Part shown: in pieces, positions 1-64,000 of the stretch | Position numbering within the stretch: the first letter of the stretch is position 1 | How the letters are laid out: each line of letters opens with the position of its first letter | Assembly (NCBI GenBank): GCA_945863885.1 | Contig: CAMAZY010000013.1 | Span: 1-64,000, forward strand | Direction: 5' to 3' | Length of the DNA stretch: 64,000 bases | Source of the DNA: an uncultured Clostridia bacterium | GTDB taxonomy: Bacteria; Bacillota; Clostridia; Oscillospirales; Acutalibacteraceae | The notes under the pieces: model-generated | Databases searched by the model: none | What the model was told of the DNA's origin: nothing | The model's input: the letters and a program-made list of their open reading frames with translations, nothing else | Position numbers and translations under genes: made by a program

Positions 1-38
1 CTCGGCTGAGAAACTGCGTACTTAAGAGCGCTTCTTTG

Positions 39-70
39 CTTACTTTCTTTCGTGACTGAAAGAAAGTAAG
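39..70. repeat. Perfect 13-bp inverted repeat (hairpin)
   Basis: Arms at 39-51 (CTTACTTTCTTTC) and 58-70 match perfectly as reverse complements around the 6-nt loop GTGACT. No gene ends just upstream inside the window, so it may be the terminator of a gene left of the window or one copy of a dispersed palindrome. No T-run follows, which argues against a simple terminator on the plus strand. Confidence 0.6.
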
Positions 71-388
71 TGCCCGTGCGGCATGAGCGCAAAGGTAAAG
101 ATATAGAAGAAGTTACCTCCAAAAAGAGCAAGCCAACCATTACACTAACAAGCTAAAATTTAACCGCTTATCTCACGGCTCGGGCTGTCGGGTATGAAGT
201 ATAGCACTCTCTGACCCGGGATTGGAGTCGCCCAGCGACAAACTAAAATTTATCAACACATACAGTTATATTGAAACGCGTATCTGTGCACGCTGAATCG
301 GATTTGTACATTACCGTGATTTTCATAATGAAAGATGAATGAAATGTGAGTTTTTCATCCCGCTTTCTTAAAAATATTCCTGAACCCC
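71..388. other. Non-coding region upstream of parA
   Basis: No convincing gene is visible on either strand. Short partial repeats occur, such as a 'ctaaaattta' motif near 152 and again near 242. I looked for a parS-like palindrome (TGTTTCACGTGAAACA type), which is often close to parAB, and did not find one here. A minus-strand open frame over the parA start is a shadow. Confidence 0.5.
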
Positions 389-417
389 TTTAAAATTCTG
401 ACGTGTTGTGATATACT
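389..417 (+). promoter_or_regulatory. Possible promoter of parA-parB-serS
   Basis: TTTAAA at 389-394 and TATACT at 412-417 are 17 bp apart. The -10 is good and the -35 poor. It lies about 60 bp before the parA start codon, a sensible distance for the only promoter of the parA-parB-serS block. Confidence 0.4.
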
Positions 418-477
418 GTTATAAATTTCGGCTAAACAAGACAAGAATATATATAATAATGAAAAGAAAGGAACGCT

Positions 478-1257
478 ATGGGTAAGACAATCGCTATTGT
501 TAACCAGAAAGGCGGCGTCGGAAAAACGACGTCTGCCGTGAATCTTGCCGCCGCAGTCGGGCAAAAGGGCTATAAGACTCTGCTTGTTGATATCGACCCG
601 CAGGGCAACGCCACAAGCGGCCTCGGCTTTCGCAAAAAGGACGTTGTCAAGTCCTCTTATGATGTGCTTGTCGGCGGTGAAAGTGCGGCGGATATCATTA
701 AGGCGACGAAGTTTCGCAGACTTGACCTGATGCCGTCAAATATGCAGCTTGCCGGGGCAGAGCTTGAAATTGCGGACATGGAAAATAGAACAAGCCGGCT
801 GAAAAGCGCTTTAATTTCAATAAAAGAAAATTATGATTTTATTTTTCTTGACTGTCCGCCCTCTCTGGGGCTGATTACCATCAACGCTCTTTGTGCAGTT
901 GACAGTATCATCGTTCCGATTCAGTGCGAGTACTATGCTCTTGAGGGCTTGTCGCAGCTGATGAATACCGTAAGGCAGGTCAAGAGGCTTTATAATCCGC
1001 TGATTGATATCGAGGGCGTATTGCTTACGATGTATGACGGAAGACTGAACCTGACTCAGCAGGTTGTCACCGAGGTTAAGCGTTATTTCCCGCAAAAGGT
1101 CTATGCAACGGTGATTCCGAGAAACGTGCGCCTAAGCGAAGCGCCGTCGTTCGGTCAGCCGGTCAGCTATTTTGACCGCGGCTCAAAAGGCAGTAAGGCT
1201 TATGATGAGCTGGCAAATGAATTTCTGAGAAAAAACGGTTTCAAGCCGCAGGAATAA
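478..1257 (+). CDS. parA: Chromosome-partitioning ATPase ParA/Soj
   Basis: A 259-residue ParA/MinD-family ATPase that, with ParB and parS sites, helps segregate the replication origin and modulates DnaA in Firmicutes. The N-terminus carries the deviant Walker A motif KGGVGKTT (about residues 10-17) with both signature lysines. The switch region VDIDPQGNATSG and the Walker B-like stretch FIFLDCPPSLG follow. Length is usual for chromosomal Soj. The start is supported by AAAGGAA a few bases upstream. The stop codon is 15 bp before parB, which has its own strong ribosome binding site, so the two are almost certainly co-transcribed. A parA-parB pair commonly sits near oriC in Clostridia; no origin is visible here. 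Confidence 0.95.
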   Translation: MGKTIAIVNQKGGVGKTTSAVNLAAAVGQKGYKTLLVDIDPQGNATSGLGFRKKDVVKSSYDVLVGGESAADIIKATKFRRLDLMPSNMQLAGAELEIADMENRTSRLKSALISIKENYDFIFLDCPPSLGLITINALCAVDSIIVPIQCEYYALEGLSQLMNTVRQVKRLYNPLIDIEGVLLTMYDGRLNLTQQVVTEVKRYFPQKVYATVIPRNVRLSEAPSFGQPVSYFDRGSKGSKAYDELANEFLRKNGFKPQE

Positions 1258-1272
1258 AAAAGGAGGCAGAAA

Positions 1273-2145
1273 ATGGCACAGAAAAAGAAAAACGGTCTCG
1301 GAATGGGGCTTGATGCCTTGTTCCTTGATAACTCCACCGAAGAAAGCTCGGCAGGCTTTGTTTCGGTCAACATCAACGACATTGAGCCGAACCGGGAACA
1401 ACCGAGAAAAACCTTTGACGAGGAGGCACTTTCCGAGCTTGCCGCATCGATCGGCGAGCACGGAATCATTCAGCCGTTGGTTGTCCGTCCGATTGCCGAC
1501 GGCGGTTATCAGCTGATTGCCGGTGAAAGACGCTGGCGGGCGGCAAGAATCGCAGGGCTTAACGAAGTGCCTGTCGTGATAAGAGAGATTACGGATTCCG
1601 AGCTTTTGGAACTGGCTCTTGTTGAAAATCTTCAGAGAGAAGACCTCAACCCGATTGAAGAAGCGCAGGGACTTTCGCTTTTAATGGAGACCTACGAAAT
1701 GACGCAGGAACAGGCGGCAAAACGGGTCGGAAAATCCCGTCCGGCGGTCGCAAATGCCGTCAGACTTTTGCTTCTTCCGCCGAGCGTTGTCGATATGGTT
1801 CGTGACGGAAAAATTTCCGCCGGCCACGCAAGAGCACTGCTGGCTCTTTCCGACAACGAAAAGATCAAAGAGCTTGCCGACCGTATCATAAAAAAAGGGA
1901 TGTCCGTAAGAGACACCGAGCGGCTTGTCAAGTTCATGATAAAAGAAGCCAAGGGCAAGAAAAAGCCGACAAAAAAGCGTGATATCTATTACGACGAAGT
2001 TGAGCTTGCCGTTTCCGATACGCTCGGAAGAAAGGCCAAAGTTAACGTAAACGCCGCCGGAAAAGGTACGATTCAGATTGAGTTCTTCGGAAAAGAAGAC
2101 CTCGAAAAGCTGATGAAAATATTTGAAAACAATGATAAGGAGTAA
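1273..2145 (+). CDS. parB: ParB/Spo0J chromosome-partitioning protein
   Basis: A 290-residue ParB. In the family it is a CTP-dependent clamp that loads at parS and spreads along DNA, stimulating ParA. The N-terminal CTP-binding domain shows [12 protein letters not shown] (about residues 36-47) and the GERRWRAAR box. A central helix-turn-helix follows, with [17 protein letters not shown], which would read parS. The C-terminus has a Lys-rich linker ([14 protein letters not shown]) and a short dimerisation segment. AAAGGAGG upstream of the ATG fixes the start. It overlaps nothing and is followed 5 bp later by serS, whose ribosome binding site lies inside the parB end. Confidence 0.95.
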
Positions 2146-2150
2146 GAACA

Positions 2151-3419
2151 ATGCTTGACATTAAACTGATCAGAGAAAATCCCGACCTTGTCAAGGCCGC
2201 CATGAAAACAAGAAACAAGGATATGGATGCCGCCGTTGACGAAATTATCGCAATCGACGGAAAAAGACGTGAACTGAGCGCAAAGAAAGAAGCACTCAAA
2301 GCCAGGCAGAACGCCGCCAGCAAGGAGATTCCGAAAATTAAAAAGGAGGGCGGCGACATCAGCGCCATCATGGCGGAGATGAATGCCGTCAAAGCCGCTA
2401 TCAAAGAGGACGACGACGAGCTTGCCGAGCTTGAAGCAAAGCAGAAGAGCCTCATTTATGAATTCCCGAATATCCCCTCCTCGACCACACCGCTCGGTAA
2501 GGACGACAGCGAAAACGTTGAAATCCGTCGCTTCGGAGAGCCGACAAAATTTGACTTTGAGCCGAAAGCGCATTGGGATATCGGCGCTGACTTAGGTATC
2601 CTTGACCCGGAAACCGCCGCAAAGGTAACCGGCGCCCGTTTCCATTTTTACAAAGGCTTAGGCGCAAGACTTGAGCGCTCGATTATCAATTTCTTCCTGA
2701 ACACCCACATTGAAAGCGGATATACCGAAGTTTTTCCGCCGTTCATGGTAAACCGTGCATCTATGACCGGTACGGGTCAGCTTCCGAAGTTTGAAGACGA
2801 CGCTTTCAAGCTGACGAACGATTATTTCCTGATTCCGACCGCTGAGGTTCCCGTTACCAATATGCACCGTGACGAGATTCTTGACGGCGACAAGCTTCCG
2901 ATCAAGTACTGCGCCTATTCCGCCTGCTTCAGAGCCGAAGCCGGTTCGGCAGGCAGAGACACAAGAGGGCTTATCCGTCAGCATCAGTTCAACAAGGTTG
3001 AGCTTGTCAAGTTCGTCAAGCCCGAAAACAGCTACGAAGAGCTTGAAAAACTGACAAACGACGCCGAAAAGGTGCTTCAGCTTTTAGGTCTTCCCTACCG
3101 GGTCGTGGCTCTTTCCACCGGCGACATCGGCTTCTCGTCCGCAAAGACATACGACATTGAAGTCTGGATGCCGTCCTACGGAAGATACGTTGAAATTTCC
3201 TCCTGTTCAAACTTCGAGGACTTCCAGGCAAGACGTGCTTCCATCCGTTACAAGGACAGCGCAAAGGACAAGGCAAAGCTTGTTCATACCCTCAACGGCT
3301 CGGGTGTTGCAGTCGGCAGAACCGTTGCCGCAATTCTTGAAAACTATCAGAACGCCGACGGCAGTGTAACCGTTCCTGAGGTTTTGAGACCGTATATGGG
3401 AGTGGACGTGATTAAATAA
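2151..3419 (+). CDS. serS: Seryl-tRNA synthetase
   Basis: A 422-residue class II aminoacyl-tRNA synthetase that charges tRNA-Ser, and also tRNA-Sec where present, with serine in the cytoplasm. Residues 1-110 form the Lys/Glu-rich antiparallel coiled-coil arm that binds the tRNA long variable arm. The catalytic core shows motif 2 ([20 protein letters not shown]) and motif 3 ([18 protein letters not shown]), with the substrate-binding TAEVPVTN stretch before them. Length is standard. Its ribosome binding site (AAGGAG) overlaps the end of parB, so expression is probably coupled to parAB. A parAB-serS order recurs near the origin in Clostridia. Confidence 0.96.
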
Positions 3420-3423
3420 ATGA

Positions 3424-3450
3424 ATAGTGAATAATGAATAGTGAATAGTT
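3424..3450. repeat. Tandem 7-nt repeats after serS
   Basis: Near-identical heptamers of the form ATAGTGA, ATAATGA, ATAGTGA, ATAGTTG follow the serS stop codon. All plus-strand frames are AT-rich and uncoding here. Such slipping-prone heptamer tracts are frequent intergenic litter in gut Clostridia; no function is implied. Confidence 0.6.
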
Positions 3451-3610
3451 GTGGTCGCGGGGGAACCTGTTTTGACGGAAAGTCTTTGTCCGCAGAGGTA
3501 GCTGTTTTGTTAAGGGAAACCCGTAGATTATAAGTGACGGACAGCTGGGCAGCTTTTCGGAAAACATCATCTGACGGCGGGACGGCGGCCGCAAAACCTG
3601 CGGTTTTGTG

Positions 3611-3653
3611 TTTGCCGTGCCATTGGCACGGCAAATGTGCGGCTTCGCCGCAC
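3611..3653. repeat. Two back-to-back perfect hairpins
   Basis: Hairpin one has 11-bp arms TTTGCCGTGCC (3611-3621) and GGCACGGCAAA (3625-3635). Hairpin two has 7-bp arms GTGCGGC (3637-3643) and GCCGCAC (3647-3653). No T-run follows, so they resemble a palindromic repeat unit more than a rho-independent terminator, although they could stop transcription from serS. They abut dispersed repeat copy A. Confidence 0.6.
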
Positions 3654-3669
3654 CCGGCCGCCTTGGTGG

Positions 3670-3766
3670 ACTCCCTCAGTCACTTCGTGACAGCTCCCTC
3701 AAAGAAGGAGCCAAATAAGCCTCCCTCGTGAGGGAGGTGGCGGCGTCAGCCGTCGGAGGGAGTAAG
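3670..3766 (+). repeat. Dispersed palindromic repeat, copy A
   Basis: A 97-bp unit running from ACTCCCTCAG to GGAGGGAGTAAG, so its ends form an 8-bp terminal inverted repeat ACTCCCTC/GAGGGAGT. Internally it has hairpins GTCAC-TTC-GTGAC and CCTCCCTC-GT-GAGGGAGG. It aligns along its whole length with copy B at 5176-5272; copies C and D lie in the other orientation. It has the look of a small non-autonomous element (MITE- or REP-like). Confidence 0.8.
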
Positions 3767-3815
3767 CTAAGCGGAAATTCGCTTTGTACTGATTCTACTT
3801 TCTGTTCCCCTCTCG

Positions 3816-3843
3816 TCCAACATCCAAAATCCAATATCTAAAA
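3816..3843. repeat. Short imperfect TCCAA-type tract
   Basis: A degenerate short-period tract (tccaacatccaaaatccaat and following bases) lies just before the glyA ribosome binding site. Like the heptamers after serS it is simple repeat litter. The rest of 3451-3860 contains no supported gene. Confidence 0.4.
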
Positions 3844-3861
3844 AGTAAAGGAGTAACAAAA

Positions 3862-5112
3862 ATGTACAACAATCTTCTCGACTCAATCGGCCTTGTTGCC
3901 CAAACAGACAAAGAGGTTGCCGACGCTATGCAGCTTGAGCTTGACCGTCAGCGCAACAAGCTTGAACTCATCGCTTCGGAAAACATCGTCTCCCCTGCCG
4001 TGATGGCGGCGATGGGCAGTGTCCTTACCAACAAATACGCCGAGGGCTATCCCGGAAAGAGATATTACGGCGGCTGCGAATATGTTGATATCGTCGAAAA
4101 CATCGCAATCGAAAGAGCCAAGAAGCTGTTCGGCGCAGAGTATGCAAACGTTCAGCCGCATTCCGGCTCGCAGGCAAACCTTGCCGTGTACGCCGCCTTT
4201 TTTCAGCCCGGCGATACCGTGCTCGGAATGTCCCTTGCCGAGGGCGGACACCTTACCCACGGCTCGCCCGTAAACGCCAGCGGCATTCTTTACCGCTTCG
4301 AGTCCTACGGCGTTGATGAAAACGGCTTCCTCGATTACGACAAGCTTTTAGAAAAGGCAGAAGCCGTAAAGCCGAGGATGATTGTTGCCGGTGCGTCCGC
4401 CTATGCAAGAATTATCGACTTTGAGCGCATTTCGAAGATTGCAAAGCAGGTGGGCGCTATCTTCATGGTTGACATGGCGCACATCGCCGGTCTTGTTGCC
4501 GCAGGACTTCACCCGTCACCCGTCCCCTACGCCGATGTTGTGACGACAACAACGCACAAAACCTTAAGAGGACCGAGAGGCGGACTCATTCTTGCGAAAG
4601 AGGAGTACGCAAAGCAGCTTAATAAAGCGATTTTCCCGGGCAATCAGGGCGGCCCGCTCATGCACACGATTGCCGCAAAGGCTGTCTGCTTCGGCGAAGC
4701 ACTCACCGACGAGTTCAAAGCCTATCAACAGCAGATTATCCTCAACTGCCGTGCCCTTGCCGAGGGACTGGTGAGAAGAGGGGTTGACCTGGTTTCCGGC
4801 GGAACGGACAACCATCTTTGCCTGTTGGATTTACGCTCGCTGGGCATCACCGGCAAGGAGCTTGAGCACAGACTCGATGAAGTCAACATCACCACGAACA
4901 AGAATGCCATTCCGAACGACCCGGAAAAGCCGTTTGTCACAAGCGGTGTCAGACTTGGCTCCGCCGCCGTTACGACAAGAGGTCTTAAGGAAGAGGATAT
5001 GGACAGGATTGCTGAGTTTATCTTCCTTGCCGCAACGGATTTCGAAAACAAGAAGGATGAAATTAGGGCAGGAGTCAAGGAGATTTGTGATAAATATCCG
5101 CTGTATGAATAA
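3862..5112 (+). CDS. glyA: Serine hydroxymethyltransferase
   Basis: A 416-residue PLP enzyme that interconverts serine plus tetrahydrofolate with glycine plus 5,10-methylene-tetrahydrofolate, the main source of one-carbon units. Family hallmarks are [12 protein letters not shown] near residue 35, [15 protein letters not shown] near residue 55, and the PLP-lysine motif [15 protein letters not shown] with the Schiff-base lysine at about residue 233. [11 protein letters not shown] and the folate-binding GNQGGP segment are intact. AAAGGAG precedes the ATG. It is probably monocistronic: a repeat-rich gap lies upstream and a hairpin terminator follows 11 bp after the stop codon. Confidence 0.97.
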
Positions 5113-5123
5113 AGAAATCGCTT

Positions 5124-5148
5124 AGCCGGCTTATTGCCGGCTTTTCTC
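5124..5148 (+). terminator. Rho-independent terminator of glyA
   Basis: AGCCGGC (5124-5130), loop TTATT, GCCGGCT (5136-5142), then TTTCTCG. The stem is a perfect 7-bp GC-rich hairpin directly after the glyA stop codon. Confidence 0.85.
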
Positions 5149-5175
5149 GTAACCGGGTGCTGACAGTCAGTGCGA

Positions 5176-5272
5176 ACTCCCTCAGTCACTGCGTGACAGC
5201 TCCCCCAAAGGAGGAGCCTAAAAAGCCTCCCTCGTGAGGGAGGTGGCGGCGATAGCCGTCGGAGGGAGTAAG
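5176..5272 (+). repeat. Dispersed palindromic repeat, copy B
   Basis: A second full-length copy of the unit at 3670-3766, in the same orientation, with the same ACTCCCTC and GAGGGAGTAAG ends and only scattered substitutions. It ends 34 bp before the apparent start of the DUF559 pseudogene. Confidence 0.8.
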
Positions 5273-5306
5273 ACAAGACAAAGCTTATCAAGGAGGTTGA
5301 TGGTTT

Positions 5307-5682
5307 GTGTCCTTGCCGTATAATGGTAATCTAATTAAAACAGCAAAAAGCCTGAGAAAAAAAATATGACGCCGCAAGAAAAACACCTATGGTATGACTT
5401 TTTGAGGTCATATCCGGTTAGATTCCAAAGGCAGAAAACGATAAAATCTTTTATTGCTGACTTTTATTGTCATAAAGCCAAGCTAATTGTTGAAATAGAC
5501 GGCTCACAACATTTTTCGGAACAAGGTATATGGCTTACGATAATGAAAGAACAAATATATTAAAGGAATTTGATCTTGAAGTAATCAGATTTTCTAATTA
5601 TGATGTAAACACTAATTTTGAAGGTGTTTGTGTGGAAATTGACAGAGTTGTAAAACGAAGAATAAGCCAAATGGATAAATGA
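5307..5682 (+). pseudogene. DUF559 endonuclease-like gene with two frameshifts
   Basis: The intact ancestor would be a 120-125 residue DUF559 protein, a family with a Vsr/restriction-endonuclease-like fold. AGGAGG at 5291-5296 points to a GTG start at 5307. That frame reads NGNLIKTAKSLRK and is lost in the eight-A run at 5357-5364. The next frame (from ATG 5366) reads MTPQEKHLWYDFLRSYPVRF through to FIADFYCHKAKLIVEIDGSQH, the conserved core with the D/E...D catalytic-type residues. A second shift near 5528-5533 moves into a frame reading AYDNERTNILKEF and EVIRFSN..., with a stop codon at 5680-5682. All three pieces align in order with one DUF559 domain, so this is a decayed gene, not chance frames. 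Repeats B and C flank it directly. Confidence 0.85.
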
Positions 5683-5692
5683 CTGATGGTTT

Positions 5693-5777
5693 CCTCTCTC
5701 CAACGGCAGATCTCACGAGGGAGGCGTTTCAGGGCTCCCTCTCTGAGGGAGCTGTCAGCTTTGCTGACTGAGGGAGT
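5693..5777 (-). repeat. Dispersed palindromic repeat, copy C (inverted, shortened)
   Basis: It ends in the hairpin-forming GCTCCCTCTCTGAGGGAGC and CAGCTTTGCTG stretches and the terminal GAGGGAGT, in the opposite orientation to copies A and B. The distal end is degraded relative to copy D. It begins 10 bp after the DUF559 pseudogene stop codon. Confidence 0.7.
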
Positions 5778-5817
5778 GCTCGCTAAACCGTCAGTACCCA
5801 GGTAAAACCCAGCTTAG

Positions 5818-5918
5818 TTTACTCCACTCCGACGGCTACCGCCGCCACCTCCCTCACGAGGGAGGCATTTCAAGGCTCCCTCTTTGAGGGAGCTGTCAGC
5901 TTTGCTGACTGAGGGAGT
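5818..5918 (-). repeat. Dispersed palindromic repeat, copy D (inverted)
   Basis: A full-length copy in reverse orientation, from TTACTCCACTCCGACGG to GACTGAGGGAGT. It keeps the CCTCCCTC-AC-GAGGGAGG and GCTCCCTC-TT-TGAGGGAGC hairpins. It is separated from copy C by about 40 bp of unrelated sequence. Confidence 0.8.
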
Positions 5919-6007
5919 CCTCTCGTCATTTTGCACAACCGCACCCACCTGTTTCTTGTCAAACAGAACAAAAATTTAAGATTCCTTAATTTATTTGAAA
6001 TTGATTA

Positions 6008-6037
6008 TTGACTTTGTTGATTTTCTGATGATATACT
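6008..6037 (+). promoter_or_regulatory. Promoter of the 2185-residue surface-protein gene
   Basis: TTGACT (6008-6013) and TATACT (6032-6037) with an 18-bp spacer in AT-rich DNA. The predicted transcript start is near 6044, giving a leader of about 120 nt before the coding region. Confidence 0.65.
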
Positions 6038-6043
6038 GATACT

Positions 6044-6165
6044 AACTAAAAGTGACTCTCTGTGCCTTGCTGTACCCTTACGGCGGGGTTTGAGTCTTTT
6101 GTCGAAGCTGTTTGCGGCGGTTTCGGCTGAAAAAAGGTTAATATTTTTCTTAAGGAGGAAATCTT
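6044..6165 (+). promoter_or_regulatory. Structured 5' leader shared with the giant 9396-residue gene
   Basis: The leader holds TGTACCCTT (6071-6079), GTTTCGGCTG (6120-6129) and the ribosome binding site TTAAGGAGGAAA. The same three elements occur in the same order before the 15237 gene (15125-15133, 15162-15171, CTAAGGAGGAAA). GACTC/GAGTC and AGCTG/CGGCT pairings can close two stem-loops. I do not recognise a known riboswitch; common RNA-level control of both surface proteins is an inference. Confidence 0.45.
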
Positions 6166-9100
6166 ATGAAAAAGCAACTAAGGAAAGGACTTTCGCTCTT
6201 CCTGGCGGTCATGATGCTCATGAGCGCCTGGGTTTGGGTTGCACCGGAAAAGGCGGAAGCGGCTTCAGGTACTTACCATGTTAAACTTGTTGTATCCTCA
6301 AATAACAATACCGGCGGATGGGATGCCGGCAGATGTACGCTTAACGGAAAAGCAAATAACGGAAAAGCCTCCTCTGAATCACAGATTTGGTACGGCTCAG
6401 ACAACAGAATTAATTTTAAAGGTGATAGGACTTGGTATGAAGGGGACACCGACAAATTCCCGACAAGTGTAAGCTATTACTATCAGTTCGGCGGCGGTGT
6501 TACCCATAGAAAAATGGATGCATACATTAGAGTTTATGTTAACGATATAGAGGTGATAAGCTGCCGGTGCTATTCCTATGAATGGGGACAGAACAAAGGA
6601 ACAAAAAGTGCTTCAACACCTTCTAGTAAATACCCCCAAGTCAGCACAATTACTCCCAACAATCCGATTGAACTTACTGCTCCGAAATTCGGAAACCCGG
6701 ACCCAAGCACCGGTTCCGCAACATTTTCCGCAACGGACAACTACGGTGTTGCGTGGACAGCGGCACTTAGCTTCTCAAGTGTTTATGTAAACAAAACTTC
6801 TGATGCAAGTTCAAACCTGAACACCTCAAAAATTAAGGCGACATCATCCGGAAATAAAGTAACAGTCACCGCATATAACGGAATACAGCGCGAAAATCCG
6901 GGTGTCTCGAACGGCATATTTTATGCCGTTGTTCGTACTGAAAACGGTACGGTCGGTTCCACAAAGATTACTGTCAACAATCCGACGTATACGGTTCGTT
7001 TCCATCCGAACGGCGGTCTTATTGGTAAGGACGAGGATACTGATAAAGCGGTAAGTGACAGCACAAATCCGAATTACATAGAATATACTTCAGAAGAATA
7101 TTATTACGGCAGTAAAATCGGAAAGGCCCCTGCGCTTGCACAAAAGGAAGGTATGGACCTGATCGGCTTCTATAAAGATATAAAGCCTGACTCTTCCGCA
7201 CTTGACGATGAAAATTATACCGGCAAATTCGATGGCGAGACAAAAATCGACAATCGCGGTGACGGTCAGGCTTGGCATGCCGCATGGCAGGCAAAGCCCG
7301 TCACCGCAACCTTCAAGAACGCTGACGGTCAGGTCATCGGCACCTTAAAGGCAAGATGGAATAACACTCTTCTCAACCTTTACGGTTATGATTCGGCAAT
7401 CAACGCAGCCCTTTATGCAGCCGTAGATACCGCAACGCAAAATAAATTCTTTGATTCTACAACCAAGGATCCGATTTTCAGTTCGGCAGGTTCCACCATG
7501 AAATTCATGGGTTGGAAGGTTTATTCGGCTAAGGATCTTGACGGCAAGAACTATGACGCAATTGAAGATCAGTCGTACAAAGACGCAAAGTTGATAGGTG
7601 ACACTGTCTTTATTGCCGAGTATAAGAGAGCCGACGCTAAGAAATACACCGTTTCCTTCTATAACACCGACGGTAACGTACTTACCACAAAGTCGGATTA
7701 TAATTACAGAGACAACGTCATCATGCCGTCGGATGAACCGGCCAAGGCGGCGGATACCACCTACACCTATGAGTTCAAGGGCTGGGCTATGAGAGCCGGA
7801 GCAAACGGCGTGAAATACCATGTCATCAACGATGAGGGTATCGACGACAACGGCGCCATGATTTCCTACCTTTCCAAGGATGCGGATTCGTTCGTTGTCC
7901 GTGACAACGCCGAATACATTCCGGTATTCGAAAAGCATTATATCGACTATACTATCAACTTCAATTACTATGATGACGGTAAGGTTCAGCAGACCGCAAC
8001 CATCACCAGCCACTTCGGTGACACTATCGTAGCTCCCGCTGTTAAGGATAACTATACCTACAACGGCTACCGTTATACGCTTACCGGCTGGACCTACGGC
8101 GCCGGTTCCGTTCTTGACGGTACAACTGCCTGCTCCGGCAACATGACCTTTACCGCTACCTACGACAGCGGTACACCGGCTGTTTACACCATCAACTTCT
8201 TCGACAGAACCGGAAACCACCTGAATCCGGACAACAACCAGTACACGCATAACAGTGCAGTAACGGCTCCGGAAGTTTCGATGACCGAAGATGACTACGA
8301 CTATCATTACACATTCGCCGGTTGGTCACCTAATGTTACTGCGACAGCAACCAAGGACGTTGACTACTACGCTCAGTACAGCAAGACACCGTACTATGAT
8401 GTTGCGTTCTACAACGGCACAGAGCTTGTTAAGTCCGACAGACTTCTTAATGGTTCACCGATTGTTACACCGGACGTAGATCCGATCAAAGACGAGGACA
8501 TGACCGGTACCTACACGTTCACCGGTTGGGCTGACGAGAACGGTAACCCGGTTACCACCGTTTCCGGCAACACCAAGCTGTATGCTCAGTATTCGACAAC
8601 CTATAAAGAATACACCGTAACGTTCAAGAACGACGACGGCACCGTTCTTTCGACAGCAAAGTATCGTTATAATGACACCGTAGACGTTCCCGAAGCGAGC
8701 AAGGAAGCGGACAATACCTTCACTTATTCGTTCGCAGGTTGGGACACCGACGTTGCGGCTAAATGTAAGGGCGACGCCACCTACACCGCAACCTATAAGA
8801 AGTCCTACATCTATTATCAGATCCAGTGGCTCAACGACGACGGTTCTCTTTATAAGAAAGAAAACTACACCTACAACGCAAGAATCCTTGCGCCGACCAC
8901 CGACCCCGAGCCGATCGCGGCAGGCACTCCGGCAACCGGCTATTCCTGGATCCTGAAAGGCTGGCAGAATGTTGACACCGGCGAGATGTATAAGCGCGGC
9001 GACAGAATCACCGGCAACGGCTCCTACAAGGCAGTCTTTGAACAGGCGGCTTCGATCTGCACCGTTGAACTTTACGAAGAAGACGGTACAACGCTTTACA

Positions 9101-12100
9101 GAAGCTTCAAGGCAAAATACGATACTGCAATAAACGCTGACCTTCTCGGCGACGGCCCCGTTTCCGAGGGTGACGAAGCAAAAGACGGCAACCACGTTGC
9201 GTTCGACAAGTGGGTAACATTCGATGGTTCCGAAATTCCCGCTGTTCTTCAAAGTGATCTTAAGCTTAAGGCTACCTACAAGACTGAAAAGCACTCTCCG
9301 GTTCTTACCGAGGTTACCACTCCCCCGACCTTCATCGACGAAGGTGAAGGCATTGAAGAGTGTTCCTGTGGCAGAACCTGGACGGTTCCAATTCCCGTAA
9401 TTGAAGATACACAGGCTCCGACCATCAAGTCCTACATCGGTCAACGTTATTGGGATCAGAACACCACCGATTTCGGCGAAGTATTTGAAGCCTCCCCGAC
9501 AACCGCTATTATCTTCAATGCGGACGATAAGGCAGAAAGAAGCAAGTACAATCCGCTTGCCGAAAAGGGCGCAGGCGTAGCGACCATTTCTTACAGCGTT
9601 CAGCAGTCTGAAATTGACCCGGCAACTATCGCAGAAGCTGACTGGAATATCCGTTATGACTATGAACAGGTCAGCGGTGAAGTCAAAGAAGCCAACGCCT
9701 CCGGCAGACTCGGCAACCTGGGTCTTGAGAACGGAGTAACCTATATCGTATACGCAAAAGCGATTGACCGCAACGGCAACACCTCTTATGCAAGAACCGG
9801 TATGTTCTACTATGACGATGTTGCTCCCGTAATCGAAGTTAAGAGTTCACACCAGTACAAGAGCAAGCACTGTCTTGACGCTACCATTACGGTAACGGAC
9901 GACAGAGGAATTGCTTCTATTACACTTGACGGCGTAGCAATCACCGATAATCTCACTGTCACTGCGGCAGGACTTCACGAAGTCATCGCTGTCGATAACG
10001 GCGGAAATATCACAAAGGCTGTATTTGAAATCGTCGGCGAACATAAGTACAAGGCTTACACAATCGCCGCCACTTGTGAAGCCGACGGCAAGCAGTTCGA
10101 AAGATGTATGCTTTGCGGCGACGAAACTGCGGGCATTGCCATTCCGGCAACAGGCCACGATTTCACAAGTTTCATTTACACGGCTCCTACCTGCACCGAA
10201 AACGGCTACAAGACTTATGTCTGCTCAAACGGCTGCGGTGCAAAGGATATCGTTTATGACGACCCGGCAACGACAACGGGCGAACACACTTACGGCGAAT
10301 GGATCGTCGACGAAGCTGCAACCTGTATGGCTCCCGGCTTACAGCATAAGGTTTGCTCGAAGTGCTCTGACGTTGTTTACGAAGAGATCCCGGTAGACGC
10401 CGAGAACGGCCACAAGTGGTACCGTCCGGTTGTCACAAAACCGACCTGCACCGATGACGGCTACACAACCAGAACCTGCCGTTACTGCGGCAAAGCCCAG
10501 ACTTATGATCCTGTTCCCGCAACCGGCCACACCGCAAGCGGCGAATGGGTCATCACCGTTGCGGCAACTTGTACCGCTGAGGGAACTCAGGTTCAGTACT
10601 GCGCAAACTGCGATACAACAGAAGTTCAGAAGACCGAACAGATTCCGGCACTCGGACACAAGTATATTGCAACCGTAGTCGAACCCACTCAGACCGAAAA
10701 GGGCTACACCCTTTACAAGTGCGCTCGCTGCGGCGACGAATACAAAGACAATTACGTTGACCCCGTTAAGAAGTTCACCGTAACGTTCTTCGATGAAGAC
10801 AAGACCACACAGCTTGATCAGAAGACAGAGCTTCTGACCGGCGAAACCATTACAGCCGCTGATGTTGTCACTCCGACAAAGGCCGCTGACGCAACATACA
10901 AATATACGTTTGATCATTGGGCAGACGCTGACGGTAATGAAATCACAATGCCGATCACCGTCACCGGTAATATGGACGTATATGCAGTATACGCAACAAG
11001 ATACATCAACTACACCGTAACTCTTTATAAAGAAGACGGCACAACTCAGTTCAAGAAGGTCGGCTATCAGCACTACGGCGATACGCTTACCGTTAAAGAC
11101 GGACCGGCTAAGGCTTCCGATTCGATGTATGATTACACCTTTGCGGGCTGGAAAGCGCCGGGTGCAGAAGACAGCACCGCTTCCTTCGATATCAAGATTA
11201 CAGGCGATCTTGATCTTGTAGCCGCTTATACGGCTAAGCTCAGAGAGTACAACGTTGTATTCGCTTACGATGCTGAAAACGTCATCAAGACCGTTAAGGT
11301 TCAGGCCGGCAGTGATGCAACTGCACTTGCTCCGACAAACGTAACCAAGGCTTATGACAGCGTTTACCACTATGAATTCGAGAAGTGGAACACCGAGCTT
11401 ACCGATGTTCAGAAGGATCTCTATGTCAACCCGATCTTCAAGGCGATTGCCCATACCGGCACACCGAGCATTAAGCAAGAAGCTGACTGTACGAATCCGG
11501 AGATCACGACCTACACCTGCACCTGCGGTTACACCTATGACAAGGAAACCAAGGCTGCTCTCGGCCATGACCTGACCGACGCCGAACACCATGAGGACGA
11601 AACCGGTTACTATCTGATCTGTAACCGCTGCCGCGAAAAGATTCTTGATACAACCATCTTCTCCGCAACCTTTATGAGCGGCGATAAGACCATCAAGACG
11701 GTCGGCTACCTCAAATACGGTCAGTATCTGACAGCCGATCAGCTTCCGGCTGAGCCGACAAAGGCCGAAGACGCAAAGTATACGTATGCATTCAGCCACT
11801 GGGCACTTGCGGAAGACGATACCGATACGGCTATTGACCCGACAACGGTTAAAATCACCGGCAACGTCAGCTTCAAGGCTTGCTTCAAGGCAACGCTCAA
11901 GACCTTCACAGTTGTATTTGCGATTGACTCCGACCACGTTGTCAAGATCTTTAAGAACGTTGAAGCCGGTCAGAGCGTCACTTGTGATATCACACCCGAA
12001 CCGCTTACGAAGTATGATGACTACGGTCACTATGTATTCGACGGTTGGTCAAGAGATACTTCCAATGTCAGCGAGGATCTTTATGTCACCGCTAAGTTCA

Positions 12101-12723
12101 AGAAGGTTGACCACGTTTACACAACCGCTAAGACGGAAGCTACCTGCACCGTCGGCGCCGGCACAACTTATACCTGTGACTGCGGTTTCCACTACACCGT
12201 AAGCACCGGTAAGCCGCTCGGACACAATTGGATCGTTATTGAATCCAAGGAACCGTCCTACGAAGAAGAAGGCTACATCAAGTATCAGTGCGACCGCTGC
12301 GGCGAAACCAAGACGGAAGTTATTCCGGATAAGGATTATATCTTCATCAATATTACACTTGTTGATCAGGACGGCGCACCCGTACAAGGCGCAACCGTAT
12401 CACTTTATGACAAGGGCGAATTTGTAACCTCCGGTATTACCGATCAGAACGGCAAGGTAACCCTTGTTGTTGAAGAGGCAAAGGATTATACAATCGTCAT
12501 TTCCGGTGAAGCTGTTGACACAGTTACTGCTGATGTGACAGTCAATCCGGACGGTTCAATTGACATGAGCAAGGTACCGACGATTCATGTTGACAAATGC
12601 ACCTGCACCTGCCACAGAGACGGCTTCTGGCCGACAATCTTCAGATTCTTCCATAAGATTATCAAGATGCTTGTCGGTGAGTTCAAGTGCTGTAACAACC
12701 CCGACCCGAGATACAACAAGTAA
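6166..12723 (+). CDS. Secreted 2185-residue InlB-B-repeat / Cys-rich repeat surface protein
   Basis: The N-terminus is a classic Sec signal (MKKQ..., hydrophobic core, cleavage near AEAAS at about residue 33). From about residue 270 to 1040 there are roughly nine tandem InlB-type B repeats of about 70-90 residues, each with a 'YTVTFYN.DG' strand and a 'Y.F.GW' core and ending in 'A.Y'. An Ig-like segment follows (about 1085-1290), then about six Cys/His-rich repeats (1292-1532) of the form TC...GY...C..CG...GH, further B repeats interleaved with more Cys repeats, and a SpaA/CarboxypepD-like domain (VDQDGAPVQGATVSLYD). The last 41 residues combine CTCTCH with an aromatic/basic helix (FWPTIFRFFHKIIKML) and end in CCNNPDPRYNK. 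There is no LPXTG, SLH or dockerin. The likely role is adhesion or envelope architecture. It stands alone between its promoter and its terminator. Confidence 0.9.
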   Translation: MKKQLRKGLSLFLAVMMLMSAWVWVAPEKAEAASGTYHVKLVVSSNNNTGGWDAGRCTLNGKANNGKASSESQIWYGSDNRINFKGDRTWYEGDTDKFPTSVSYYYQFGGGVTHRKMDAYIRVYVNDIEVISCRCYSYEWGQNKGTKSASTPSSKYPQVSTITPNNPIELTAPKFGNPDPSTGSATFSATDNYGVAWTAALSFSSVYVNKTSDASSNLNTSKIKATSSGNKVTVTAYNGIQRENPGVSNGIFYAVVRTENGTVGSTKITVNNPTYTVRFHPNGGLIGKDEDTDKAVSDSTNPNYIEYTSEEYYYGSKIGKAPALAQKEGMDLIGFYKDIKPDSSALDDENYTGKFDGETKIDNRGDGQAWHAAWQAKPVTATFKNADGQVIGTLKARWNNTLLNLYGYDSAINAALYAAVDTATQNKFFDSTTKDPIFSSAGSTMKFMGWKVYSAKDLDGKNYDAIEDQSYKDAKLIGDTVFIAEYKRADAKKYTVSFYNTDGNVLTTKSDYNYRDNVIMPSDEPAKAADTTYTYEFKGWAMRAGANGVKYHVINDEGIDDNGAMISYLSKDADSFVVRDNAEYIPVFEKHYIDYTINFNYYDDGKVQQTATITSHFGDTIVAPAVKDNYTYNGYRYTLTGWTYGAGSVLDGTTACSGNMTFTATYDSGTPAVYTINFFDRTGNHLNPDNNQYTHNSAVTAPEVSMTEDDYDYHYTFAGWSPNVTATATKDVDYYAQYSKTPYYDVAFYNGTELVKSDRLLNGSPIVTPDVDPIKDEDMTGTYTFTGWADENGNPVTTVSGNTKLYAQYSTTYKEYTVTFKNDDGTVLSTAKYRYNDTVDVPEASKEADNTFTYSFAGWDTDVAAKCKGDATYTATYKKSYIYYQIQWLNDDGSLYKKENYTYNARILAPTTDPEPIAAGTPATGYSWILKGWQNVDTGEMYKRGDRITGNGSYKAVFEQAASICTVELYEEDGTTLYRSFKAKYDTAINADLLGDGPVSEGDEAKDGNHVAFDKWVTFDGSEIPAVLQSDLKLKATYKTEKHSPVLTEVTTPPTFIDEGEGIEECSCGRTWTVPIPVIEDTQAPTIKSYIGQRYWDQNTTDFGEVFEASPTTAIIFNADDKAERSKYNPLAEKGAGVATISYSVQQSEIDPATIAEADWNIRYDYEQVSGEVKEANASGRLGNLGLENGVTYIVYAKAIDRNGNTSYARTGMFYYDDVAPVIEVKSSHQYKSKHCLDATITVTDDRGIASITLDGVAITDNLTVTAAGLHEVIAVDNGGNITKAVFEIVGEHKYKAYTIAATCEADGKQFERCMLCGDETAGIAIPATGHDFTSFIYTAPTCTENGYKTYVCSNGCGAKDIVYDDPATTTGEHTYGEWIVDEAATCMAPGLQHKVCSKCSDVVYEEIPVDAENGHKWYRPVVTKPTCTDDGYTTRTCRYCGKAQTYDPVPATGHTASGEWVITVAATCTAEGTQVQYCANCDTTEVQKTEQIPALGHKYIATVVEPTQTEKGYTLYKCARCGDEYKDNYVDPVKKFTVTFFDEDKTTQLDQKTELLTGETITAADVVTPTKAADATYKYTFDHWADADGNEITMPITVTGNMDVYAVYATRYINYTVTLYKEDGTTQFKKVGYQHYGDTLTVKDGPAKASDSMYDYTFAGWKAPGAEDSTASFDIKITGDLDLVAAYTAKLREYNVVFAYDAENVIKTVKVQAGSDATALAPTNVTKAYDSVYHYEFEKWNTELTDVQKDLYVNPIFKAIAHTGTPSIKQEADCTNPEITTYTCTCGYTYDKETKAALGHDLTDAEHHEDETGYYLICNRCREKILDTTIFSATFMSGDKTIKTVGYLKYGQYLTADQLPAEPTKAEDAKYTYAFSHWALAEDDTDTAIDPTTVKITGNVSFKACFKATLKTFTVVFAIDSDHVVKIFKNVEAGQSVTCDITPEPLTKYDDYGHYVFDGWSRDTSNVSEDLYVTAKFKKVDHVYTTAKTEATCTVGAGTTYTCDCGFHYTVSTGKPLGHNWIVIESKEPSYEEEGYIKYQCDRCGETKTEVIPDKDYIFINITLVDQDGAPVQGATVSLYDKGEFVTSGITDQNGKVTLVVEEAKDYTIVISGEAVDTVTADVTVNPDGSIDMSKVPTIHVDKCTCTCHRDGFWPTIFRFFHKIIKMLVGEFKCCNNPDPRYNK

Positions 12724-12747
12724 CATTGAAGGTTTTATAAAAATGAT

Positions 12748-12780
12748 AAGGTGCGGTTTTCGGACTGCACCTTGTTTTTA
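12748..12780 (+). terminator. Terminator of the 2185-residue protein gene
   Basis: AAGGTGCGGT (12748-12757) pairs with ACTGCACCTT (12764-12773) across a TTTCGG loop, with one G-U pair, followed by GTTTTTA. It begins 25 bp after the stop codon. Confidence 0.85.
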
Positions 12781-12799
12781 TGAATATTTTTCAAAGCAC

Positions 12800-12828
12800 T
12801 TGACAGCATTGCTTTAAAGTGATAAAAT
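12800..12828 (+). promoter_or_regulatory. Promoter of the ilvA-ridA operon
   Basis: TTGACA (12800-12805) and TAAAAT (12823-12828) with a 17-bp spacer. Transcription would start near 12835, exactly at the beginning of the T-box leader. Confidence 0.8.
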
Positions 12829-12834
12829 GAAACT

Positions 12835-13107
12835 CCAAAAATATGAAAGGCAATGACGAAGCCGGTTTAAGCTGCGACATTCAGAAAGCCGATGGTTGAT
12901 GCGAATCGGTATGAAACGGCTTGACAACCCATCTCTTCCGAGCCGGACTCCTGAACGTTTCAGTAGGGTGTCCCGCGTATGCTGCGTTAGTGCAAAGAAG
13001 TTGTCTGACTTCAATGAGCGGCGGAGGAATCCGCAATTTGAGTGGTACCGCGAGTGTAAATGAATTTTCACCCGTCTCAAAGTAAGACTTTGGGGCGGTT
13101 TTTGTTT
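12835..13107 (+). promoter_or_regulatory. T-box leader (tRNA-sensing riboswitch) upstream of ilvA
   Basis: The conserved T-box sequence GAGTGGTACCGCGAG is at 13040-13054; its UGGN bulge pairs with the acceptor end of uncharged tRNA. It is followed by the terminator stem CCGTCTCAAAGT (13072-13083) with ACTTTGGGGCGG (13087-13098) and TTTTTGTTTT. The 5' half can form Stem I. An ATC triplet at 12905-12907 lies in a plausible specifier-loop context and would read tRNA-Ile, which fits a gene of isoleucine synthesis; I did not fold the RNA, so the specifier is tentative. Uncharged tRNA would stabilise the antiterminator and allow read-through. Confidence 0.9.
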
Positions 13108-13137
13108 TGCCCCAAAACAAGAAAGGCGGAATGTTAA

Positions 13138-14358
13138 ATGTTATCTTTAGACAAGGTGTTTGATGCGCAAAAGGTGTTAAAAAGTATAATCCGGGAAACC
13201 CACGCCGTGCGGGCACACGGAATAGCACCGCAGTGTGAGCTTCATCTGAAGCCCGAGAATCTGCAAATCACCGGCTCTTTCAAAGTAAGGGGTTCAGCCT
13301 ATAAAATCGCTATGCTTTCTGAGGAGGAAAAAGCAAAAGGCGTCATCGCTTGCTCGGCGGGAAACCATGCACAGGGCGTTGCGCTTGCTGCCTCAAAGAA
13401 CGGCATCAAATCGCTGATTTGCCTGCCCGATTCTGCACCGATTTCAAAGGTGGAGGCAACAAAGGGCTTCGGCGCAGAGGTTTGCCTTGTTGAAGGCTGT
13501 TACGATGATGCGTACAAAAAGGCGCTTGAGCTCAAAGACAGCGAGGGCTACACCTTCGTTCACCCGTTCGACGACGAAAATGTAATCGCCGGTCAGGGTA
13601 CGATTGCGTTGGAGGTTCTCCATGATCTTGACAGCATTGATGCCATCGTCGTTCCCGTCGGCGGAGGCGGACTACTTGCCGGAATCGCTTATACCGTCAA
13701 GCACATCTGTCCGAGCGTCGAGGTTTACGGCGTTCAGGTTGCCGGCGCACCGAGTATGTACAATTCAATAAAGGACGGAAAAATTGAATGTCTCGATTCC
13801 GTTGAAACCATTGCTGACGGCATAGCCGTCAAACAGCCGGGCGAAAACACATTTCAGCTTGTCAAAAAGTATGTTGATGATATTGCGCTCGTTTCCGACG
13901 ATGAGGTTGCAAGCGCTATTCTTGCCCTGATTGAAAAGCAAAAAATGATAGCCGAGGGTGCCGGTGCGGCGGCTGTTGCGGCGGCCATGTTTGACAAATT
14001 CCCCTTGCAGGGAAAACGAGTCGTCAGCATTGTATCGGGCGGCAACATTGACGTGACAAGCCTGTCGAGAGTAATTGACCGCGGACTGCTTAACTCAGGA
14101 CGTTCGTCAAGCCTTTTGATTGAGTTGATTGACAAGCCGGGTCAGCTTAAGGATATTTCAAGAATTATTGCCGACTGCGGCGGAAATGTAACGGGCGTTC
14201 ACTACGAAAAAGGCAACACGGAAAGAATCAACGGCTGTTATCTGAGAATCGAAATGGAAACCCGTGACTATCAGCATGTTAAGCTTATTATGCAGTCCCT
14301 GCGTGACGGGGGTTTCAAAATAGTACAATATAATAATGAAAGGAAGAATTTAAAATGA
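13138..14358 (+). CDS. ilvA: Threonine ammonia-lyase (threonine deaminase) with ACT domain
   Basis: A 406-residue PLP enzyme that converts threonine to 2-oxobutanoate and ammonia via 2-iminobutanoate, the first step of isoleucine synthesis. SFKVRGSA near residue 47 contains the PLP lysine (about K49). SAGNHAQGVA and VPVGGGGLLAG are the phosphate- and cofactor-binding loops. A single C-terminal ACT domain starts about residue 325 (LLIELIDKPGQLKDISRII). One ACT domain and about 400 residues match the short TdcB/clostridial type, not the long two-ACT E. coli IlvA. An Ile-type T-box upstream supports a biosynthetic role over catabolism. The stop codon overlaps the ridA start (ATGA), so translation is coupled. 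Confidence 0.93.
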   Translation: MLSLDKVFDAQKVLKSIIRETHAVRAHGIAPQCELHLKPENLQITGSFKVRGSAYKIAMLSEEEKAKGVIACSAGNHAQGVALAASKNGIKSLICLPDSAPISKVEATKGFGAEVCLVEGCYDDAYKKALELKDSEGYTFVHPFDDENVIAGQGTIALEVLHDLDSIDAIVVPVGGGGLLAGIAYTVKHICPSVEVYGVQVAGAPSMYNSIKDGKIECLDSVETIADGIAVKQPGENTFQLVKKYVDDIALVSDDEVASAILALIEKQKMIAEGAGAAAVAAAMFDKFPLQGKRVVSIVSGGNIDVTSLSRVIDRGLLNSGRSSSLLIELIDKPGQLKDISRIIADCGGNVTGVHYEKGNTERINGCYLRIEMETRDYQHVKLIMQSLRDGGFKIVQYNNERKNLK

Positions 14359-14729
14359 TCAGCAAAGTTCAGACCGAAAAGGCACCGGCAGCAATCGGAC
14401 CGTATTCACAGGCAACCGTTGTCGGCAATCTTGTTTTTACCTCGGGTCAAATCCCGCTTAACCCCGAAACGGGCACAATGGAAGGTGCGACAATCGGGGA
14501 GCAGACGCACAGAGTCTGCAAAAACCTCAAGGCGGTTTTGGAAGCAGCGGGGTCTTCGCTCGATAAGGCGGTCAAGACCGTTTGCTTCCTGAAGGAGATG
14601 TCCGACTTTGCAGAATTTAACGAAGTCTACGCCGAATATTTCACCGGAAAGCCCGCCCGTTCCTGTGTGGCAGTCAAAGAAATACCGAAAGGTGTTTTGG
14701 TTGAGGTTGAAGTAATTGCGGAAAAATAA
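14355..14729 (+). CDS. ridA: RidA family 2-iminobutanoate/2-iminopropanoate deaminase
   Basis: A 124-residue YjgF/YER057c/UK114 protein. RidA hydrolyses the reactive enamine/imine released by threonine and serine dehydratases, protecting PLP enzymes. The family pattern is complete: KAPAAIGPYSQA at the N-terminus, FTSGQIPLNPETG, and the C-terminal PARSCVAVKEIPKGVLVEVE that contributes the substrate-carboxylate-binding arginine. It overlaps ilvA by 4 bp, so enzyme and detoxifier of its by-product are made together under the same T-box. A strong terminator follows. Confidence 0.95.
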   Translation: MISKVQTEKAPAAIGPYSQATVVGNLVFTSGQIPLNPETGTMEGATIGEQTHRVCKNLKAVLEAAGSSLDKAVKTVCFLKEMSDFAEFNEVYAEYFTGKPARSCVAVKEIPKGVLVEVEVIAEK

Positions 14730-14739
14730 AGTCAGAGAA

Positions 14740-14775
14740 AACAGCCGGCAGACAGATGTTTGCCGGCTGTTTTTG
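14740..14775 (+). terminator. Terminator of ilvA-ridA
   Basis: ACAGCCGGCA (14741-14750) and TGCCGGCTGT (14761-14770) form a perfect 10-bp stem followed by TTTTTG. Confidence 0.9.
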
Positions 14776-15062
14776 AAAGGGAAGAAAACACGCGGAAACA
14801 GTTCGGCATTCTGACGAACCGGGCGGCCTTTTTATCTGAAACAAGCGGCAAAATCAGTCTATACAACATACAGTAATAATAAGCGAATTGAAACAAGCGA
14901 TTGTATACTTAAAATAAAGTATAAGAAATGCCGACCATTTTATGCAATTTTCACCGATAGTCCGAATAAATTTTGTTGATAACGCCGAATGGTAAATCTG
15001 CACAAAAATGAAACTCTCTGCCTATACAAAACGCAGAAATCAAAAAATAATTAAAATTTATA
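14776..15062. other. AT-rich non-coding region before the giant gene
   Basis: No gene is supported. The region becomes AT-rich toward its right end and leads into a promoter at 15063. A 71-codon open frame at 15008-15223 crosses that promoter and the leader and lacks a good ribosome binding site, so I do not call it. Confidence 0.5.
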
Positions 15063-15236
15063 TTGAAATGCTGACAACGGAATGTTATACTACCTATAGT
15101 TATAGGTGTCTTTATGGGGTGAATTGTACCCTTTTTGAAATTTCTGCCGGCGCTTTCGGGCGTTTCGGCTGTGTTTCGGTATTATATAGGGACGACCTAT
15201 TGGTAATATATACTTCATTCTAAGGAGGAAACTTTC
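15063..15236 (+). promoter_or_regulatory. Promoter and leader of the 9396-residue gene
   Basis: TTGAAA (15063-15068) and TATACT (15086-15091) with a 17-bp spacer; the start would be near 15098. The roughly 140-nt leader contains TGTACCCTT (15125-15133), GTTTCGGCTG (15162-15171) and CTAAGGAGGAAA, the same ordered elements as the leader at 6044-6165. GCCGGCG...CGGC and CGCTTTCGGGCG can form a nested hairpin just before the second element. Confidence 0.55.
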
Positions 15237-18200
15237 ATGAAACTTGGAAAGAAAGCTTTGAGTTGCGTGTTAGCTATCATGATGATAGTCTCCAGTGTTT
15301 CTGTCTGCTTCAGCGTCTTGGGCGCAACAGACACACCGGACGGCATTTTCACGCAAATCGAAATGCACTATGAAGGTCTCATGGACGCTATCGACAAAGC
15401 GAAGGACACAACCAATCCGGACACGTCGGGAGTACCTACACTCTCGGGCTCCGTCTGGGCGGTTGAAAAGGATACCTTTACCGGCGGCTGGCAGGCTGTC
15501 GCAAAGGCGTTCGCCTCTTTCGCAAAAGGTACGGCAGGTGTAAATAATACCTATGCTGACCTTGTAGCGGACATCAAGAACGACATCCCGGCAAGAGCCG
15601 CGTCAAGCGGACTTCCGCAGGCGGATTATGAAGCAATCGTCGATTACTTCAAATTCGGCAACGAGTCGACCGAATCTTTCGGTACGCCGGCGAAGGTTCA
15701 GCTTGCAATCGGCAGTGGCTTTGATCTGCTCGGCTGGAAAACGGTTGAGGAGATCGATACGGCGAGATCGTATTATATCGCTACGCTGACGATGACACCG
15801 TCAGGCTCAAACGGTACATACACGCTTGCTTCGGCGGACTGTATCAAGTTCTCTCAGGAGGACTATATCATTGCGTCCGGTAATAACGATATCACCGCAA
15901 TCAAGGACGTTCTGACTACATGCGTTGATGCGAACAAGTTCAGCAAATGGTTCACACAGAGCTCGATGACAACGGCAGAGCTCGGTGAGTTCTCGAACCT
16001 GTATAACTTCTTCACAGACACGATTGCCCTTTCCGGCTACGGTTATACGGCTGAGGAAGTGTGGAATCACTATGTCGCAAAACGTGTCGGTAAGACTTAT
16101 ACAGAAGCTGATGCATGGTATAACACCTCCGGTGCGGACGCAGAAGCAAGACCGCTTGCGCAGGATTATATCACCAAGCTTGATGCTCTGATGGTAATCG
16201 ACTATTCGGCTATGACAGCTGAGGAGCTTCTCGCTCACTACAACGCTGTTGTCGGCGTCCGTCAGGCGATCAACGAAGAAACATTCAGCGGTCCGATCAA
16301 GAAGATCATGAACGAGCTGAAGGCCTCCGACTATATCGGTCAGAAGACCTCCACCGTTGAAACCTATATTCAGGCTTTGGGACTTGAGGTCGCCAAGGCT
16401 TATGCCGCTGTGTACGCTGATGAGCTTGTAGCCCTCGCTAAGGAAGTCACCGATGGTCTTGTTCCGACTTATGACCGTTCCGACGAAGCTGCGGCGAAAG
16501 CATGGGAAAATTCTGAGGATCAGAAAAAGGCTCAGAACTGGCTCGACAGAGCAACCGTCCTCAAGGGCAACATTGACTCCCTCGTTCTCGCAAAGGCGAC
16601 GTTTGCGGACGTTCAGCTTGTTGAATCTGCAAACGGCAACCGTCTGACCGAGGCTGACTATAATACCGTTGTCAATCAGATGAAGATCACCACCGTTGAC
16701 TGCGGCGGTTCCGATGCGTTCGCCAACAAGACCGCAATGGATACCTTCATGAAGACAACGATCCTTGCCGGTAAGCGTTTCACGAAGCTTCAGGCCGACG
16801 CCGAAGAATTCAGAATTCTTTATAACAAAGCACTCGCTCTGAAGAACGACGCAAGTAAGGAGCTTATCTTCGCCGAAGTATACCCGAACGGACTTGATGA
16901 ATATGCCGCATACCTGAACGGCATCAAGGCCGCTGCAGCTGAGAGAATTTATAATCAATTGCGTACCATCGAAAAGTACCAAAAAGAAGGCGGCGGAATT
17001 AAATACTTTAACTTCGAGTCTATTATCCAAGCCTGGGAAGACATCGAGGTTGCAAGCGTTGCCGCACTTTGTTCTTTCCTTGACGCTGACCCGGCTTATG
17101 TTCCGACAACGGAGCAGGTGAAGGTTGCTGACATCCAGACCCTCTGGAACAAGTGTCAGACCTGGTACAATCAGGCTCTTTCCTTCAGGACCGGTCTTAA
17201 CAACCTGAAAAATCAGGCTTATAATGGCACAGGAGCAACAGCTGCTAACAAGGACACAAGAGTTCTTATGTACCTGTTGCAACAGTCATCATCATCTTCT
17301 TACGGCTGGGAAACCGTTGTGGGCCAGCTAAATTATGATGACATTCAGAAGTTCGTAAATGACATCGAACTGAAGCAGGGCACGAAGCTTAAGCTTGAAA
17401 AGATTCGTGAGCTCATGGATGACGCAGTTAAAGACTTCGATAGAATGCTTATTTCCGATGACCTCGGAACCCTCCTTAAATCGATAACAGAAGCGACTGA
17501 TGAAGACGGTAATGTTACCAACATGTTTGGTGTATGGAAGTATAACTATACATTCAACAATCCCGGTGGTACTACTACAACTGTTAAAAAAGGTGACGAA
17601 GTTAAGAATCTTCGTGAATTCCTGATTTGTACGATTGTTAATCTCCTTTATTCGGGAGATCTTCAAACCATGCTTTTCAAGCTGGTTAACGGTGCTCTTG
17701 GTTCGGTCCTTTATAACCTCGATCTCGGTGACAGTATGCCGGGAGCAGTAACCGGTTTCCCCTTGAATTTGGGCGATGAATGGAACTTCTTACCGGAGGC
17801 TCTCAGAGCTGCCATTCCGACTATGCCCCATTGGTTTACTGAAAACTGGAACGGAAATTCAAGAGGTCAAAGCGGCGTACAATGGAAACAGTGGTTTACC
17901 GGTGAAGCATACGGAAATTCCCGCTACGACTATACTGCAATTCTGAAAGTTCTTGAACAAGCACCAATCTATGGATCAGGTTCAAGCAGTCAGTCTTATT
18001 GGAAAGACAATGACGGTGCGAAAAGGCAAGGAACATCCGGTATCCCCGAATCCGCATGGGAAGCTTTAGACAGCACTGCTGCATGGCACATCGAAAACGA
18101 TGATGATTTATATCATTCTTTGGCTACTGTTTTTTGCGGTTTAGCGGTTCCTCTTGCTACAATCATAACCGGCGATACAAAATCTGTTGAAACAAGACTT

Positions 18201-21200
18201 CTTAACCTTGATGCTACCATTTATAATAATGGCGATGCACTTTATGACCGCCTGTTTATCCCCTTGTATCGTCTTTTAGGAATCAATCCGAGAAGCTACG
18301 ATTCAAAGGGTGGATTCTATTCAGGAACTGACATTAAAAATGCCTGTCCGTATGATATTAACTGGAAAGGTGAAACGGTTGGTATTACTCCTGATGGCGG
18401 TGTTACTTTCTGGAAGATGTTGATTTCACCGATCATTTATTGGTTGAACAACAAACTGTTTGTTAATCCGATTGAGACGATTCTTGAGATTCTTCCGAAT
18501 CTCCTGACCGCTCTTGATGACAACCAGATTTTACCGAAGCTTAAAAATCTTGCTCTTAAGCTCGAAATCAAGCCTCTTGGTATTTCCATTAAATTCGATC
18601 TTAATCTTACTGATATTCTTGTTCCGGTTCTTAACGATATCGGTCTTACAGATGCAGCTATGGAAGGCGGCATCAACGGCCTTCTTAAGGTTCTTTTGAC
18701 AGGTACCAGAGTGACCGGAAAACCGTCCGCAGCGGATATTGAAGCCGGTGGATGGCTGATGAAGGTCACTGAGCTTGCAGACGGAACGAAAGAAACCAGC
18801 ACAACCGAAGCCGCTGTTGTCAATATCGGCGGTACAAATTACTATATCAAAGCATGTGGTTTACTCACGCAAACGCTCTACTCTGCACTCGGAGACGGAT
18901 TGTTTAATTGGTTTACTTGGACCAATAATGTCGGTACAATTCCGCTTCAGATTCCGGTTAACCGCTTTATGGCAACCGGTACCCTCATGGGGGGAGCGCA
19001 CCCGAATTCACAGTCTCTGGTAATCCAAGGCTGTCAGAAGACTATCACAAACTACCACATCTACACCGACCCCGGCGATACGCTTCTGACGCTCTTCAGA
19101 TGGCTTCTTGACGACGGCACGATCTATGTGATTTCTCCGCTTCTTGAAGGCATGATCCCGGCGAAAGATGACGGTTCGTCCGTCCTCGACACTGTCTTCC
19201 AGATTGTTGACGGTCAGGCCGACACACTTCTCGGCATCCTCATCTGCTTGCTGAATGCATATAGCATTGACTTTACGGCGTACAAAGACCCGGCACGCAA
19301 CCCGGCCATATGGGGTAAAAATAACGCCGAGGGTACGGATTTCAAGTCATACCTGAATACCGATTACAGCACGAAATTCCAGGTCGGCAAATTCCTTCAG
19401 GAAACCCTTTGCGCAAAGAATACAGCTGTAACCGACCCGAACACTGCGACAACGGCAGATATGATTGCCAAGGCTGACCTTGCCATCGCAAACCTTGACG
19501 TTGTTATCGGCAAGCTTGTTCCGACCCTCGTTTCGCTTCTCGGCGACACACTGAGAGGTCTTGGCCTTGGTATGGAAGAAGTTATCACCAAGGTTGAAAA
19601 CGGCGAACTGACAACAATTAAAGACATCGTTGTCCAGGGCGTTGTCGGAAATGACCTTGTTGATATGCTCATGAAGCTTCTCTTCGGTACGAAGGAGCAG
19701 AAGGTAAATACTGCCGAAGACGGCACAACTACACCTGAAGTGGACGCAAACGGCAACCCCGTAATCGACAATGGTCTTTTAGGCAGTCTTTTAGGCGACC
19801 CCAACAGCATTATTGTTAAGCTTCTTGACGCTCTTGCCACCTTCGGTATTGACATTACACCGCTCGGTTTCTATAACTGCGCAATTGGAACAACATCATC
19901 AAAGAACGGTCAGATCGCTGCATGGCTCAACCGTCAGGCAGCTAACCATCAGAGCACTGATCCGAACTATCTCAAGAACAACGCCGGCAGCCATAAGCTG
20001 ATGAGCGACAACGCCGCAAAGGCAGAGCTTGCCAAGATGACATGGGCTGATATCGGTGTTGAAGCCGGCTTCGGCTGGTTCACCGAGGACGCCGACGCAT
20101 CGAAGAGACTTGATAACTTCATCGAGCTTGTCTGCGACTTTATCGGCCCCTTAAATCCGCTTCTTGGCTTCCTTCTTTCCGGCCAGAACATCACCCTTAT
20201 GGATGAGCTTACTCTCCAGGGTAACAACGGCTACTCCAAGGCGGTTGTTCCCATCCTTGAAGCGCTCGGCCTTGACAGCGCCTGCGTATATCAGAAGCAG
20301 TTCGACGCTTATGTATACTGCGGTACGGATCTGAACACGGATATTATGAGCTTACCGTCTGTAACAGACCCGAACCAGCTTGCAGGCAGTGCAAGACTTG
20401 CTACCACCAAGAATTCTCCGCTTCGTCCGCTCATGAATGCGATTAAGACGCTTCTTCTCGGCGACGGAACAAACAAGGGTCTTCTTGAAGCTCCTGTAAC
20501 CGTTCTTCTGTCGAAGCTTCCGAATATCGCTTACTTTATGTACATGTACAAGACCGACGACGGAAAGAGAACTTCGAACCTCTCCGTTGCGGTTCAGAAC
20601 TTCATCGCTCCGATTCTCAAGCTTCTCGAAATCGTTGACCCGATTCTTTCAAGAGTTATCGTTCTCGACCTTGAAGAAACACTCAACAACATCCTTGACT
20701 TTGAGACGCTGATCAATACGTTGCTCGGACGTCTTGTCGGCGACGGCGCAACCTTCAACCTTGACCTTCTCGACTTCGGCACCCTTGCGGCGAACTCCTC
20801 GCTGAGAGCGAACATCAACGCTCCGACATACAGAGGCAACGTCGGTGACAAGTTCACCAAGTTCGAAGCTTCTCCCGGACAGTTCTTCATCACTCTCATG
20901 AGATCGGCAGCTTCGAAGGAGATTATCGACGCTCTTGCCGGAGTTATCAACGGACTGTTCACCAAGAATCCGGCCAAGGATCAGGCTGAAGTTGAATCCC
21001 GTGAGAGAATCAACAACATTATCAAGATTATCTCCACGAACCTTTGTAAGCCGGTTACCGATGCTGACGCAAACGGCGCTCAGTATATCGACATTCTTTC
21101 CGGTCTTCTGATCGACGTGCTCACAGACTATGAGCCCGCCGACGGTGAGTTCTACTTCTATGAAGTCCTCAACCGCATTGACAATCAGCTCATTACTGAC

Positions 21201-24200
21201 GTTGAACAGACTACCGCATGGACTGACTATGCCATCGACCACGAGGGCTATGATTGGAATGCAACGGCCGATAAGTTCACCGAAGCCGAAGTGAACGCCG
21301 CAATCGAAAACCTCGACTATGTTATCAAGCAGGCAGTTCCCGACGTCCTTTCCGCTCTTTCCGAAGAGGGAATGCTCAACCTCGGCGGCATGCAGTTTGA
21401 TTTCGAGGCCGGAGACGGTCTGTGGACTCTTCTTCAGAACATCATCAGCGAAAATCTCTTCACTGACAACATCTTTGATACCGTAGTCAATCTTCTTTGC
21501 GGTGCTCTTGGTAAGTCCGGTTCGAATGAAACCACATCGATGCTTGCAAACGTCCTTAAGGCGGCCGGCTTCGATATGACTTACAACGCTTTCCTGTATA
21601 ACAAGGACGGCAGCAAGACCACCTTCTATGACTACATGACCTACGGCTTCGATAAGGACGCTGACGGCAACCTTATCAAGGCAACCGATACCAATAAGCC
21701 CGATATGTATCAGATCGACGGTAAGACAGTCGAAATGACATGGGCACAGATCTATAAGAACCACAGCTATATCGCTTATGAGTTCGACAAAGACGGCAAC
21801 CTTGTCACCAACACGGACGGTACACCGAAGCTTCTTCAGGCTACGACGACCAACGACAAGGGCGAGGAAGTTCCGGCTGTTGACGCTAACGGTAACCCGA
21901 TCTATGTCCGCGAGCTTCGCAAGACCGGCGCTGTTCAGCTTCAGGACGCAAGCGGCAACTATCTGTACACCTACACCGACGAAAACGGTGACGAGCAGAC
22001 CTATGCTTCTCAGTATGATCAGCTCAAGATCTACACCATCGGCACAGGTGCAGATGCCAAGACCTATAAGCTCACGGCTAAGTACGACGAAACCGCCGCT
22101 AAGGATTGGGCATGGGGTATGGATACCGTAACAGGTGCCGATGCCAACGAAACCTATTACAACAAGAAGAACAAGATGATTGAAGTCATCTGGTCAATGC
22201 TGACTCCGTTTGCTCCTGTCTTCTCGGCACTCTTTGCCGGCGACGCTCTCAAGCTCTTCGAGGGTATCAACATCGAGGGCAACACCGCTTACGAAAACGT
22301 TCTTCTTCCGCTTCTTCGTGCTTTCGGCTTCGAAGAAACCATCAAGTATCTTTCCACAACTCCGAGTGAGGTTGACGGTAAGACCAAGCTTGATCTTATC
22401 AACGATGCAAGACCGGAGGGTGAAAAGATCCCCGCAACCTTCATGAGTGTTGAAGAATATTACACCCTCGTTTACGGCGACGCCGCAGGTCCGGAATCCG
22501 GCAATGCTATGTCCGCAGAGGGCATGGGCAAGGCCGTTGCGACCATGGCAAACTATGTCTTCAACTTCGTCGAAGTTGTTGCTACCTACCCGATTCAGAC
22601 AATCATGACAGCGCTTCCGACTCTCGCCTACTTTATTTACGGCGACGGTCTGACCACGCTTGTCTCGAACGTTCTCGTTCCGATTACCACGCTCACCGAC
22701 CGTCTTGAGCCGATTGTGAAGCTTGACATCAACAACATCGGCGCAGGTCTTCTTGACGCGCTTTCAACCGGCAACTGGGCAAACTTCCAGAACGCTCTTC
22801 AGACTTATGTCTCTGTTGACGAAGAAACCGGTGAAATTATCGTAAACGAGACACAGCAGTTTTCACTCACCGACTCAATCCTTAACCTTCTCGGCAGTCT
22901 TGAATTCGATCTTTCGAGCGTACTCGGTAAGAACGATGACAAGATTGAAGAGGGCGAGTACAAGTACGGACTGATGCTCTTTATCAACAAGGAAGTTGAA
23001 GTCCGTGCCAAGGAGCTTCTTGCAACAGCCAACAAGCTTGAAAAAGAAGACGCAACCGCGAACAGAGAGGCTGTTGAACAGCTTCGTGCGGAAGCGAGAA
23101 ATCTCCGCGGCGGCACACTCAAGGGCTTCTTCAAATCCATCGCTGCTCTCGGTACTTCCTACGGCGCACTCGGTGAAACCGCACCGAACGGCGGAAAGAG
23201 CACCAATGTTAAGGTTAATAACTTCGGCCAGGTAACCGTAAGTAAGGCAGAAGTACTGATGTTCCTTCTCAACTTTGCTTTCGACAACCTTGCTCTCAAG
23301 CAGACCGTCGGCAGTCTTCTTGGTTACGACCTTACCGATGAAAACACCGACGAAGCCGAAATGCTCGACGAAATCATCACCAACGTATTCAATAACCCCG
23401 AAGCTCTCGTTGACCTCGTCGTTGAGCTTCTGACAAGCCATGATATTACCAAAGGTATCGAAATCGACCTGATGGAAATCGAGGCTGAAACTCACTATGA
23501 CTTCTACGAGGATGCCGGCTTTGAAAGCCACGAAGAGGTTCTCGAAGCAATCAAGAACGGTGAAGATGTCTCTGAAATTTCGAGAATGAAGACCGCTGCT
23601 GCTATCGACAACCTTGACAGCCTTGTCGGAACCATTCTCAACCTCTTCAAGGAAAACCTTATCACAGAGGGCAGCTTCTTCGAGAAGATCGGTCTGACGA
23701 AAGACAGCGACCTTACTCTCAAGGCTGTAGTTGACGCTCTCTTCGAGCAGTATCTCTACACCGATAAGGGTCTTAACGAAATCATGGGTATGCTCATCAG
23801 CACGCTCGGTGCCGAGGGCTCCTCACAGATTATCAACGTTGTTCTCAAGATTCTTGACGGCGCCGGCTACTCGCTGACTCCGCAGACCTTCAAGAAGAAC
23901 CTGCCGCAGCTTTCCGGTGTTATCGGCGACGCTAAGAAGTGGTCTGAGGTTGCCAAGAACAACGCTCAGTACAAATATGCTGTCAAGGATGATAAGGGCA
24001 ACACCATCGAAACCCTTTACAGCGCAACACAAGGTGAAACCGCAATTGACGGCAAGGCTGTTGTTCCTGTTATGATTCAGGAACAGGAAGTCAAGACTGC
24101 CGCTGACGGCACAAAGACCTATGTTTACACTTACACCGTAGGTGAAGGTGACGCCGCTGTTGTCACGGAAATTGAACTCGACAAGGCCGGCGAAACCACA

Positions 24201-27200
24201 TGGACTGACAGCGAAGGCACCGCACACGTTCTCTCTGCGAAGATGGTTGATACCGCTAAGCAGGAAACAGGCGTTGTCATCAACGTAAGCTGGAATGTAA
24301 CCGACCGTGACAGCTTTGTCGCTCTCATCTGGGATATGATTAAGCCGCTCTCCGGTATCTTCGAAGCATTCCTTGCCGGCGGTACCCTCGTGATCTATGA
24401 CAAGGTTAACATTTCCGGCACGAACGGCTACGAAAGCGTCATTCTCCCGGTTATCGAAAACCTTGCCATCAACAAGCTTACCAATACTGATGGTACACCG
24501 TATCTTGCTGAGGTTAAAACATACGCAGATTATAAGGCATTGATTGATGATGCTGATCCGAGCAACGATTCCATCATGCTCACATCGATCACCGACGCAC
24601 TCTTCGCTCTTATCGACTCCGTATGCGACAGACCGGTTTCCACTCTTGCTACGATCATTCCGTATCTTGCCCGCTTCCTTGAAAGCAACGGACTTGATGC
24701 ACTCATTTCCAACATTCTTGTCCCGGTCACAACGATCCTGACAAAGGTTGAACCGATCTACGATCTTGACCTTCTCAAGACGATCAAGGATCTCCTCAGA
24801 GACCTTGTCAAGAAGATGAACGCTCAGGAAGGCGCAACCACAGAAAGCATGGATCCTGCTCAGCAGGCAACTCCGGGCGCCTCTGCCGCCGCTTATGCTC
24901 TCAATGTAATTGAGGATACGGAAGCACAGGCAAACGACAACACGACTATCGCACAGAGACTTCTTGCTCCGTCCGCACTTGCTGACGACACCGTCGAACA
25001 GGATTATTACTTCATCGACATTATCTGGCAGCTTCTTGACAGTATTAAGATCAATGGCACTGCTATCGGTGACATGGTCAGTGATACGCTCTTTGTTGAC
25101 CTTGCTTCCTGCGCATGGCTCCCGGCCGCCGCTGAAGGCGAAAAGGGCAGCGACATCAGCATCGTAACCATCGACGCTGACGGCAGAGGCGGCAACATCA
25201 GTTATGCCGAAGCTACCGAATACACCGTTGACCGTGAAACCGTTCTTCTCAAGGTTCTTGAGTGGGTAGTCTTCACCGACGGTATCCGTGATCTTCTCGG
25301 CGGACTTCTGAATATCAACTTCGATATGGCAGCCCTTACCGAGGAAGACTCCAACTATCTCATCACTGTACTTCTTTACGGTATCTTCCAGGATCCGGAA
25401 GCTGCTGAAAGACTGGTAATCGATCTTCTTTCCTGGTACGAGGTTGAATATCAGCCCGTCAGAACCAAGGCTGACTACTCTGACCTGAGCACAGCGACAC
25501 CGATCGACTACGAAGGCAGAGGCATCGACAAGTCACAGCTTGAACAGCTTCCCGAAAAACTCGATACTCTTGTCGCCGGCATTATCCCCGTTGTTGTTGG
25601 TCTCCTTCCCGAAGGCGCTCTCGGCAACATCAAGATCACCGGTAGCAATATGGAAGAAATTCTCCATAACCTCGTTGTTGACCTTCTCAAGGGCGACGAC
25701 AAAAACGCAGGCCTTGGCAACAAGCTCATCGCTATGCTTGTTAAACTCATCGGCTCGAACGACTCCATCGGCTCGATTCTTCCGATGCTCAAGGAGCTGA
25801 CCGTAACCGATACCAACACAACCGGCGTTGACCTTACACTCAAATACTTTAAGCAATCCTCTGCCGCTCTCAATACTGTCTTTGCTGACTGTGAGACATG
25901 GGCTGATGCTTATGAGGCATTCAAGGTTAAGGTTAAGTATGTCGCACCCGAAAACCCGGCACCCGACTATGTCGCTCCGCTGACCGACGCTGACGGTTAC
26001 CTTCTTGCCACCGACGCAGACGGTAAGGCTATCCCCGTTTACGCAACCGACAAGGACGGCAACAAGATTCAGGCAACCGACAACGGCACCATGAAGGACG
26101 GCTATTACATCACAGCCGGCGACGGCAACCCCGTCGAAAACGCATACGTTGTTAAATCTGTTGACGGAAACGTGGTTTACGAATATCAGTACGACGTTGA
26201 ATTCACCGGCAACAACAATATCTTCGACATCAACAGCTATGAAGATGTTCTTGCGATCCTTGGTGACATTCTCACGCCGCTCGTACCGATCCTGAGACTC
26301 CTTCTTACCGAAGACAATCTTGTCATCCTTGACGGTGTTACGATCACCGCAGGTGACGGCTATGACCGCTTCATCATACCTCTCTTCGAGGCACTTGGAA
26401 TTGACAACATCATCGACAAGAATGAATTCAGAGCTCTTGACGACGGTGCATTCTGTGACAAGGTTATCTCCTACATTGACGCTCTTCTTGCCAAGATCGT
26501 CTCCTCACCGGTTCAGACAATCGTTGACGCTCTTCCGCAGCTTGTATTCTTCATCTACTCCGAAGGTCTTGCACAGAGCATTGAACAGCTTGTCGCTCCG
26601 CTGATTACCCTTGTTGACATGGTCAACGACATCACCGCTAAGAAGGTCGAAGCAGAAGGCAAAGAATTTGTCGCACTTGACATCTACGGCATGATTCTTG
26701 ACATCGTCAACGAAAAGGTCATGACTCCGAACGATATCGCTCCGGTTGATAGCGTTTACGGTCTGATTAACTCCTTCCTGACCGCTGAAGGTCTTGAAGC
26801 ACTGCTTAAGAAGATCATCGACAAGAAGAACACCGAAACCGGCGGCGACCTTGAGGCTGACCTCGGCTTCCAGATTAACGGCCTGTTCAAGATGATCATT
26901 GAAAAATGCTGCGTTGTTACCGACGTGAAGACGGTTCGCTACTTCGGCGCAACCGAAACCACCGGCGGACGCACCGTCAAGGGCGTTCAGACCAATGCGG
27001 CTGATACGATCATGCAGATCATTGCCGATACCATCCTCGGCGGCGACATGATCAAGAGCCTTCTTACCACCTTCGGTGTAGAAGTTAATGATACTGTCAC
27101 AACGATTCTTGACGCCATCACTGGCGAAAACAAGGATGTTATCATTAAGGTTCTCCTTAACTACTTCTTCAACTATGATGTTGAAACCATGCTTCTCGAA

Positions 27201-30200
27201 TACCTGTCCTTCGACAAGATTGAGTATGCATATGAAACCTATGTAGACGGCACGAAGCTTACCCAGCGTAAACTCAGAAGATCCATCAAGAAACTTGACG
27301 GCTCTATCATGAACGCAATCCCGAACCTGATCCCGATGCTTGAAGAGAACCCGACCTTCGCGGCGATCCTCAACAAGATCGGCGGTTACAGCGGACAGAG
27401 CCTGAAAGATCTTGTTCACGAAATCATCGAGGTTTATGCCTTCAATGATCAGATGATGAGCACGATCGTAGGTCTCCTGATAGGACTCCTCGGCGGCGAA
27501 CAATTGAGCGGCACACTTGCAACGGTTCTTCCGCTTGTCAAGGATCTTGTCGCAGGTCTTGACCTGACTCCGGCAGGCTTTGCGCAGAGCACAACTTCGA
27601 CCGTTCTTGCCGACTACATCAACGCGGCTATCGCTGCACAGCCGGCTGACATCGTAACCGATGAAAACGGCGATCCTGTACTCGACGAAAACGGTGATGC
27701 CAAGACCACTCCGCACGAAGCTACCTGGGCTGACATCGCGAACTACTACAGCTACTACGAATATTATTACTATGTAACAACTGCCAAGACAGCAGAGGTC
27801 GAAAAGACCGATGCCGACGGCAACGTCATCAAGGATGCAGAAGGCAACCCGGTTAAGGAAACCGTAACCACCTATGAACAGGAAAAGGTTACGATGTACT
27901 CGAAGGACGACAGTCTCCACGGTACAGCGGTTGCCGGCGTTGACGGTAAGACATGGTTCGGCTATGAGCAGGCTACCGACGCTAACGGCAAACTCCTTTG
28001 GGACGACGAAGCAAACGGAATCCCGACTGCAAAGCAGGCCACCAAGACCGACGAAGCCGGTAATACCGTACCTGAGACCGATGCTGAAGGTAACCCGGTA
28101 TACGTCCGCTCCGAGAGAATCAACGCTCTGAACGGCGACGAGCTCTTCGACTGGGGCATCGACAAGGCTACCGGTTTCGAAAACAAGAAGTCAGCTTTCG
28201 TTAACGTCCTTGCAGGCGTAGTCGTACCGCTTGAACCCGTTGTCAACTTCCTGCTTCGCGGCGAAGATATCAACCTTGCCGGCGCACTTCCGCTCAAGGG
28301 CAATAACGGTTATGAGAACGCTCTCTATCCGCTTCTTCAGGGTCTTGCTGTTGACCAGTTCGGTACTCTCGTAACACCTGAACAGTACAACGCTGCTAAG
28401 GGCACAAACGTTACACTTACGGCAATCACCGACGCATTGTTCGTTGTTGTCGATACGCTTTGCGAGAAGCCGGTTGAGTTCCTGCTCACCCTCCTTCCGT
28501 CGCTGAGCTACTTCATCGCTTCGAACGGCGTACAGCTCTTCCTGAACAACCTTCTTGCTCCCGTCATCGCTCTTCTTGACGTTGCTGAGCCTGTTGCCGG
28601 CACCCTCATTGAAGATCTGATCGGCAAGGCACTCGGCGAAACACTCAAGCCGTACATGCCGGAAGGCACAGGACGAATTGTAACGGAAGAAGTTACTGCA
28701 GAAGACGGTACTGTAACCACTAAGGAATACACCGCATACACAATTGATGAAATCACCGGTATTGCCGGCGAAAGCGGTGAAAACCTTGTTAAGATCCTCA
28801 ACAAGCTTCTCTCCGGTCTCCTTGTCAAGACGCCGGAAGGCGAAGAAGCTCAGATTATCAGCATCCTTCCCGAAACAGTATTTGCTGACTATCCTGAACA
28901 CGCAATCAACATCAATGCGGCTACCGGCACCGACAAGTACTACTACTGGTACCAGGACGGTGACAAGCTTGTTAAGATTGCTGACGAAGACTATAACTAC
29001 ACCATCCACGGAGATATTAAGAAGTCCCGCTATGTTGTTGACCACTTCAGCGTTGACATCGCAGACTCCCTTGTATTCCTCCTTGACACCGTTCTTTCCG
29101 ATGATCTTCTGAATGTTCTGGTTGATCTTATGGGTCTCGACCTGACAAGTGATACCGATATGCTCTCCATCATCATCAAGCACCTGATCGATGGTAACAT
29201 GAACGGACTTGTAGTTTCCGACATTCTTCATAAGCTGTTCGAAAACTACGACGTAACCTATGCGAAGCTGAACGGACTTCTGATCCCGCTTGATCACTAC
29301 GACTTCACCAAGGTTGACGTAGACGATGCAGCAGCGAAGGCAGAAAAGATCCCGACCCAGCTTGACAACATCATCGACGAGGCTATCCCCGTTCTCGCTC
29401 CGATCGTAAAACAGCTCATGTCTGAATCCAGACAGAAGGCTTACGAAGAAGCGAAGAAGACCGATCCGAACGCAAAACTTGCTGAACCGAACGTTCTCGA
29501 ATCAGCCTTTGCTAAGGTTGAGAGCGGTGACATCAACGCTGACCTTACGGCTGTTGTCGACAGTATCCTCGGTGAATTACTCTTCAACAACGACACCGTT
29601 ACAAAGGTTGTCAGACTTCTTCCGACGGTATACGCGATTGACATCATCAACATCATCTTCACGATCTGCACCTACGGTGACTACAAGATGGATCCTCAGG
29701 GCTATCTTGCACAGATCGACAAGAATTATGCGGCTGATGATAAGGCTGTTATCGCAATGCACAAGATTATCGGCAACGTCAACACATGGAAGGAAGTTGC
29801 TGCAAACAACACCGATCCGAGCGAAACGGAGAAGCTTCCGGCTCTTGACTTCGGTGTAACTGATTATGAGTCCTTCAAGCACGCTCTTTGCGTAGCACTT
29901 CACCCGATGTTCCCGATTCTCCAGCTCTTCACACAGGGCAAGAAGCTCACCTTGTTCTCTTACACCGGCGAACGCTATGTACCGGTTAACCTTGTTGAGA
30001 AAGACGGCACGGTTGTCATCGACGATTCTCGTGACGGCACGGAACTCGGAAACGGCTACTTAGAGGTTGTCGGCTCGAACTCCTACGAACAGGCCATTAT
30101 GCCGCTTCTTGACGCCCTCGGCGTATACGAGAAGCACGGTGACTGGGATGCCGCAAACAAGACCGGTCTGATGAGTCAGGATCAGTTCAACGAGATCGCA

Positions 30201-33200
30201 AACATCGAAGATCTTCTTGAATATCTCCTTGACATTATCTTCAACCTTGTCCACGACGTAGCAAAAGACCCATTCCAGTTCCTGTCGAGAAACCTTGCTT
30301 CGCTTCTGTACTACCTCGGCAACGACAATCTGTATTATCTTGGCGATACCTTCATCGGAACGGTTAACAACCTTCTTGCAATCGTTGATCCGCTCTACAT
30401 TGAAGGCGGTATCAGAGTTCCGGTTACCATGCTCAAGCTTGAAGACACCGGCTCACAGAAGGGACTTCTTTCAACCATCAATGACATGCTCGCCAATGCG
30501 AACATTGACTTCAAGCTTACGAAGGATATGATCTTCAAGCTTGCCGGTAAGATGGGCGACTACAAGGTCATTGACACGCTCAGAACGACAGCCGATTACG
30601 CACTCATAAACAACGAAGGCAAGTACGTTGACAAGGACGGCAACCTTCTTACCGAAGCTGACATCGCAGCCGGCGGTAGAAAGATCACGACCCTTGTCGG
30701 TGTTGACAGGTACTTCTTCACGGGACTTATCGACTTCGTATGCGCAGACGGTCTCCTCGGTAAGTTCATCGATACTTCGACAATGAATGCAATCGTTGCC
30801 GACATTATCAATAACGTAACCGGTCCGGAATCCGTTGAAAACGTAATCGAAATCGCTCTTAAGATTCTCAATAAGTACCTTGTTCAGTACAAGGCAATCG
30901 AAGAACCCGGCACGGCTCTTGTTAAGCAGTTCATCAACTATGCTGATTCTGTTGCCGACAAGAAACGTTCGGTAACCAAGGCCGAAACCGAAAAGGCAAT
31001 TGCCAACATTGACGCTGCCGTCGCTCCGATTCTTAAGCTTGTCGGCGTTGGCACGATTGAGGATCTCCTGAATCAGTATCTCTACACAGACGATATCGTC
31101 AATATGCTAGTCTCACTTCTCGTCGGTCTCCTCGGCGGAATGGACGCTGACACATGGAAGACAGTCGAAGATGTTCTCGGCTATGTCAAGGACGTAATCG
31201 GCATTGATATCCAGATCAGCCCGGCATATTATGCGACTGTATCCTCTGAACTTGCGGGCTTCATCGGCGACTGCACCACATGGGCACAAGTAGCCGAGAA
31301 GTACACCAAGTATGCTTACACCTACGACACCGGCAAGACCGATGCCGAAGGTAAGGCAATCACAGCCACAATCTACCTTGCAAACGCTGATCTCGACGGT
31401 CAGGAATATGACGTTGATCCGGCCGACGACGTAACCGATAACAAGGTACTTACCAAGGCTGTTACCACAACTTATAAGTACACCTACACGATTCCGGCTG
31501 ATCCGGACGTTGAAGGCGCAACAGATGAAACCGTAACTGTATGGCTCGACAAGACAGGCGAGACTGAGTACAAGGTCGGCGAAACCACCTACACTCTGAC
31601 TGCTGTTCTTGACGATGCTGACAAACAGGTAAGCGAATCCAAGCGTGTTACCAAGGTTGAAAGCGACTATGTATGGGGCGTTTCCGATGCCGCAACAACA
31701 GCTGAAAAGACCGACAAGCTTGTCAAGATCGTCTGCGACCTTCTCAAGCCGTTCAACCCGATCCTTGAACTCCTCCTTTGCGGCGGTGTTTACGGCTCCA
31801 CAGGAACAACCTTCGGCGACTCCATCGGCGTATTCAAGGAAATCAACCTCATGGGCGGCAGCGGTTACAACTACGCAATTATCCCGCTCTTCGAGGCATT
31901 CGGCCTTGAAGCTGACGAAATCAAGTCTCAGGCTGACTATGAAGCAACTGTAACCGCAAACGGACCGCTCAGCTACATTCTCAAGACAATCCTGACTACC
32001 GTCAACAACGAACTGAACACACCGCTCAGCTTCGTGCTTGACTTCATCGCAAACCTTGCCTACACCGTAAGCAAGAACGGACTTACCACCATCGTTTCGA
32101 ACCTCATCGCCCCGGTTAACGAGCTTGTCAAAGCTGTTGAGGGTGTAATCCCCGTATCCATCAATGTTGACCTTGTCGGTCTTCTTGACGGAACAGGTGT
32201 TGCGAAGCTTTACCTCGGCAACGAAGTGAAGGTTCATAACGCTGAAGTCGGTATCAAGGTTAACCTTGACTCTGCATCCCTCGAAGAAGCTGTCAAGAAA
32301 GTCATCATGAAGTTTATCCCTGCTCTTGAACTCGAGTTCAGAACCAAGGATATCGCTGAAATGGCGGCAGCTGTTGATGCAGACGGCAACATCATCTACA
32401 CCGACTCTGTTGTTGACCCGAAATGGGATGTATGCCTCGGCACACCGGGCAAGAACATTCAGGGCGACAAGGCTGATACCATTCTCGCTGTTCTTGATAT
32501 GGTTGTCACCTCCGAGAACATTCAGGCTCTGCTTGATCTTCTCAAGGTTGATATGAGCACCCTTGATCCGGCACTGGTTGATCTTATTAACAAGGTAATC
32601 GACAACCCGACAGAGGTTATTGATGCCGTTATCAAGCTTCTTTCCGGCAGCTACGAAATTGCACCTGTACTTGTTGAATTCGCATTCCGCTTCCTTGGCG
32701 AAGAGAAGTACTCCTACAAGGATGAACTCGGCGAATGGAAGTCAACGACAACAAAATCCATCGGCAAGCTTGACAAGATTATCAACAACGCAATTCCGGG
32801 CGTTCTCAAGCTCCTTGCAACCGGTGACAAGCCGATCGCATTCATCAAGGATCTGTATGACGGTCTCGGCGCAGCTGCTGAAACAGCAACCATCAAGACA
32901 ATCGTAGATTACCTGCTTGAGACAATGGCATTCAACGATGATATGGTTAACAAGCTTCTCGGTCTCATCGTAGGCGGCCTCGGCGGTCTCGACGAAACCA
33001 CCGTTAACCTCATTCAGGATCTTGTTAAGGAAATCGCCGGCATCGACCTGACTCCGAAAGGCATTATCGCAAAGACAACAAAGATCCAGGCATATCTGAA
33101 CACGTTCACCGCTTCCGACACCGAAAAGGGTCTGACCTGGGCTGACATTGCGAAGGCGTGCACCAAATATGCTTACACCTATGTAACCGGTCAGGATGCT

Positions 33201-36200
33201 GAAGGTAAGGACATCACCGAAACCTATTACGGTGCGAAGGATCTTACCTCCGCAGAAATCGACGGCAAGACCGTTGAACTGACTCCGGTTTACAAGACAA
33301 CTACTGACAAAGACGGCAACACCGTAACGACTGACGTTCAGGAGACTGCGGTTATCCTTGACAACACATGGGGTGTACACGATAAGGATACCTTCCTTGC
33401 AATCTTCTATGAACTGACCGGTATCTTTGCTCCGCTTCTTGACTTCCTCTTCAGAGGTAAGGAATTCCCGATTCTCGGCAACGATGACCTTGCTCTTAAG
33501 GGCAACAGGGGTTACGAGAATGCGATTATCCCGCTTGCAAAGGCTCTTGGCATCGAGCTCACAACAACCAACTGTGACAACTTCACTGACGCCAACGCAA
33601 TGCTTGACGAAGTCATTGACGGAATCTTCGGACTTGTTGACGACATCCAAACAGCTCCGATCTCCACAATCCTTGAAGTACTCGGCAGCGCATCGTTCTT
33701 CCTTGCAAACAACGGCGTTGAGGCTGTTATCAGCAATCTCATCAGCCCCGTAACGGCTCTCCTTGAAGTCGTAAGCGGCATCGTTTCGAGCGAAGACATC
33801 GACGGACTTCTGACGCACTTCATCAAGATTTCTCTTACCGACATCAAGACCATCGCAGGCGCTAAGGGTGAAAAACTCGTAAGCCTCATCAACGGTCTGA
33901 TCGGCGACGTTGAAATCGTCGGACCGGACGGCATCGCTAAGATGGTAAATCTCCTTCCGGAAGACTTCTTCGTACAGCTTAGCAAGTACGGAATTAAGGT
34001 TCACGACGTTCCGAAGCCGGACGTTGATGAAATCACAACCAACTGGAGCGTTGACAAGACGGATGTACTCATGTACTTACTCCAGACTGTATTCACCGAC
34101 GATACTCTCGCAATCATCTGCAAGGTTGCAGGCCTCGACACGAACGAGCAGGTAGCTTCGATCGTCAAGGGTCTTGCAGGCAAGCAGGACGAGGTCGTTG
34201 AGATCATCACCAAGCTTCTCAACGAATACAAGGTAACTTATAACAAGATTGCCCAGCAGAACATCACCAAGATTGACGTAACACCGAAGGATCCGCTTAC
34301 CGATACGAACATCAATAACGCATTGACCGCTATCGATAAGCTCATCCCGACTGTACTCGGTCTTGTCATGGGCGATGGCGCAACGCTTGAGACTGTCATC
34401 ACCGACCTTCTCAAGAACGCTGACCTCGGCAACCTTGTCATGAACATGCTTGTACCGGTTCTCGCGGGTCTTGACATCGACAAGATTCTCGACATCGTGA
34501 AGGACTTCACCAACATCAGCCTTGACATCGCACCGTCCGCCTTCAAGAGCGACTTCGGCTCGCAGCTGAAGAACTTCATCAATGGCAAGACAACATGGGC
34601 TGAAGTTGAAGAAGCATACTCACAGTATGTTTACACTTACACCGACGCAGACGGTAAGGAAGTAACCTATTACGCAGCAAGCGCAACAGAGACCTCCGTA
34701 ACCATCGGCGAAGGCGAGAACGCTAAGACCTATGCTCTTACCAATAAGTATGAGCAGAAGATCGGCGAAGACGGCAAGCCGGTATTCGAAGCAGATGGTG
34801 AAACACCTGTTTACGATACTACCAAGCCGCTCAAGACGATGCACAGCACCTTCGACTGGCAGCTTGAGGACTTCGACGACATTACCGCTCTCGTATGTGA
34901 CCTTCTCGCTCCGCTTGATATCGTATTCCAGGTAATTCTCTCCGGTAAGGAAATCGTAGCGATCCCGGATACCGATACCACAGACGGCACAGTCGATCAG
35001 ATTCAGATCAGCGGCGGCTATGGCTACAACTACGCTATTATCCCGCTTCTTGAGGCCTTCGGCGTAACACCGATCACTCAGGCTGAATATGATGCACAGC
35101 TTGCAACGAACGGCTCACTCAAGTACATCCTTGACGAAATCTTCGGATTCGTAAGCGAGCTTTGCAACGCTCCGATTGACACACTTCTTTCAAGACTTGC
35201 AAATCTCTTCTACTTCATCGGCTCCGACGGTATCAACACCGTTGTCAAGAACCTCATCGCTCCTGTCAACGAACTTGCCAAGGAAATCGACGATGTATTC
35301 CCGATCGCAATCACGATCGACCTGAAGAAGGTTGGCATCGCAGGCGAATCCGTACTTGCCACTTACCTCGGTAAGGAGCATCCGGGCGTCGCAGCAGGCG
35401 TAACCATCAACGTTGCAGCCGCTGACCTTGCGAACCTCCTCAACTCGCTGATTGATGAAATCAAGATCGGCGAAAACGTAATCAACCTCGCTCTTGACCT
35501 TGACTGGAACAAGATTGCTGCGATGATGGCCAAGACGGCAAACGAAGCCGAAAAGAACACCACCGGCGCTGAGCTTCTCAAGATCGACTCGAAGCAGGAT
35601 TACACCTATGGCGTAATCGACGACGCTGATGCTGACATTCCGGCTTACAAGAACATCACAGGCGATAAGGTTGATACCTTCATCACACTTCTTCAGGTAA
35701 TCCTTACTGCGGACAACACAGAAGGCATTGCCAAGCTCATCAAGTCGCTTATCCCTGAATCTCTCGACCCGACCATCGCTGAAATTGTCTACGACGTACT
35801 CAACGATCCGGATTCCATCGAGAAGCTGATCGGCGTAGTCGTACTCGTCCTCAGCGGCGAATACAACGTCAACGACAGCCGTGACTTCATCTACAAGTTC
35901 CTCGGCGCTCTTGACTTCGATTACGCAAAGATGGACGACTTTGATACCGCAATCGAGAAGTTCGACAACATGGTAAGCCGTGCGGCTCCGATGATCGTCG
36001 GTATGCTCGGTGACCCGACCAAGCCGGAGGCTGACCAGAGTATTCTCGACAAGCTTGCCGCAGGTGTAACAGCTGATATGACGCTTGACCAGTTTATTAA
36101 CTGGGCACTGAATGAGTTCCTCTTCAAGGAGAGCTCCTTCGACACCATCATGCAGGCACTCGTTAAGATCCTCGGCGAAAACGTCACCGCTGATCTGACG

Positions 36201-39200
36201 AAGACCATCAATGACCTTCTCGGTATCGACCTTAGCCCGACAAACTTCGCAACCGCAACCGGTTACAACAAGCTGATCGACTATGTAGCTGTTACCGCTT
36301 CCGATGCAAAGATCGGTGTAACATGGGCTGACGTTCTCGCCGCTCACGCAACAAAGGACGAGAATGGCAACTACACCTTCGACGAGTACGCATGGGGCGT
36401 AACCGATAAGGATACCTTCGTCAGCGCACTTCTTAAGCTTCTTCTCCCGCTTGAAAAGCTTCTCGGCTTCATTCTCTGCGGCGAAGACCTCACCTTCAAC
36501 ATCGAAGGCATCATGCTTAAGGGCGGCAACGCATTCAACAACGCTCTCAACCCGCTCTTCAAGGCTCTCGGTCTTGAACAGTTCGGCGGCGAGCTGAGAA
36601 CTGCCGCAACCGGCAACGATGCACTCAAGTATGTCATTGAATACCTGTTCGTATTCGTTGACGCAATCGGCGAAGCTCCGCTTACAACGATTCTTACCGT
36701 TGTCGGCAACCTGAGCTACTTCATCGCTAACGACAACCTTGAACCGCTTATCAGAAACCTGACGGCTCCGATCCTCGGTATCCTCGAGCTTGCGAACTCC
36801 GTAATCTCCATGGATCAGATTGACGGACTCATCAGCGGTCTGACTAAGGGTGCGATCACGCTCACCGGCATTATTGAAATCGGCAACAACTCCGGTGCAA
36901 ACCTTGTTGAAATGATCAATAAGCTGATCGGCGGCATCGAAATCAAGGATGAAAATGAAAACGTCATCTACACGCTTAAGGCTCTTCCGGAGGACTTCTT
37001 CGTTGAATTCTCCAAGTATGTAATCGACGTTACCGATCCGACCGCTCCGAATAAGGGCGACGACGTTAACACATGGACAGTAGACGTAGCAGACGGTCTG
37101 ATGTATATCCTTGCAACCGTACTCGACGAAGACTTCCTGAAGACAATCTTCAGCAAGGTCGGCGTTAATACAAGCGAAGGCATCGGCTCAACGCTTCTGA
37201 CACTCGCTGACAAGGAATATGATCTGGCAGACGTCATCATCATGCTCCTGAACGATTACAGCATCTCCTATAAGAGAATTAAGCAGGCTGACCTCGGTAT
37301 AGCAACGGCTCCGTACTACGGCGCACTCAACCATGACAACACAACCAACGCAATCAAGGCTCTCGATCCGCTTCTTGTAAGCGTACTCGGAATGCTCGGC
37401 GTCGGCGACCTGAAGACCCTCATCGACGGACTTGTCAGCGGCGCAGACCTCGGCAACCTTCTGATGAACCTGCTCGTTCCGGCTCTCGCCGGTCTCGACC
37501 TTGATGCAATCCTCTCCTATGTCAACGAACTGACCAACCTCGGTATTTCGAGTCTTGCTCCGTCGGTATTCGCGAACGATAAGTTCGGCTCACAGCTGAA
37601 GAACTTCATCAACGCTTCCGACGTAAACGGCGACGGCACGATCACTTGGGCTGAAGTTGAGGAAACCTATTCACAGTATGTCTACACCTACACCGACGAA
37701 AACGGCAACAGCGTTGAATACTTCTCCGTAAACGCTGACGAAACCACCGTAACCATCGGCGAGGGCGAAAACGCTAAGACATACGAACTTACCAACAAAT
37801 ATGAACAGGCCGTTGACGCTGAAGGCAACCCGGTCTACGAGGCTGACGGCACAACACCTGTTTACGACACAACCAAACCGCTTAAGAAGATGCACAGCAC
37901 CTTCGACTGGAAGATTTCCACGAAGGAAGACCTTGTCAACTTCGCCTGCGAGCTCCTCGCTCCGCTCGACGTTGTATTCCAGATCCTCCTTTGCGGCAGA
38001 CAGATCGTCGCTCTTGAGGATAAGGAAGTTCTCAGAAGAGCTGACATCAGAATTAACGGCGGTTACGGTTACAACTACGCGGTACTTCCGCTTCTCGAAG
38101 CCTTCGGTGCTGACCCGCTGACGCAGGTTCAGTACGAATCGAGAGTAAAGACTGACGGCTCGTCACTTAAGTACATCTTTGACGTTCTCTTCACAGAGGT
38201 TGACGAAATCCTCGCAACACCTGTAAACGAACTGATGAGCAGACTTGCCAACATCTTCTACTTCATCGGCTCCGACGGAATCAACACCATCGCTGAAAAC
38301 CTTCTTGCTCCGATCAACACCCTGATCGCTGAAGTTGACGATGTATATCCGATCGCAATCCGTATCGACCTTGCGGCTGAAAAGATTGTTGACACTTACA
38401 TCGGCGTCGCTCACGACGGTATCCCCGACGGAATCAGCATCAATGTTTCCGGTGAAGCACTTGCAGCCTTCATCAATAAGGCAATCGGCAATCTCAACAT
38501 CAACGGCACAGAGATCAAGCTTTCACTCGACCTCGACTGGAACGCTCTTGCCGCGAAGATGGCCAAGAAGAACGCCGACGGCAGCATCATCACCATCGGA
38601 ACCAAGCAGGCTTACACGTACGGTGTATGTGAAGCAGGCGCAGACCTTAAGAATATCTCCGGCGATCCGGCAGATGCTCTTGTAACACTTCTTGATACTG
38701 CTCTCACACCGGAAAACAGCGAAAACATCAAGAACCTCGTTGAGGGACTCCTGAAGGATGTAAACCTTGACGAAAACATCAAGAATATCGTTAACGACAT
38801 TCTCAACGACCCGAACGCAATCAAGAACCTTGTTGCCTCTGTCGTACTGATCCTCACCGGCTCCTACGACGTCAATGTACTCGACTACGTTTACAAGTTC
38901 CTCGGCGCTGTTGACTTTAACAACATCGACGGCCTCGACGATGCAATCGTAAGCCTTGACAAGGTACTCAACAAGGCGGCTCCGGTAGTCATCACCATGC
39001 TTGCAGACACCTCGAAGCCTGAAAATGAGTGGACACTCCTCGAGAAGATTGCCAAGGGCATCGAAGGTAAGGCAGACGCAGACCTGAGTGATATCGTAGA
39101 TTATCTCCTCGGCTCGATGGTCTTCACCGACGATATGATGGCAACGATCACAAGCGCACTTGTTAAGGCTCTCGGCGGCTTCCTGACCGCAGACCTTGCC

Positions 39201-42200
39201 AATACGCTCAACAACCTTCTCGGCGTAAACCTTGCTCCGACTGCATTCGCAGCGGCAACAGGCAACGCACAGCTTATCGCTTATGTAAACGTTACTCCGG
39301 CTGACGCAGAAGCAGGCGTAACATGGGCAGACGTTCTCAAGGCTCACAGCCACGACACAGGCGACAAGAACGAAAACGGCGAAGCAATCATCAAGATCGA
39401 TCCGGTATTCACCGGCGTTGACAGCAAGGATGCATTCGTAAGCACCGTTCTCGATCTCCTTAAGCCGCTTGAAAGCGTACTTGCCTTCCTGCTCACCGGC
39501 AAGGATCTTACAATCAGCGTTGATGAATCCACAAGTCTCAGCCTCAAGGGCGGCAACGCTTACGAGACCGCACTTGTACCGCTGATTATCACAGGCCTTG
39601 GCCTTAAGGATCTCGGTGTAGCAAAGAAAGACGCGGCTTCCGCGAACCAGGCAGTTGAAAATGTTCTCGATTACGTATTCGCTCTCGTTAACAACGTATG
39701 TGCGGCTCCGTTCACGACGATCCTTACGGTTGTCGGCAACCTGAGCTTCTTCATCGCCAACAACGACGTCGAAGTAGCAATCCAGAACCTTGCAGCTCCT
39801 GTACTCGGTATCCTCGATGCACTTGACGACGTCATCTCGAGAGATCAGATCGACGGACTTCTCAAGGGCTTCATCGGTATGGGTCTGAGCGACATCATCG
39901 GCATCGCAGGCAATAAGGGCGAAGCTCTTGTCACCCTGATCAACGACCTCCTGAGCAAGATCGAGATTAAGGACGCTGAGACCGGCGAAGTAGTCTATGT
40001 TGTCAAGGCTCTCCCGACCAACTTCTTCGAAGAACTTGCCAAGGCAGCCGTCAAGATCGACGCTCCGACCGGCGCTCTTACCGTCGGCCAGGATGTCACC
40101 AAGTGGCACGTTGAAAACGGCGACACGCTGATGTATGTACTTGACACGGTTCTTACAAGAGACTTCCTGAATATCCTTTGCTCAACGCTGAAGCTCGACA
40201 CGACCTCCACAGTCGGAGAAATCATTCTCTCACTTGACGGAAAGAGTGAAGACGTTGCAAAGATCCTCATCAAGCTTCTTAAGAAGTATCTCGTAGAGTA
40301 CAAGGTTTATACACAGCCGCAGCTTGAAAAGATTGAAGTAACCTACTCAAGCGCTAAGTCACATGAACAGCTCAACGATGCTCTCATGAACCTTGACTCC
40401 ATTATCCCGGTTGTTCTTGGCTTCATCGGCGACGGCAGCAACTCCAGCCTTAAGGATATCGTTTACCCGCTGTTCGTTAAGGACGACATCGCAAACCTTC
40501 TTGTCTCCTCGATTGCGAAGCTTCTCTCCGGACTTCCGGCAGAAACAATCGATCAGGTCATGGGTTATGTACACGAACTTACAAATCTGACTGACCTTGA
40601 CATTAACCCGCAGGCCTTCACGGCAACCAAGTTCGGCTCCAAGCTTGCTGATTACATCGGCACTGCTTCCACATGGGCTGAAGTTTGGGAAGCACACAGT
40701 GAAGAAACCACCGCTGAAGACGGAACTGTAACAAGAACCGCAACAGCCTACGATTGGGGCATTACCTCAACCGCAGACCTTGTAAACCTTGTCTGTGATA
40801 TGCTTCTTCCGCTCGACGGTGTTCTGGCTCTCCTTCTTATGGGCGGAACAGACAGAGCAACCTTCGAAAAGACCGGCGTTCACAACGGCAGCAAGATTAC
40901 AGCCTTTGAGGACATCAATGTCATCGGCGGCAACGGCTACAACTACGCAATCATTCCGGTTCTTGAGCTCCTCGGCATCAACGCCAAGACTCAGGCTGAA
41001 TATGAAGCCTACGTTGCAGCAAACCACGGCAGCACTCTCAAGTACATCCTTGACGCTGTCTTCGCAAAGGTAGACGAGATTCTCGACAAGCCGATCGCCA
41101 ATGTTCTTCCGATTCTTGCAAACCTCTGCTATGTAATCGGCAACGACAACCTTGAGACGATCGTTCAGAACCTCATCGCTCCTGTCAACAACCTTCTCGA
41201 AGCTGTTGACCCGATCTTCCCGATCGCCATCAACATCAACCTCGGCAACATCGGCACCGACAAGTCGATCGTAGAAACCTACATCGGCAAGTCACACGCA
41301 GGCGTTGACGCAGGCGTACAGATCACCGTTAAGGGCAGCGACCTTGCAGTACTTCTCAACAATGTACTCTCGGGCATCATGATTAACGGTAAGCCACTCG
41401 GTATCGCCCTCGAACTTGACTGGCTCAAGCTTGCGGCAACCGCAGCAGCCAACAACGACGGCGACAAGTATATCGACATGACCGGCTCCTCGATGAGCAC
41501 GAAGTACGATATCTACAACGGTGCTGACTATCAGAACGTTGTCGGAGATCCGGCTGACACCTTCGTAACCCTCATTAAGCTTATCCTTACTCAGGAGAAC
41601 TACGAGAAGCTTCTCGAGGTACTCGGCAAGCCTGACGGCTTCGGCGAACCGCTTGATTCTCTCATCGAGCAGATCATCAAGGATCCGACCAAGCTTATCG
41701 ACATCATCGTTGATCTGATCGGCGGCGGCGACGTTTCCTACATCCCCGTCCAGAACAGACCGATCAAGCTCAAGAAGTTCGATTACTCGTCATACCTGAT
41801 GCTCACAGAGCCGAACGCAGACATCATCGCGAACAACCTTGATGATCTCATCATGAAGATTCTTGCCAAGACCGACTTCGGTTCACTCAAGGGTCTCCTT
41901 GGCCAGAAGTACATCAACAATGCGACGATCAACCTTCTTCTTGATAAGCTCGTACCGCTTCTCGGCGGCTCAACGGTAGCAAATATTCTTAACGTTGTTA
42001 AGGGCATGAGCACCGAAGAAACTGACCTTGACTTCACCGTTCAGGGCTACTACGCTAAGTTCATCGACAACTACGATTACTACACCGATACCTCCAAGTA
42101 TCAGGCAGGCAACGTATTCCTGAACAACGGCGCAGCACTCCTCAAGGCGGCTGCAACCAAGGAAGGCGGAACATGGGCTGATGTCGGCTCCTTCGCAGGC

Positions 42201-43427
42201 ACCGACTGGGGCTTCAAGGACGGCGACATCCAGGGCTTCCTGAGAGTTCTCACCGACGTTCTGACTCCGCTCAACTCCGTACTTGAGCTTCTCCTCATGG
42301 GCGAAGGCAAGAATCTCAACATCCTTGACATCGTCAAGATCGGCGGCGGCAACGGCTACGATTACGGTATTATCCCGATTCTCGAAGCTTTCGGTCTCAC
42401 CGCTGAAGAGGTTCTGACCTACAACGAGTACAAGGCTCTTTGTGAAAAGGATCATACTCAGGTAATCGGTTACGTACTTACCAAGATCGGTGTATTTGCT
42501 GAAAGACTTCTTGACAGACCTGTCGATGTTCTTACAACAATTCTTCCGAACGTTGCGTACTTCATCTCCAACGAAGGCGTATACCTTGCAGTAAGAAATA
42601 TCGTAGCACCTGTCTTCTCGATCCTTGAGCTTGTCGGAAACGCTTATAACATTGACTTCGTAAACATGCTCAATGTTTCCAAGCTTCTCCACAACATCAA
42701 CATCAACATCCAGGTACTCGGCCAGAAGTATGGCTTCAAGATTCCTGAAATTGACTTCTATAAGCTTGCTCAGGAGGGCGGCACTTCAACCAAGGAAGTT
42801 GCAACCTCACGTTCGTACTCCGCTAACTCCTTCACGACACCGACAGATCCGTTCCCGTACATCAACGATTACGGTACCGGCAAGTATGACGGTTGGGCTA
42901 ACAAGTCAACGCAGACCTTCATCGTATCCGATAAGGGCGACACGCTGACACTTGTTCTGACCTGGGCTCTTGAAATGTTCGGCGACAAGGAGAACCGTGC
43001 AGCACTCGTTGACTGGCTCGCAGATGTATTCATGCTCCAGAGCGGTGCTAAGCAGACCGTAGCCTACGGCATCGACAAGATGTTCGATACCTGCTCGAAG
43101 TATGATGTACCCGACATCATCGTCGCAGCACTCTTCCAGGCTCTCGGCATTGCAATTCAGGTTGACGCAGCCTTCACCGGCGACATGAACAAGATCCAGA
43201 AGATTTATCAGGAAATCTTCGACGCACTCGGTTCGAATGACACCTGCATCTACGGCAGCATCGCTCAGGTAATGGAAGAAATCACCGGTACATGGAACGA
43301 TACCATCGGTGACCACGACGATTACCATGAAGCTGTTGATGAAGCAGAACAGTCACTCAACTGGTTCCAGAGACTTCTTGCTAAGATCAAGGCCTTCTTC
43401 CAGAAGATCTTCTCAGTCTTCAAGTAA
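15237..43427 (+). CDS. Giant secreted repeat protein, 9396 residues
   Basis: One unbroken frame of 28,191 bp encodes a protein of roughly 1 MDa (estimated from length). The Sec signal is MKLGKKALS followed by a hydrophobic core and cleavage near residue 30 (SVLGA). Residues about 30-1590 form a largely non-repetitive, helix-rich region with more A+T-rich, less biased codons in parts. Residues about 1600-9160 are 14 copies of one module. Each has a Leu/Ile-rich helical part, a 'TWA(D/E)V' motif, often a Tyr/Asp-rich beta-like linker (YTYTDADG..VTYY), 'WGV.D.D.F', 'PL.P.L..LL.G', 'GGNGYNYAIIPLLEA(F/L)G', then 'YFI..DG......NLIAP'. The last residues (WFQRLLAKIKAFFQKIFSVFK minus one) form a basic aromatic amphipathic helix. 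No catalytic domain, LPXTG, SLH or C-terminal dockerin is visible. I do not recognise the family; a giant adhesin, stalk or envelope scaffold is the natural guess. Double terminators follow. Confidence 0.93.
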   Translation: MKLGKKALSCVLAIMMIVSSVSVCFSVLGATDTPDGIFTQIEMHYEGLMDAIDKAKDTTNPDTSGVPTLSGSVWAVEKDTFTGGWQAVAKAFASFAKGTAGVNNTYADLVADIKNDIPARAASSGLPQADYEAIVDYFKFGNESTESFGTPAKVQLAIGSGFDLLGWKTVEEIDTARSYYIATLTMTPSGSNGTYTLASADCIKFSQEDYIIASGNNDITAIKDVLTTCVDANKFSKWFTQSSMTTAELGEFSNLYNFFTDTIALSGYGYTAEEVWNHYVAKRVGKTYTEADAWYNTSGADAEARPLAQDYITKLDALMVIDYSAMTAEELLAHYNAVVGVRQAINEETFSGPIKKIMNELKASDYIGQKTSTVETYIQALGLEVAKAYAAVYADELVALAKEVTDGLVPTYDRSDEAAAKAWENSEDQKKAQNWLDRATVLKGNIDSLVLAKATFADVQLVESANGNRLTEADYNTVVNQMKITTVDCGGSDAFANKTAMDTFMKTTILAGKRFTKLQADAEEFRILYNKALALKNDASKELIFAEVYPNGLDEYAAYLNGIKAAAAERIYNQLRTIEKYQKEGGGIKYFNFESIIQAWEDIEVASVAALCSFLDADPAYVPTTEQVKVADIQTLWNKCQTWYNQALSFRTGLNNLKNQAYNGTGATAANKDTRVLMYLLQQSSSSSYGWETVVGQLNYDDIQKFVNDIELKQGTKLKLEKIRELMDDAVKDFDRMLISDDLGTLLKSITEATDEDGNVTNMFGVWKYNYTFNNPGGTTTTVKKGDEVKNLREFLICTIVNLLYSGDLQTMLFKLVNGALGSVLYNLDLGDSMPGAVTGFPLNLGDEWNFLPEALRAAIPTMPHWFTENWNGNSRGQSGVQWKQWFTGEAYGNSRYDYTAILKVLEQAPIYGSGSSSQSYWKDNDGAKRQGTSGIPESAWEALDSTAAWHIENDDDLYHSLATVFCGLAVPLATIITGDTKSVETRLLNLDATIYNNGDALYDRLFIPLYRLLGINPRSYDSKGGFYSGTDIKNACPYDINWKGETVGITPDGGVTFWKMLISPIIYWLNNKLFVNPIETILEILPNLLTALDDNQILPKLKNLALKLEIKPLGISIKFDLNLTDILVPVLNDIGLTDAAMEGGINGLLKVLLTGTRVTGKPSAADIEAGGWLMKVTELADGTKETSTTEAAVVNIGGTNYYIKACGLLTQTLYSALGDGLFNWFTWTNNVGTIPLQIPVNRFMATGTLMGGAHPNSQSLVIQGCQKTITNYHIYTDPGDTLLTLFRWLLDDGTIYVISPLLEGMIPAKDDGSSVLDTVFQIVDGQADTLLGILICLLNAYSIDFTAYKDPARNPAIWGKNNAEGTDFKSYLNTDYSTKFQVGKFLQETLCAKNTAVTDPNTATTADMIAKADLAIANLDVVIGKLVPTLVSLLGDTLRGLGLGMEEVITKVENGELTTIKDIVVQGVVGNDLVDMLMKLLFGTKEQKVNTAEDGTTTPEVDANGNPVIDNGLLGSLLGDPNSIIVKLLDALATFGIDITPLGFYNCAIGTTSSKNGQIAAWLNRQAANHQSTDPNYLKNNAGSHKLMSDNAAKAELAKMTWADIGVEAGFGWFTEDADASKRLDNFIELVCDFIGPLNPLLGFLLSGQNITLMDELTLQGNNGYSKAVVPILEALGLDSACVYQKQFDAYVYCGTDLNTDIMSLPSVTDPNQLAGSARLATTKNSPLRPLMNAIKTLLLGDGTNKGLLEAPVTVLLSKLPNIAYFMYMYKTDDGKRTSNLSVAVQNFIAPILKLLEIVDPILSRVIVLDLEETLNNILDFETLINTLLGRLVGDGATFNLDLLDFGTLAANSSLRANINAPTYRGNVGDKFTKFEASPGQFFITLMRSAASKEIIDALAGVINGLFTKNPAKDQAEVESRERINNIIKIISTNLCKPVTDADANGAQYIDILSGLLIDVLTDYEPADGEFYFYEVLNRIDNQLITDVEQTTAWTDYAIDHEGYDWNATADKFTEAEVNAAIENLDYVIKQAVPDVLSALSEEGMLNLGGMQFDFEAGDGLWTLLQNIISENLFTDNIFDTVVNLLCGALGKSGSNETTSMLANVLKAAGFDMTYNAFLYNKDGSKTTFYDYMTYGFDKDADGNLIKATDTNKPDMYQIDGKTVEMTWAQIYKNHSYIAYEFDKDGNLVTNTDGTPKLLQATTTNDKGEEVPAVDANGNPIYVRELRKTGAVQLQDASGNYLYTYTDENGDEQTYASQYDQLKIYTIGTGADAKTYKLTAKYDETAAKDWAWGMDTVTGADANETYYNKKNKMIEVIWSMLTPFAPVFSALFAGDALKLFEGINIEGNTAYENVLLPLLRAFGFEETIKYLSTTPSEVDGKTKLDLINDARPEGEKIPATFMSVEEYYTLVYGDAAGPESGNAMSAEGMGKAVATMANYVFNFVEVVATYPIQTIMTALPTLAYFIYGDGLTTLVSNVLVPITTLTDRLEPIVKLDINNIGAGLLDALSTGNWANFQNALQTYVSVDEETGEIIVNETQQFSLTDSILNLLGSLEFDLSSVLGKNDDKIEEGEYKYGLMLFINKEVEVRAKELLATANKLEKEDATANREAVEQLRAEARNLRGGTLKGFFKSIAALGTSYGALGETAPNGGKSTNVKVNNFGQVTVSKAEVLMFLLNFAFDNLALKQTVGSLLGYDLTDENTDEAEMLDEIITNVFNNPEALVDLVVELLTSHDITKGIEIDLMEIEAETHYDFYEDAGFESHEEVLEAIKNGEDVSEISRMKTAAAIDNLDSLVGTILNLFKENLITEGSFFEKIGLTKDSDLTLKAVVDALFEQYLYTDKGLNEIMGMLISTLGAEGSSQIINVVLKILDGAGYSLTPQTFKKNLPQLSGVIGDAKKWSEVAKNNAQYKYAVKDDKGNTIETLYSATQGETAIDGKAVVPVMIQEQEVKTAADGTKTYVYTYTVGEGDAAVVTEIELDKAGETTWTDSEGTAHVLSAKMVDTAKQETGVVINVSWNVTDRDSFVALIWDMIKPLSGIFEAFLAGGTLVIYDKVNISGTNGYESVILPVIENLAINKLTNTDGTPYLAEVKTYADYKALIDDADPSNDSIMLTSITDALFALIDSVCDRPVSTLATIIPYLARFLESNGLDALISNILVPVTTILTKVEPIYDLDLLKTIKDLLRDLVKKMNAQEGATTESMDPAQQATPGASAAAYALNVIEDTEAQANDNTTIAQRLLAPSALADDTVEQDYYFIDIIWQLLDSIKINGTAIGDMVSDTLFVDLASCAWLPAAAEGEKGSDISIVTIDADGRGGNISYAEATEYTVDRETVLLKVLEWVVFTDGIRDLLGGLLNINFDMAALTEEDSNYLITVLLYGIFQDPEAAERLVIDLLSWYEVEYQPVRTKADYSDLSTATPIDYEGRGIDKSQLEQLPEKLDTLVAGIIPVVVGLLPEGALGNIKITGSNMEEILHNLVVDLLKGDDKNAGLGNKLIAMLVKLIGSNDSIGSILPMLKELTVTDTNTTGVDLTLKYFKQSSAALNTVFADCETWADAYEAFKVKVKYVAPENPAPDYVAPLTDADGYLLATDADGKAIPVYATDKDGNKIQATDNGTMKDGYYITAGDGNPVENAYVVKSVDGNVVYEYQYDVEFTGNNNIFDINSYEDVLAILGDILTPLVPILRLLLTEDNLVILDGVTITAGDGYDRFIIPLFEALGIDNIIDKNEFRALDDGAFCDKVISYIDALLAKIVSSPVQTIVDALPQLVFFIYSEGLAQSIEQLVAPLITLVDMVNDITAKKVEAEGKEFVALDIYGMILDIVNEKVMTPNDIAPVDSVYGLINSFLTAEGLEALLKKIIDKKNTETGGDLEADLGFQINGLFKMIIEKCCVVTDVKTVRYFGATETTGGRTVKGVQTNAADTIMQIIADTILGGDMIKSLLTTFGVEVNDTVTTILDAITGENKDVIIKVLLNYFFNYDVETMLLEYLSFDKIEYAYETYVDGTKLTQRKLRRSIKKLDGSIMNAIPNLIPMLEENPTFAAILNKIGGYSGQSLKDLVHEIIEVYAFNDQMMSTIVGLLIGLLGGEQLSGTLATVLPLVKDLVAGLDLTPAGFAQSTTSTVLADYINAAIAAQPADIVTDENGDPVLDENGDAKTTPHEATWADIANYYSYYEYYYYVTTAKTAEVEKTDADGNVIKDAEGNPVKETVTTYEQEKVTMYSKDDSLHGTAVAGVDGKTWFGYEQATDANGKLLWDDEANGIPTAKQATKTDEAGNTVPETDAEGNPVYVRSERINALNGDELFDWGIDKATGFENKKSAFVNVLAGVVVPLEPVVNFLLRGEDINLAGALPLKGNNGYENALYPLLQGLAVDQFGTLVTPEQYNAAKGTNVTLTAITDALFVVVDTLCEKPVEFLLTLLPSLSYFIASNGVQLFLNNLLAPVIALLDVAEPVAGTLIEDLIGKALGETLKPYMPEGTGRIVTEEVTAEDGTVTTKEYTAYTIDEITGIAGESGENLVKILNKLLSGLLVKTPEGEEAQIISILPETVFADYPEHAININAATGTDKYYYWYQDGDKLVKIADEDYNYTIHGDIKKSRYVVDHFSVDIADSLVFLLDTVLSDDLLNVLVDLMGLDLTSDTDMLSIIIKHLIDGNMNGLVVSDILHKLFENYDVTYAKLNGLLIPLDHYDFTKVDVDDAAAKAEKIPTQLDNIIDEAIPVLAPIVKQLMSESRQKAYEEAKKTDPNAKLAEPNVLESAFAKVESGDINADLTAVVDSILGELLFNNDTVTKVVRLLPTVYAIDIINIIFTICTYGDYKMDPQGYLAQIDKNYAADDKAVIAMHKIIGNVNTWKEVAANNTDPSETEKLPALDFGVTDYESFKHALCVALHPMFPILQLFTQGKKLTLFSYTGERYVPVNLVEKDGTVVIDDSRDGTELGNGYLEVVGSNSYEQAIMPLLDALGVYEKHGDWDAANKTGLMSQDQFNEIANIEDLLEYLLDIIFNLVHDVAKDPFQFLSRNLASLLYYLGNDNLYYLGDTFIGTVNNLLAIVDPLYIEGGIRVPVTMLKLEDTGSQKGLLSTINDMLANANIDFKLTKDMIFKLAGKMGDYKVIDTLRTTADYALINNEGKYVDKDGNLLTEADIAAGGRKITTLVGVDRYFFTGLIDFVCADGLLGKFIDTSTMNAIVADIINNVTGPESVENVIEIALKILNKYLVQYKAIEEPGTALVKQFINYADSVADKKRSVTKAETEKAIANIDAAVAPILKLVGVGTIEDLLNQYLYTDDIVNMLVSLLVGLLGGMDADTWKTVEDVLGYVKDVIGIDIQISPAYYATVSSELAGFIGDCTTWAQVAEKYTKYAYTYDTGKTDAEGKAITATIYLANADLDGQEYDVDPADDVTDNKVLTKAVTTTYKYTYTIPADPDVEGATDETVTVWLDKTGETEYKVGETTYTLTAVLDDADKQVSESKRVTKVESDYVWGVSDAATTAEKTDKLVKIVCDLLKPFNPILELLLCGGVYGSTGTTFGDSIGVFKEINLMGGSGYNYAIIPLFEAFGLEADEIKSQADYEATVTANGPLSYILKTILTTVNNELNTPLSFVLDFIANLAYTVSKNGLTTIVSNLIAPVNELVKAVEGVIPVSINVDLVGLLDGTGVAKLYLGNEVKVHNAEVGIKVNLDSASLEEAVKKVIMKFIPALELEFRTKDIAEMAAAVDADGNIIYTDSVVDPKWDVCLGTPGKNIQGDKADTILAVLDMVVTSENIQALLDLLKVDMSTLDPALVDLINKVIDNPTEVIDAVIKLLSGSYEIAPVLVEFAFRFLGEEKYSYKDELGEWKSTTTKSIGKLDKIINNAIPGVLKLLATGDKPIAFIKDLYDGLGAAAETATIKTIVDYLLETMAFNDDMVNKLLGLIVGGLGGLDETTVNLIQDLVKEIAGIDLTPKGIIAKTTKIQAYLNTFTASDTEKGLTWADIAKACTKYAYTYVTGQDAEGKDITETYYGAKDLTSAEIDGKTVELTPVYKTTTDKDGNTVTTDVQETAVILDNTWGVHDKDTFLAIFYELTGIFAPLLDFLFRGKEFPILGNDDLALKGNRGYENAIIPLAKALGIELTTTNCDNFTDANAMLDEVIDGIFGLVDDIQTAPISTILEVLGSASFFLANNGVEAVISNLISPVTALLEVVSGIVSSEDIDGLLTHFIKISLTDIKTIAGAKGEKLVSLINGLIGDVEIVGPDGIAKMVNLLPEDFFVQLSKYGIKVHDVPKPDVDEITTNWSVDKTDVLMYLLQTVFTDDTLAIICKVAGLDTNEQVASIVKGLAGKQDEVVEIITKLLNEYKVTYNKIAQQNITKIDVTPKDPLTDTNINNALTAIDKLIPTVLGLVMGDGATLETVITDLLKNADLGNLVMNMLVPVLAGLDIDKILDIVKDFTNISLDIAPSAFKSDFGSQLKNFINGKTTWAEVEEAYSQYVYTYTDADGKEVTYYAASATETSVTIGEGENAKTYALTNKYEQKIGEDGKPVFEADGETPVYDTTKPLKTMHSTFDWQLEDFDDITALVCDLLAPLDIVFQVILSGKEIVAIPDTDTTDGTVDQIQISGGYGYNYAIIPLLEAFGVTPITQAEYDAQLATNGSLKYILDEIFGFVSELCNAPIDTLLSRLANLFYFIGSDGINTVVKNLIAPVNELAKEIDDVFPIAITIDLKKVGIAGESVLATYLGKEHPGVAAGVTINVAAADLANLLNSLIDEIKIGENVINLALDLDWNKIAAMMAKTANEAEKNTTGAELLKIDSKQDYTYGVIDDADADIPAYKNITGDKVDTFITLLQVILTADNTEGIAKLIKSLIPESLDPTIAEIVYDVLNDPDSIEKLIGVVVLVLSGEYNVNDSRDFIYKFLGALDFDYAKMDDFDTAIEKFDNMVSRAAPMIVGMLGDPTKPEADQSILDKLAAGVTADMTLDQFINWALNEFLFKESSFDTIMQALVKILGENVTADLTKTINDLLGIDLSPTNFATATGYNKLIDYVAVTASDAKIGVTWADVLAAHATKDENGNYTFDEYAWGVTDKDTFVSALLKLLLPLEKLLGFILCGEDLTFNIEGIMLKGGNAFNNALNPLFKALGLEQFGGELRTAATGNDALKYVIEYLFVFVDAIGEAPLTTILTVVGNLSYFIANDNLEPLIRNLTAPILGILELANSVISMDQIDGLISGLTKGAITLTGIIEIGNNSGANLVEMINKLIGGIEIKDENENVIYTLKALPEDFFVEFSKYVIDVTDPTAPNKGDDVNTWTVDVADGLMYILATVLDEDFLKTIFSKVGVNTSEGIGSTLLTLADKEYDLADVIIMLLNDYSISYKRIKQADLGIATAPYYGALNHDNTTNAIKALDPLLVSVLGMLGVGDLKTLIDGLVSGADLGNLLMNLLVPALAGLDLDAILSYVNELTNLGISSLAPSVFANDKFGSQLKNFINASDVNGDGTITWAEVEETYSQYVYTYTDENGNSVEYFSVNADETTVTIGEGENAKTYELTNKYEQAVDAEGNPVYEADGTTPVYDTTKPLKKMHSTFDWKISTKEDLVNFACELLAPLDVVFQILLCGRQIVALEDKEVLRRADIRINGGYGYNYAVLPLLEAFGADPLTQVQYESRVKTDGSSLKYIFDVLFTEVDEILATPVNELMSRLANIFYFIGSDGINTIAENLLAPINTLIAEVDDVYPIAIRIDLAAEKIVDTYIGVAHDGIPDGISINVSGEALAAFINKAIGNLNINGTEIKLSLDLDWNALAAKMAKKNADGSIITIGTKQAYTYGVCEAGADLKNISGDPADALVTLLDTALTPENSENIKNLVEGLLKDVNLDENIKNIVNDILNDPNAIKNLVASVVLILTGSYDVNVLDYVYKFLGAVDFNNIDGLDDAIVSLDKVLNKAAPVVITMLADTSKPENEWTLLEKIAKGIEGKADADLSDIVDYLLGSMVFTDDMMATITSALVKALGGFLTADLANTLNNLLGVNLAPTAFAAATGNAQLIAYVNVTPADAEAGVTWADVLKAHSHDTGDKNENGEAIIKIDPVFTGVDSKDAFVSTVLDLLKPLESVLAFLLTGKDLTISVDESTSLSLKGGNAYETALVPLIITGLGLKDLGVAKKDAASANQAVENVLDYVFALVNNVCAAPFTTILTVVGNLSFFIANNDVEVAIQNLAAPVLGILDALDDVISRDQIDGLLKGFIGMGLSDIIGIAGNKGEALVTLINDLLSKIEIKDAETGEVVYVVKALPTNFFEELAKAAVKIDAPTGALTVGQDVTKWHVENGDTLMYVLDTVLTRDFLNILCSTLKLDTTSTVGEIILSLDGKSEDVAKILIKLLKKYLVEYKVYTQPQLEKIEVTYSSAKSHEQLNDALMNLDSIIPVVLGFIGDGSNSSLKDIVYPLFVKDDIANLLVSSIAKLLSGLPAETIDQVMGYVHELTNLTDLDINPQAFTATKFGSKLADYIGTASTWAEVWEAHSEETTAEDGTVTRTATAYDWGITSTADLVNLVCDMLLPLDGVLALLLMGGTDRATFEKTGVHNGSKITAFEDINVIGGNGYNYAIIPVLELLGINAKTQAEYEAYVAANHGSTLKYILDAVFAKVDEILDKPIANVLPILANLCYVIGNDNLETIVQNLIAPVNNLLEAVDPIFPIAININLGNIGTDKSIVETYIGKSHAGVDAGVQITVKGSDLAVLLNNVLSGIMINGKPLGIALELDWLKLAATAAANNDGDKYIDMTGSSMSTKYDIYNGADYQNVVGDPADTFVTLIKLILTQENYEKLLEVLGKPDGFGEPLDSLIEQIIKDPTKLIDIIVDLIGGGDVSYIPVQNRPIKLKKFDYSSYLMLTEPNADIIANNLDDLIMKILAKTDFGSLKGLLGQKYINNATINLLLDKLVPLLGGSTVANILNVVKGMSTEETDLDFTVQGYYAKFIDNYDYYTDTSKYQAGNVFLNNGAALLKAAATKEGGTWADVGSFAGTDWGFKDGDIQGFLRVLTDVLTPLNSVLELLLMGEGKNLNILDIVKIGGGNGYDYGIIPILEAFGLTAEEVLTYNEYKALCEKDHTQVIGYVLTKIGVFAERLLDRPVDVLTTILPNVAYFISNEGVYLAVRNIVAPVFSILELVGNAYNIDFVNMLNVSKLLHNININIQVLGQKYGFKIPEIDFYKLAQEGGTSTKEVATSRSYSANSFTTPTDPFPYINDYGTGKYDGWANKSTQTFIVSDKGDTLTLVLTWALEMFGDKENRAALVDWLADVFMLQSGAKQTVAYGIDKMFDTCSKYDVPDIIVAALFQALGIAIQVDAAFTGDMNKIQKIYQEIFDALGSNDTCIYGSIAQVMEEITGTWNDTIGDHDDYHEAVDEAEQSLNWFQRLLAKIKAFFQKIFSVFK
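34554..40631 (+). repeat. Two-module higher-order repeat (about 3.03 kb period)
   Basis: In the C-terminal half, modules alternate between type A (GGxGYNYAIIP, with PIAI.IDL and a following 'HxGVxxGVxI' segment) and type B (GGNAF/Y..AL.P, with 'IAG.KGE.LV.LIN.L'). Anchoring on TTCGGCT codons before TWAEV gives 34554, 37584 and 40632, so units of 3030 and 3048 bp. The first two copies are very similar around FGSQLKNFIN, YSQYVYTYTD and MHSTFDW, even at DNA level. Copies further upstream are more diverged. This implies duplication of module pairs after the module itself had already been multiplied. Confidence 0.75.
37620..37655 (+). other. Single canonical EF-hand loop in module 11
   Basis: Residues 7462-7473 read DVNGDGTITWAE, which fits the 12-residue EF-hand/dockerin calcium loop D-x-N-x-D-G-x-I-x-x-x-E exactly. 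The sister module at about 34594 has NGKTTWAE in the same place, so a short insertion completed the loop here. It is a single loop without a second EF-hand or dockerin partner helix. Confidence 0.6.
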
Positions 43428-43447
43428 GAACCAATCCTAATAACAAT

Positions 43448-43485
43448 AGGGCTGTTGCAGTAAGCAACAGCCCTGTGTTTCTTTT
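43448..43485 (+). terminator. Terminator of the giant gene
   Basis: AGGGCTGTTGC (43448-43458), loop AGTAA, GCAACAGCCCT (43464-43474) is a perfect 11-bp stem followed by GTGTTTCTTTT, 20 bp after the stop codon. Confidence 0.9.
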
Positions 43486-43491
43486 CATCGA

Positions 43492-43528
43492 GAGAAAAAG
43501 CCACCCGATCTCCGGATGGCTTTTTCTC
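43492..43528. terminator. Second, bidirectional terminator between convergent genes
   Basis: GAGAAAAAGCCACCCG (43492-43507) pairs with CGGATGGCTTTTTCTC (43513-43528) with one mismatch-type pair. The A-run and T-run in the arms let it work on both strands, for the giant gene and for the convergent gene ending at 43544. Confidence 0.85.
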
Positions 43529-43543
43529 TATTGAATTTCAGTA

Positions 43544-44011
43544 TTATTTCCTTTTGTTGTCCGCTTTTTTCACCAGGTAGTATTCATAATAATCCCATTT
43601 GGAATGGTCATCACTGCTGAAAGACTCTCCGGTCCGAGCACAAAAAACGCCTTCATCCTTTTCCCAATTGCGGATCAGGGCGGCTTTAAGATCGTTGTAC
43701 ACCGTCGTATATCGATTGAATGATTTGCCGGAGGATTTCATCAATACACCGGCGAAATGTCCGTTTTCAACGATAAGACTCTCGTCTTCAATTTCACGGT
43801 GTGTAACGCTTGTGCTGCTACTGCGTTCGTCATATCCGTAATCATACCCGTAATCGTTTGTCACTTCAATATTCCACTTGCTTGCCTCTTTGCGGATGGC
43901 GGCGTAAGCCTCGTCATCGTATTCGGCATGTTTCAGATATACGGTGATCTTGTCGTCAGTTTTGATTGTACTTTCGTCTTTTTTGCAAATTGTCAGTAAT
44001 TCAATGCCCAT
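43544..44011 (-). CDS. Hypothetical 155-residue cytoplasmic protein
   Basis: I do not recognise a family. There is no signal peptide or membrane segment. The protein starts MGIELLTICKKDES and is acidic. It contains a Tyr/Asp-rich patch NDYGYDYGYDERSSS at about residues 52-66, followed by a region ending in WDYYEYYLVKKADNKRK. The start is backed by AAAGGAG eleven bases upstream on the minus strand and by a consensus promoter at 44136-44164. It converges on the giant gene and shares the bidirectional terminator. It appears to be a monocistronic unit with a 5' UTR of roughly 118 nt. Confidence 0.75.
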   Translation of the reverse strand: MGIELLTICKKDESTIKTDDKITVYLKHAEYDDEAYAAIRKEASKWNIEVTNDYGYDYGYDERSSSTSVTHREIEDESLIVENGHFAGVLMKSSGKSFNRYTTVYNDLKAALIRNWEKDEGVFCARTGESFSSDDHSKWDYYEYYLVKKADNKRK

Positions 44012-44135
44012 TTCTTGTGTCTCCTTTTTCCGATTTATTGATCAGTTTCACAAAGACCGGCGAGCAAAAAACGAACCGACAAGAAAATAGACTCATCATG
44101 CCCTCTGATTCGATATGCGAAATCTGATTGATTTC

Positions 44136-44164
44136 TTTATACCATAATTCGACCGTTTCGTCAA
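44136..44164 (-). promoter_or_regulatory. Promoter of the 155-residue protein gene
   Basis: On the minus strand TTGACG (44159-44164) and TATAAA (44136-44141) have a 17-bp spacer. The rest of 44012-44253 shows no gene. Confidence 0.65.
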
Positions 44165-44253
44165 CGATAATTTGAAGTTTTATCCTATATAAAAGCTTCT
44201 GTAGTTGAATTGAACAGTCGGTGCTTCCTGCACGCTATTTTGGGGGCTGAAAA

Positions 44254-44283
44254 AACCGAAGCTGCAGAAAAACAGCTTCGGTT
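44254..44283 (-). terminator. Terminator of the efp operon
   Basis: AACCGAAGCTG (44254-44264) and CAGCTTCGGTT (44273-44283) form a perfect 11-bp stem. Read on the minus strand it is followed by TTTT, just downstream of the CD1247-type gene. Confidence 0.85.
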
Positions 44284-44316
44284 CCACGAATTTTTTAAAA
44301 CAGAAGAGAAGGCGGC

Positions 44317-44739
44317 TTATTCTTCGTCTGCGCCTTCCTCGTCTTCGTCGAGAATCTCAAACTCGATGTCTGCTCCGCAATTCGGACACTGGCAAACGCC
44401 ATCGTCGTCTATGCAGTCGAGATCAATGCAAACGTCCTCATCACAAGCGGGACAATGAATCTCAACACAACTGCAGTCGCAGTCACAGTCATCGTCACAG
44501 CAGCAATCACAGTCGTCGTCGCCGTATACGAAATCTTCTACGTCACCGAGATCCATATCAATTTCCTCTGCATAATCGTTGAGATCCATCAGATCTTCTT
44601 CCATATCGCTGATGTCCGATGCAATCTCATCGAGCGTATCAACGATAGCGGCAAAGAGCTTGCCCTCCTTGCTGTTGTCGTCAATGTCAAGACCTTCCAT
44701 AAGGCCTCTTAAATATGCAACTTTTTCTGATACTGACAT
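44317..44739 (-). CDS. CD1247-type acidic zinc-ribbon-like protein
   Basis: A 140-residue protein whose N-terminus (SEKVAYLRGLMEGL) matches the conserved 'CD1247 N-terminal domain' of Clostridia. A central acidic helical region (about 30-70) is followed by an extreme Cys/Asp run (DDDCDCCCDDDCDCDCSC, about residues 74-91). The C-terminal half has paired CPAC...CPNC knuckles typical of a zinc ribbon (about 96-125). Function is unknown in the family; it looks like a metal-binding regulatory or scaffold protein. It lies 44 bp downstream of efp and ends in a terminator, so it is the second gene of an efp operon, an arrangement seen in other Clostridia. The poly-Cys/Asp insertion is more extreme than I would expect. 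Confidence 0.85.
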   Translation of the reverse strand: MSVSEKVAYLRGLMEGLDIDDNSKEGKLFAAIVDTLDEIASDISDMEEDLMDLNDYAEEIDMDLGDVEDFVYGDDDCDCCCDDDCDCDCSCVEIHCPACDEDVCIDLDCIDDDGVCQCPNCGADIEFEILDEDEEGADEE

Positions 44740-44783
44740 ATGTCATCTTCCTTTCTGTGTAGTTTCCGGTCACCCGGACAGGC

Positions 44784-45341
44784 TTATGCTCTGCCCATGT
44801 ACTCGCCGGTTCTTGTGTCGATCTGAATCATTTCGCCCTCGTCGATGAAAAGGGGAACCTTGACTTCAGCGCCGGTTTCAAGCGTAGCGGGCTTGGTCGT
44901 GTTGGTCGCAGTGTCGCCCTTGAAGCCGGGATCGGTCTTTGTAACCTGAAGCTCAACAAAGTTCGGCGGCTCAACACCGAAAACGTTGCCTTTGTAAGAA
45001 AGGATCTTACAAACCATGTTTTCTTTCACGAACTTGAAGTTGTCGGAAAGCTCACTCTTGCCGATCGGGATCAGTTCATAGCTTTCGGGATCCATGAAAT
45101 AATAAAGGTCGCCGTCGTTGTAAGAATATTCCATATCCTTTCTTTCAACAAAAGCGGTGGGGAACTTGTCGCTGGGGTTGAAAGTACGCTCAACGACCGA
45201 TCCGGTGATTACGTTTCTGACCTTTGCACGAACAAAAGCCGCACCCTTACCGGGCTTAACGTGCTGAAATTCAATAATCTGAAGTACGTTACCGTCCATT
45301 TCGAACGTAACGCCGTTTCTGAAATCTCCTGCTGATACCAT
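44784..45341 (-). CDS. efp: Translation elongation factor P
   Basis: A 185-residue EF-P, which binds between the P and E sites of ribosomes stalled on polyproline and promotes peptide-bond formation. Three OB-like domains are complete. The tip loop reads [12 protein letters not shown], with lysine at position 32 as the residue that is modified in many bacteria. The C-terminal [24 protein letters not shown] signature is present. A GGAGG ribosome binding site precedes the ATG on the minus strand and a consensus promoter lies at 45376-45404. It is the first gene of a two-gene unit with the CD1247-type protein. Confidence 0.97.
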
Positions 45342-45375
45342 TTGATATTCCTCCGAGTATATAGTTTACCCGTTT

Positions 45376-45404
45376 ATTTTATAACAATCCGTCTTTTTTT
45401 TCAA
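45376..45404 (-). promoter_or_regulatory. Promoter of efp
   Basis: On the minus strand TTGAAA (45399-45404) and TAAAAT (45376-45381) are 17 bp apart, about 35 bp before the efp start codon. Confidence 0.6.
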
Positions 45405-45494
45405 GTCTTTATAAAAAAAACATCGTCCAATACACAATTTTTGGCGGTCAATTTCTCAGTATTTTACTTTTTTCTTACTTTTTCGATATTTTCT

Positions 45495-45523
45495 TTGGCT
45501 TTCAGGTGCTTTTATGGTATAAT
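45495..45523 (+). promoter_or_regulatory. Promoter of the MltG-like gene
   Basis: TTGGCT (45495-45500) and TATAAT (45518-45523) have a 17-bp spacer. The transcript would start near 45530, which rules out the upstream in-frame ATG at 45506 as the start and supports 45551. Confidence 0.65.
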
Positions 45524-45550
45524 AAGAAAAAACAAAGAAGGAAATTTGAT

Positions 45551-46390
45551 ATGAAAAAAATAGCGTCTGTTTTATCTTTTCTGTTAATACTTGCCCTTTT
45601 AAGCGGCTGCGGCGGAGAAAAACTCGGGCAGTCACAGCCGACGACTGAGCCGCAGACAACGCTCAGCCGGACTGTGAAGGTCACGTTTCCCGAAGGGTTT
45701 ACGGCGGTTCAGATTGCAAAGCGGCTTGAGGAAAACGATGTTTGTCCGGCGGCGGATTTTATCGCACAGGTACAGTCTCCGGACGACTTTTATGAGGATT
45801 TTCCGTTTCTTGCGGAAATCAACAATCCCGATGAGCGACCGTTTCTGTTGGAAGGCTTTATTTTTCCGGATACATATGAATTTTACCGGGGTGAAAACGC
45901 CCGGAGTGTGCTGAAACGGTTTTTGAAGAATACGGCGTCGAAGCTTACGGACGAGTATGCGTTAAGAGCGGAACAGCTTGGTTATACTCTCGACCAGATT
46001 CTTGCCCTCGCTTCGATTGTTCAAAAGGAAGCCGGCATAAAAGAACAGATGGGAAAGGTGTCGTCCGTTTTGCACAACCGTCTTGAAAGTCCGGAGTACG
46101 GAAAGCTTCAATGTGACGTCACGATTAACTATATCAACGATTATGTTACCGATTCCGAATATCTTACCGACGGAAAGACTGACTTTGCCGCTCTTTACAA
46201 CACCTATAAGTGCAACGGACTTCCGGCGGGCGCCATCTGTAATCCGGGGCTTGATGCAATCGAAGCCGCCTTGTATCCGGAAAAGACCGATTACTTCTTC
46301 TTTGTAACCGATCAGGATAACAATTATTATTATGCATCGACGTATCGGGAGCATCAGGAAAACTGCCGCAAATGCGGAATCAACGGATAA
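45551..46390 (+). CDS. mltG: MltG/YceG-like endolytic murein transglycosylase, lipoprotein form
   Basis: A 279-residue protein of the YceG/MltG family, which cleaves nascent peptidoglycan strands and sets glycan length. The conserved core is LDQILALASIVQKEAGIKEQ, with the catalytic glutamate at about residue 160. The family's NTYKCNGLPAGAICNPGLDAIEAA block and the terminal DYFFFVTDQ...YYASTYREHQEN segment follow. The N-terminus is MKKIASVLSFLLILALLSGC, a type II signal with Cys20, so this copy is predicted to be a lipoprotein, unlike the usual bitopic MltG. A short low-complexity linker (QSQPTTEPQTT) follows the Cys. AGAAGGAAA lies 9 bases before the chosen ATG. Confidence 0.85.
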   Translation: MKKIASVLSFLLILALLSGCGGEKLGQSQPTTEPQTTLSRTVKVTFPEGFTAVQIAKRLEENDVCPAADFIAQVQSPDDFYEDFPFLAEINNPDERPFLLEGFIFPDTYEFYRGENARSVLKRFLKNTASKLTDEYALRAEQLGYTLDQILALASIVQKEAGIKEQMGKVSSVLHNRLESPEYGKLQCDVTINYINDYVTDSEYLTDGKTDFAALYNTYKCNGLPAGAICNPGLDAIEAALYPEKTDYFFFVTDQDNNYYYASTYREHQENCRKCGING

Positions 46391-46496
46391 CGCAATTATG
46401 AACAAAAGGCGGTTGAATATGTAAAAACTGCACACAAAATCCGTTCAAATATAAAGTTTTTTATATAATTTTAAAATGGTGTTAAAATTATGTTTT

Positions 46497-46524
46497 TTGT
46501 TTGTTCATAAATTGTATGTATAAT
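46497..46524 (+). promoter_or_regulatory. Promoter of the 41-residue peptide gene
   Basis: TTGTTT (46497-46502) and TATAAT (46519-46524) with a 16-bp spacer, in a strongly AT-rich tract (46430-46520). Confidence 0.5.
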
Positions 46525-46562
46525 ACCGCTTGTATTTAGCTCATACGGAGGAAGACAATTTT

Positions 46563-46688
46563 ATGTTTCAGTTTTTAAAGGGAGAAAAAGACAAGGATCT
46601 CATTCTTCAGATTATCAATTTCATCTTCGGTATCATCCGTTCTCTTTTAGGACTTGATGTACCCGATAGCGGTGAAGACGAAGAATAA
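46563..46688 (+). CDS. 41-residue amphipathic peptide
   Basis: The peptide reads MFQFLKGEKDKDL, then a 20-residue amphipathic/hydrophobic helix (LILQIINFIFGIIRSLLGL region, residues 13-31), then the acidic tail DVPDSGEDEE. It has its own promoter, CGGAGGAA ten bases before the ATG, and a strong terminator 22 bp after the stop codon, so it is a genuine monocistronic micro-gene. There is no signal peptide. Its composition recalls phenol-soluble-modulin-like or membrane-associated micropeptides. The helix also resembles the C-terminal helices of the two giant surface proteins, though the similarity may be only compositional. Function is unknown. Confidence 0.7.
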   Translation: MFQFLKGEKDKDLILQIINFIFGIIRSLLGLDVPDSGEDEE

Positions 46689-46710
46689 TCCTTGGAACAC
46701 GCTAACGAGA

Positions 46711-46742
46711 ACAGACTGCGGTTTTTCTGCGGTCTGTTTTTG
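46711..46742 (+). terminator. Terminator of the 41-residue peptide gene
   Basis: ACAGACTGCGG (46711-46721) and CTGCGGTCTGT (46727-46737) pair over 11 bp, counting two G-U pairs, followed by TTTTTG. Confidence 0.85.
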
Positions 46743-46755
46743 TTATCCGGCTTTC

Positions 46756-46784
46756 TTGACATCAGGACGCCGGACGTGTACAAT
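46756..46784 (+). promoter_or_regulatory. Promoter of tcdA
   Basis: TTGACA (46756-46761) and TACAAT (46779-46784) with a 17-bp spacer, 48 bp before the tcdA start codon. Confidence 0.7.
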
Positions 46785-46831
46785 CAAGCATATGGGTTTA
46801 TAGTCTTCATTTCAGAAACGGGAGAAAAGCT

Positions 46832-47548
46832 ATGAGGGAAGAGTTTTCAAGAACACAAATGCTGTTAGGCGAAGAAGCGATGGAAAAGCTTGCGGCGGCA
46901 AACGTGGCCGTTTTCGGCGTCGGCGGCGTCGGCGGCTTTGCGGCGCAGGCGCTTGCCCGTGCGGGCGTTGGAAAAATCGAGTTGATTGACAGCGACACGG
47001 TTGCCTTGTCGAATATCAACCGTCAGATCGTTGCGTTTCACAGCACCATAGGTCAATACAAAACCGAAGTAATGAAAAGAATGATTGAGGACATCAATCC
47101 CCTTGCCGAGGTGACGGAAAGAAGAATCTTTTTTCTCCCCGAAACAGCGGACGACTTTGACTTTTCCGGCTATGATTATGTAATTGATGCCGTAGACACT
47201 GTGACGGCGAAGCTTTTGCTTGTTGAACGGTGCACGTCCGCAGGGACTCCGGTCATCAGCTCAATGGGCGCCGGAAACAAGCTCGATCCGACGGCCTTTG
47301 AAGTCGCCGATATTTATAAGACCTCAGTCTGCCCGTTGGCAAGGGTCATGAGACAGGAGCTGAAAAAACGAGGAATCCGTAAACTCAAGGTTGTTTATTC
47401 AAAAGAGCCTGCCATGACGCCGAAGGGTCATCCGCAGGCGGAGCCGGGCAGTACCCGCCGCAGTACACCCGGAAGCGTTTCATTTGTCCCGTCGGTTGCC
47501 GGGCTTATTATCGCCGGCGAGGTTATCAAAGATCTGACCGGTGAATAA
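46832..47548 (+). CDS. tcdA: tRNA threonylcarbamoyladenosine dehydratase (E1-like)
   Basis: A 238-residue ThiF/E1-like enzyme of the TcdA (CsdL/YgdL) type, which uses ATP to cyclise t6A37 to ct6A37 in ANN-decoding tRNAs. The nucleotide-binding GVGGVGG motif is at about residues 29-35. DSDTVALSNINRQI (about 53-66) is the typical adenylation segment. DAVDTVTAKL and SSMGAGNKLDPTAFEVADIYKT (split here for length) are family-specific. The chain ends within the RRSTPGSVSFVPSVAGL stretch that characterises TcdA proteins. It has its own promoter, and GGGAGAAA precedes the ATG. No terminator is obvious after it, so transcription may continue toward the hydrolase gene. Confidence 0.92.
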   Translation: MREEFSRTQMLLGEEAMEKLAAANVAVFGVGGVGGFAAQALARAGVGKIELIDSDTVALSNINRQIVAFHSTIGQYKTEVMKRMIEDINPLAEVTERRIFFLPETADDFDFSGYDYVIDAVDTVTAKLLLVERCTSAGTPVISSMGAGNKLDPTAFEVADIYKTSVCPLARVMRQELKKRGIRKLKVVYSKEPAMTPKGHPQAEPGSTRRSTPGSVSFVPSVAGLIIAGEVIKDLTGE

Positions 47549-47581
47549 AAATTGAAACATAATTAAAATAATTTTTAACGC

Positions 47582-47610
47582 TTGTTATCTGAGGAAAAAT
47601 ATGGTAAAAT
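47582..47610 (+). promoter_or_regulatory. Promoter of the alpha/beta hydrolase gene
   Basis: TTGTTA (47582-47587) and TAAAAT (47605-47610) have a 17-bp spacer. It overlaps an upstream in-frame extension and so supports the downstream start at 47642. Confidence 0.6.
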
Positions 47611-47641
47611 AAAGCCTATCAATCCGAAGGGAGAAAGCACG

Positions 47642-48616
47642 ATGAAAAAGATAACAAAAGCCGTTCTGAGAACAGCCGCTGCCGCCGCAACAGGATATTA
47701 TTTAATGGCTGACCTTATTGATAAGCTTCTTGTAGACCGCCGCTATGTAGTTCCGCAATCCTTCTCCGACAAGGTTTCCGGAGCGGACATCTCCTCGCTT
47801 GCCGAGCTTTGCGAAATCAACATGAAATGGCTTGAAGGCTACGGATATGAAAAATATTCGATCAATTCCGACAGAGGGCAAAGGCTTGTCGGCTATCTGA
47901 TGAAGCCCGAAAATCCGTCCGATGTTTATGTTTTCGGCTGTCACGGATACAGAAGCGACGGAAGGAAAGAATTCAACGCCTTTGCCCGGTATTATCTCAA
48001 AAAAGGCTTCAATGTCTTTTTGGTTGACCATGTCGCCGCCGGCGAAAGCGAGGGCAAGTACATAAGCTTTGACCGCTTCGAATATGCCGATGCGCTCAAA
48101 TGGCTGACCTTCCTTACCGATTCCTTCGGTGATAACATTCAGATTATCGTACACGGTGTTTCGATGGGGGCGGCGACGGTCATGATGATGAGCGGAGCGG
48201 GGAACCTGTGCCGGAACGTTAAATTCATCGTTTCCGACTGCGGATATACAAGCGCATGGGACGAGTTTGAATACAAGCTGAAATCGATGAAAATTCCGAC
48301 TCAGCCGCTTCTCAATACCGTCAACGCCATCAACAAGCACAGAGCCGGTTTCGATTTTAAAGATACAAGCGCACTCGAAAGCGTTAAGAAAGCAAGCGTG
48401 CCGATGCTTTTTGTTCACGGCGGAGCCGATGTTTTTGTACCGACCTATATGGCATATATTCTTTATGATGCCTGCGCAAGCCGTGACAAGGATCTACTGA
48501 TTGTTGACGGCGCCGATCATGCACAAAGCTTTATTGACGGTCAGGCGGATTACGAGGCAAAGCTTGACGAGTTTATTGATAAGTTTATTACTGGGATCAG
48601 GGTTACTGCAGAATAA
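47642..48616 (+). CDS. Membrane-anchored alpha/beta hydrolase
   Basis: A 324-residue serine hydrolase of the YqkD/BAAT-like alpha/beta fold. The Ala-rich N-terminus (MKKITKAVLRTAAAAATGYYLM) looks like an uncleaved membrane anchor. HGYRSDGRKEF supplies the oxyanion region, GVSMGAATV holds the nucleophile serine (about residue 180), HGGADVFVP the acid and DGADHAQS the histidine. The substrate is not predictable from sequence; relatives act on acyl esters or peptides. GAAGGGAG lies 7 bases before the ATG. A strong hairpin follows the stop codon. A second, unrelated hydrolase is at 61498-62457. Confidence 0.85.
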   Translation: MKKITKAVLRTAAAAATGYYLMADLIDKLLVDRRYVVPQSFSDKVSGADISSLAELCEINMKWLEGYGYEKYSINSDRGQRLVGYLMKPENPSDVYVFGCHGYRSDGRKEFNAFARYYLKKGFNVFLVDHVAAGESEGKYISFDRFEYADALKWLTFLTDSFGDNIQIIVHGVSMGAATVMMMSGAGNLCRNVKFIVSDCGYTSAWDEFEYKLKSMKIPTQPLLNTVNAINKHRAGFDFKDTSALESVKKASVPMLFVHGGADVFVPTYMAYILYDACASRDKDLLIVDGADHAQSFIDGQADYEAKLDEFIDKFITGIRVTAE

Positions 48617-48632
48617 CAAAACAAAATAAACC

Positions 48633-48680
48633 AATCACCGCTTTCGGGTTATGTGCCGAGGGCGGTGATTGATTTTATTT
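48633..48680. terminator. Bidirectional terminator between convergent genes
   Basis: AATCACCGC (48633-48641) and GCGGTGATT (48662-48670) form a 9-bp stem. GATTTTATTT follows on the plus strand and GGTTTATTTTG on the minus strand, so it serves both the hydrolase gene and the minus-strand small gene at 48712-48882. Confidence 0.75.
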
Positions 48681-48711
48681 GGCTTCCGCTTTTTGAAATC
48701 TTATCAGGCTT

Positions 48712-48882
48712 TCAGCTGTCGTTTTCCGTCTTGTCCGCTTTGATAAGGTCTTTTGCAAGGCTGTCAAGCTGTTCGACGGACTGAACCTGAACGCCGCTTT
48801 GAAGAATGGTTTCCTGAATAAACGGGGGAAGAGAATAAAAGCGTTTTTGTATTTCCGATGGGAAGTTTTTGGGGTCAGACAT
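48712..48882 (-). CDS. 56-residue small soluble protein
   Basis: On the minus strand ATG at 48882-48880 opens a 56-residue frame that ends with a stop codon at 48712-48714. It begins MSDPKNFPSEIQKRFYSLPP, continues FIQETILQSGVQVQSVEQLD and ends SLAKDLIKADKTENDS. AGGTGA sits 6 bases before the ATG. The protein has ordinary helix-forming, non-repetitive composition, unlike the overlapping Arg/Phe-rich shadow frame, and a shared terminator downstream. No function can be assigned; it resembles short conserved uncharacterised proteins of Clostridia. Confidence 0.65.
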   Translation of the reverse strand: MSDPKNFPSEIQKRFYSLPPFIQETILQSGVQVQSVEQLDSLAKDLIKADKTENDS

Positions 48883-49102
48883 AGAATCACCTGCTGATAT
48901 TTTTTTATTATTATCGGCATATGGGAATGATTTATTCAGTGGGATTCAATTTGAATTTTTTCGAAAGCCCCGGATGGGTGCCGGCTGGTCTGTACTTTTC
49001 TGCTTTGGCTTGTTCTTTTCTTCTTCCGTTGTGCTCATGACCGATGAAAAATCAGAATGCTCGAAAAATGAGTCAAAAAGTGTAAAGAATTTATGTTTCC
49101 TC
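48883..49102. other. Divergent intergenic region
   Basis: This is the space between the minus-strand 56-residue gene and the TetR operon promoter. It is AT-rich, and no gene, repeat or clear minus-strand promoter was found. Confidence 0.4.
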
Positions 49103-49179
49103 TTGACTTTTTCCCTTACCGGTCATATAATAAAACAAACGTTGTAAAACAAGTGTTGCAAAACGTTCGTTTTACAACG
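49103..49179 (+). promoter_or_regulatory. TetR operon promoter with palindromic operator
   Basis: TTGACT (49103-49108) and TATAAT (49126-49131) are 17 bp apart. Immediately downstream, CGTTGTAAAAC (49140-49150) and GTTTTACAACG (49169-49179) are a perfect 11-bp inverted repeat. A third half-site TGTTGCAAAAC (49154-49164) and the AAAACGTTCGTTTT palindrome lie between them. The operator covers the expected transcription start near 49138, so a bound TetR dimer, or two, would block initiation: classical autoregulation. Confidence 0.8.
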
Positions 49180-49208
49180 ATAAATTTCAAAATGGAGTTG
49201 ATTGTCAA

Positions 49209-49826
49209 ATGCCTCCTAAACCGAAATTCACAAAAGAAGAAATTGTCGAAGCCGCCCTGACGCTTGTCAGCGCAAACGGAATCGAGGCGCTCACCGCCCG
49301 GGAGCTGAGTGCTTACCTCGGAAGCTCCGCCCGTCCGATTTTCACCGTTTTTAAAAGCATGGAGGAGGTCGCACAGGCGGTAAGAGAAGCGGCTATGAAG
49401 CGTTATGAGGAATTTGTTGAAAGAGCACTCGACTATACCCCCGCTTTTAAAAAGTACGGGTTGCAGATGGTGCTGTTTTCCAAGCAGGAGCCAAAGCTGT
49501 TTCAGCTTCTGTTTATGACGGAAAACGATTTTGCCCACAGCTTTGTCGATGTTTTCTCGAACCTTGGAAGAACCGCCAAAGCTTGTATTGAAATCATCGA
49601 GCACGACTATCACCTTGAGCCGGATATGGCAATGCTTTTGTTTGAGCACGCCTGGATTCATACGTTCGGTATCTGCGTCATGTGCGCAACGGGTACCTGC
49701 CGCTTTACCGACGACGAAATCAGCGAAATGCTCAGCGATAACTTCAAGGGTATGATGATGCTGGCAAAGTCCGGCTATGCCAATCAGTTTGTCATCACCC
49801 CGTCAAAAGAAACAAACAAACAATAA
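49209..49826 (+). CDS. TetR/AcrR family transcriptional regulator
   Basis: A 205-residue TetR-type repressor. The N-terminal helix-turn-helix runs from KFTKEEIVEAALTLV through GIEALTARELSAYLG to IFTVFKSMEEV (about residues 6-50). The recognition helix is SSARPIFTVF, not the usual YYHF, a variant common in clostridial TetR proteins. The C-terminal ligand and dimer domain (about 55-195) is generic. It is the first gene of a nine-gene operon and sits directly behind a palindromic operator, so it most likely represses itself and the two ABC exporters downstream until a toxic ligand binds. The ATP-binding gene follows after 13 bp. Confidence 0.9.
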   Translation: MPPKPKFTKEEIVEAALTLVSANGIEALTARELSAYLGSSARPIFTVFKSMEEVAQAVREAAMKRYEEFVERALDYTPAFKKYGLQMVLFSKQEPKLFQLLFMTENDFAHSFVDVFSNLGRTAKACIEIIEHDYHLEPDMAMLLFEHAWIHTFGICVMCATGTCRFTDDEISEMLSDNFKGMMMLAKSGYANQFVITPSKETNKQ

Positions 49827-49839
49827 GGAGATTTTGAAT

Positions 49840-50550
49840 ATGCTTACAATTTCACATCTTACCAAAACCTACGGCGACAAAAGGGCGGTTGACGACCTTT
49901 CACTTCATATCGCCCCCGGCGAAATTTACGGTTTCATCGGTCATAACGGCGCCGGAAAAACAACGACAATCAAGTCTTGCTGCGGCATTTTGGGTTTCGA
50001 CAGCGGTGAAATCACAATCGACGGCGTTTCGATGAAAGAAAATCCGCTCGTCTGTAAATCGAAGCTTGCTTATATCCCCGATAACCCCGACCTGTACGAT
50101 TTCATGACGGGGATTCAGTACCTGAATTTTGTGGCGGATGTTTTCGGCGTGCCGGCTGACGAACGGCAAAAGAAAATCCGTGAGCTTGCCGATGCATTCG
50201 AAATCACCGACGCTCTTGCCGAAGCGATTTCGTCGTATTCGCACGGTATGAAACAAAAGCTTGCCATTATTTCCGCGCTGATTCACTCCCCGAAGCTTAT
50301 TATCATGGACGAACCGTTCGTCGGACTTGACCCGAAAGCATCTCACCTGTTAAAACAGTTGATGAGAAAAATCTGTGATGACGGCGGCGCCATCTTCTTT
50401 TCGACGCACGTTCTTGAGGTTGCCGAAAAGCTTTGCGATAAAATTGCAATCATCAAAAACGGCAAACTGATTCAATCGGGAACGGTCGAAGAAGTCAAGG
50501 GCGACACCTCGCTCGAAGACGTGTTCCTTGAATTGGAGGAAGAAAAATGA
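49840..50550 (+). CDS. ABC transporter ATP-binding protein (exporter 1)
   Basis: A 236-residue ATPase of the ABC-2 type exporter group. Walker A is GHNGAGKTT (about 37-45) and Walker B LIIMDEPFVGLD. The signature motif is degenerate (SSYSHGMKQKL, with SHGMKQ in place of LSGGQ), as in other ABC-2 exporters of the YtrB/BcrA kind. H-loop: FFSTHVLE. AAGGAG precedes the ATG at 49840; an in-frame ATG 63 bp upstream lies inside the TetR gene and is rejected. The stop codon overlaps the start of the permease gene (ATGA). Confidence 0.92.
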   Translation: MLTISHLTKTYGDKRAVDDLSLHIAPGEIYGFIGHNGAGKTTTIKSCCGILGFDSGEITIDGVSMKENPLVCKSKLAYIPDNPDLYDFMTGIQYLNFVADVFGVPADERQKKIRELADAFEITDALAEAISSYSHGMKQKLAIISALIHSPKLIIMDEPFVGLDPKASHLLKQLMRKICDDGGAIFFSTHVLEVAEKLCDKIAIIKNGKLIQSGTVEEVKGDTSLEDVFLELEEEK

Positions 50551-52142
50551 TAAAGGCTCTTTTTAAAAAGCAGATGCTGGAGGTTTTCTCCTGGGTTTAT
50601 TTTGACCGCAAGAACGGCAAAAACCGTTCGAAAGGTGGGATCATCGGCTACGCTGCCTTGTACCTGTTGCTTTTCGGCTTTCTCGGCGTGTTCTTTTTCC
50701 AGATGGCAAAAACACTTTGCAAGCCTCTTTCGGACGCCGGCCTCGGTTGGCTGTATTTTGCCCTGATGGGACTGATTGCTGTGGCAATGGGTGTGTTCGG
50801 CAGTGTGTTCAACACTTACTCCTCTCTCTATAAAGCCAAGGACAACGACTTTCTTCTCTCGCTTCCCGTCCCGTCCGGAAAGATTCTTATGATAAGACTT
50901 TGCGGTGTTTATTTTATGGGACTTATGTACGAGCTGATTATCGCGATTCCGACGATACTCGTCTATTTTATATCGGTAAAACCGACAGTGCTTTCGGTTG
51001 TGCTCAATCTGCTTCTTCCGCTTGTTCTTTCGGTTTTCGTGTTGACGCTTTCGTGCATTCTCGGCTTTTTCGTTGCAATAATCAGCAGTAAAGTGAAAAG
51101 AAAAAACATCATCACTGTTATCCTTTCGCTTGTCTTTATCGCCGCCTACTATTACGTTTACGCAAAATCCTACCAGATCATTCAGTCAATTCTTGCCGCT
51201 CCCGAAAAGGTCGGAAACAGCGTCAAAAGTATCCTTTATCCGTTTTACCGGATGGGACTCGGCGCCGAGGGCGACGTACTTTCATACCTCATATTTACGC
51301 TGATGGTTGCCGCTTTGTTTTTCGTAACCTACCTTGTTTTGTCAAGAAGCTTTCTGTCTATTGCAACGGCAAACAAGGGTGCGGCGAAGAAAGCCTACAA
51401 GGAAAAGGCGGCGAAAACTTCCTCAATCGAAAAGGCTTTGCTGTTGAAAGAGCTTCGCAATTTCCTCGGTTGCTCGGTTTATATGCTTAACTGCGGACTT
51501 GGCATTGTGATGATGCCGATTGCAGCGGTCGCCGTTCTCATAAAAGGCGCAGATCTTTCTGCCATACTGTCGGAAATACTCGGCGAACACGCAAACGTTT
51601 TACCGCTTTTAGCGGCTGCGGCGGTCTGTATGCTTTGTTCGATGAACGATATCACGTCTCCGTCGGTTTCTCTCGAGGGTAAAAACCTCTGGCTTGTGCA
51701 GTCGTTCCCGGTTCCGGCGAAAAAAGTTCTGCACGCCAAGCTTCAGCTTCATCTTATCCTGACGGTCATTCCGGCGGCTTTGCTTGCGGTCTGCCTTTGC
51801 ATCGCCTTTAAAATCTCATTACCGTATGCCATTCTGATTTTAGCTTTCATATTGATTTTTATTTTCCTGATGGCTTTAATCGGTCTTGCTCTCAATCTGA
51901 AAATGCCGAACCTCAATTGGACAGATCCGACCGTCCCGGTCAAGCAAAGTCTGTGCGTGATGATTGCCCTGTTCGGCGGTTGGGCCATCGTCATGGCGCT
52001 CGGCGGACTTTACCTTCTCGTCATGAAATTCATCACGCCGCTTGTTTTCCTGATAACCGCTTGTGTTGTTCTTGCGGTAATCTGCGTATTGCTCTTGAAA
52101 TGGATTGACACCAAGGGCGCAAAAATATTTGAAACACTGTAA
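50547..52142 (+). CDS. ABC-2-like permease (exporter 1), large membrane subunit
   Basis: A 531-residue polytopic protein with about twelve hydrophobic segments (for example near 35-55, 65-85, 118-145, 148-180, 190-210, 245-265, 320-345 and several to the C-terminus). A basic cytoplasmic N-terminus (KKQMLEVFSWVYFDRKNGKN) and a central soluble loop (KKAYKEKAAKTSS) are typical of the 'putative ABC exporter' permeases of Clostridia. The gene overlaps its ATPase by 4 bp, so the subunits are translationally coupled. The substrate cannot be read from sequence; the TetR context suggests a drug, peptide or lipid. Confidence 0.85.
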   Translation: MIKALFKKQMLEVFSWVYFDRKNGKNRSKGGIIGYAALYLLLFGFLGVFFFQMAKTLCKPLSDAGLGWLYFALMGLIAVAMGVFGSVFNTYSSLYKAKDNDFLLSLPVPSGKILMIRLCGVYFMGLMYELIIAIPTILVYFISVKPTVLSVVLNLLLPLVLSVFVLTLSCILGFFVAIISSKVKRKNIITVILSLVFIAAYYYVYAKSYQIIQSILAAPEKVGNSVKSILYPFYRMGLGAEGDVLSYLIFTLMVAALFFVTYLVLSRSFLSIATANKGAAKKAYKEKAAKTSSIEKALLLKELRNFLGCSVYMLNCGLGIVMMPIAAVAVLIKGADLSAILSEILGEHANVLPLLAAAAVCMLCSMNDITSPSVSLEGKNLWLVQSFPVPAKKVLHAKLQLHLILTVIPAALLAVCLCIAFKISLPYAILILAFILIFIFLMALIGLALNLKMPNLNWTDPTVPVKQSLCVMIALFGGWAIVMALGGLYLLVMKFITPLVFLITACVVLAVICVLLLKWIDTKGAKIFETL

Positions 52143-52154
52143 GGAGTACAAACA

Positions 52155-52838
52155 ATGAAAAAGATCAGTAAAATTTTATGGGGCGTTGCGTTTATCGTTG
52201 CCGGCGTTATCTTCGCCCTGAACGCAACCGGCATTACCGATATCGAACTTTTCTTTGACGGCTGGTGGACGCTGTTTATCATCATTCCCTGCTTTGTCGG
52301 CCTTTTCAGCGAAAGAGAAAAAATCGGCAACATCATCGGACTTGTGATCGGCGTATTTCTGCTTCTTTGCTGTCAGAATGTGCTCGACTTCGATATGCTT
52401 TGGAAACTTGCCGCTCCCGCCATCATCGTTCTCATCGGTCTGAAGCTTATCTTCGGTGCGGTTTTCGGCGACAAGGCGACAAAGATTCTTGAAAGCTCGA
52501 AGCGTAACGGCGAAAACATCCCAACCGGCTGCGCCACTTTTTCGGGTCAGAACCTGAATTTTGACGGCGAATACTTCAGCGGAGCGGAGCTTACGGCGGT
52601 GTTCGGCGGCGTGAAGTGCGACCTGAGACACGCCATCATTGACAAAGACTGCGCTATCAACGCCACAAGCATTTTCGGCGGAATTGACATTTTCGTTCCC
52701 GATACGGTGAACGTTAAAATCAATTCGAATTCGATTTTCGGCGGTGTTTCCGACAAAAAAAATAACCCGACTGTTCCCGGTGCCGTCACCGTATATATCA
52801 ACGCAACCTGTATGTTCGGAGGTGTCGATATCAAATGA
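52155..52838 (+). CDS. LiaF-like membrane envelope-stress protein
   Basis: A 227-residue protein. The N-terminal half has four hydrophobic helices (about 8-25, 37-52, 58-77, 87-105), as in the LiaF transmembrane and DUF5668 regions. The C-terminal half is a cell-wall-active-antibiotics-response LiaF-type beta solenoid with repeated FGG turns (AVFGGVKCDL, SIFGGIDIFVP, SIFGGVSDKK, CMFGGVDIK). In the Lia system LiaF restrains the LiaRS two-component system; no liaRS is present here. GGAG precedes the ATG, 12 bp after the permease gene. It overlaps the next gene by 4 bp. Confidence 0.88.
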   Translation: MKKISKILWGVAFIVAGVIFALNATGITDIELFFDGWWTLFIIIPCFVGLFSEREKIGNIIGLVIGVFLLLCCQNVLDFDMLWKLAAPAIIVLIGLKLIFGAVFGDKATKILESSKRNGENIPTGCATFSGQNLNFDGEYFSGAELTAVFGGVKCDLRHAIIDKDCAINATSIFGGIDIFVPDTVNVKINSNSIFGGVSDKKNNPTVPGAVTVYINATCMFGGVDIK

Positions 52839-53668
52839 CAGCGGTACAAAAAGCCATCAAATATCTTGCTATGGCGTTTGCGATTTTTTTAAGCGTCAGC
52901 ATCATCGGCGGAATCTTTACGGGGCTTGCCGGCGTGTCGTACATCTTTTCGGACAAAGACAGAGAACCGGCCGGCGAAATGCAGGTTTATCCGATTGACA
53001 GCGAGATTTCCGCTCTTGCGCTTACTCTCAGTACCGCCGAGCTTGAGATTAAAACTTCGGACAGCTTCTCGGTCAAAAGCAATCACAAATATATTTCGGT
53101 AAGTGTAACCGACGGAAAGCTTTGTATTGATGAAACGAAAAAGGTTATTTCTCCGTTCAATAACAATGTTACGGTCATTTTGTATATTCCCGAAAACTTT
53201 GTTTTTGACGATGTAGCAATCGATACCGGCGCCGGCGAGGTCGAAATCGACGCACTTTCGGCGGACGTTTTATCACTTTCTCTCGGCGCCGGCGAAGCGG
53301 AAATCAAGAATCTCACGGTCGATTCCCGTGCCGATATTGAGGGAGGTGCCGGCGAACTGACGATAAACGGCGGAAAGCTTTGCAACCTCACCTTAGACAT
53401 GGGCGTCGGAGAGCTGACGCTCAAAAGCCGCATCGAGGGCAAAAGCAGCCTCAACTATGGAATCGGCGAAGCGAAGCTGACTCTTCTCGGCAGCCGTGAG
53501 GACTATCAAATCGAGCTTGACAAGGGCATCGGCGAAGCAAAGCTTGAGGGAGAAAGCATGAAAGACGACTCCGTGTACGGTGCCGGAAAAAACCTGATTG
53601 AAATTGACGGCGGTATCGGTGAAATCAACATCGGCTTTTTAGAAAACGAGATTCAGAAAGTGGCCTGA
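52835..53668 (+). CDS. DUF4097-type membrane-anchored beta-solenoid protein
   Basis: A 277-residue protein with one N-terminal membrane helix (about residues 10-38) and an extracytoplasmic domain of the DUF4097 type. From about residue 130 there is a regular series of G-(A/V/I)-G-E turns: GAGEVEID, GAGEAEIK, GAGELTIN, GVGELTLK, GIGEAKLT, GIGEAKLE, GIGEINIG. They are spaced about 20 residues apart, as expected for rungs of a right-handed beta solenoid. Such proteins often accompany LiaF or PspC proteins in envelope-stress modules. The gene starts inside the LiaF-like stop (ATGA) and is followed after 1 bp by yjdF. Confidence 0.85.
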   Translation: MTAVQKAIKYLAMAFAIFLSVSIIGGIFTGLAGVSYIFSDKDREPAGEMQVYPIDSEISALALTLSTAELEIKTSDSFSVKSNHKYISVSVTDGKLCIDETKKVISPFNNNVTVILYIPENFVFDDVAIDTGAGEVEIDALSADVLSLSLGAGEAEIKNLTVDSRADIEGGAGELTINGGKLCNLTLDMGVGELTLKSRIEGKSSLNYGIGEAKLTLLGSREDYQIELDKGIGEAKLEGESMKDDSVYGAGKNLIEIDGGIGEINIGFLENEIQKVA

Positions 53669-53669
53669 C

Positions 53670-54095
53670 ATGAGCAAGATAAAAAGCGAATCGAGTCTGA
53701 CCGTCCTGTTTGAAGAACCGTTCTGGGTCGGTATTCTTGAGCGGTCGGACGGCAAGAAATATGAGGTTTGCAAAATCGTTTTCGGCGGCGAGCCGACAGA
53801 CGGCGAAATTTACGAATTTTTACTGAGAAACTATAACAAGCTTCGGTTCAGCCGCCCGGTCAGCGCCAAGCCGATTGAAGACAAAAGAATCAACCCGAAA
53901 CGGATGCAGAGAATCATCAAAAAGCAGACCGGAAACACGGGCGTCGGTACCAAAGCGCAGCAGGCGTTAGCTCTCGAAAGAGAGCAGAGCAAGCTTGAGC
54001 GAAAGACAAAAAGCCGTGAACAGAAAGAAGCGGAAAAAGAATTTCGCTTCGAACAAAAACAGCAAAAGAAAAAAGAAAAGAAGAAAGGGCATTGA
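53670..54095 (+). CDS. yjdF: YjdF family protein (DUF2992)
   Basis: A 141-residue YjdF protein. The N-terminal half carries the family core (LTVLFEEPFWVGILERSDGK, then VCKIVFGGEPTDGEIYEFLL, RFSRPV). The C-terminal half is a very basic Lys/Arg/Gln/Glu helix (REQSKLERKTKSREQKEAEK), usual for the family. In many Firmicutes yjdF is controlled by a riboswitch that binds azaaromatic compounds, linking it to response to planar heteroaromatics. Here only 1 bp separates it from the previous stop codon, so there is no room for that riboswitch; control would come from the operon's TetR. This ties the operon to drug-like aromatic compounds, as an inference. Confidence 0.88.
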   Translation: MSKIKSESSLTVLFEEPFWVGILERSDGKKYEVCKIVFGGEPTDGEIYEFLLRNYNKLRFSRPVSAKPIEDKRINPKRMQRIIKKQTGNTGVGTKAQQALALEREQSKLERKTKSREQKEAEKEFRFEQKQQKKKEKKKGH

Positions 54096-54101
54096 CCGAC
54101 T

Positions 54102-55013
54102 ATGGACAATATCATTGAAATAGAGCATCTGTCAAAAAGCTTCGGCGACGTCAAAGCGGTTCAGGACATCAGCTTCCGGGTTAAAACCGGTGAGCTGTTC
54201 GCCTTTCTCGGTGTCAACGGTGCCGGAAAGTCAACGACCATCAATATCATCTGCGGTCAGCTTCAGAAAGACAGCGGAAAAATCACGGTGGACGGCTGCG
54301 ACCTTGATAAAAGCACACAATCCGTCAAGCGGGAACTCGGCGTTGTGTTTCAGAATTCCGTTTTGGATAAGGCGCTTACCGTTCGGGAAAACCTGGAAAG
54401 CCGTGCGGCGCTGTATTCGATTTCGGGAACCGCGTTCAAAAACAGACTTTCCGAGCTTGCCGGACTTCTTGGCTTTGAAGATTTACTCAAGCGCCCCGTC
54501 GGCAAGCTTTCGGGCGGTCAGAGAAGACGCATTGATATAGCCCGTGCGCTTTTACATAAGCCGAAAATACTGATTCTTGACGAGCCGACAACGGGTCTTG
54601 ATCCGCAAACGAGAAAGACGCTATGGAACGTGGTAAGCGAGCTTCAAAAAAACGAAAACATGACGGTTTTTCTGACGACCCACTATATGGAGGAGGCCGC
54701 CGACGCCGATTATGTTGTGATTCTTGACAGCGGAAAAATCGCCGCCGAGGGGTCGCCGCTGGAGCTGAAAAACACCTATACGGGCGACTTTATCACGCTC
54801 TACGGTGTGACCGAACCGCAGATAAAAACGCTCGGTGCTTCCTATGAGGCTGTCCGTGACGGGTTTCGTGTCTTCGTTCCGGACACAAAGAAAGCCACCG
54901 AACTGATTCTGAAAAATCCGCAGCTTTTCAGCGACTATGAAATCACAAAAGGAAAAATGGACGATGTCTTTTTGGCAGTCACCGGTAAAAAATTACAGGA
55001 GGAAGGAAAATGA
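54102..55013 (+). CDS. ABC transporter ATP-binding protein (exporter 2, DrrA-like)
   Basis: A 303-residue ATPase of the DrrA/CcmA multidrug group. Walker A GVNGAGKST (about 38-46), Q-loop in VVFQNSVLD, a full signature KLSGGQRRRID and Walker B ILILDEPTTGLDP are all canonical, unlike the degenerate signature of exporter 1. The extra C-terminal domain of about 80 residues (from IAAEGSPLELK on) is typical of DrrA-type drug and antibiotic exporters. It starts 6 bp after yjdF and overlaps the permease gene by 4 bp. Confidence 0.93.
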   Translation: MDNIIEIEHLSKSFGDVKAVQDISFRVKTGELFAFLGVNGAGKSTTINIICGQLQKDSGKITVDGCDLDKSTQSVKRELGVVFQNSVLDKALTVRENLESRAALYSISGTAFKNRLSELAGLLGFEDLLKRPVGKLSGGQRRRIDIARALLHKPKILILDEPTTGLDPQTRKTLWNVVSELQKNENMTVFLTTHYMEEAADADYVVILDSGKIAAEGSPLELKNTYTGDFITLYGVTEPQIKTLGASYEAVRDGFRVFVPDTKKATELILKNPQLFSDYEITKGKMDDVFLAVTGKKLQEEGK

Positions 55014-55915
55014 CGGCACTTTTTGCATTTGTCAAACGCAATGTCAAGCTTTACTTTAAAGACAAGGGTATGTTTCTGACGTCCCTGATTACACCGCTGA
55101 TTCTTTTAGTGCTGTACGCAACCTTTTTAAGCAGTGTCTATGAGGATATCTTCCGGGATTCCCTGACTGCTTTCGGGGCGACGGTTCCGGATTCGCTCAT
55201 CGGCGGCTGTGTCGGCGGCGAGCTTGTGTCCTCACTGCTTGCGGTGTGCTGTGTAACGGTCGCCTTTTGCTCGAATATGCTGTCGGTTCAGGACAAGGTC
55301 TCGGGCGCAAGGCACGATCTTCTGATTACGCCCGTCAGAAAAGGTACGCTTGCCCTCGGTTACTATCTGGCAACGCTGTTTTCTACCCTCATTATCTGTT
55401 TTATTGCAACCGGCATCAGCCTTTTGTACTTAGTGAAAAAAGGCTGGTATCTGTCGGGAAGCGATATTGCCTTGCTTCTTTTGGATGTGTTCCTGCTTGT
55501 TATGTTCGGCACGGCTCTTTCGTCTGTCATCAATCACTTTCTTTCGACGCAGGGTCAGATTTCGGCGGTCGGTACGGTTATCAGCGCAGGCTACGGCTTT
55601 CTTTGCGGTGCGTATATGCCGATTTCGCAGTTTTCGCCCGGACTGCAGAAGGTGCTGTCCTTTTTACCGGGCACCTACGGCACTTGTCTGCTTCGCAACC
55701 ACGCCCTCAGGGGCGTATTTGAAGCCATGGATACGCTCGGTTTTCCGCCTGAGGTCACGGAAGAAATCAAGGACTCGATAGACTGCAATCTTTATTTCTT
55801 CGGCGATAAGGTCGGGATCAATACCATGTACCTCATTTTAGGCGGTTCGGTCGCCGTACTTGTGGGCGGCTATATCCTGCTCAACGCCGTAAAGAAACAG
55901 GGCGACAGACAATGA
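55010..55915 (+). CDS. ABC-2 type permease (exporter 2)
   Basis: A 301-residue integral membrane protein of the ABC-2/DrrB fold with six predicted helices (about 22-42, 70-92, 118-142, 150-172, 180-202, 265-287). The conserved cytoplasmic amphipathic entry (FVKRNVKLYFKDKGMFLTSL) and the central ARHDLLITPVRKG loop are those of drug-export permeases. The large loop between helices 5 and 6 (FLPGTYGTCLLRNHALRG) is also typical. It overlaps both its ATPase and the downstream lipoprotein gene by 4 bp. Confidence 0.9.
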   Translation: MTALFAFVKRNVKLYFKDKGMFLTSLITPLILLVLYATFLSSVYEDIFRDSLTAFGATVPDSLIGGCVGGELVSSLLAVCCVTVAFCSNMLSVQDKVSGARHDLLITPVRKGTLALGYYLATLFSTLIICFIATGISLLYLVKKGWYLSGSDIALLLLDVFLLVMFGTALSSVINHFLSTQGQISAVGTVISAGYGFLCGAYMPISQFSPGLQKVLSFLPGTYGTCLLRNHALRGVFEAMDTLGFPPEVTEEIKDSIDCNLYFFGDKVGINTMYLILGGSVAVLVGGYILLNAVKKQGDRQ

Positions 55916-56322
55916 GAACCGCAAAAACAGCACTCTCGTTTCTCTTTGTCTTGTTGACCGTCTGCTCCCTTTTCGGCTGTGCATCGGAAGACGCCGGAGC
56001 ACAAAGCGGTCCGATGAAGGTTGATGTCGTAACGGCTTGCGACGGACAATCGTACACAGTAAAAAACGGCTGTGAAACCGTGAACTTCCGTGTCGAAGAC
56101 GGCAGGCCGGTTGACATCGGGATAACCGTAAAAAAGCAAAGCGGAACGCTCGGTATCCGTATTGAAAAAAACGGAGAAGAAAAACCGATATACCAAGGAA
56201 AAGACCTGCCTTCATCGCAGTTTACCGTAACCGCCGACAAGGCCGGAGCGTACACGGTAACCGTCGAAACGAAGAACTTTATCGGGGAATACCGCACCGA
56301 ATTGAATACGGACGGCGACTGA
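55912..56322 (+). CDS. Small lipoprotein, last gene of the TetR operon
   Basis: A 136-residue protein with a type II signal: MRTAKTALSFLFVLLTVCSL, lipobox LFGC and lipidated Cys at residue 23. The mature part is a single beta-rich domain of about 95 residues (DGRPVDIGITVKKQSGTLGI, YTVTVETKNFIGEYRTELN) that resembles small periplasmic-type jelly-roll or pre-peptidase-like folds, but I do not recognise a family. Overlap with the permease gene suggests it works with exporter 2 at the outer face of the membrane. A terminator follows 43 bp after the stop codon. Confidence 0.8.
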   Translation: MRTAKTALSFLFVLLTVCSLFGCASEDAGAQSGPMKVDVVTACDGQSYTVKNGCETVNFRVEDGRPVDIGITVKKQSGTLGIRIEKNGEEKPIYQGKDLPSSQFTVTADKAGAYTVTVETKNFIGEYRTELNTDGD

Positions 56323-56365
56323 TGAAACGCTTTCGGAAATTACTGACAGAAATCAATAGAAAAGC

Positions 56366-56410
56366 AAATAATCCCTTTCAGACTTCTTCAACTGAAAGGG
56401 ATTATTTATG
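56366..56410. terminator. Terminator of the nine-gene TetR operon
   Basis: AAATAATCCCTTTCAG (56366-56381) and CTGAAAGGGATTATTT (56392-56407) form a perfect 16-bp stem with an ACTTCTTCAA loop. It is symmetric enough to stop the convergent lipoprotein gene as well. Confidence 0.9.
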
Positions 56411-56480
56411 GGCAATCAGGAATGAACAAAAATAAAAAGCTCCGGATTCCCGAAGCCTTTCCATTTCTTATTCGTCTGAA

Positions 56481-56693
56481 TTATTCAGCAACTGTGGTTT
56501 CTTCAGCAGTTGTTTCTTCAGCAGTTGTATCTTCAGCAGATGTGTCTTCCGCAACGGTAGTATCTTCAGCTACGGTTGTGTCAGCTGCTGTAGTGGTGTC
56601 GCCGGCTGCTGTTGTAGCGTCGCTGTTTCCGCCGCAAGCTGCAAGAGCAAGGCAAAGAACTGCTGCAAGTACGATAGCAAGAATCTTCTTCAT
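56481..56693 (-). CDS. Small Thr/Ala/Glu-repeat lipoprotein
   Basis: A 70-residue lipoprotein from the second of two in-frame ATGs (MKKILAIVLAAVLCLALAAC), chosen because GAAAGG is 11 bases before it but only 2 before the first ATG. The lipobox is LAAC with Cys at residue 20. Everything after CGGNSD is low-complexity: TTAAGDTTTAAD followed by (T)VAEDT, SAEDT, TAEET units to the C-terminus. Such acidic Thr-rich stubs are common in Oscillospiraceae and resemble the linker of solute-binding lipoproteins without the binding domain. The repeats are slippage-prone, so length probably varies between strains. Confidence 0.75.
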   Translation of the reverse strand: MKKILAIVLAAVLCLALAACGGNSDATTAAGDTTTAADTTVAEDTTVAEDTSAEDTTAEETTAEETTVAE

Positions 56694-56926
56694 TTGAATC
56701 ATAACCTTTCATATATTTTTCTCCGTAAGGGATAAATTTCCTTTCGAAGCTGTTGGTATTATAACACTATGCATACACATAGTCAATTATTATTTTTAAT
56801 AATAAGAAAAATAAAGGTTACAGTATTGTAACTTGTAATGTCAAAACAGCAGAATGATTGTCGAACGGCTCTGACGGCATAGGATAGAATGGTCAGACAG
56901 AACGTCGAAAAAATCGAACAAATAAC

Positions 56927-56955
56927 TTGTAAACGGTCTGTTTTTATGATAGAAT
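56927..56955 (+). promoter_or_regulatory. Promoter of nrdR
   Basis: TTGTAA (56927-56932) and TAGAAT (56950-56955) with a 17-bp spacer, 36 bp before the nrdR start codon. The rest of 56703-56926 is AT-rich divergent spacer with no gene. Confidence 0.55.
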
Positions 56956-56990
56956 AATCTTTATAAATCGAAATAGAAAGGCTGATGACA

Positions 56991-57446
56991 ATGAAGTGTC
57001 CGTTTTGCGGCTATACCGAAAGCAAGGTTATCGATTCAAGACCCACCGATGAGGGCGAAAAAATTCGCCGCAGACGGGAATGTATCTCCTGCGGAAAACG
57101 CTTCACGACCTATGAAATCATTGAAAGCGTACCGATCATCGTTGTCAAAAAGGATAAATCCCGGGAAGCCTTTGATCGGGTGAAGCTTTTCAACGGAATG
57201 CTCCGGGCCTGTGAAAAACGTCCGGTTTCAATCGGTCAGCTTGAAGATGCGGTAAGTCAGATCGAGGCCGAGCTTCAGAATTCGCTTGACCGTGAAGTGA
57301 CGTCGGTTCATATCGGCGAGCTTGCCATGGAAAAGCTCAAAACGCTTGACGAGGTTGCGTATGTCCGCTTCGCTTCCGTTTACCGTCAATTCAAAGACAT
57401 TAACACCTTTATGGAAGAGCTTGCTAAGCTTTTGGGCGAAAAATAA
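56991..57446 (+). CDS. nrdR: Transcriptional repressor NrdR
   Basis: A 151-residue NrdR, which senses (d)ATP/ATP through an ATP-cone and represses ribonucleotide reductase genes by binding NrdR boxes. The zinc ribbon is complete: CPFC at residues 3-6 and CISC at 31-34, with the DSR...IRRRREC stretch between. The ATP-cone spans about 49-139 ([19 protein letters not shown] onward). I start at 56991 because MKCPFCGY is the canonical NrdR N-terminus and GAAAGG is suitably placed; an in-frame ATG two codons earlier is less likely. No nrd gene lies in the window, and no NrdR box was noted. Confidence 0.97.
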
Positions 57447-57461
57447 GAGAATAAAATAACA

Positions 57462-57492
57462 AGGACGGAATACATTTTTCGTATTCCGTCCT
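57462..57492. terminator. Bidirectional terminator between nrdR and ppa
   Basis: AGGACGGAATAC (57462-57473) and GTATTCCGTCCT (57481-57492) form a perfect 12-bp stem between convergent genes. The ppa stop codon follows 5 bp later. Confidence 0.85.
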
Positions 57493-57496
57493 AAAT

Positions 57497-58030
57497 TTAT
57501 CGCTGATAGTTTTCAATATATCGGTCAATGCAGGAGGCAATAATTTGTTTTGCTTCGTCACAGTTGCAGATTTCGGAAACCGTGGTCTGGCGATCGTGCT
57601 CGAGTGACTTGTAAACCTCGAAGAAATGCTTGATTTCGTCGAAGCGGTGAACAGGGAGCATGGATACGTCCTCGTAGGTGTTGTAATTCGGGTCGTTGAT
57701 CGGAACGGCAAGAATCTTTTCGTCGCTGACTCCGTTGTCAACCATTTTTAAAACACCGATGGGCTTGCATTCGACAATTGTCATCGGGTGAATCTGCTCA
57801 CTGCAAAGCACAAGCACATCGAGTGGGTCGGCGTCACTTGCCAATGTGCGAGGAATGAAGCCGTAGTTTGCGGGATAATGGGTCGAGGTGAAAAGAACGC
57901 GGTCAAGCTTTAACATGCCGGTTTCCTTATCAAGCTCATATTTGTTTTTGGCGCCCTTTGAAATTTCAATGACGGCGTAAAACCGTTCGGGCTTAATTCT
58001 TTTCGGTGAAATATCATGCCATATATTCAT
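57497..58030 (-). CDS. ppa: Inorganic pyrophosphatase (family I)
   Basis: A 177-residue soluble pyrophosphatase that hydrolyses PPi to drive biosynthesis. The family I signature SDADPLDVLVL (about residues 67-77) holds the metal-binding aspartates. YELDKETGMLKLDR, STHYPANYGFIPRT and the later DP-Y-N-x-x-x-D stretch complete the active site. I use the internal Met (MNIWHDISPKRI) because GGAAGGG lies 8-12 bases before it and the promoter at 58061-58089 would start transcription at about 58054, too close to the upstream ATG at 58051. Confidence 0.95.
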   Translation of the reverse strand: MNIWHDISPKRIKPERFYAVIEISKGAKNKYELDKETGMLKLDRVLFTSTHYPANYGFIPRTLASDADPLDVLVLCSEQIHPMTIVECKPIGVLKMVDNGVSDEKILAVPINDPNYNTYEDVSMLPVHRFDEIKHFFEVYKSLEHDRQTTVSEICNCDEAKQIIASCIDRYIENYQR

Positions 58031-58060
58031 GTCGGTTTCCCTTCCTTTCATTTGTTCCCG

Positions 58061-58089
58061 ATTATATCACAAAACACAAGGAGAAACAA
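58061..58089 (-). promoter_or_regulatory. Promoter of ppa
   Basis: On the minus strand TTGTTT (58084-58089) and TATAAT (58061-58066) have a 17-bp spacer, about 30 bp before the ppa start codon. Confidence 0.7.
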
Positions 58090-58106
58090 GCGTACCCGTC
58101 ATATTT

Positions 58107-59588
58107 TTATTCCGTTACTTCGATTTTTGCGTTCGCCTCATGCATCTGCTTCTTCGTCTTTTCGTCTATCTTATAAAACAGCATCGGTACAGCGCTGATA
58201 AGCGACGATACGCCGGCGAAGCCCAGAAACGCGAACATGATGATATTCTGCGTTCTGACGGGAATACTGCCCGTTTCGTAAACGACCTGCGTATAGCCCG
58301 AAAAGGCAATCATCAGAAGACCGGCGGCAACACAAAGTGCGTTGCTCAGTTTGATTGCCATACTGAGAATGGCGAAGTTTACGCCCTCTTTTCTCTTGCC
58401 GGTTTTCCACAATTGCCAGTCAACGATGTCCGCCGTCATAACAAGCGGAATATAGGTGTTCGCCGACATAAAGAACGACGAGAAAAACTGCATAATCATA
58501 ACCATAAATAAGGCGGCATTTCCGTAGCGTAAGGCGCTGTCAGCCGGGACAAGCCAATAGAAAATACAGCAGGCGGCGGTGAAAACAAACGTGGCAACAG
58601 AAAAGCCGATATAGGTTTTCTTTTCACCGAGCTTCTTGTTGATAAGCGGCACGATGCTGATACCGATAATGCCCGTAAGTCCCCCTAAAAGGCCCGGAAG
58701 CCAGGTGGCGTCGGCGGTCGTGTCCATCGTCATTCCTAAAAGGCTGACCTTGCCGATAAGAGCGCCGTTTGCCTGAACACAGACGATCAGCGGCATCGTT
58801 CTGGCAAAGCCGAGAATATAGATCAGAAATACGATAAGAATCATTTTGTTCGTCTTGATTTCGGAAAACATTTCTTTAAACGAAACAGAGGTGGCCGACT
58901 GACCGCTCGGGACGGTCTCACGGTTACAGAAATAAATCAGAAGATAAAGGGAAGTTCCGAGAACGAGCATGACAAGAGCCGTCACAAGATAATATTCCTT
59001 GTCGGGATAGTTGCCCTCACCCTTGATGAGATTGAGCATCAGCATAATTACTGTAACAAATACGCCCGGAACGGCAAGAGCCACCGACTTTGCAATATTC
59101 GAAAAGCTTGCGGCGACGTTCCGTTCGTCGGCATTCGGAGAAAGAAGCGACAGCATACCCTGAGACGGAATGTCGGCAAAGCTCATCGCAATATTCCAAA
59201 GGACGGTTGTCAGTGTTATGTATGCGTAAAGCATAGGCTTACCTGCCGGGCCGAACGAGTCAAAGGGAATATAGATGAAAATCAGCGTCGTCAATATCGC
59301 AAGCGGGAACGCACTGCGAAGCACCCACGGCCGCATTTTTCCGCCTTTCAGGTGGCTTTTGTCAATCATGGCACCGATAAGCGGGTCAAAAATACAGCTG
59401 ATGAGCTTCGCAGCGAAGATGATGACCGCCGAAGCGTAAAAAATGTTGCTGTCAAAGCCCGAGTACATCTTGTTGTAAAACTCGGTCTGAAAGCTGTTCA
59501 TGTAGCCGATAAAAAGCTGAACGCCGAAGATGCCGACGGCATAAATCAGCGCTTTTTTGGTGGTAAGGATTTTGTTTTCCTGTTTCAT
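58107..59588 (-). CDS. GPH-type MFS sugar:cation symporter (MelB-like)
   Basis: A 493-residue, 12-helix transporter of the glycoside-pentoside-hexuronide:cation symporter family. Family marks are the helix II/loop motif FDPLIGAMIDKSHLKGGKMRPWVL, here quoted as FDPLIGAMID and GGKMRPWVL, and the later MTADIVDWQLWKTGKRKEG (split at 20), which matches the DxxxxxxxxTGxRxxG loop. It would import a glycoside, hexuronide or similar solute with Na+ or H+. AAGGAGA lies 8 bases before the chosen ATG; two upstream in-frame ATGs lack this spacing. The substrate is unknown. No sugar catabolic operon adjoins it; an SDR dehydrogenase gene lies upstream beyond two small cassettes. Confidence 0.88.
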   Translation of the reverse strand: MKQENKILTTKKALIYAVGIFGVQLFIGYMNSFQTEFYNKMYSGFDSNIFYASAVIIFAAKLISCIFDPLIGAMIDKSHLKGGKMRPWVLRSAFPLAILTTLIFIYIPFDSFGPAGKPMLYAYITLTTVLWNIAMSFADIPSQGMLSLLSPNADERNVAASFSNIAKSVALAVPGVFVTVIMLMLNLIKGEGNYPDKEYYLVTALVMLVLGTSLYLLIYFCNRETVPSGQSATSVSFKEMFSEIKTNKMILIVFLIYILGFARTMPLIVCVQANGALIGKVSLLGMTMDTTADATWLPGLLGGLTGIIGISIVPLINKKLGEKKTYIGFSVATFVFTAACCIFYWLVPADSALRYGNAALFMVMIMQFFSSFFMSANTYIPLVMTADIVDWQLWKTGKRKEGVNFAILSMAIKLSNALCVAAGLLMIAFSGYTQVVYETGSIPVRTQNIIMFAFLGFAGVSSLISAVPMLFYKIDEKTKKQMHEANAKIEVTE

Positions 59589-59651
59589 AAAGTTTTCTCC
59601 TTTCATTCTCTCTCGAATAATCATTATATACTATTATCAATAAAAAAGTAA

Positions 59652-59684
59652 ATTCACGAAGCAGACAAAAATTGCTTTGTGAAT
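59652..59684. repeat. Inverted repeat upstream of the symporter gene and cassette 1
   Basis: ATTCACGAAGCA (59652-59663) and TGCTTTGTGAAT (59673-59684) pair with one mismatch. A decayed version of the same stretch (AAGTAGGCAAAATTTGCTTTATGAATTTGACA, split: AAGTAGGCAAAATT / TGCTTTATGAATTTGACA) precedes cassette 2 at about 60117-60150, so it was duplicated with the cassette. It may be an operator of the minus-strand symporter gene. Confidence 0.5.
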
Positions 59685-59726
59685 TTGACAAAGAGAACAG
59701 CAGAAAAGTTATTGTACAGACACAAT

Positions 59727-59755
59727 TTGACAAAATCTTCGGCACATGGTATAAA
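59727..59755 (+). promoter_or_regulatory. Toxin promoter, cassette 1
   Basis: TTGACA (59727-59732) and TATAAA (59750-59755) with a 17-bp spacer. The transcript starts near 59762 and opens with the hairpin GCAGTC-TCT-GACTGC, then AAGGGTACTG and AACGGTAGGCGGTTAC. Confidence 0.8.
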
Positions 59756-59831
59756 TGCTATGCAGTCTCTGACTGCCAAGGGTACTGTACATAACGGTAG
59801 GCGGTTACTCCCGCAAGGGAGGTGATAAGCA

Positions 59832-59915
59832 GTGGTTACTTTTGAATTGCTCGTCGCTTTCACGGTAATGCTGACACAACTTATCACGCTTTGTTACTTG
59901 ATTTTTAAAAAGTAA
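59832..59915 (+). CDS. 27-residue hydrophobic toxin-like peptide, cassette 1
   Basis: A GTG-started peptide: MVTFELLVAFTVMLTQLITL followed by CYLIFKK. One membrane helix covers nearly the whole chain and ends in a Lys pair, as in Fst/Ldr/TxpA and 'holin-like' type I toxins. GGGAGGTGAT at 59818-59827 is a strong ribosome binding site seven bases from the GTG. The same context (promoter, 5' hairpin, AAGGGTACTG element, GGGxGGTG, start) recurs in cassettes 2 and 3 although the peptides differ. A convergent antisense RNA ends in a hairpin just after the stop codon. Toxicity is inferred, not shown. Confidence 0.75.
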   Translation: MVTFELLVAFTVMLTQLITLCYLIFKK

Positions 59916-59940
59916 CGGCTTATAAAAAAGGTCGGAATAT

Positions 59941-60030
59941 AAAAATTAAGAAACACCGCCAACTTCCCCATTTGCGGTGTTTCTTAAAATACCCAAATTT
60001 GGAGTAACCGCTTATCGCAGTACCCTTTGT
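59941..60030 (-). ncRNA. Putative antisense antitoxin RNA, cassette 1
   Basis: A consensus minus-strand promoter lies at 60037-60065: TTGACA (60060-60065), 17-bp spacer, TATAAT (60037-60042). The predicted RNA starts near 60030 with AAAGGGTACTGCGATAAGCGGTTAC (given in two parts: AAAGGGTACTG, CGATAAGCGGTTAC). It ends in the perfect 14-bp hairpin TTAAGAAACACCGC (59946-59959) / GCGGTGTTTCTTAA (59974-59987) followed by TTTTTATATT. Length is about 90 nt. It is fully antisense to the 3' part of the toxin mRNA if that mRNA reads past the hairpin. Confidence 0.7.
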
Positions 60031-60144
60031 ATCTATATTATATGCTGTTTTCTTCGTTTTGTCAACTGTTGAAAAGTTTTGGTCTGTTTTAATACTCTTA
60101 CATAAACGGATATTTGCAAAGTAGGCAAAATTTGCTTTATGAAT

Positions 60145-60173
60145 TTGACAAAATCTTCGGCACATGGTATAAA
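60145..60173 (+). promoter_or_regulatory. Toxin promoter, cassette 2
   Basis: TTGACA (60145-60150) and TATAAA (60168-60173), 17-bp spacer. From the -35 to GGCGGTTAC it is nearly identical to cassette 1, including the GCAGTC-TCT-GACTGC hairpin. Confidence 0.8.
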
Positions 60174-60257
60174 TGCTATGCAGTCTCTGACTGCCAAGGG
60201 TACTGTACATAACGGTAGGCGGTTACAACTCTTTGCCCTCGCAAGGGGGTGGTTCAG

Positions 60258-60356
60258 ATGCAGTATGTCACATACGAGAATTTACTGACATTTTCGCTTG
60301 TTGTCATAAGCATTATAGAATTAACAGTTATAATTCTTGAACATAAAAAGAAATAA
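60258..60356 (+). CDS. 32-residue hydrophobic toxin-like peptide, cassette 2
   Basis: The peptide is MQYVTYENLLTFSLVVISII followed by ELTVIILEHKKK: a single membrane helix with an interrupting Glu and a Lys-rich C-terminus. It resembles the short 'holin-like toxin' peptides of Firmicutes. AGGGGGTGG six bases before the ATG is the ribosome binding site. The sequence differs strongly from the cassette 1 peptide while the flanks are near-identical, so the coding part has diverged or been exchanged much faster than its control regions. The stop codon lies inside the left arm of the antisense RNA's terminator hairpin. Confidence 0.78.
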   Translation: MQYVTYENLLTFSLVVISIIELTVIILEHKKK

Positions 60357-60436
60357 CCGCCCCAGTCCGCAAAACTCGGCGATTATTTCAATCATCATGT
60401 TTGAGGGCTTGTAACCGCTTATCGCAGTACCCTTGT
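60345..60436 (-). ncRNA. Putative antisense antitoxin RNA, cassette 2
   Basis: The minus-strand promoter is TTGACA (60466-60471), 17-bp spacer, TATAAT (60443-60448). The RNA would start near 60436 with AAGGGTACTGCGATAAGCGG and end in the hairpin AAATAACCGCC (60351-60361) / GGCGATTATTT (60378-60388), one mismatch, followed by CTTTTTATG. It overlaps the last codons and stop codon of the peptide gene. Confidence 0.7.
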
Positions 60437-60530
60437 GTCTCTATTATATGCTGTTTTCCTCGTTTTGTCAATGTCCGAAAGTTTCGGACTGCTATTTTTT
60501 TACAATTTCTTGAATAAAGCAAAAAACTTC

Positions 60531-60558
60531 TTGACTTTTTCTTCGTAAGATTTATAAT
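60531..60558 (+). promoter_or_regulatory. Promoter of the SDR gene
   Basis: TTGACT (60531-60536) and TATAAT (60553-60558) with a 16-bp spacer, about 48 bp before the SDR start codon. Confidence 0.65.
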
Positions 60559-60606
60559 TTAATTTGGTTGCTTACGGCAATAATCATGAAAACGGAGGTT
60601 TTTACT

Positions 60607-61410
60607 ATGGACAGATTAAAAGATAAAGTTGCTATCGTAACAGGCTCGACAAGCGGTATCGGTATCGGTATTGCGAAGCTTTTTGCCGCTGAGGGCGCAA
60701 AGGTTGTTATCTGCGGCCGCCGTCAGGAAAAGGGACAGGCTGTCGTTGACGCAATCGTAAAAGAGGGCGGCGAGGCCTGGTATCACTTCATGGACATCAC
60801 CGACCTTTCGAGCATTGACAAGCTTTTCGCCGACACCGCCGAAAAGTACGGCAAGATTGACATTCTTATCAACAACGCCGCTAACGTTGCCTTAAAGGAC
60901 GGCAGAATCGACGAGCTTACCGTTGAGATGTGGGACGGCATTTTCCAAAGCGACCTGAGAGGTACTTTCTATGCGACAAAGTGCGTTCTTCCGTATTTCG
61001 AAAAGAACGAAAACGGCGGCTCTATCGTCAACATCGGCTCGATGGCTTCGTGCAGCGGCGACATCAGCTCGACGGCTTATGCCTGTGCAAAGGCCGGCGT
61101 TGATATGCTCACCGAATCGACCGCTTTACAGTACGGCAAGAAGAATGTCCGCTGCAACTGCGTAAGACCGGGTCTTATCGTAACCCCGGAGAACGATGCT
61201 CACGTTCCGCAGATTGTCAAGGACATCTTCACAAGCAACATCATGGTCAACCGTTACGGCTGCCCCGAGGATATCGGCCACATGTGCGTTTATCTTGCTT
61301 CTGACGAGGCCGCTTATGTTACCGGTCAGATTATCAATGTTGACGGCGGTCTGAACTCTCACGTTCCCACCGTTGCCCAGTTCAGACAGATGAATTCCCG
61401 TACCTGGTAA
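60607..61410 (+). CDS. Short-chain dehydrogenase/reductase (classical SDR)
   Basis: A 267-residue NAD(P)-dependent oxidoreductase with a Rossmann fold. The cofactor motif is TGSTSGIGIGIA (about residues 12-23), the structural motif NNAAN, and the catalytic set is S in NIGSMASCSG with YACAK (Tyr and Lys spaced as YxxxK). The motif GRRQ after beta-2, with arginines, suggests NADP(H) preference. The C-terminal tail (GGLNSHVPTVAQFRQMNSRT) is longer than in FabG. The substrate is not deducible: gut SDRs of this build include hydroxysteroid, sugar-alcohol and keto-ester dehydrogenases. ACGGAGG precedes the ATG at 60607. It stands alone between a promoter and a terminator. Confidence 0.9.
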   Translation: MDRLKDKVAIVTGSTSGIGIGIAKLFAAEGAKVVICGRRQEKGQAVVDAIVKEGGEAWYHFMDITDLSSIDKLFADTAEKYGKIDILINNAANVALKDGRIDELTVEMWDGIFQSDLRGTFYATKCVLPYFEKNENGGSIVNIGSMASCSGDISSTAYACAKAGVDMLTESTALQYGKKNVRCNCVRPGLIVTPENDAHVPQIVKDIFTSNIMVNRYGCPEDIGHMCVYLASDEAAYVTGQIINVDGGLNSHVPTVAQFRQMNSRTW

Positions 61411-61429
61411 AATCCAACACACATGAAAA

Positions 61430-61463
61430 CTGACTGCCGGAACCCCATTTCGGCAGTTTTTTC
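61430..61463 (+). terminator. Terminator of the SDR gene
   Basis: ACTGCCG (61433-61439) and CGGCAGT (61451-61457) form a 7-bp stem followed by TTTTTTC. Confidence 0.75.
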
Positions 61464-61497
61464 ATCCTATATGATAAGAAAAGACGGAGATGATAAA

Positions 61498-62457
61498 ATG
61501 AAGCTTCTTGATGAGATAAACTACGAAGCGGTGATGAAAACCGAGGTTGAGCCGTTTCTTGAATCAATACGAAAAGACGGATACATCGACTCGTTTGACG
61601 GAAAGAAAATTCACTTCGAATCGTACGAGCACGAAGACGCAAGGGCGGCGGTGCTCGTGCTTCACGGCTTTACGGAAAGCGCCGAGAAGTTCCGTGAGGT
61701 TTCCTATTACTTCTTTAATGAGGGGTACAGCGTTTTTGCGCCTGACTTAAGAGGTCACGGAAAATCGTACCGGACAAGCAAAAAGACCGGCACGGTCAAC
61801 GCCGACAGCTTTGACGACTATGCAAAAGACCTTGAAGTGCTTATCAGCAAGGTTGTTTTGCCGTCGGCTGAGGGCAAAGACCTTTATCTTTATTCCCATT
61901 CACTCGGCAGTACAGTTGCGCTGCTATATATGCAGAAAAACCCGCAAATCATCAAAAAGGCGGTTTTGTCCTCGCCGATGCTGTGCGGAAACATGGGAAT
62001 GCCCGTCGGAATTGCCAAAGCGGTGGCAAGTGTTCTTTGCACGCTCGGCGGAAAGAACATTTCGGCGCCGGGCAGATGCAAATTTGACCCCGGACAGATG
62101 GTCGAAAACAGCGACGACACAAGCGAAGAGAGATTCAACTACTACCACGAAAAGCGCAAAAACGACAGTCTTTTGCAGACCAACGGCCCGTCCTTCGGCT
62201 GGGTAAAAGCCTCGCTCAAAGCAAGAGACAGCATATTTGAGGAAGAAAATATAAGCAAGCTTACGATGCCGATTTTACTTCTGAAGCCGCAGGAGGACAG
62301 GCAGGTGCTTGAAAGCTGGCAGGACAAATTCGCCGAAAAGGTGAAGTCCGTCCGGGTCGTGAAGATACCCGGCTCGAAGCACGAGATTTTCGGAAGCGAA
62401 AACAAAACGCTTGAAAAATATTACGGGGAGATATTCAGCTTTTTGGGCGAGGAATGA
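61498..62457 (+). CDS. Lysophospholipase/monoacylglycerol-lipase-like serine hydrolase
   Basis: A 319-residue alpha/beta hydrolase of the Hydrolase_4 (PldB/YtpA/monoglyceride lipase) type. LVLHGFTESAEKFREV provides the oxyanion segment, PDLRGHGKS is typical of the family, YSHSLGSTVALLYM is the nucleophile elbow (Ser at about residue 136), the acid is in LLLKPQEDRQV and the His in IPGSKHEIF. There is no signal peptide, so it is cytoplasmic or peripheral. The likely substrate is a monoacyl lipid. CGGAGATG lies a few bases before the ATG at 61498. It ends only 14 bp before the toxin promoter of cassette 3. Confidence 0.85.
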   Translation: MKLLDEINYEAVMKTEVEPFLESIRKDGYIDSFDGKKIHFESYEHEDARAAVLVLHGFTESAEKFREVSYYFFNEGYSVFAPDLRGHGKSYRTSKKTGTVNADSFDDYAKDLEVLISKVVLPSAEGKDLYLYSHSLGSTVALLYMQKNPQIIKKAVLSSPMLCGNMGMPVGIAKAVASVLCTLGGKNISAPGRCKFDPGQMVENSDDTSEERFNYYHEKRKNDSLLQTNGPSFGWVKASLKARDSIFEEENISKLTMPILLLKPQEDRQVLESWQDKFAEKVKSVRVVKIPGSKHEIFGSENKTLEKYYGEIFSFLGEE

Positions 62458-62470
62458 AAGGGCGCAGAAT

Positions 62471-62499
62471 TTGACAGAATCTGCGGGATATGATATAAA
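62471..62499 (+). promoter_or_regulatory. Toxin promoter, cassette 3
   Basis: TTGACA (62471-62476) and TATAAA (62494-62499), 17-bp spacer. The leader hairpin here is GCAGTC-TTCG-GACTGC: stem identical to cassettes 1 and 2 but with a UUCG tetraloop in place of TCT. AAGGGTACTG and AACGGTAGGCGGTTAC follow unchanged. Confidence 0.8.
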
Positions 62500-62608
62500 C
62501 GAAATGCAGTCTTCGGACTGCCAAGGGTACTGTACATAACGGTAGGCGGTTACGCTCTCCTTTTTCGGAGGGCTTGCCCTCTGATTCTTTCATTAGGGGG
62601 TGATGCTG

Positions 62609-62680
62609 ATGGAATATTACATTTTACTTGTATTGATTCTGATTGCGGCCACAGGCTACATTCTAAGCATAAAAAAATAA
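62609..62680 (+). CDS. 23-residue hydrophobic toxin-like peptide, cassette 3
   Basis: The peptide is MEYYILLVLILIAATGYILS followed by IKK: one membrane helix and a basic end. AGGGGGTG at 62595-62602 is six bases before the chosen ATG, the same spacing as in cassette 2. Two alternative in-frame starts (GTG 62600, ATG 62603) overlap the ribosome binding site. The 5' UTR carries an extra hairpin (CTCTCC-TTTTTC-GGAGGG region) that could hold back the ribosome binding site. Confidence 0.72.
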   Translation: MEYYILLVLILIAATGYILSIKK

Positions 62681-62753
62681 CCGCCCCAACGCCAATGAGA
62701 ACGGTTATTTTTAACTGAATTAGGCGTAACCGCTTATCGCAGTACCCTTTTGT
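62668..62753 (-). ncRNA. Putative antisense antitoxin RNA, cassette 3
   Basis: The minus-strand promoter is TTGACA (62782-62787), 16-bp spacer, TATAAT (62760-62765). The RNA would start near 62753, contain AAGGGTACTGCGATAAGCGG, and end in the perfect hairpin AAATAACCG (62675-62683) / CGGTTATTT (62702-62710) followed by a long U tract. The hairpin includes the peptide's stop codon. Confidence 0.7.
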
Positions 62754-62825
62754 ACCTATATTATACCACATTTGTTTGCTTTGTCAACAGCAAGAAAGCG
62801 CAGAAAGAACGGGAGGACAGACAAA

Positions 62826-63695
62826 ATGAAAGTTCTATTCGGAACCGATATCACCAAAGACAAGAAAAATACGGCAGTTGACGGAGATGAATTTATCGTC
62901 CGCTCTGTGCCCGAAGATATTTCCGAAAAAAACAGTGAAATTTTTGACAAAGAGCTTGAGGCGGCGGAAAAGACAGCCGGAAAACGCAGTATCTCTGAAA
63001 TGATCGGTCTGGTTATGATGGCGAGCAGCTTTCTGGGTCTTTCCGGAATGTTCGATGAAGATGCCGAGCTTACGTTCTCTCTTATTCGGGAAACCGTATC
63101 GCAAAATCCGGTACGGTTTTCTGCTTTTGCTTTGCTTTTTGTTGTAGGCCTTCTGCTTCTGATGATTCGTGCGGTAAAGAATAAACAGAACCGGAAATCC
63201 GAAGAGGAAAATAACGAAATTCCGGAAGACGAGAGCGAAAAGAACCTTCAACAAGCGTATTTCTCTCTCGGCGTTCCGCAGGACGCAGAAAATGTTGACA
63301 TTCTTTGCTCGGAGTATGTAATCAGAGAAGGCGAACCGGAATTAAAGCCGATTAAAATGTTCGGCTTTGCCAACGCCGATCTGAAAGTATTTGCAGATCA
63401 TAACGCACTGTTTATTGCCGACACGGAGAATCTTTATGAAATCGCTCTTGACAGCATCGAAAAAATCAGCAGGTACAACGGCAAGCTGACAATGATGTTC
63501 TGGAACAAGGAAACAGCACATAATAAAGGAAAGTATCAGCCGTATCATATCAGAAAACGGGGCGAATTTAAGTATACTGTCAAAACGTATTATTCGCTTG
63601 ACATTAACCGTGAGGGAGAAACCTACAAAATGTACTTTCCGCCGTATGAGCTTGACGTGATTGAAAGACTTACAGGGATGAAGTATGAGGAGTGA
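62826..63695 (+). CDS. Hypothetical membrane protein with two transmembrane helices
   Basis: A 289-residue protein of unknown family. An acidic N-terminal region (1-56) is followed by two membrane helices (about 57-76 and 97-115) with a short acidic loop, a charged linker (KSEEENNEIPEDESEKN), then a soluble C-terminal domain of about 150 residues. That domain has PH-like or GRAM-like character: KMFGFANADLKVFADHNALF and IALDSIEKISRYNGKLTMMF are alternating beta strands, and WNKETAHNKGKY is a loop. I start at 62826, where GGGAGG is correctly spaced; an upstream frame start lies within cassette 3's antisense promoter. It is followed by the MGMT gene after 4 bp, so the two form an operon. Confidence 0.78.
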   Translation: MKVLFGTDITKDKKNTAVDGDEFIVRSVPEDISEKNSEIFDKELEAAEKTAGKRSISEMIGLVMMASSFLGLSGMFDEDAELTFSLIRETVSQNPVRFSAFALLFVVGLLLLMIRAVKNKQNRKSEEENNEIPEDESEKNLQQAYFSLGVPQDAENVDILCSEYVIREGEPELKPIKMFGFANADLKVFADHNALFIADTENLYEIALDSIEKISRYNGKLTMMFWNKETAHNKGKYQPYHIRKRGEFKYTVKTYYSLDINREGETYKMYFPPYELDVIERLTGMKYEE

Positions 63696-63699
63696 AAAA

Positions 63700-64000
63700 A
63701 TGACCACCTTTGAAAAAATCTATGAGGTAGTAAAAACAATCCCTAAGGGAAGCGTTATGTCCTACGGTCAGGTAGCAATCCTTGCCGGAAATCCCCGCTG
63801 GGCAAGAGTCGTCGGGTATGCGCTTCATGCCAACCCGCAGCCGGGCGTTATTCCCTGTCACCGGGTTGTGATGAAAGACGGAAGCATCTGCAAGGGCTTC
63901 GCTTTCGGCGGAGCAGACGCACAAAGACAGCTTCTCCTGTCAGAAGGTGTCGGTTTTGTTGACGAAATGCACGTGGATATGGAAAAATATCGGGCAGATA
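63700..64000 (+). CDS. MGMT-family alkyltransferase (Ogt-like), 3' end cut by the window
   Basis: The first 100 residues are visible and the frame runs off the window edge. MTTFEKIYEVVKTIPKGSVM opens the domain. SYGQVAILAGNPRWARVVGYALHA (split at SYGQVAILAGNPRWARVVGY) is the DNA-binding helix-turn-helix with its arginine finger, and VIPCHRVVMKDG contains the PCHR motif with the alkyl-accepting cysteine. Starting directly at this domain, with no N-terminal ribonuclease-like domain, it matches the short Ogt/ATL-type class. Because the cysteine is present it could be a true O6-alkylguanine transferase rather than a Trp-type ATL. It lies 4 bp after the membrane-protein gene. Confidence 0.9.
   Translation, partial: MTTFEKIYEVVKTIPKGSVMSYGQVAILAGNPRWARVVGYALHANPQPGVIPCHRVVMKDGSICKGFAFGGADAQRQLLLSEGVGFVDEMHVDMEKYRAD

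Follow-up and report, generated by a model that had tools for sequence, protein, structure and literature searches.

A giant modular protein encoded by a single 28-kb gene and its relatives in a lineage of uncultured Clostridia

The giant gene and its neighbourhood

The window, as we call the whole stretch of 64,000 nucleotides that was analysed, contains a single gene of 28,191 bp (15237..43427, + strand) that runs from ATG to TAA and encodes a protein of 9396 aa, with a mass estimated at about 1 MDa. Its frame has no internal stop in 9396 codons, compared to about 424 stops expected in as many random codons of the same composition and 69 to 763 in the remaining five reading frames of this DNA, in agreement with the intact 28,191-bp frame of the original prediction. 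The G+C content by codon position (0.56/0.35/0.59) is typical of a coding gene. The strong ribosome binding site that had been claimed was recognised by eye as AGGAGG at 15223..15228 (+), 8 nt 5' of the ATG. Sigma-70-like sites are present, with a possible TTGAAA-17-TATACT at 15063..15091 (+) that was weak in the site scan; with four sites found upstream of the gene compared to a mean of 1.6 in shuffles, the good promoter claimed before is only plausible. Likewise, one of the two consecutive terminators claimed before was recovered by the terminator scan, as a hairpin at 43446..43476 (+) that was listed once on each strand (two sites 3' of the gene compared to 0.1 in shuffles); the other corresponds to a palindrome at about 43490-43535 that was seen by eye and is absent from the scan output. 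Two frames between the giant gene and efp, 43544-44011 and 44317-44739 (-), had no Pfam match at E <= 0.01, and no RNA families or tRNAs were found in the 64-kb window at the thresholds used.

The giant gene is flanked by the gene of a secreted protein of 2185 aa, ilvA and ridA on one side and by efp and mltG on the other. The 2185-aa protein (6166..12723, +) carries List_Bact_rpt (PF09479) according to Pfam as well as Cys-pair repeats, with an end that bears Cys pairs around IFRFFHKII. In the window, this partner gene is separated from the giant gene by ilvA and ridA; elsewhere, the two form a conserved pair: of the 13 genomes with enough upstream sequence, 11 have a long homologue of the partner upstream of the giant gene, and in the frame listing of these 11 this homologue was the last long frame before the giant gene on its strand. 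This count leaves out the giant frames of G030, G003 (the second one) and G011, which have too little upstream sequence. In G018 the partner homologue is split over two frames; a 3207-aa frame of G026 matches it in part, and no match was found in G033. A phage or plasmid origin was considered and rejected: the nearest flanking genes include parA, parB, serS, glyA, ilvA, ridA, efp and mltG, and neither viral contigs nor tblastn searches in phages and plasmids yielded a confirmed relative.

Module architecture and searches for known families

The protein begins with a Sec signal peptide (aa 1-30, 15237..15326, +; cleavage site estimated by eye) of the sequence MKLGKKALSCVLAIMMIVSSVSVCFSVLGA, which has close counterparts in the ten other giant frames that we read and substantiates the signal peptide of the original prediction. 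It is followed by a region of about 920 aa (aa 31-948, 15327..18080, +) with weak module traces at most, 14 full modules, each of about 490 aa, and a truncated one; a C-terminal region and a tail of 25 aa complete the protein. The module boundaries were derived from an iterated HMM (hmmsearch) and windowed BLAST of the giant protein, as the whole protein compared against itself by BLAST returned no rows. All on the + strand, modules 1 to 5 span 18081..19691, 20109..21800, 22161..24002, 24288..25997 and 26223..27824, modules 6 to 10 span 28149..29816, 29847..31355, 31674..33209, 33366..34658 and 34854..36371, and modules 11 to 14 span 36390..37709, 37905..39380, 39414..40724 and 40752..42122; module 15 (42228..42698) comprises the first part of a module, and the region before the tail (42699..43349) is kept in orthologues. 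Since all 14 full modules and the truncated one were matched by hmmsearch at E 5e-38 or better, the repeat module proved to be real. Identity to module 10 is 20-49% among the remaining modules, and the linkers separating the modules vary in length and sequence. The module stretch (8206 aa) is apolar and very acidic, with 31% ILVF, a GRAVY of +0.09 and a net charge of -593. An EF-hand-like loop, DVNGDGTITWAE, is located at the end of module 11 (about 37596-37661, aa 7454-7475), where Pfam EF-hand_1 reaches only E 0.09.

As far as tested, the module belongs to no described family, as had been stated before. With the protein scanned in three pieces, no match exceeded the cut-off in Pfam-A (best HYR_4C, 17.2 bits compared to 27) or in NCBIfam (best PqqD_rel_WgkC, 12.5 compared to 110), and phmmer found no PDB sequence match at E <= 1 for the last 3396 aa. 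The module profile matched 51 residues of an HP0242 chimera in the PDB (E 3e-4, 23 bits), a match that we take to be due to chance or composition because natural HP0242 scores only 0.39. Following the suggestion to predict the structure of modules, modules 10 and 11 were folded jointly and gave a mostly helical model. In Foldseek, neither this model nor that of the C-terminus had a match with E <= 0.001; the rows contained helical membrane proteins, karyopherins, BAR domains and others at commonplace scores, none of which stood out. For predicted models, such a missing match may not be taken as proof of a new fold. The claimed lack of enzyme, sortase, SLH or dockerin signals was also confirmed, with no SLH, dockerin or enzyme domain in the giant protein at E <= 1 in Pfam and, by eye, no sortase signal (LPXTG-like motif, hydrophobic stretch and positive tail) at the C-termini of 11 giant proteins.

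Conservation, transporter-linked relatives and the C-terminal tail

The profile search against clostridial genomes that had been proposed revealed relatives throughout the genus. Among 59 genomes, the module matched 34/34 of the genus (own genome included), one of two from other genera of the family and none of 23 from other families. In a wider sample of the order, it was found in 5 of 394 genomes: our own, three that belong to a single sister genus, and G100, a genome from another family that is 75% complete with 5% contamination; in the phylum sample, it was found in one of 398, our own. All 27 named loci derive from metagenome-assembled genomes, whose labels are Oscillospiraceae, Ruminococcus, Ruminococcaceae, Clostridiaceae or Clostridia; many locus titles mention the gut of goat, sheep, cattle, buffalo or roe deer, and one has 'Lapin'. 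Of the 33 other genus genomes, 20 had a strong best module match (E < 1e-85) and 13 a weaker one (about 1e-53 to 1e-30). In these 13 genomes, only small relatives may be present, and the giant gene would be either dispensable in the genus or missed there through incomplete assemblies. At least 16 frames over 8,000 aa (8.3-11.6 kaa) were found, spread over at least 15 of these 33 genomes; that of G011 lies near a contig end. G003 has two giant genes, with frames of 10190 and 10014 aa (L056-L059). The matching frames of G020, G021 and G027 are short and spread over several contigs, which we read as probable assembly breaks.

For comparison, we read ten giant frames from nine genomes, which makes 11 proteins together with that of the window. 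All 11 have closely similar signal peptides and some form of the tail. The best matches of the window modules run from 1 to 15 in order in three of the ten frames (G030, G007 and G002), whereas the strict order is broken at some position in the other seven, most in G033 and G026, where 20 and 19 stretches were matched, respectively. A tree built from five giant proteins placed each of the 14 window modules nearest to the same-numbered module of G030 or G007. Judging from this tree, the modules form one family, and their positions had become distinct before the compared species split. Modules 10 and 12 also lie close together in it, so that some exchange or late duplication among modules has occurred as well. 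Compared to the nearest relative (L070), dN/dS was 0.087 and dS 0.30 over 1573 codons, which cover the C-terminal sixth only; strong selection, as implied by the original prediction, is thereby corroborated. Because the size class recurs across the genus with module order kept and dN/dS is low, an artefact or decay is very unlikely, as predicted, and the giant gene is, on this comparative evidence, real, intact, conserved and under purifying selection where tested.

Besides the giant protein, our own genome encodes two module relatives, one of 2470 aa with an amphipathic end and one of 956 aa with two modules and a C-terminal transmembrane (TM) stretch. At E <= 1e-40, the two-module relative was detected in 32 of 34 genus genomes, the exceptions being G026 and G033, though both have the giant gene; loci were available for 30 of the 35 matches. 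In 29 of the 30 loci, only 4-17 nt separate the last sense codon of the relative from the start of an ABC-ATPase/FtsX gene, and in the remaining one the contig ends. This gene is a fused ABC-FtsX gene (PF00005 and PF02687; an example of the gene pair is L009, 336-5960), and its versions at these loci are 64-79% identical to our own one, which is itself among the 29. The two-module relative has a C-terminal TM stretch in 29 of 30 loci, the other being cut by the contig end, and an N-terminal signal in the two proteins that we read; no family of Pfam or NCBIfam matches it above the cut-off. Encoded next to the transporter gene and, by sequence, secreted and held at the membrane, it has the properties predicted for an extracytoplasmic partner of a MacB/FtsX ABC transporter. 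In sister genera, module proteins end in DTGD plus TM (L185, L186), TM (L188) or LPNTG plus TM (L213), and those of 2.5-2.9 kaa from G180, G333 and G399 have no visible anchor at the end. By these ends, several members of the module family are evidently built for retention at the cell surface. In three sister-genus genomes, the gene of the 2.5-2.9-kaa module protein adjoins a divergently oriented gene for another long secreted protein (L210, L211 and L212).

The giant protein itself ends in a cationic amphipathic tail of 25 aa (43350..43424, +). Seven tails had a hydrophobic moment of 0.59-0.78 and a net charge of +2 to +4, and the similar ends of the paralogue and two partners had moments of 0.55-0.70, compared to shuffle means of 0.22-0.31; the predicted tail helix is of low confidence (pLDDT about 35-44). 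The profile was built from 14 tails, all from the genus and hence biased toward it. At E <= 1e-3, it matched 31 of 33 other genus genomes and none of 25 genomes outside the genus, 14 of which were also matched at a looser E <= 0.5. In our own genome, the giant protein alone has a strong tail match, and the 2470-aa paralogue and the 2185-aa partner have similar amphipathic stretches at their ends. In the order sample, the profile matched 4 of 294 other genomes at E <= 1e-3; a frame ends near the match in G243 and G111, and no such frame end is shown in G090 and G300. The corresponding loci L215 (G243) and L216 (G111) represent tail-like C-termini in other families of the order, following a Pro- or Ser/Thr-rich stretch.

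The loci examined comprised 40 matches outside giant proteins, taken from the E-ranked list (seven genomes, part of those listed), and 29 given by the search. In all 69 loci (68 places), the tail match lies no more than 11 aa from the stop codon. By a crude rule, 33 of the 40 tail proteins have a signal peptide compared to 36 of 138 other frames; of the seven that failed, two are signal-like by eye and one is cut by the contig end. A first version of this rule was too loose, with 10 of 21 window genes positive, and was replaced by the stricter one. In many tail proteins, the tail is preceded by Pro/Thr/Glu-rich stretches. Among the other secreted proteins with the tail of the giant (L133-L172), two that were scanned match the model of HupY/LrrG leucine-rich-repeat (LRR) adhesins (NF047961) below the cut-off, whereas this model did not match the giant protein at E <= 1. 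Because it ends many unrelated secreted proteins of the genus, the tail looks like an envelope-targeting signal. Tail proteins share with sortase (LPXTG) substrates a signal peptide and a C-terminal signal, several of them also a Pro/Thr-rich linker, and the module has sister-genus relatives with LPNTG or DTGD; the tail of the giant differs in being, by its pattern, an amphipathic cationic helix that lacks both an LPXTG motif and a hydrophobic TM stretch. A role of the tail as a stand-in for missing sortases was ruled out, since sortases are present in 34/34 genus genomes; because they are kept, the tail would be an addition to the sortase system and no replacement.

Interpretation and alternatives

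The reading that we favour, tentatively, is that the giant protein is secreted and tethered to the envelope as a chain of about fifteen extracellular domains, diversified and mostly helical, which was amplified from an ABC-transporter partner and acts as a multi-site capture device or scaffold. The gene would have originated by tandem amplification of a transporter partner of the two-module type. The protein would be exported via Sec, and its cationic amphipathic C-terminal helix would fix it in the wall or on the outer side of the cytoplasmic membrane, so that the acidic chain would project outwards. Each module, having kept a surface of its own, could have its own binding site, so that the chain would serve as a multi-site capture or scaffold device or as a surface organiser. 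The two-module relative could present its ABC transporter with a ligand of the same kind or couple that ligand to ATP-driven movement; from the apolar modules, one may guess at a hydrophobic or peptide-like ligand. The partner of about 2200 aa probably works on the same surface as the giant protein. The envelope location, which was part of the original prediction, stands on indirect grounds: we call the giant an envelope protein because it has surface-anchored module relatives, with LPXTG-like or TM ends in sister genera, and a tail common to unrelated secreted proteins, in addition to its signal peptide.

MacB/FtsX-type action is, in known cases, transport, efflux or the control of wall hydrolases. 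The ABC-linked two-module relative suggests that the modules recognise something coupled to such action. According to the accessible parts of two publications (PMC7668044, PMC5985334), MacB/FtsX ABC transporters of type VII have extracytoplasmic partners, FtsEX-EnvC and others. The two-module relative resembles these systems in being encoded directly before a fused ABC-FtsX gene; it differs in lacking a Pfam or NCBIfam family, and the giant gene is not beside a transporter gene, with no MacB/FtsX ABC gene among the flanking frames scanned. A bolder version of our reading, which we regard as doubtful, is that the tail defines a new class of surface-sorting signal (neither sortase, SLH nor TM), a cationic amphipathic C-terminal helix, often following a Pro/Thr-rich linker, which pins many secreted proteins, including this chain of about 1 MDa, to the outer face of the membrane. 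The chain would then have a new fold and be the sensor or capture part, in amplified form, of a MacB/FtsX ABC system specific to the lineage.

The novelty of the protein, the other part of the claimed new class of giant envelope protein, does not lie in its size, as giant surface proteins are already known and longer proteins of Oscillospiraceae are in print. Giant proteins of more than 40,000 residues occur in Omnitrophota and gut Oscillospiraceae, as described in the accessible part of PMC13104272 (citing West-Roberts et al. 2023). The present proteins resemble them as very long single frames of uncultured gut Oscillospiraceae, and are set apart by that description: about 40,000 residues and numerous known domains are reported there, from human, mouse and rabbit gut, compared to 8-11.6 kaa and no recognised domain here. 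We recognised no published description of the module or the tail, in a search that missed most subscription papers and bioRxiv. What is new is the tail on unrelated secreted proteins, the two-module relative adjacent to an ABC gene and the conserved partner of about 2200 aa. Together, they concern a lineage-restricted family with no recognised domain, whose frame stays open over 28 kb across species known here only from metagenome assemblies. The family provides a route by which a giant protein could arise from a small one linked to a transporter, and the tail points to a possible, so far unrecognised way to hold secreted proteins at the cell surface.

The alternative that survives best, though we consider it rather unlikely, is a purely structural or adhesive surface fibre, in which repeats provide nothing but length and contacts to neighbours, mucus or fibre particles, while any specific ligand or ABC link has been lost. 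It is in line with surface proteins being, next to NRPS/PKS, one of the two main groups of large bacterial genes in the accessible part of PMC11573180, with the two tail-bearing proteins that approach the LRR adhesin model and with the herbivore gut as source of many named records. On the other hand, the same-numbered modules stay nearest to each other across species, beyond the needs of a mere spacer, and the small family member adjoins a transporter gene in 29/30 loci, both of which argue against a mere fibre.

It is improbable that the giant is a polyprotein, i.e. one secreted chain cut between modules into small domains with the tail retaining the last piece only. The variable inter-module linkers would fit such cuts, and others have suggested that extremely large proteins may be processed into smaller ones (PMC13104272, accessible part), but no protease match was obtained in the 19 flanking frames scanned. 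Bridge-like lipid transfer proteins of eukaryotes carry lipids along a groove, and the helical modules could be likened to them if they stacked into a hydrophobic conduit carrying lipids or other hydrophobic compounds across the wall. The apolar composition, the length and the family link to a MacB/FtsX-type transporter gene speak for such a conduit, which is nevertheless very unlikely given a two-module model that is mostly helical, with no beta groove and no fold match. An assembly fusion or a decaying gene, to which the purely metagenomic origin of the named loci and the fragmented frames of G020, G021 and G027 might point, has a negligible chance of being correct, as size class, module order, signal peptide and tail recur in assemblies of several projects and the dN/dS is that of a maintained gene.
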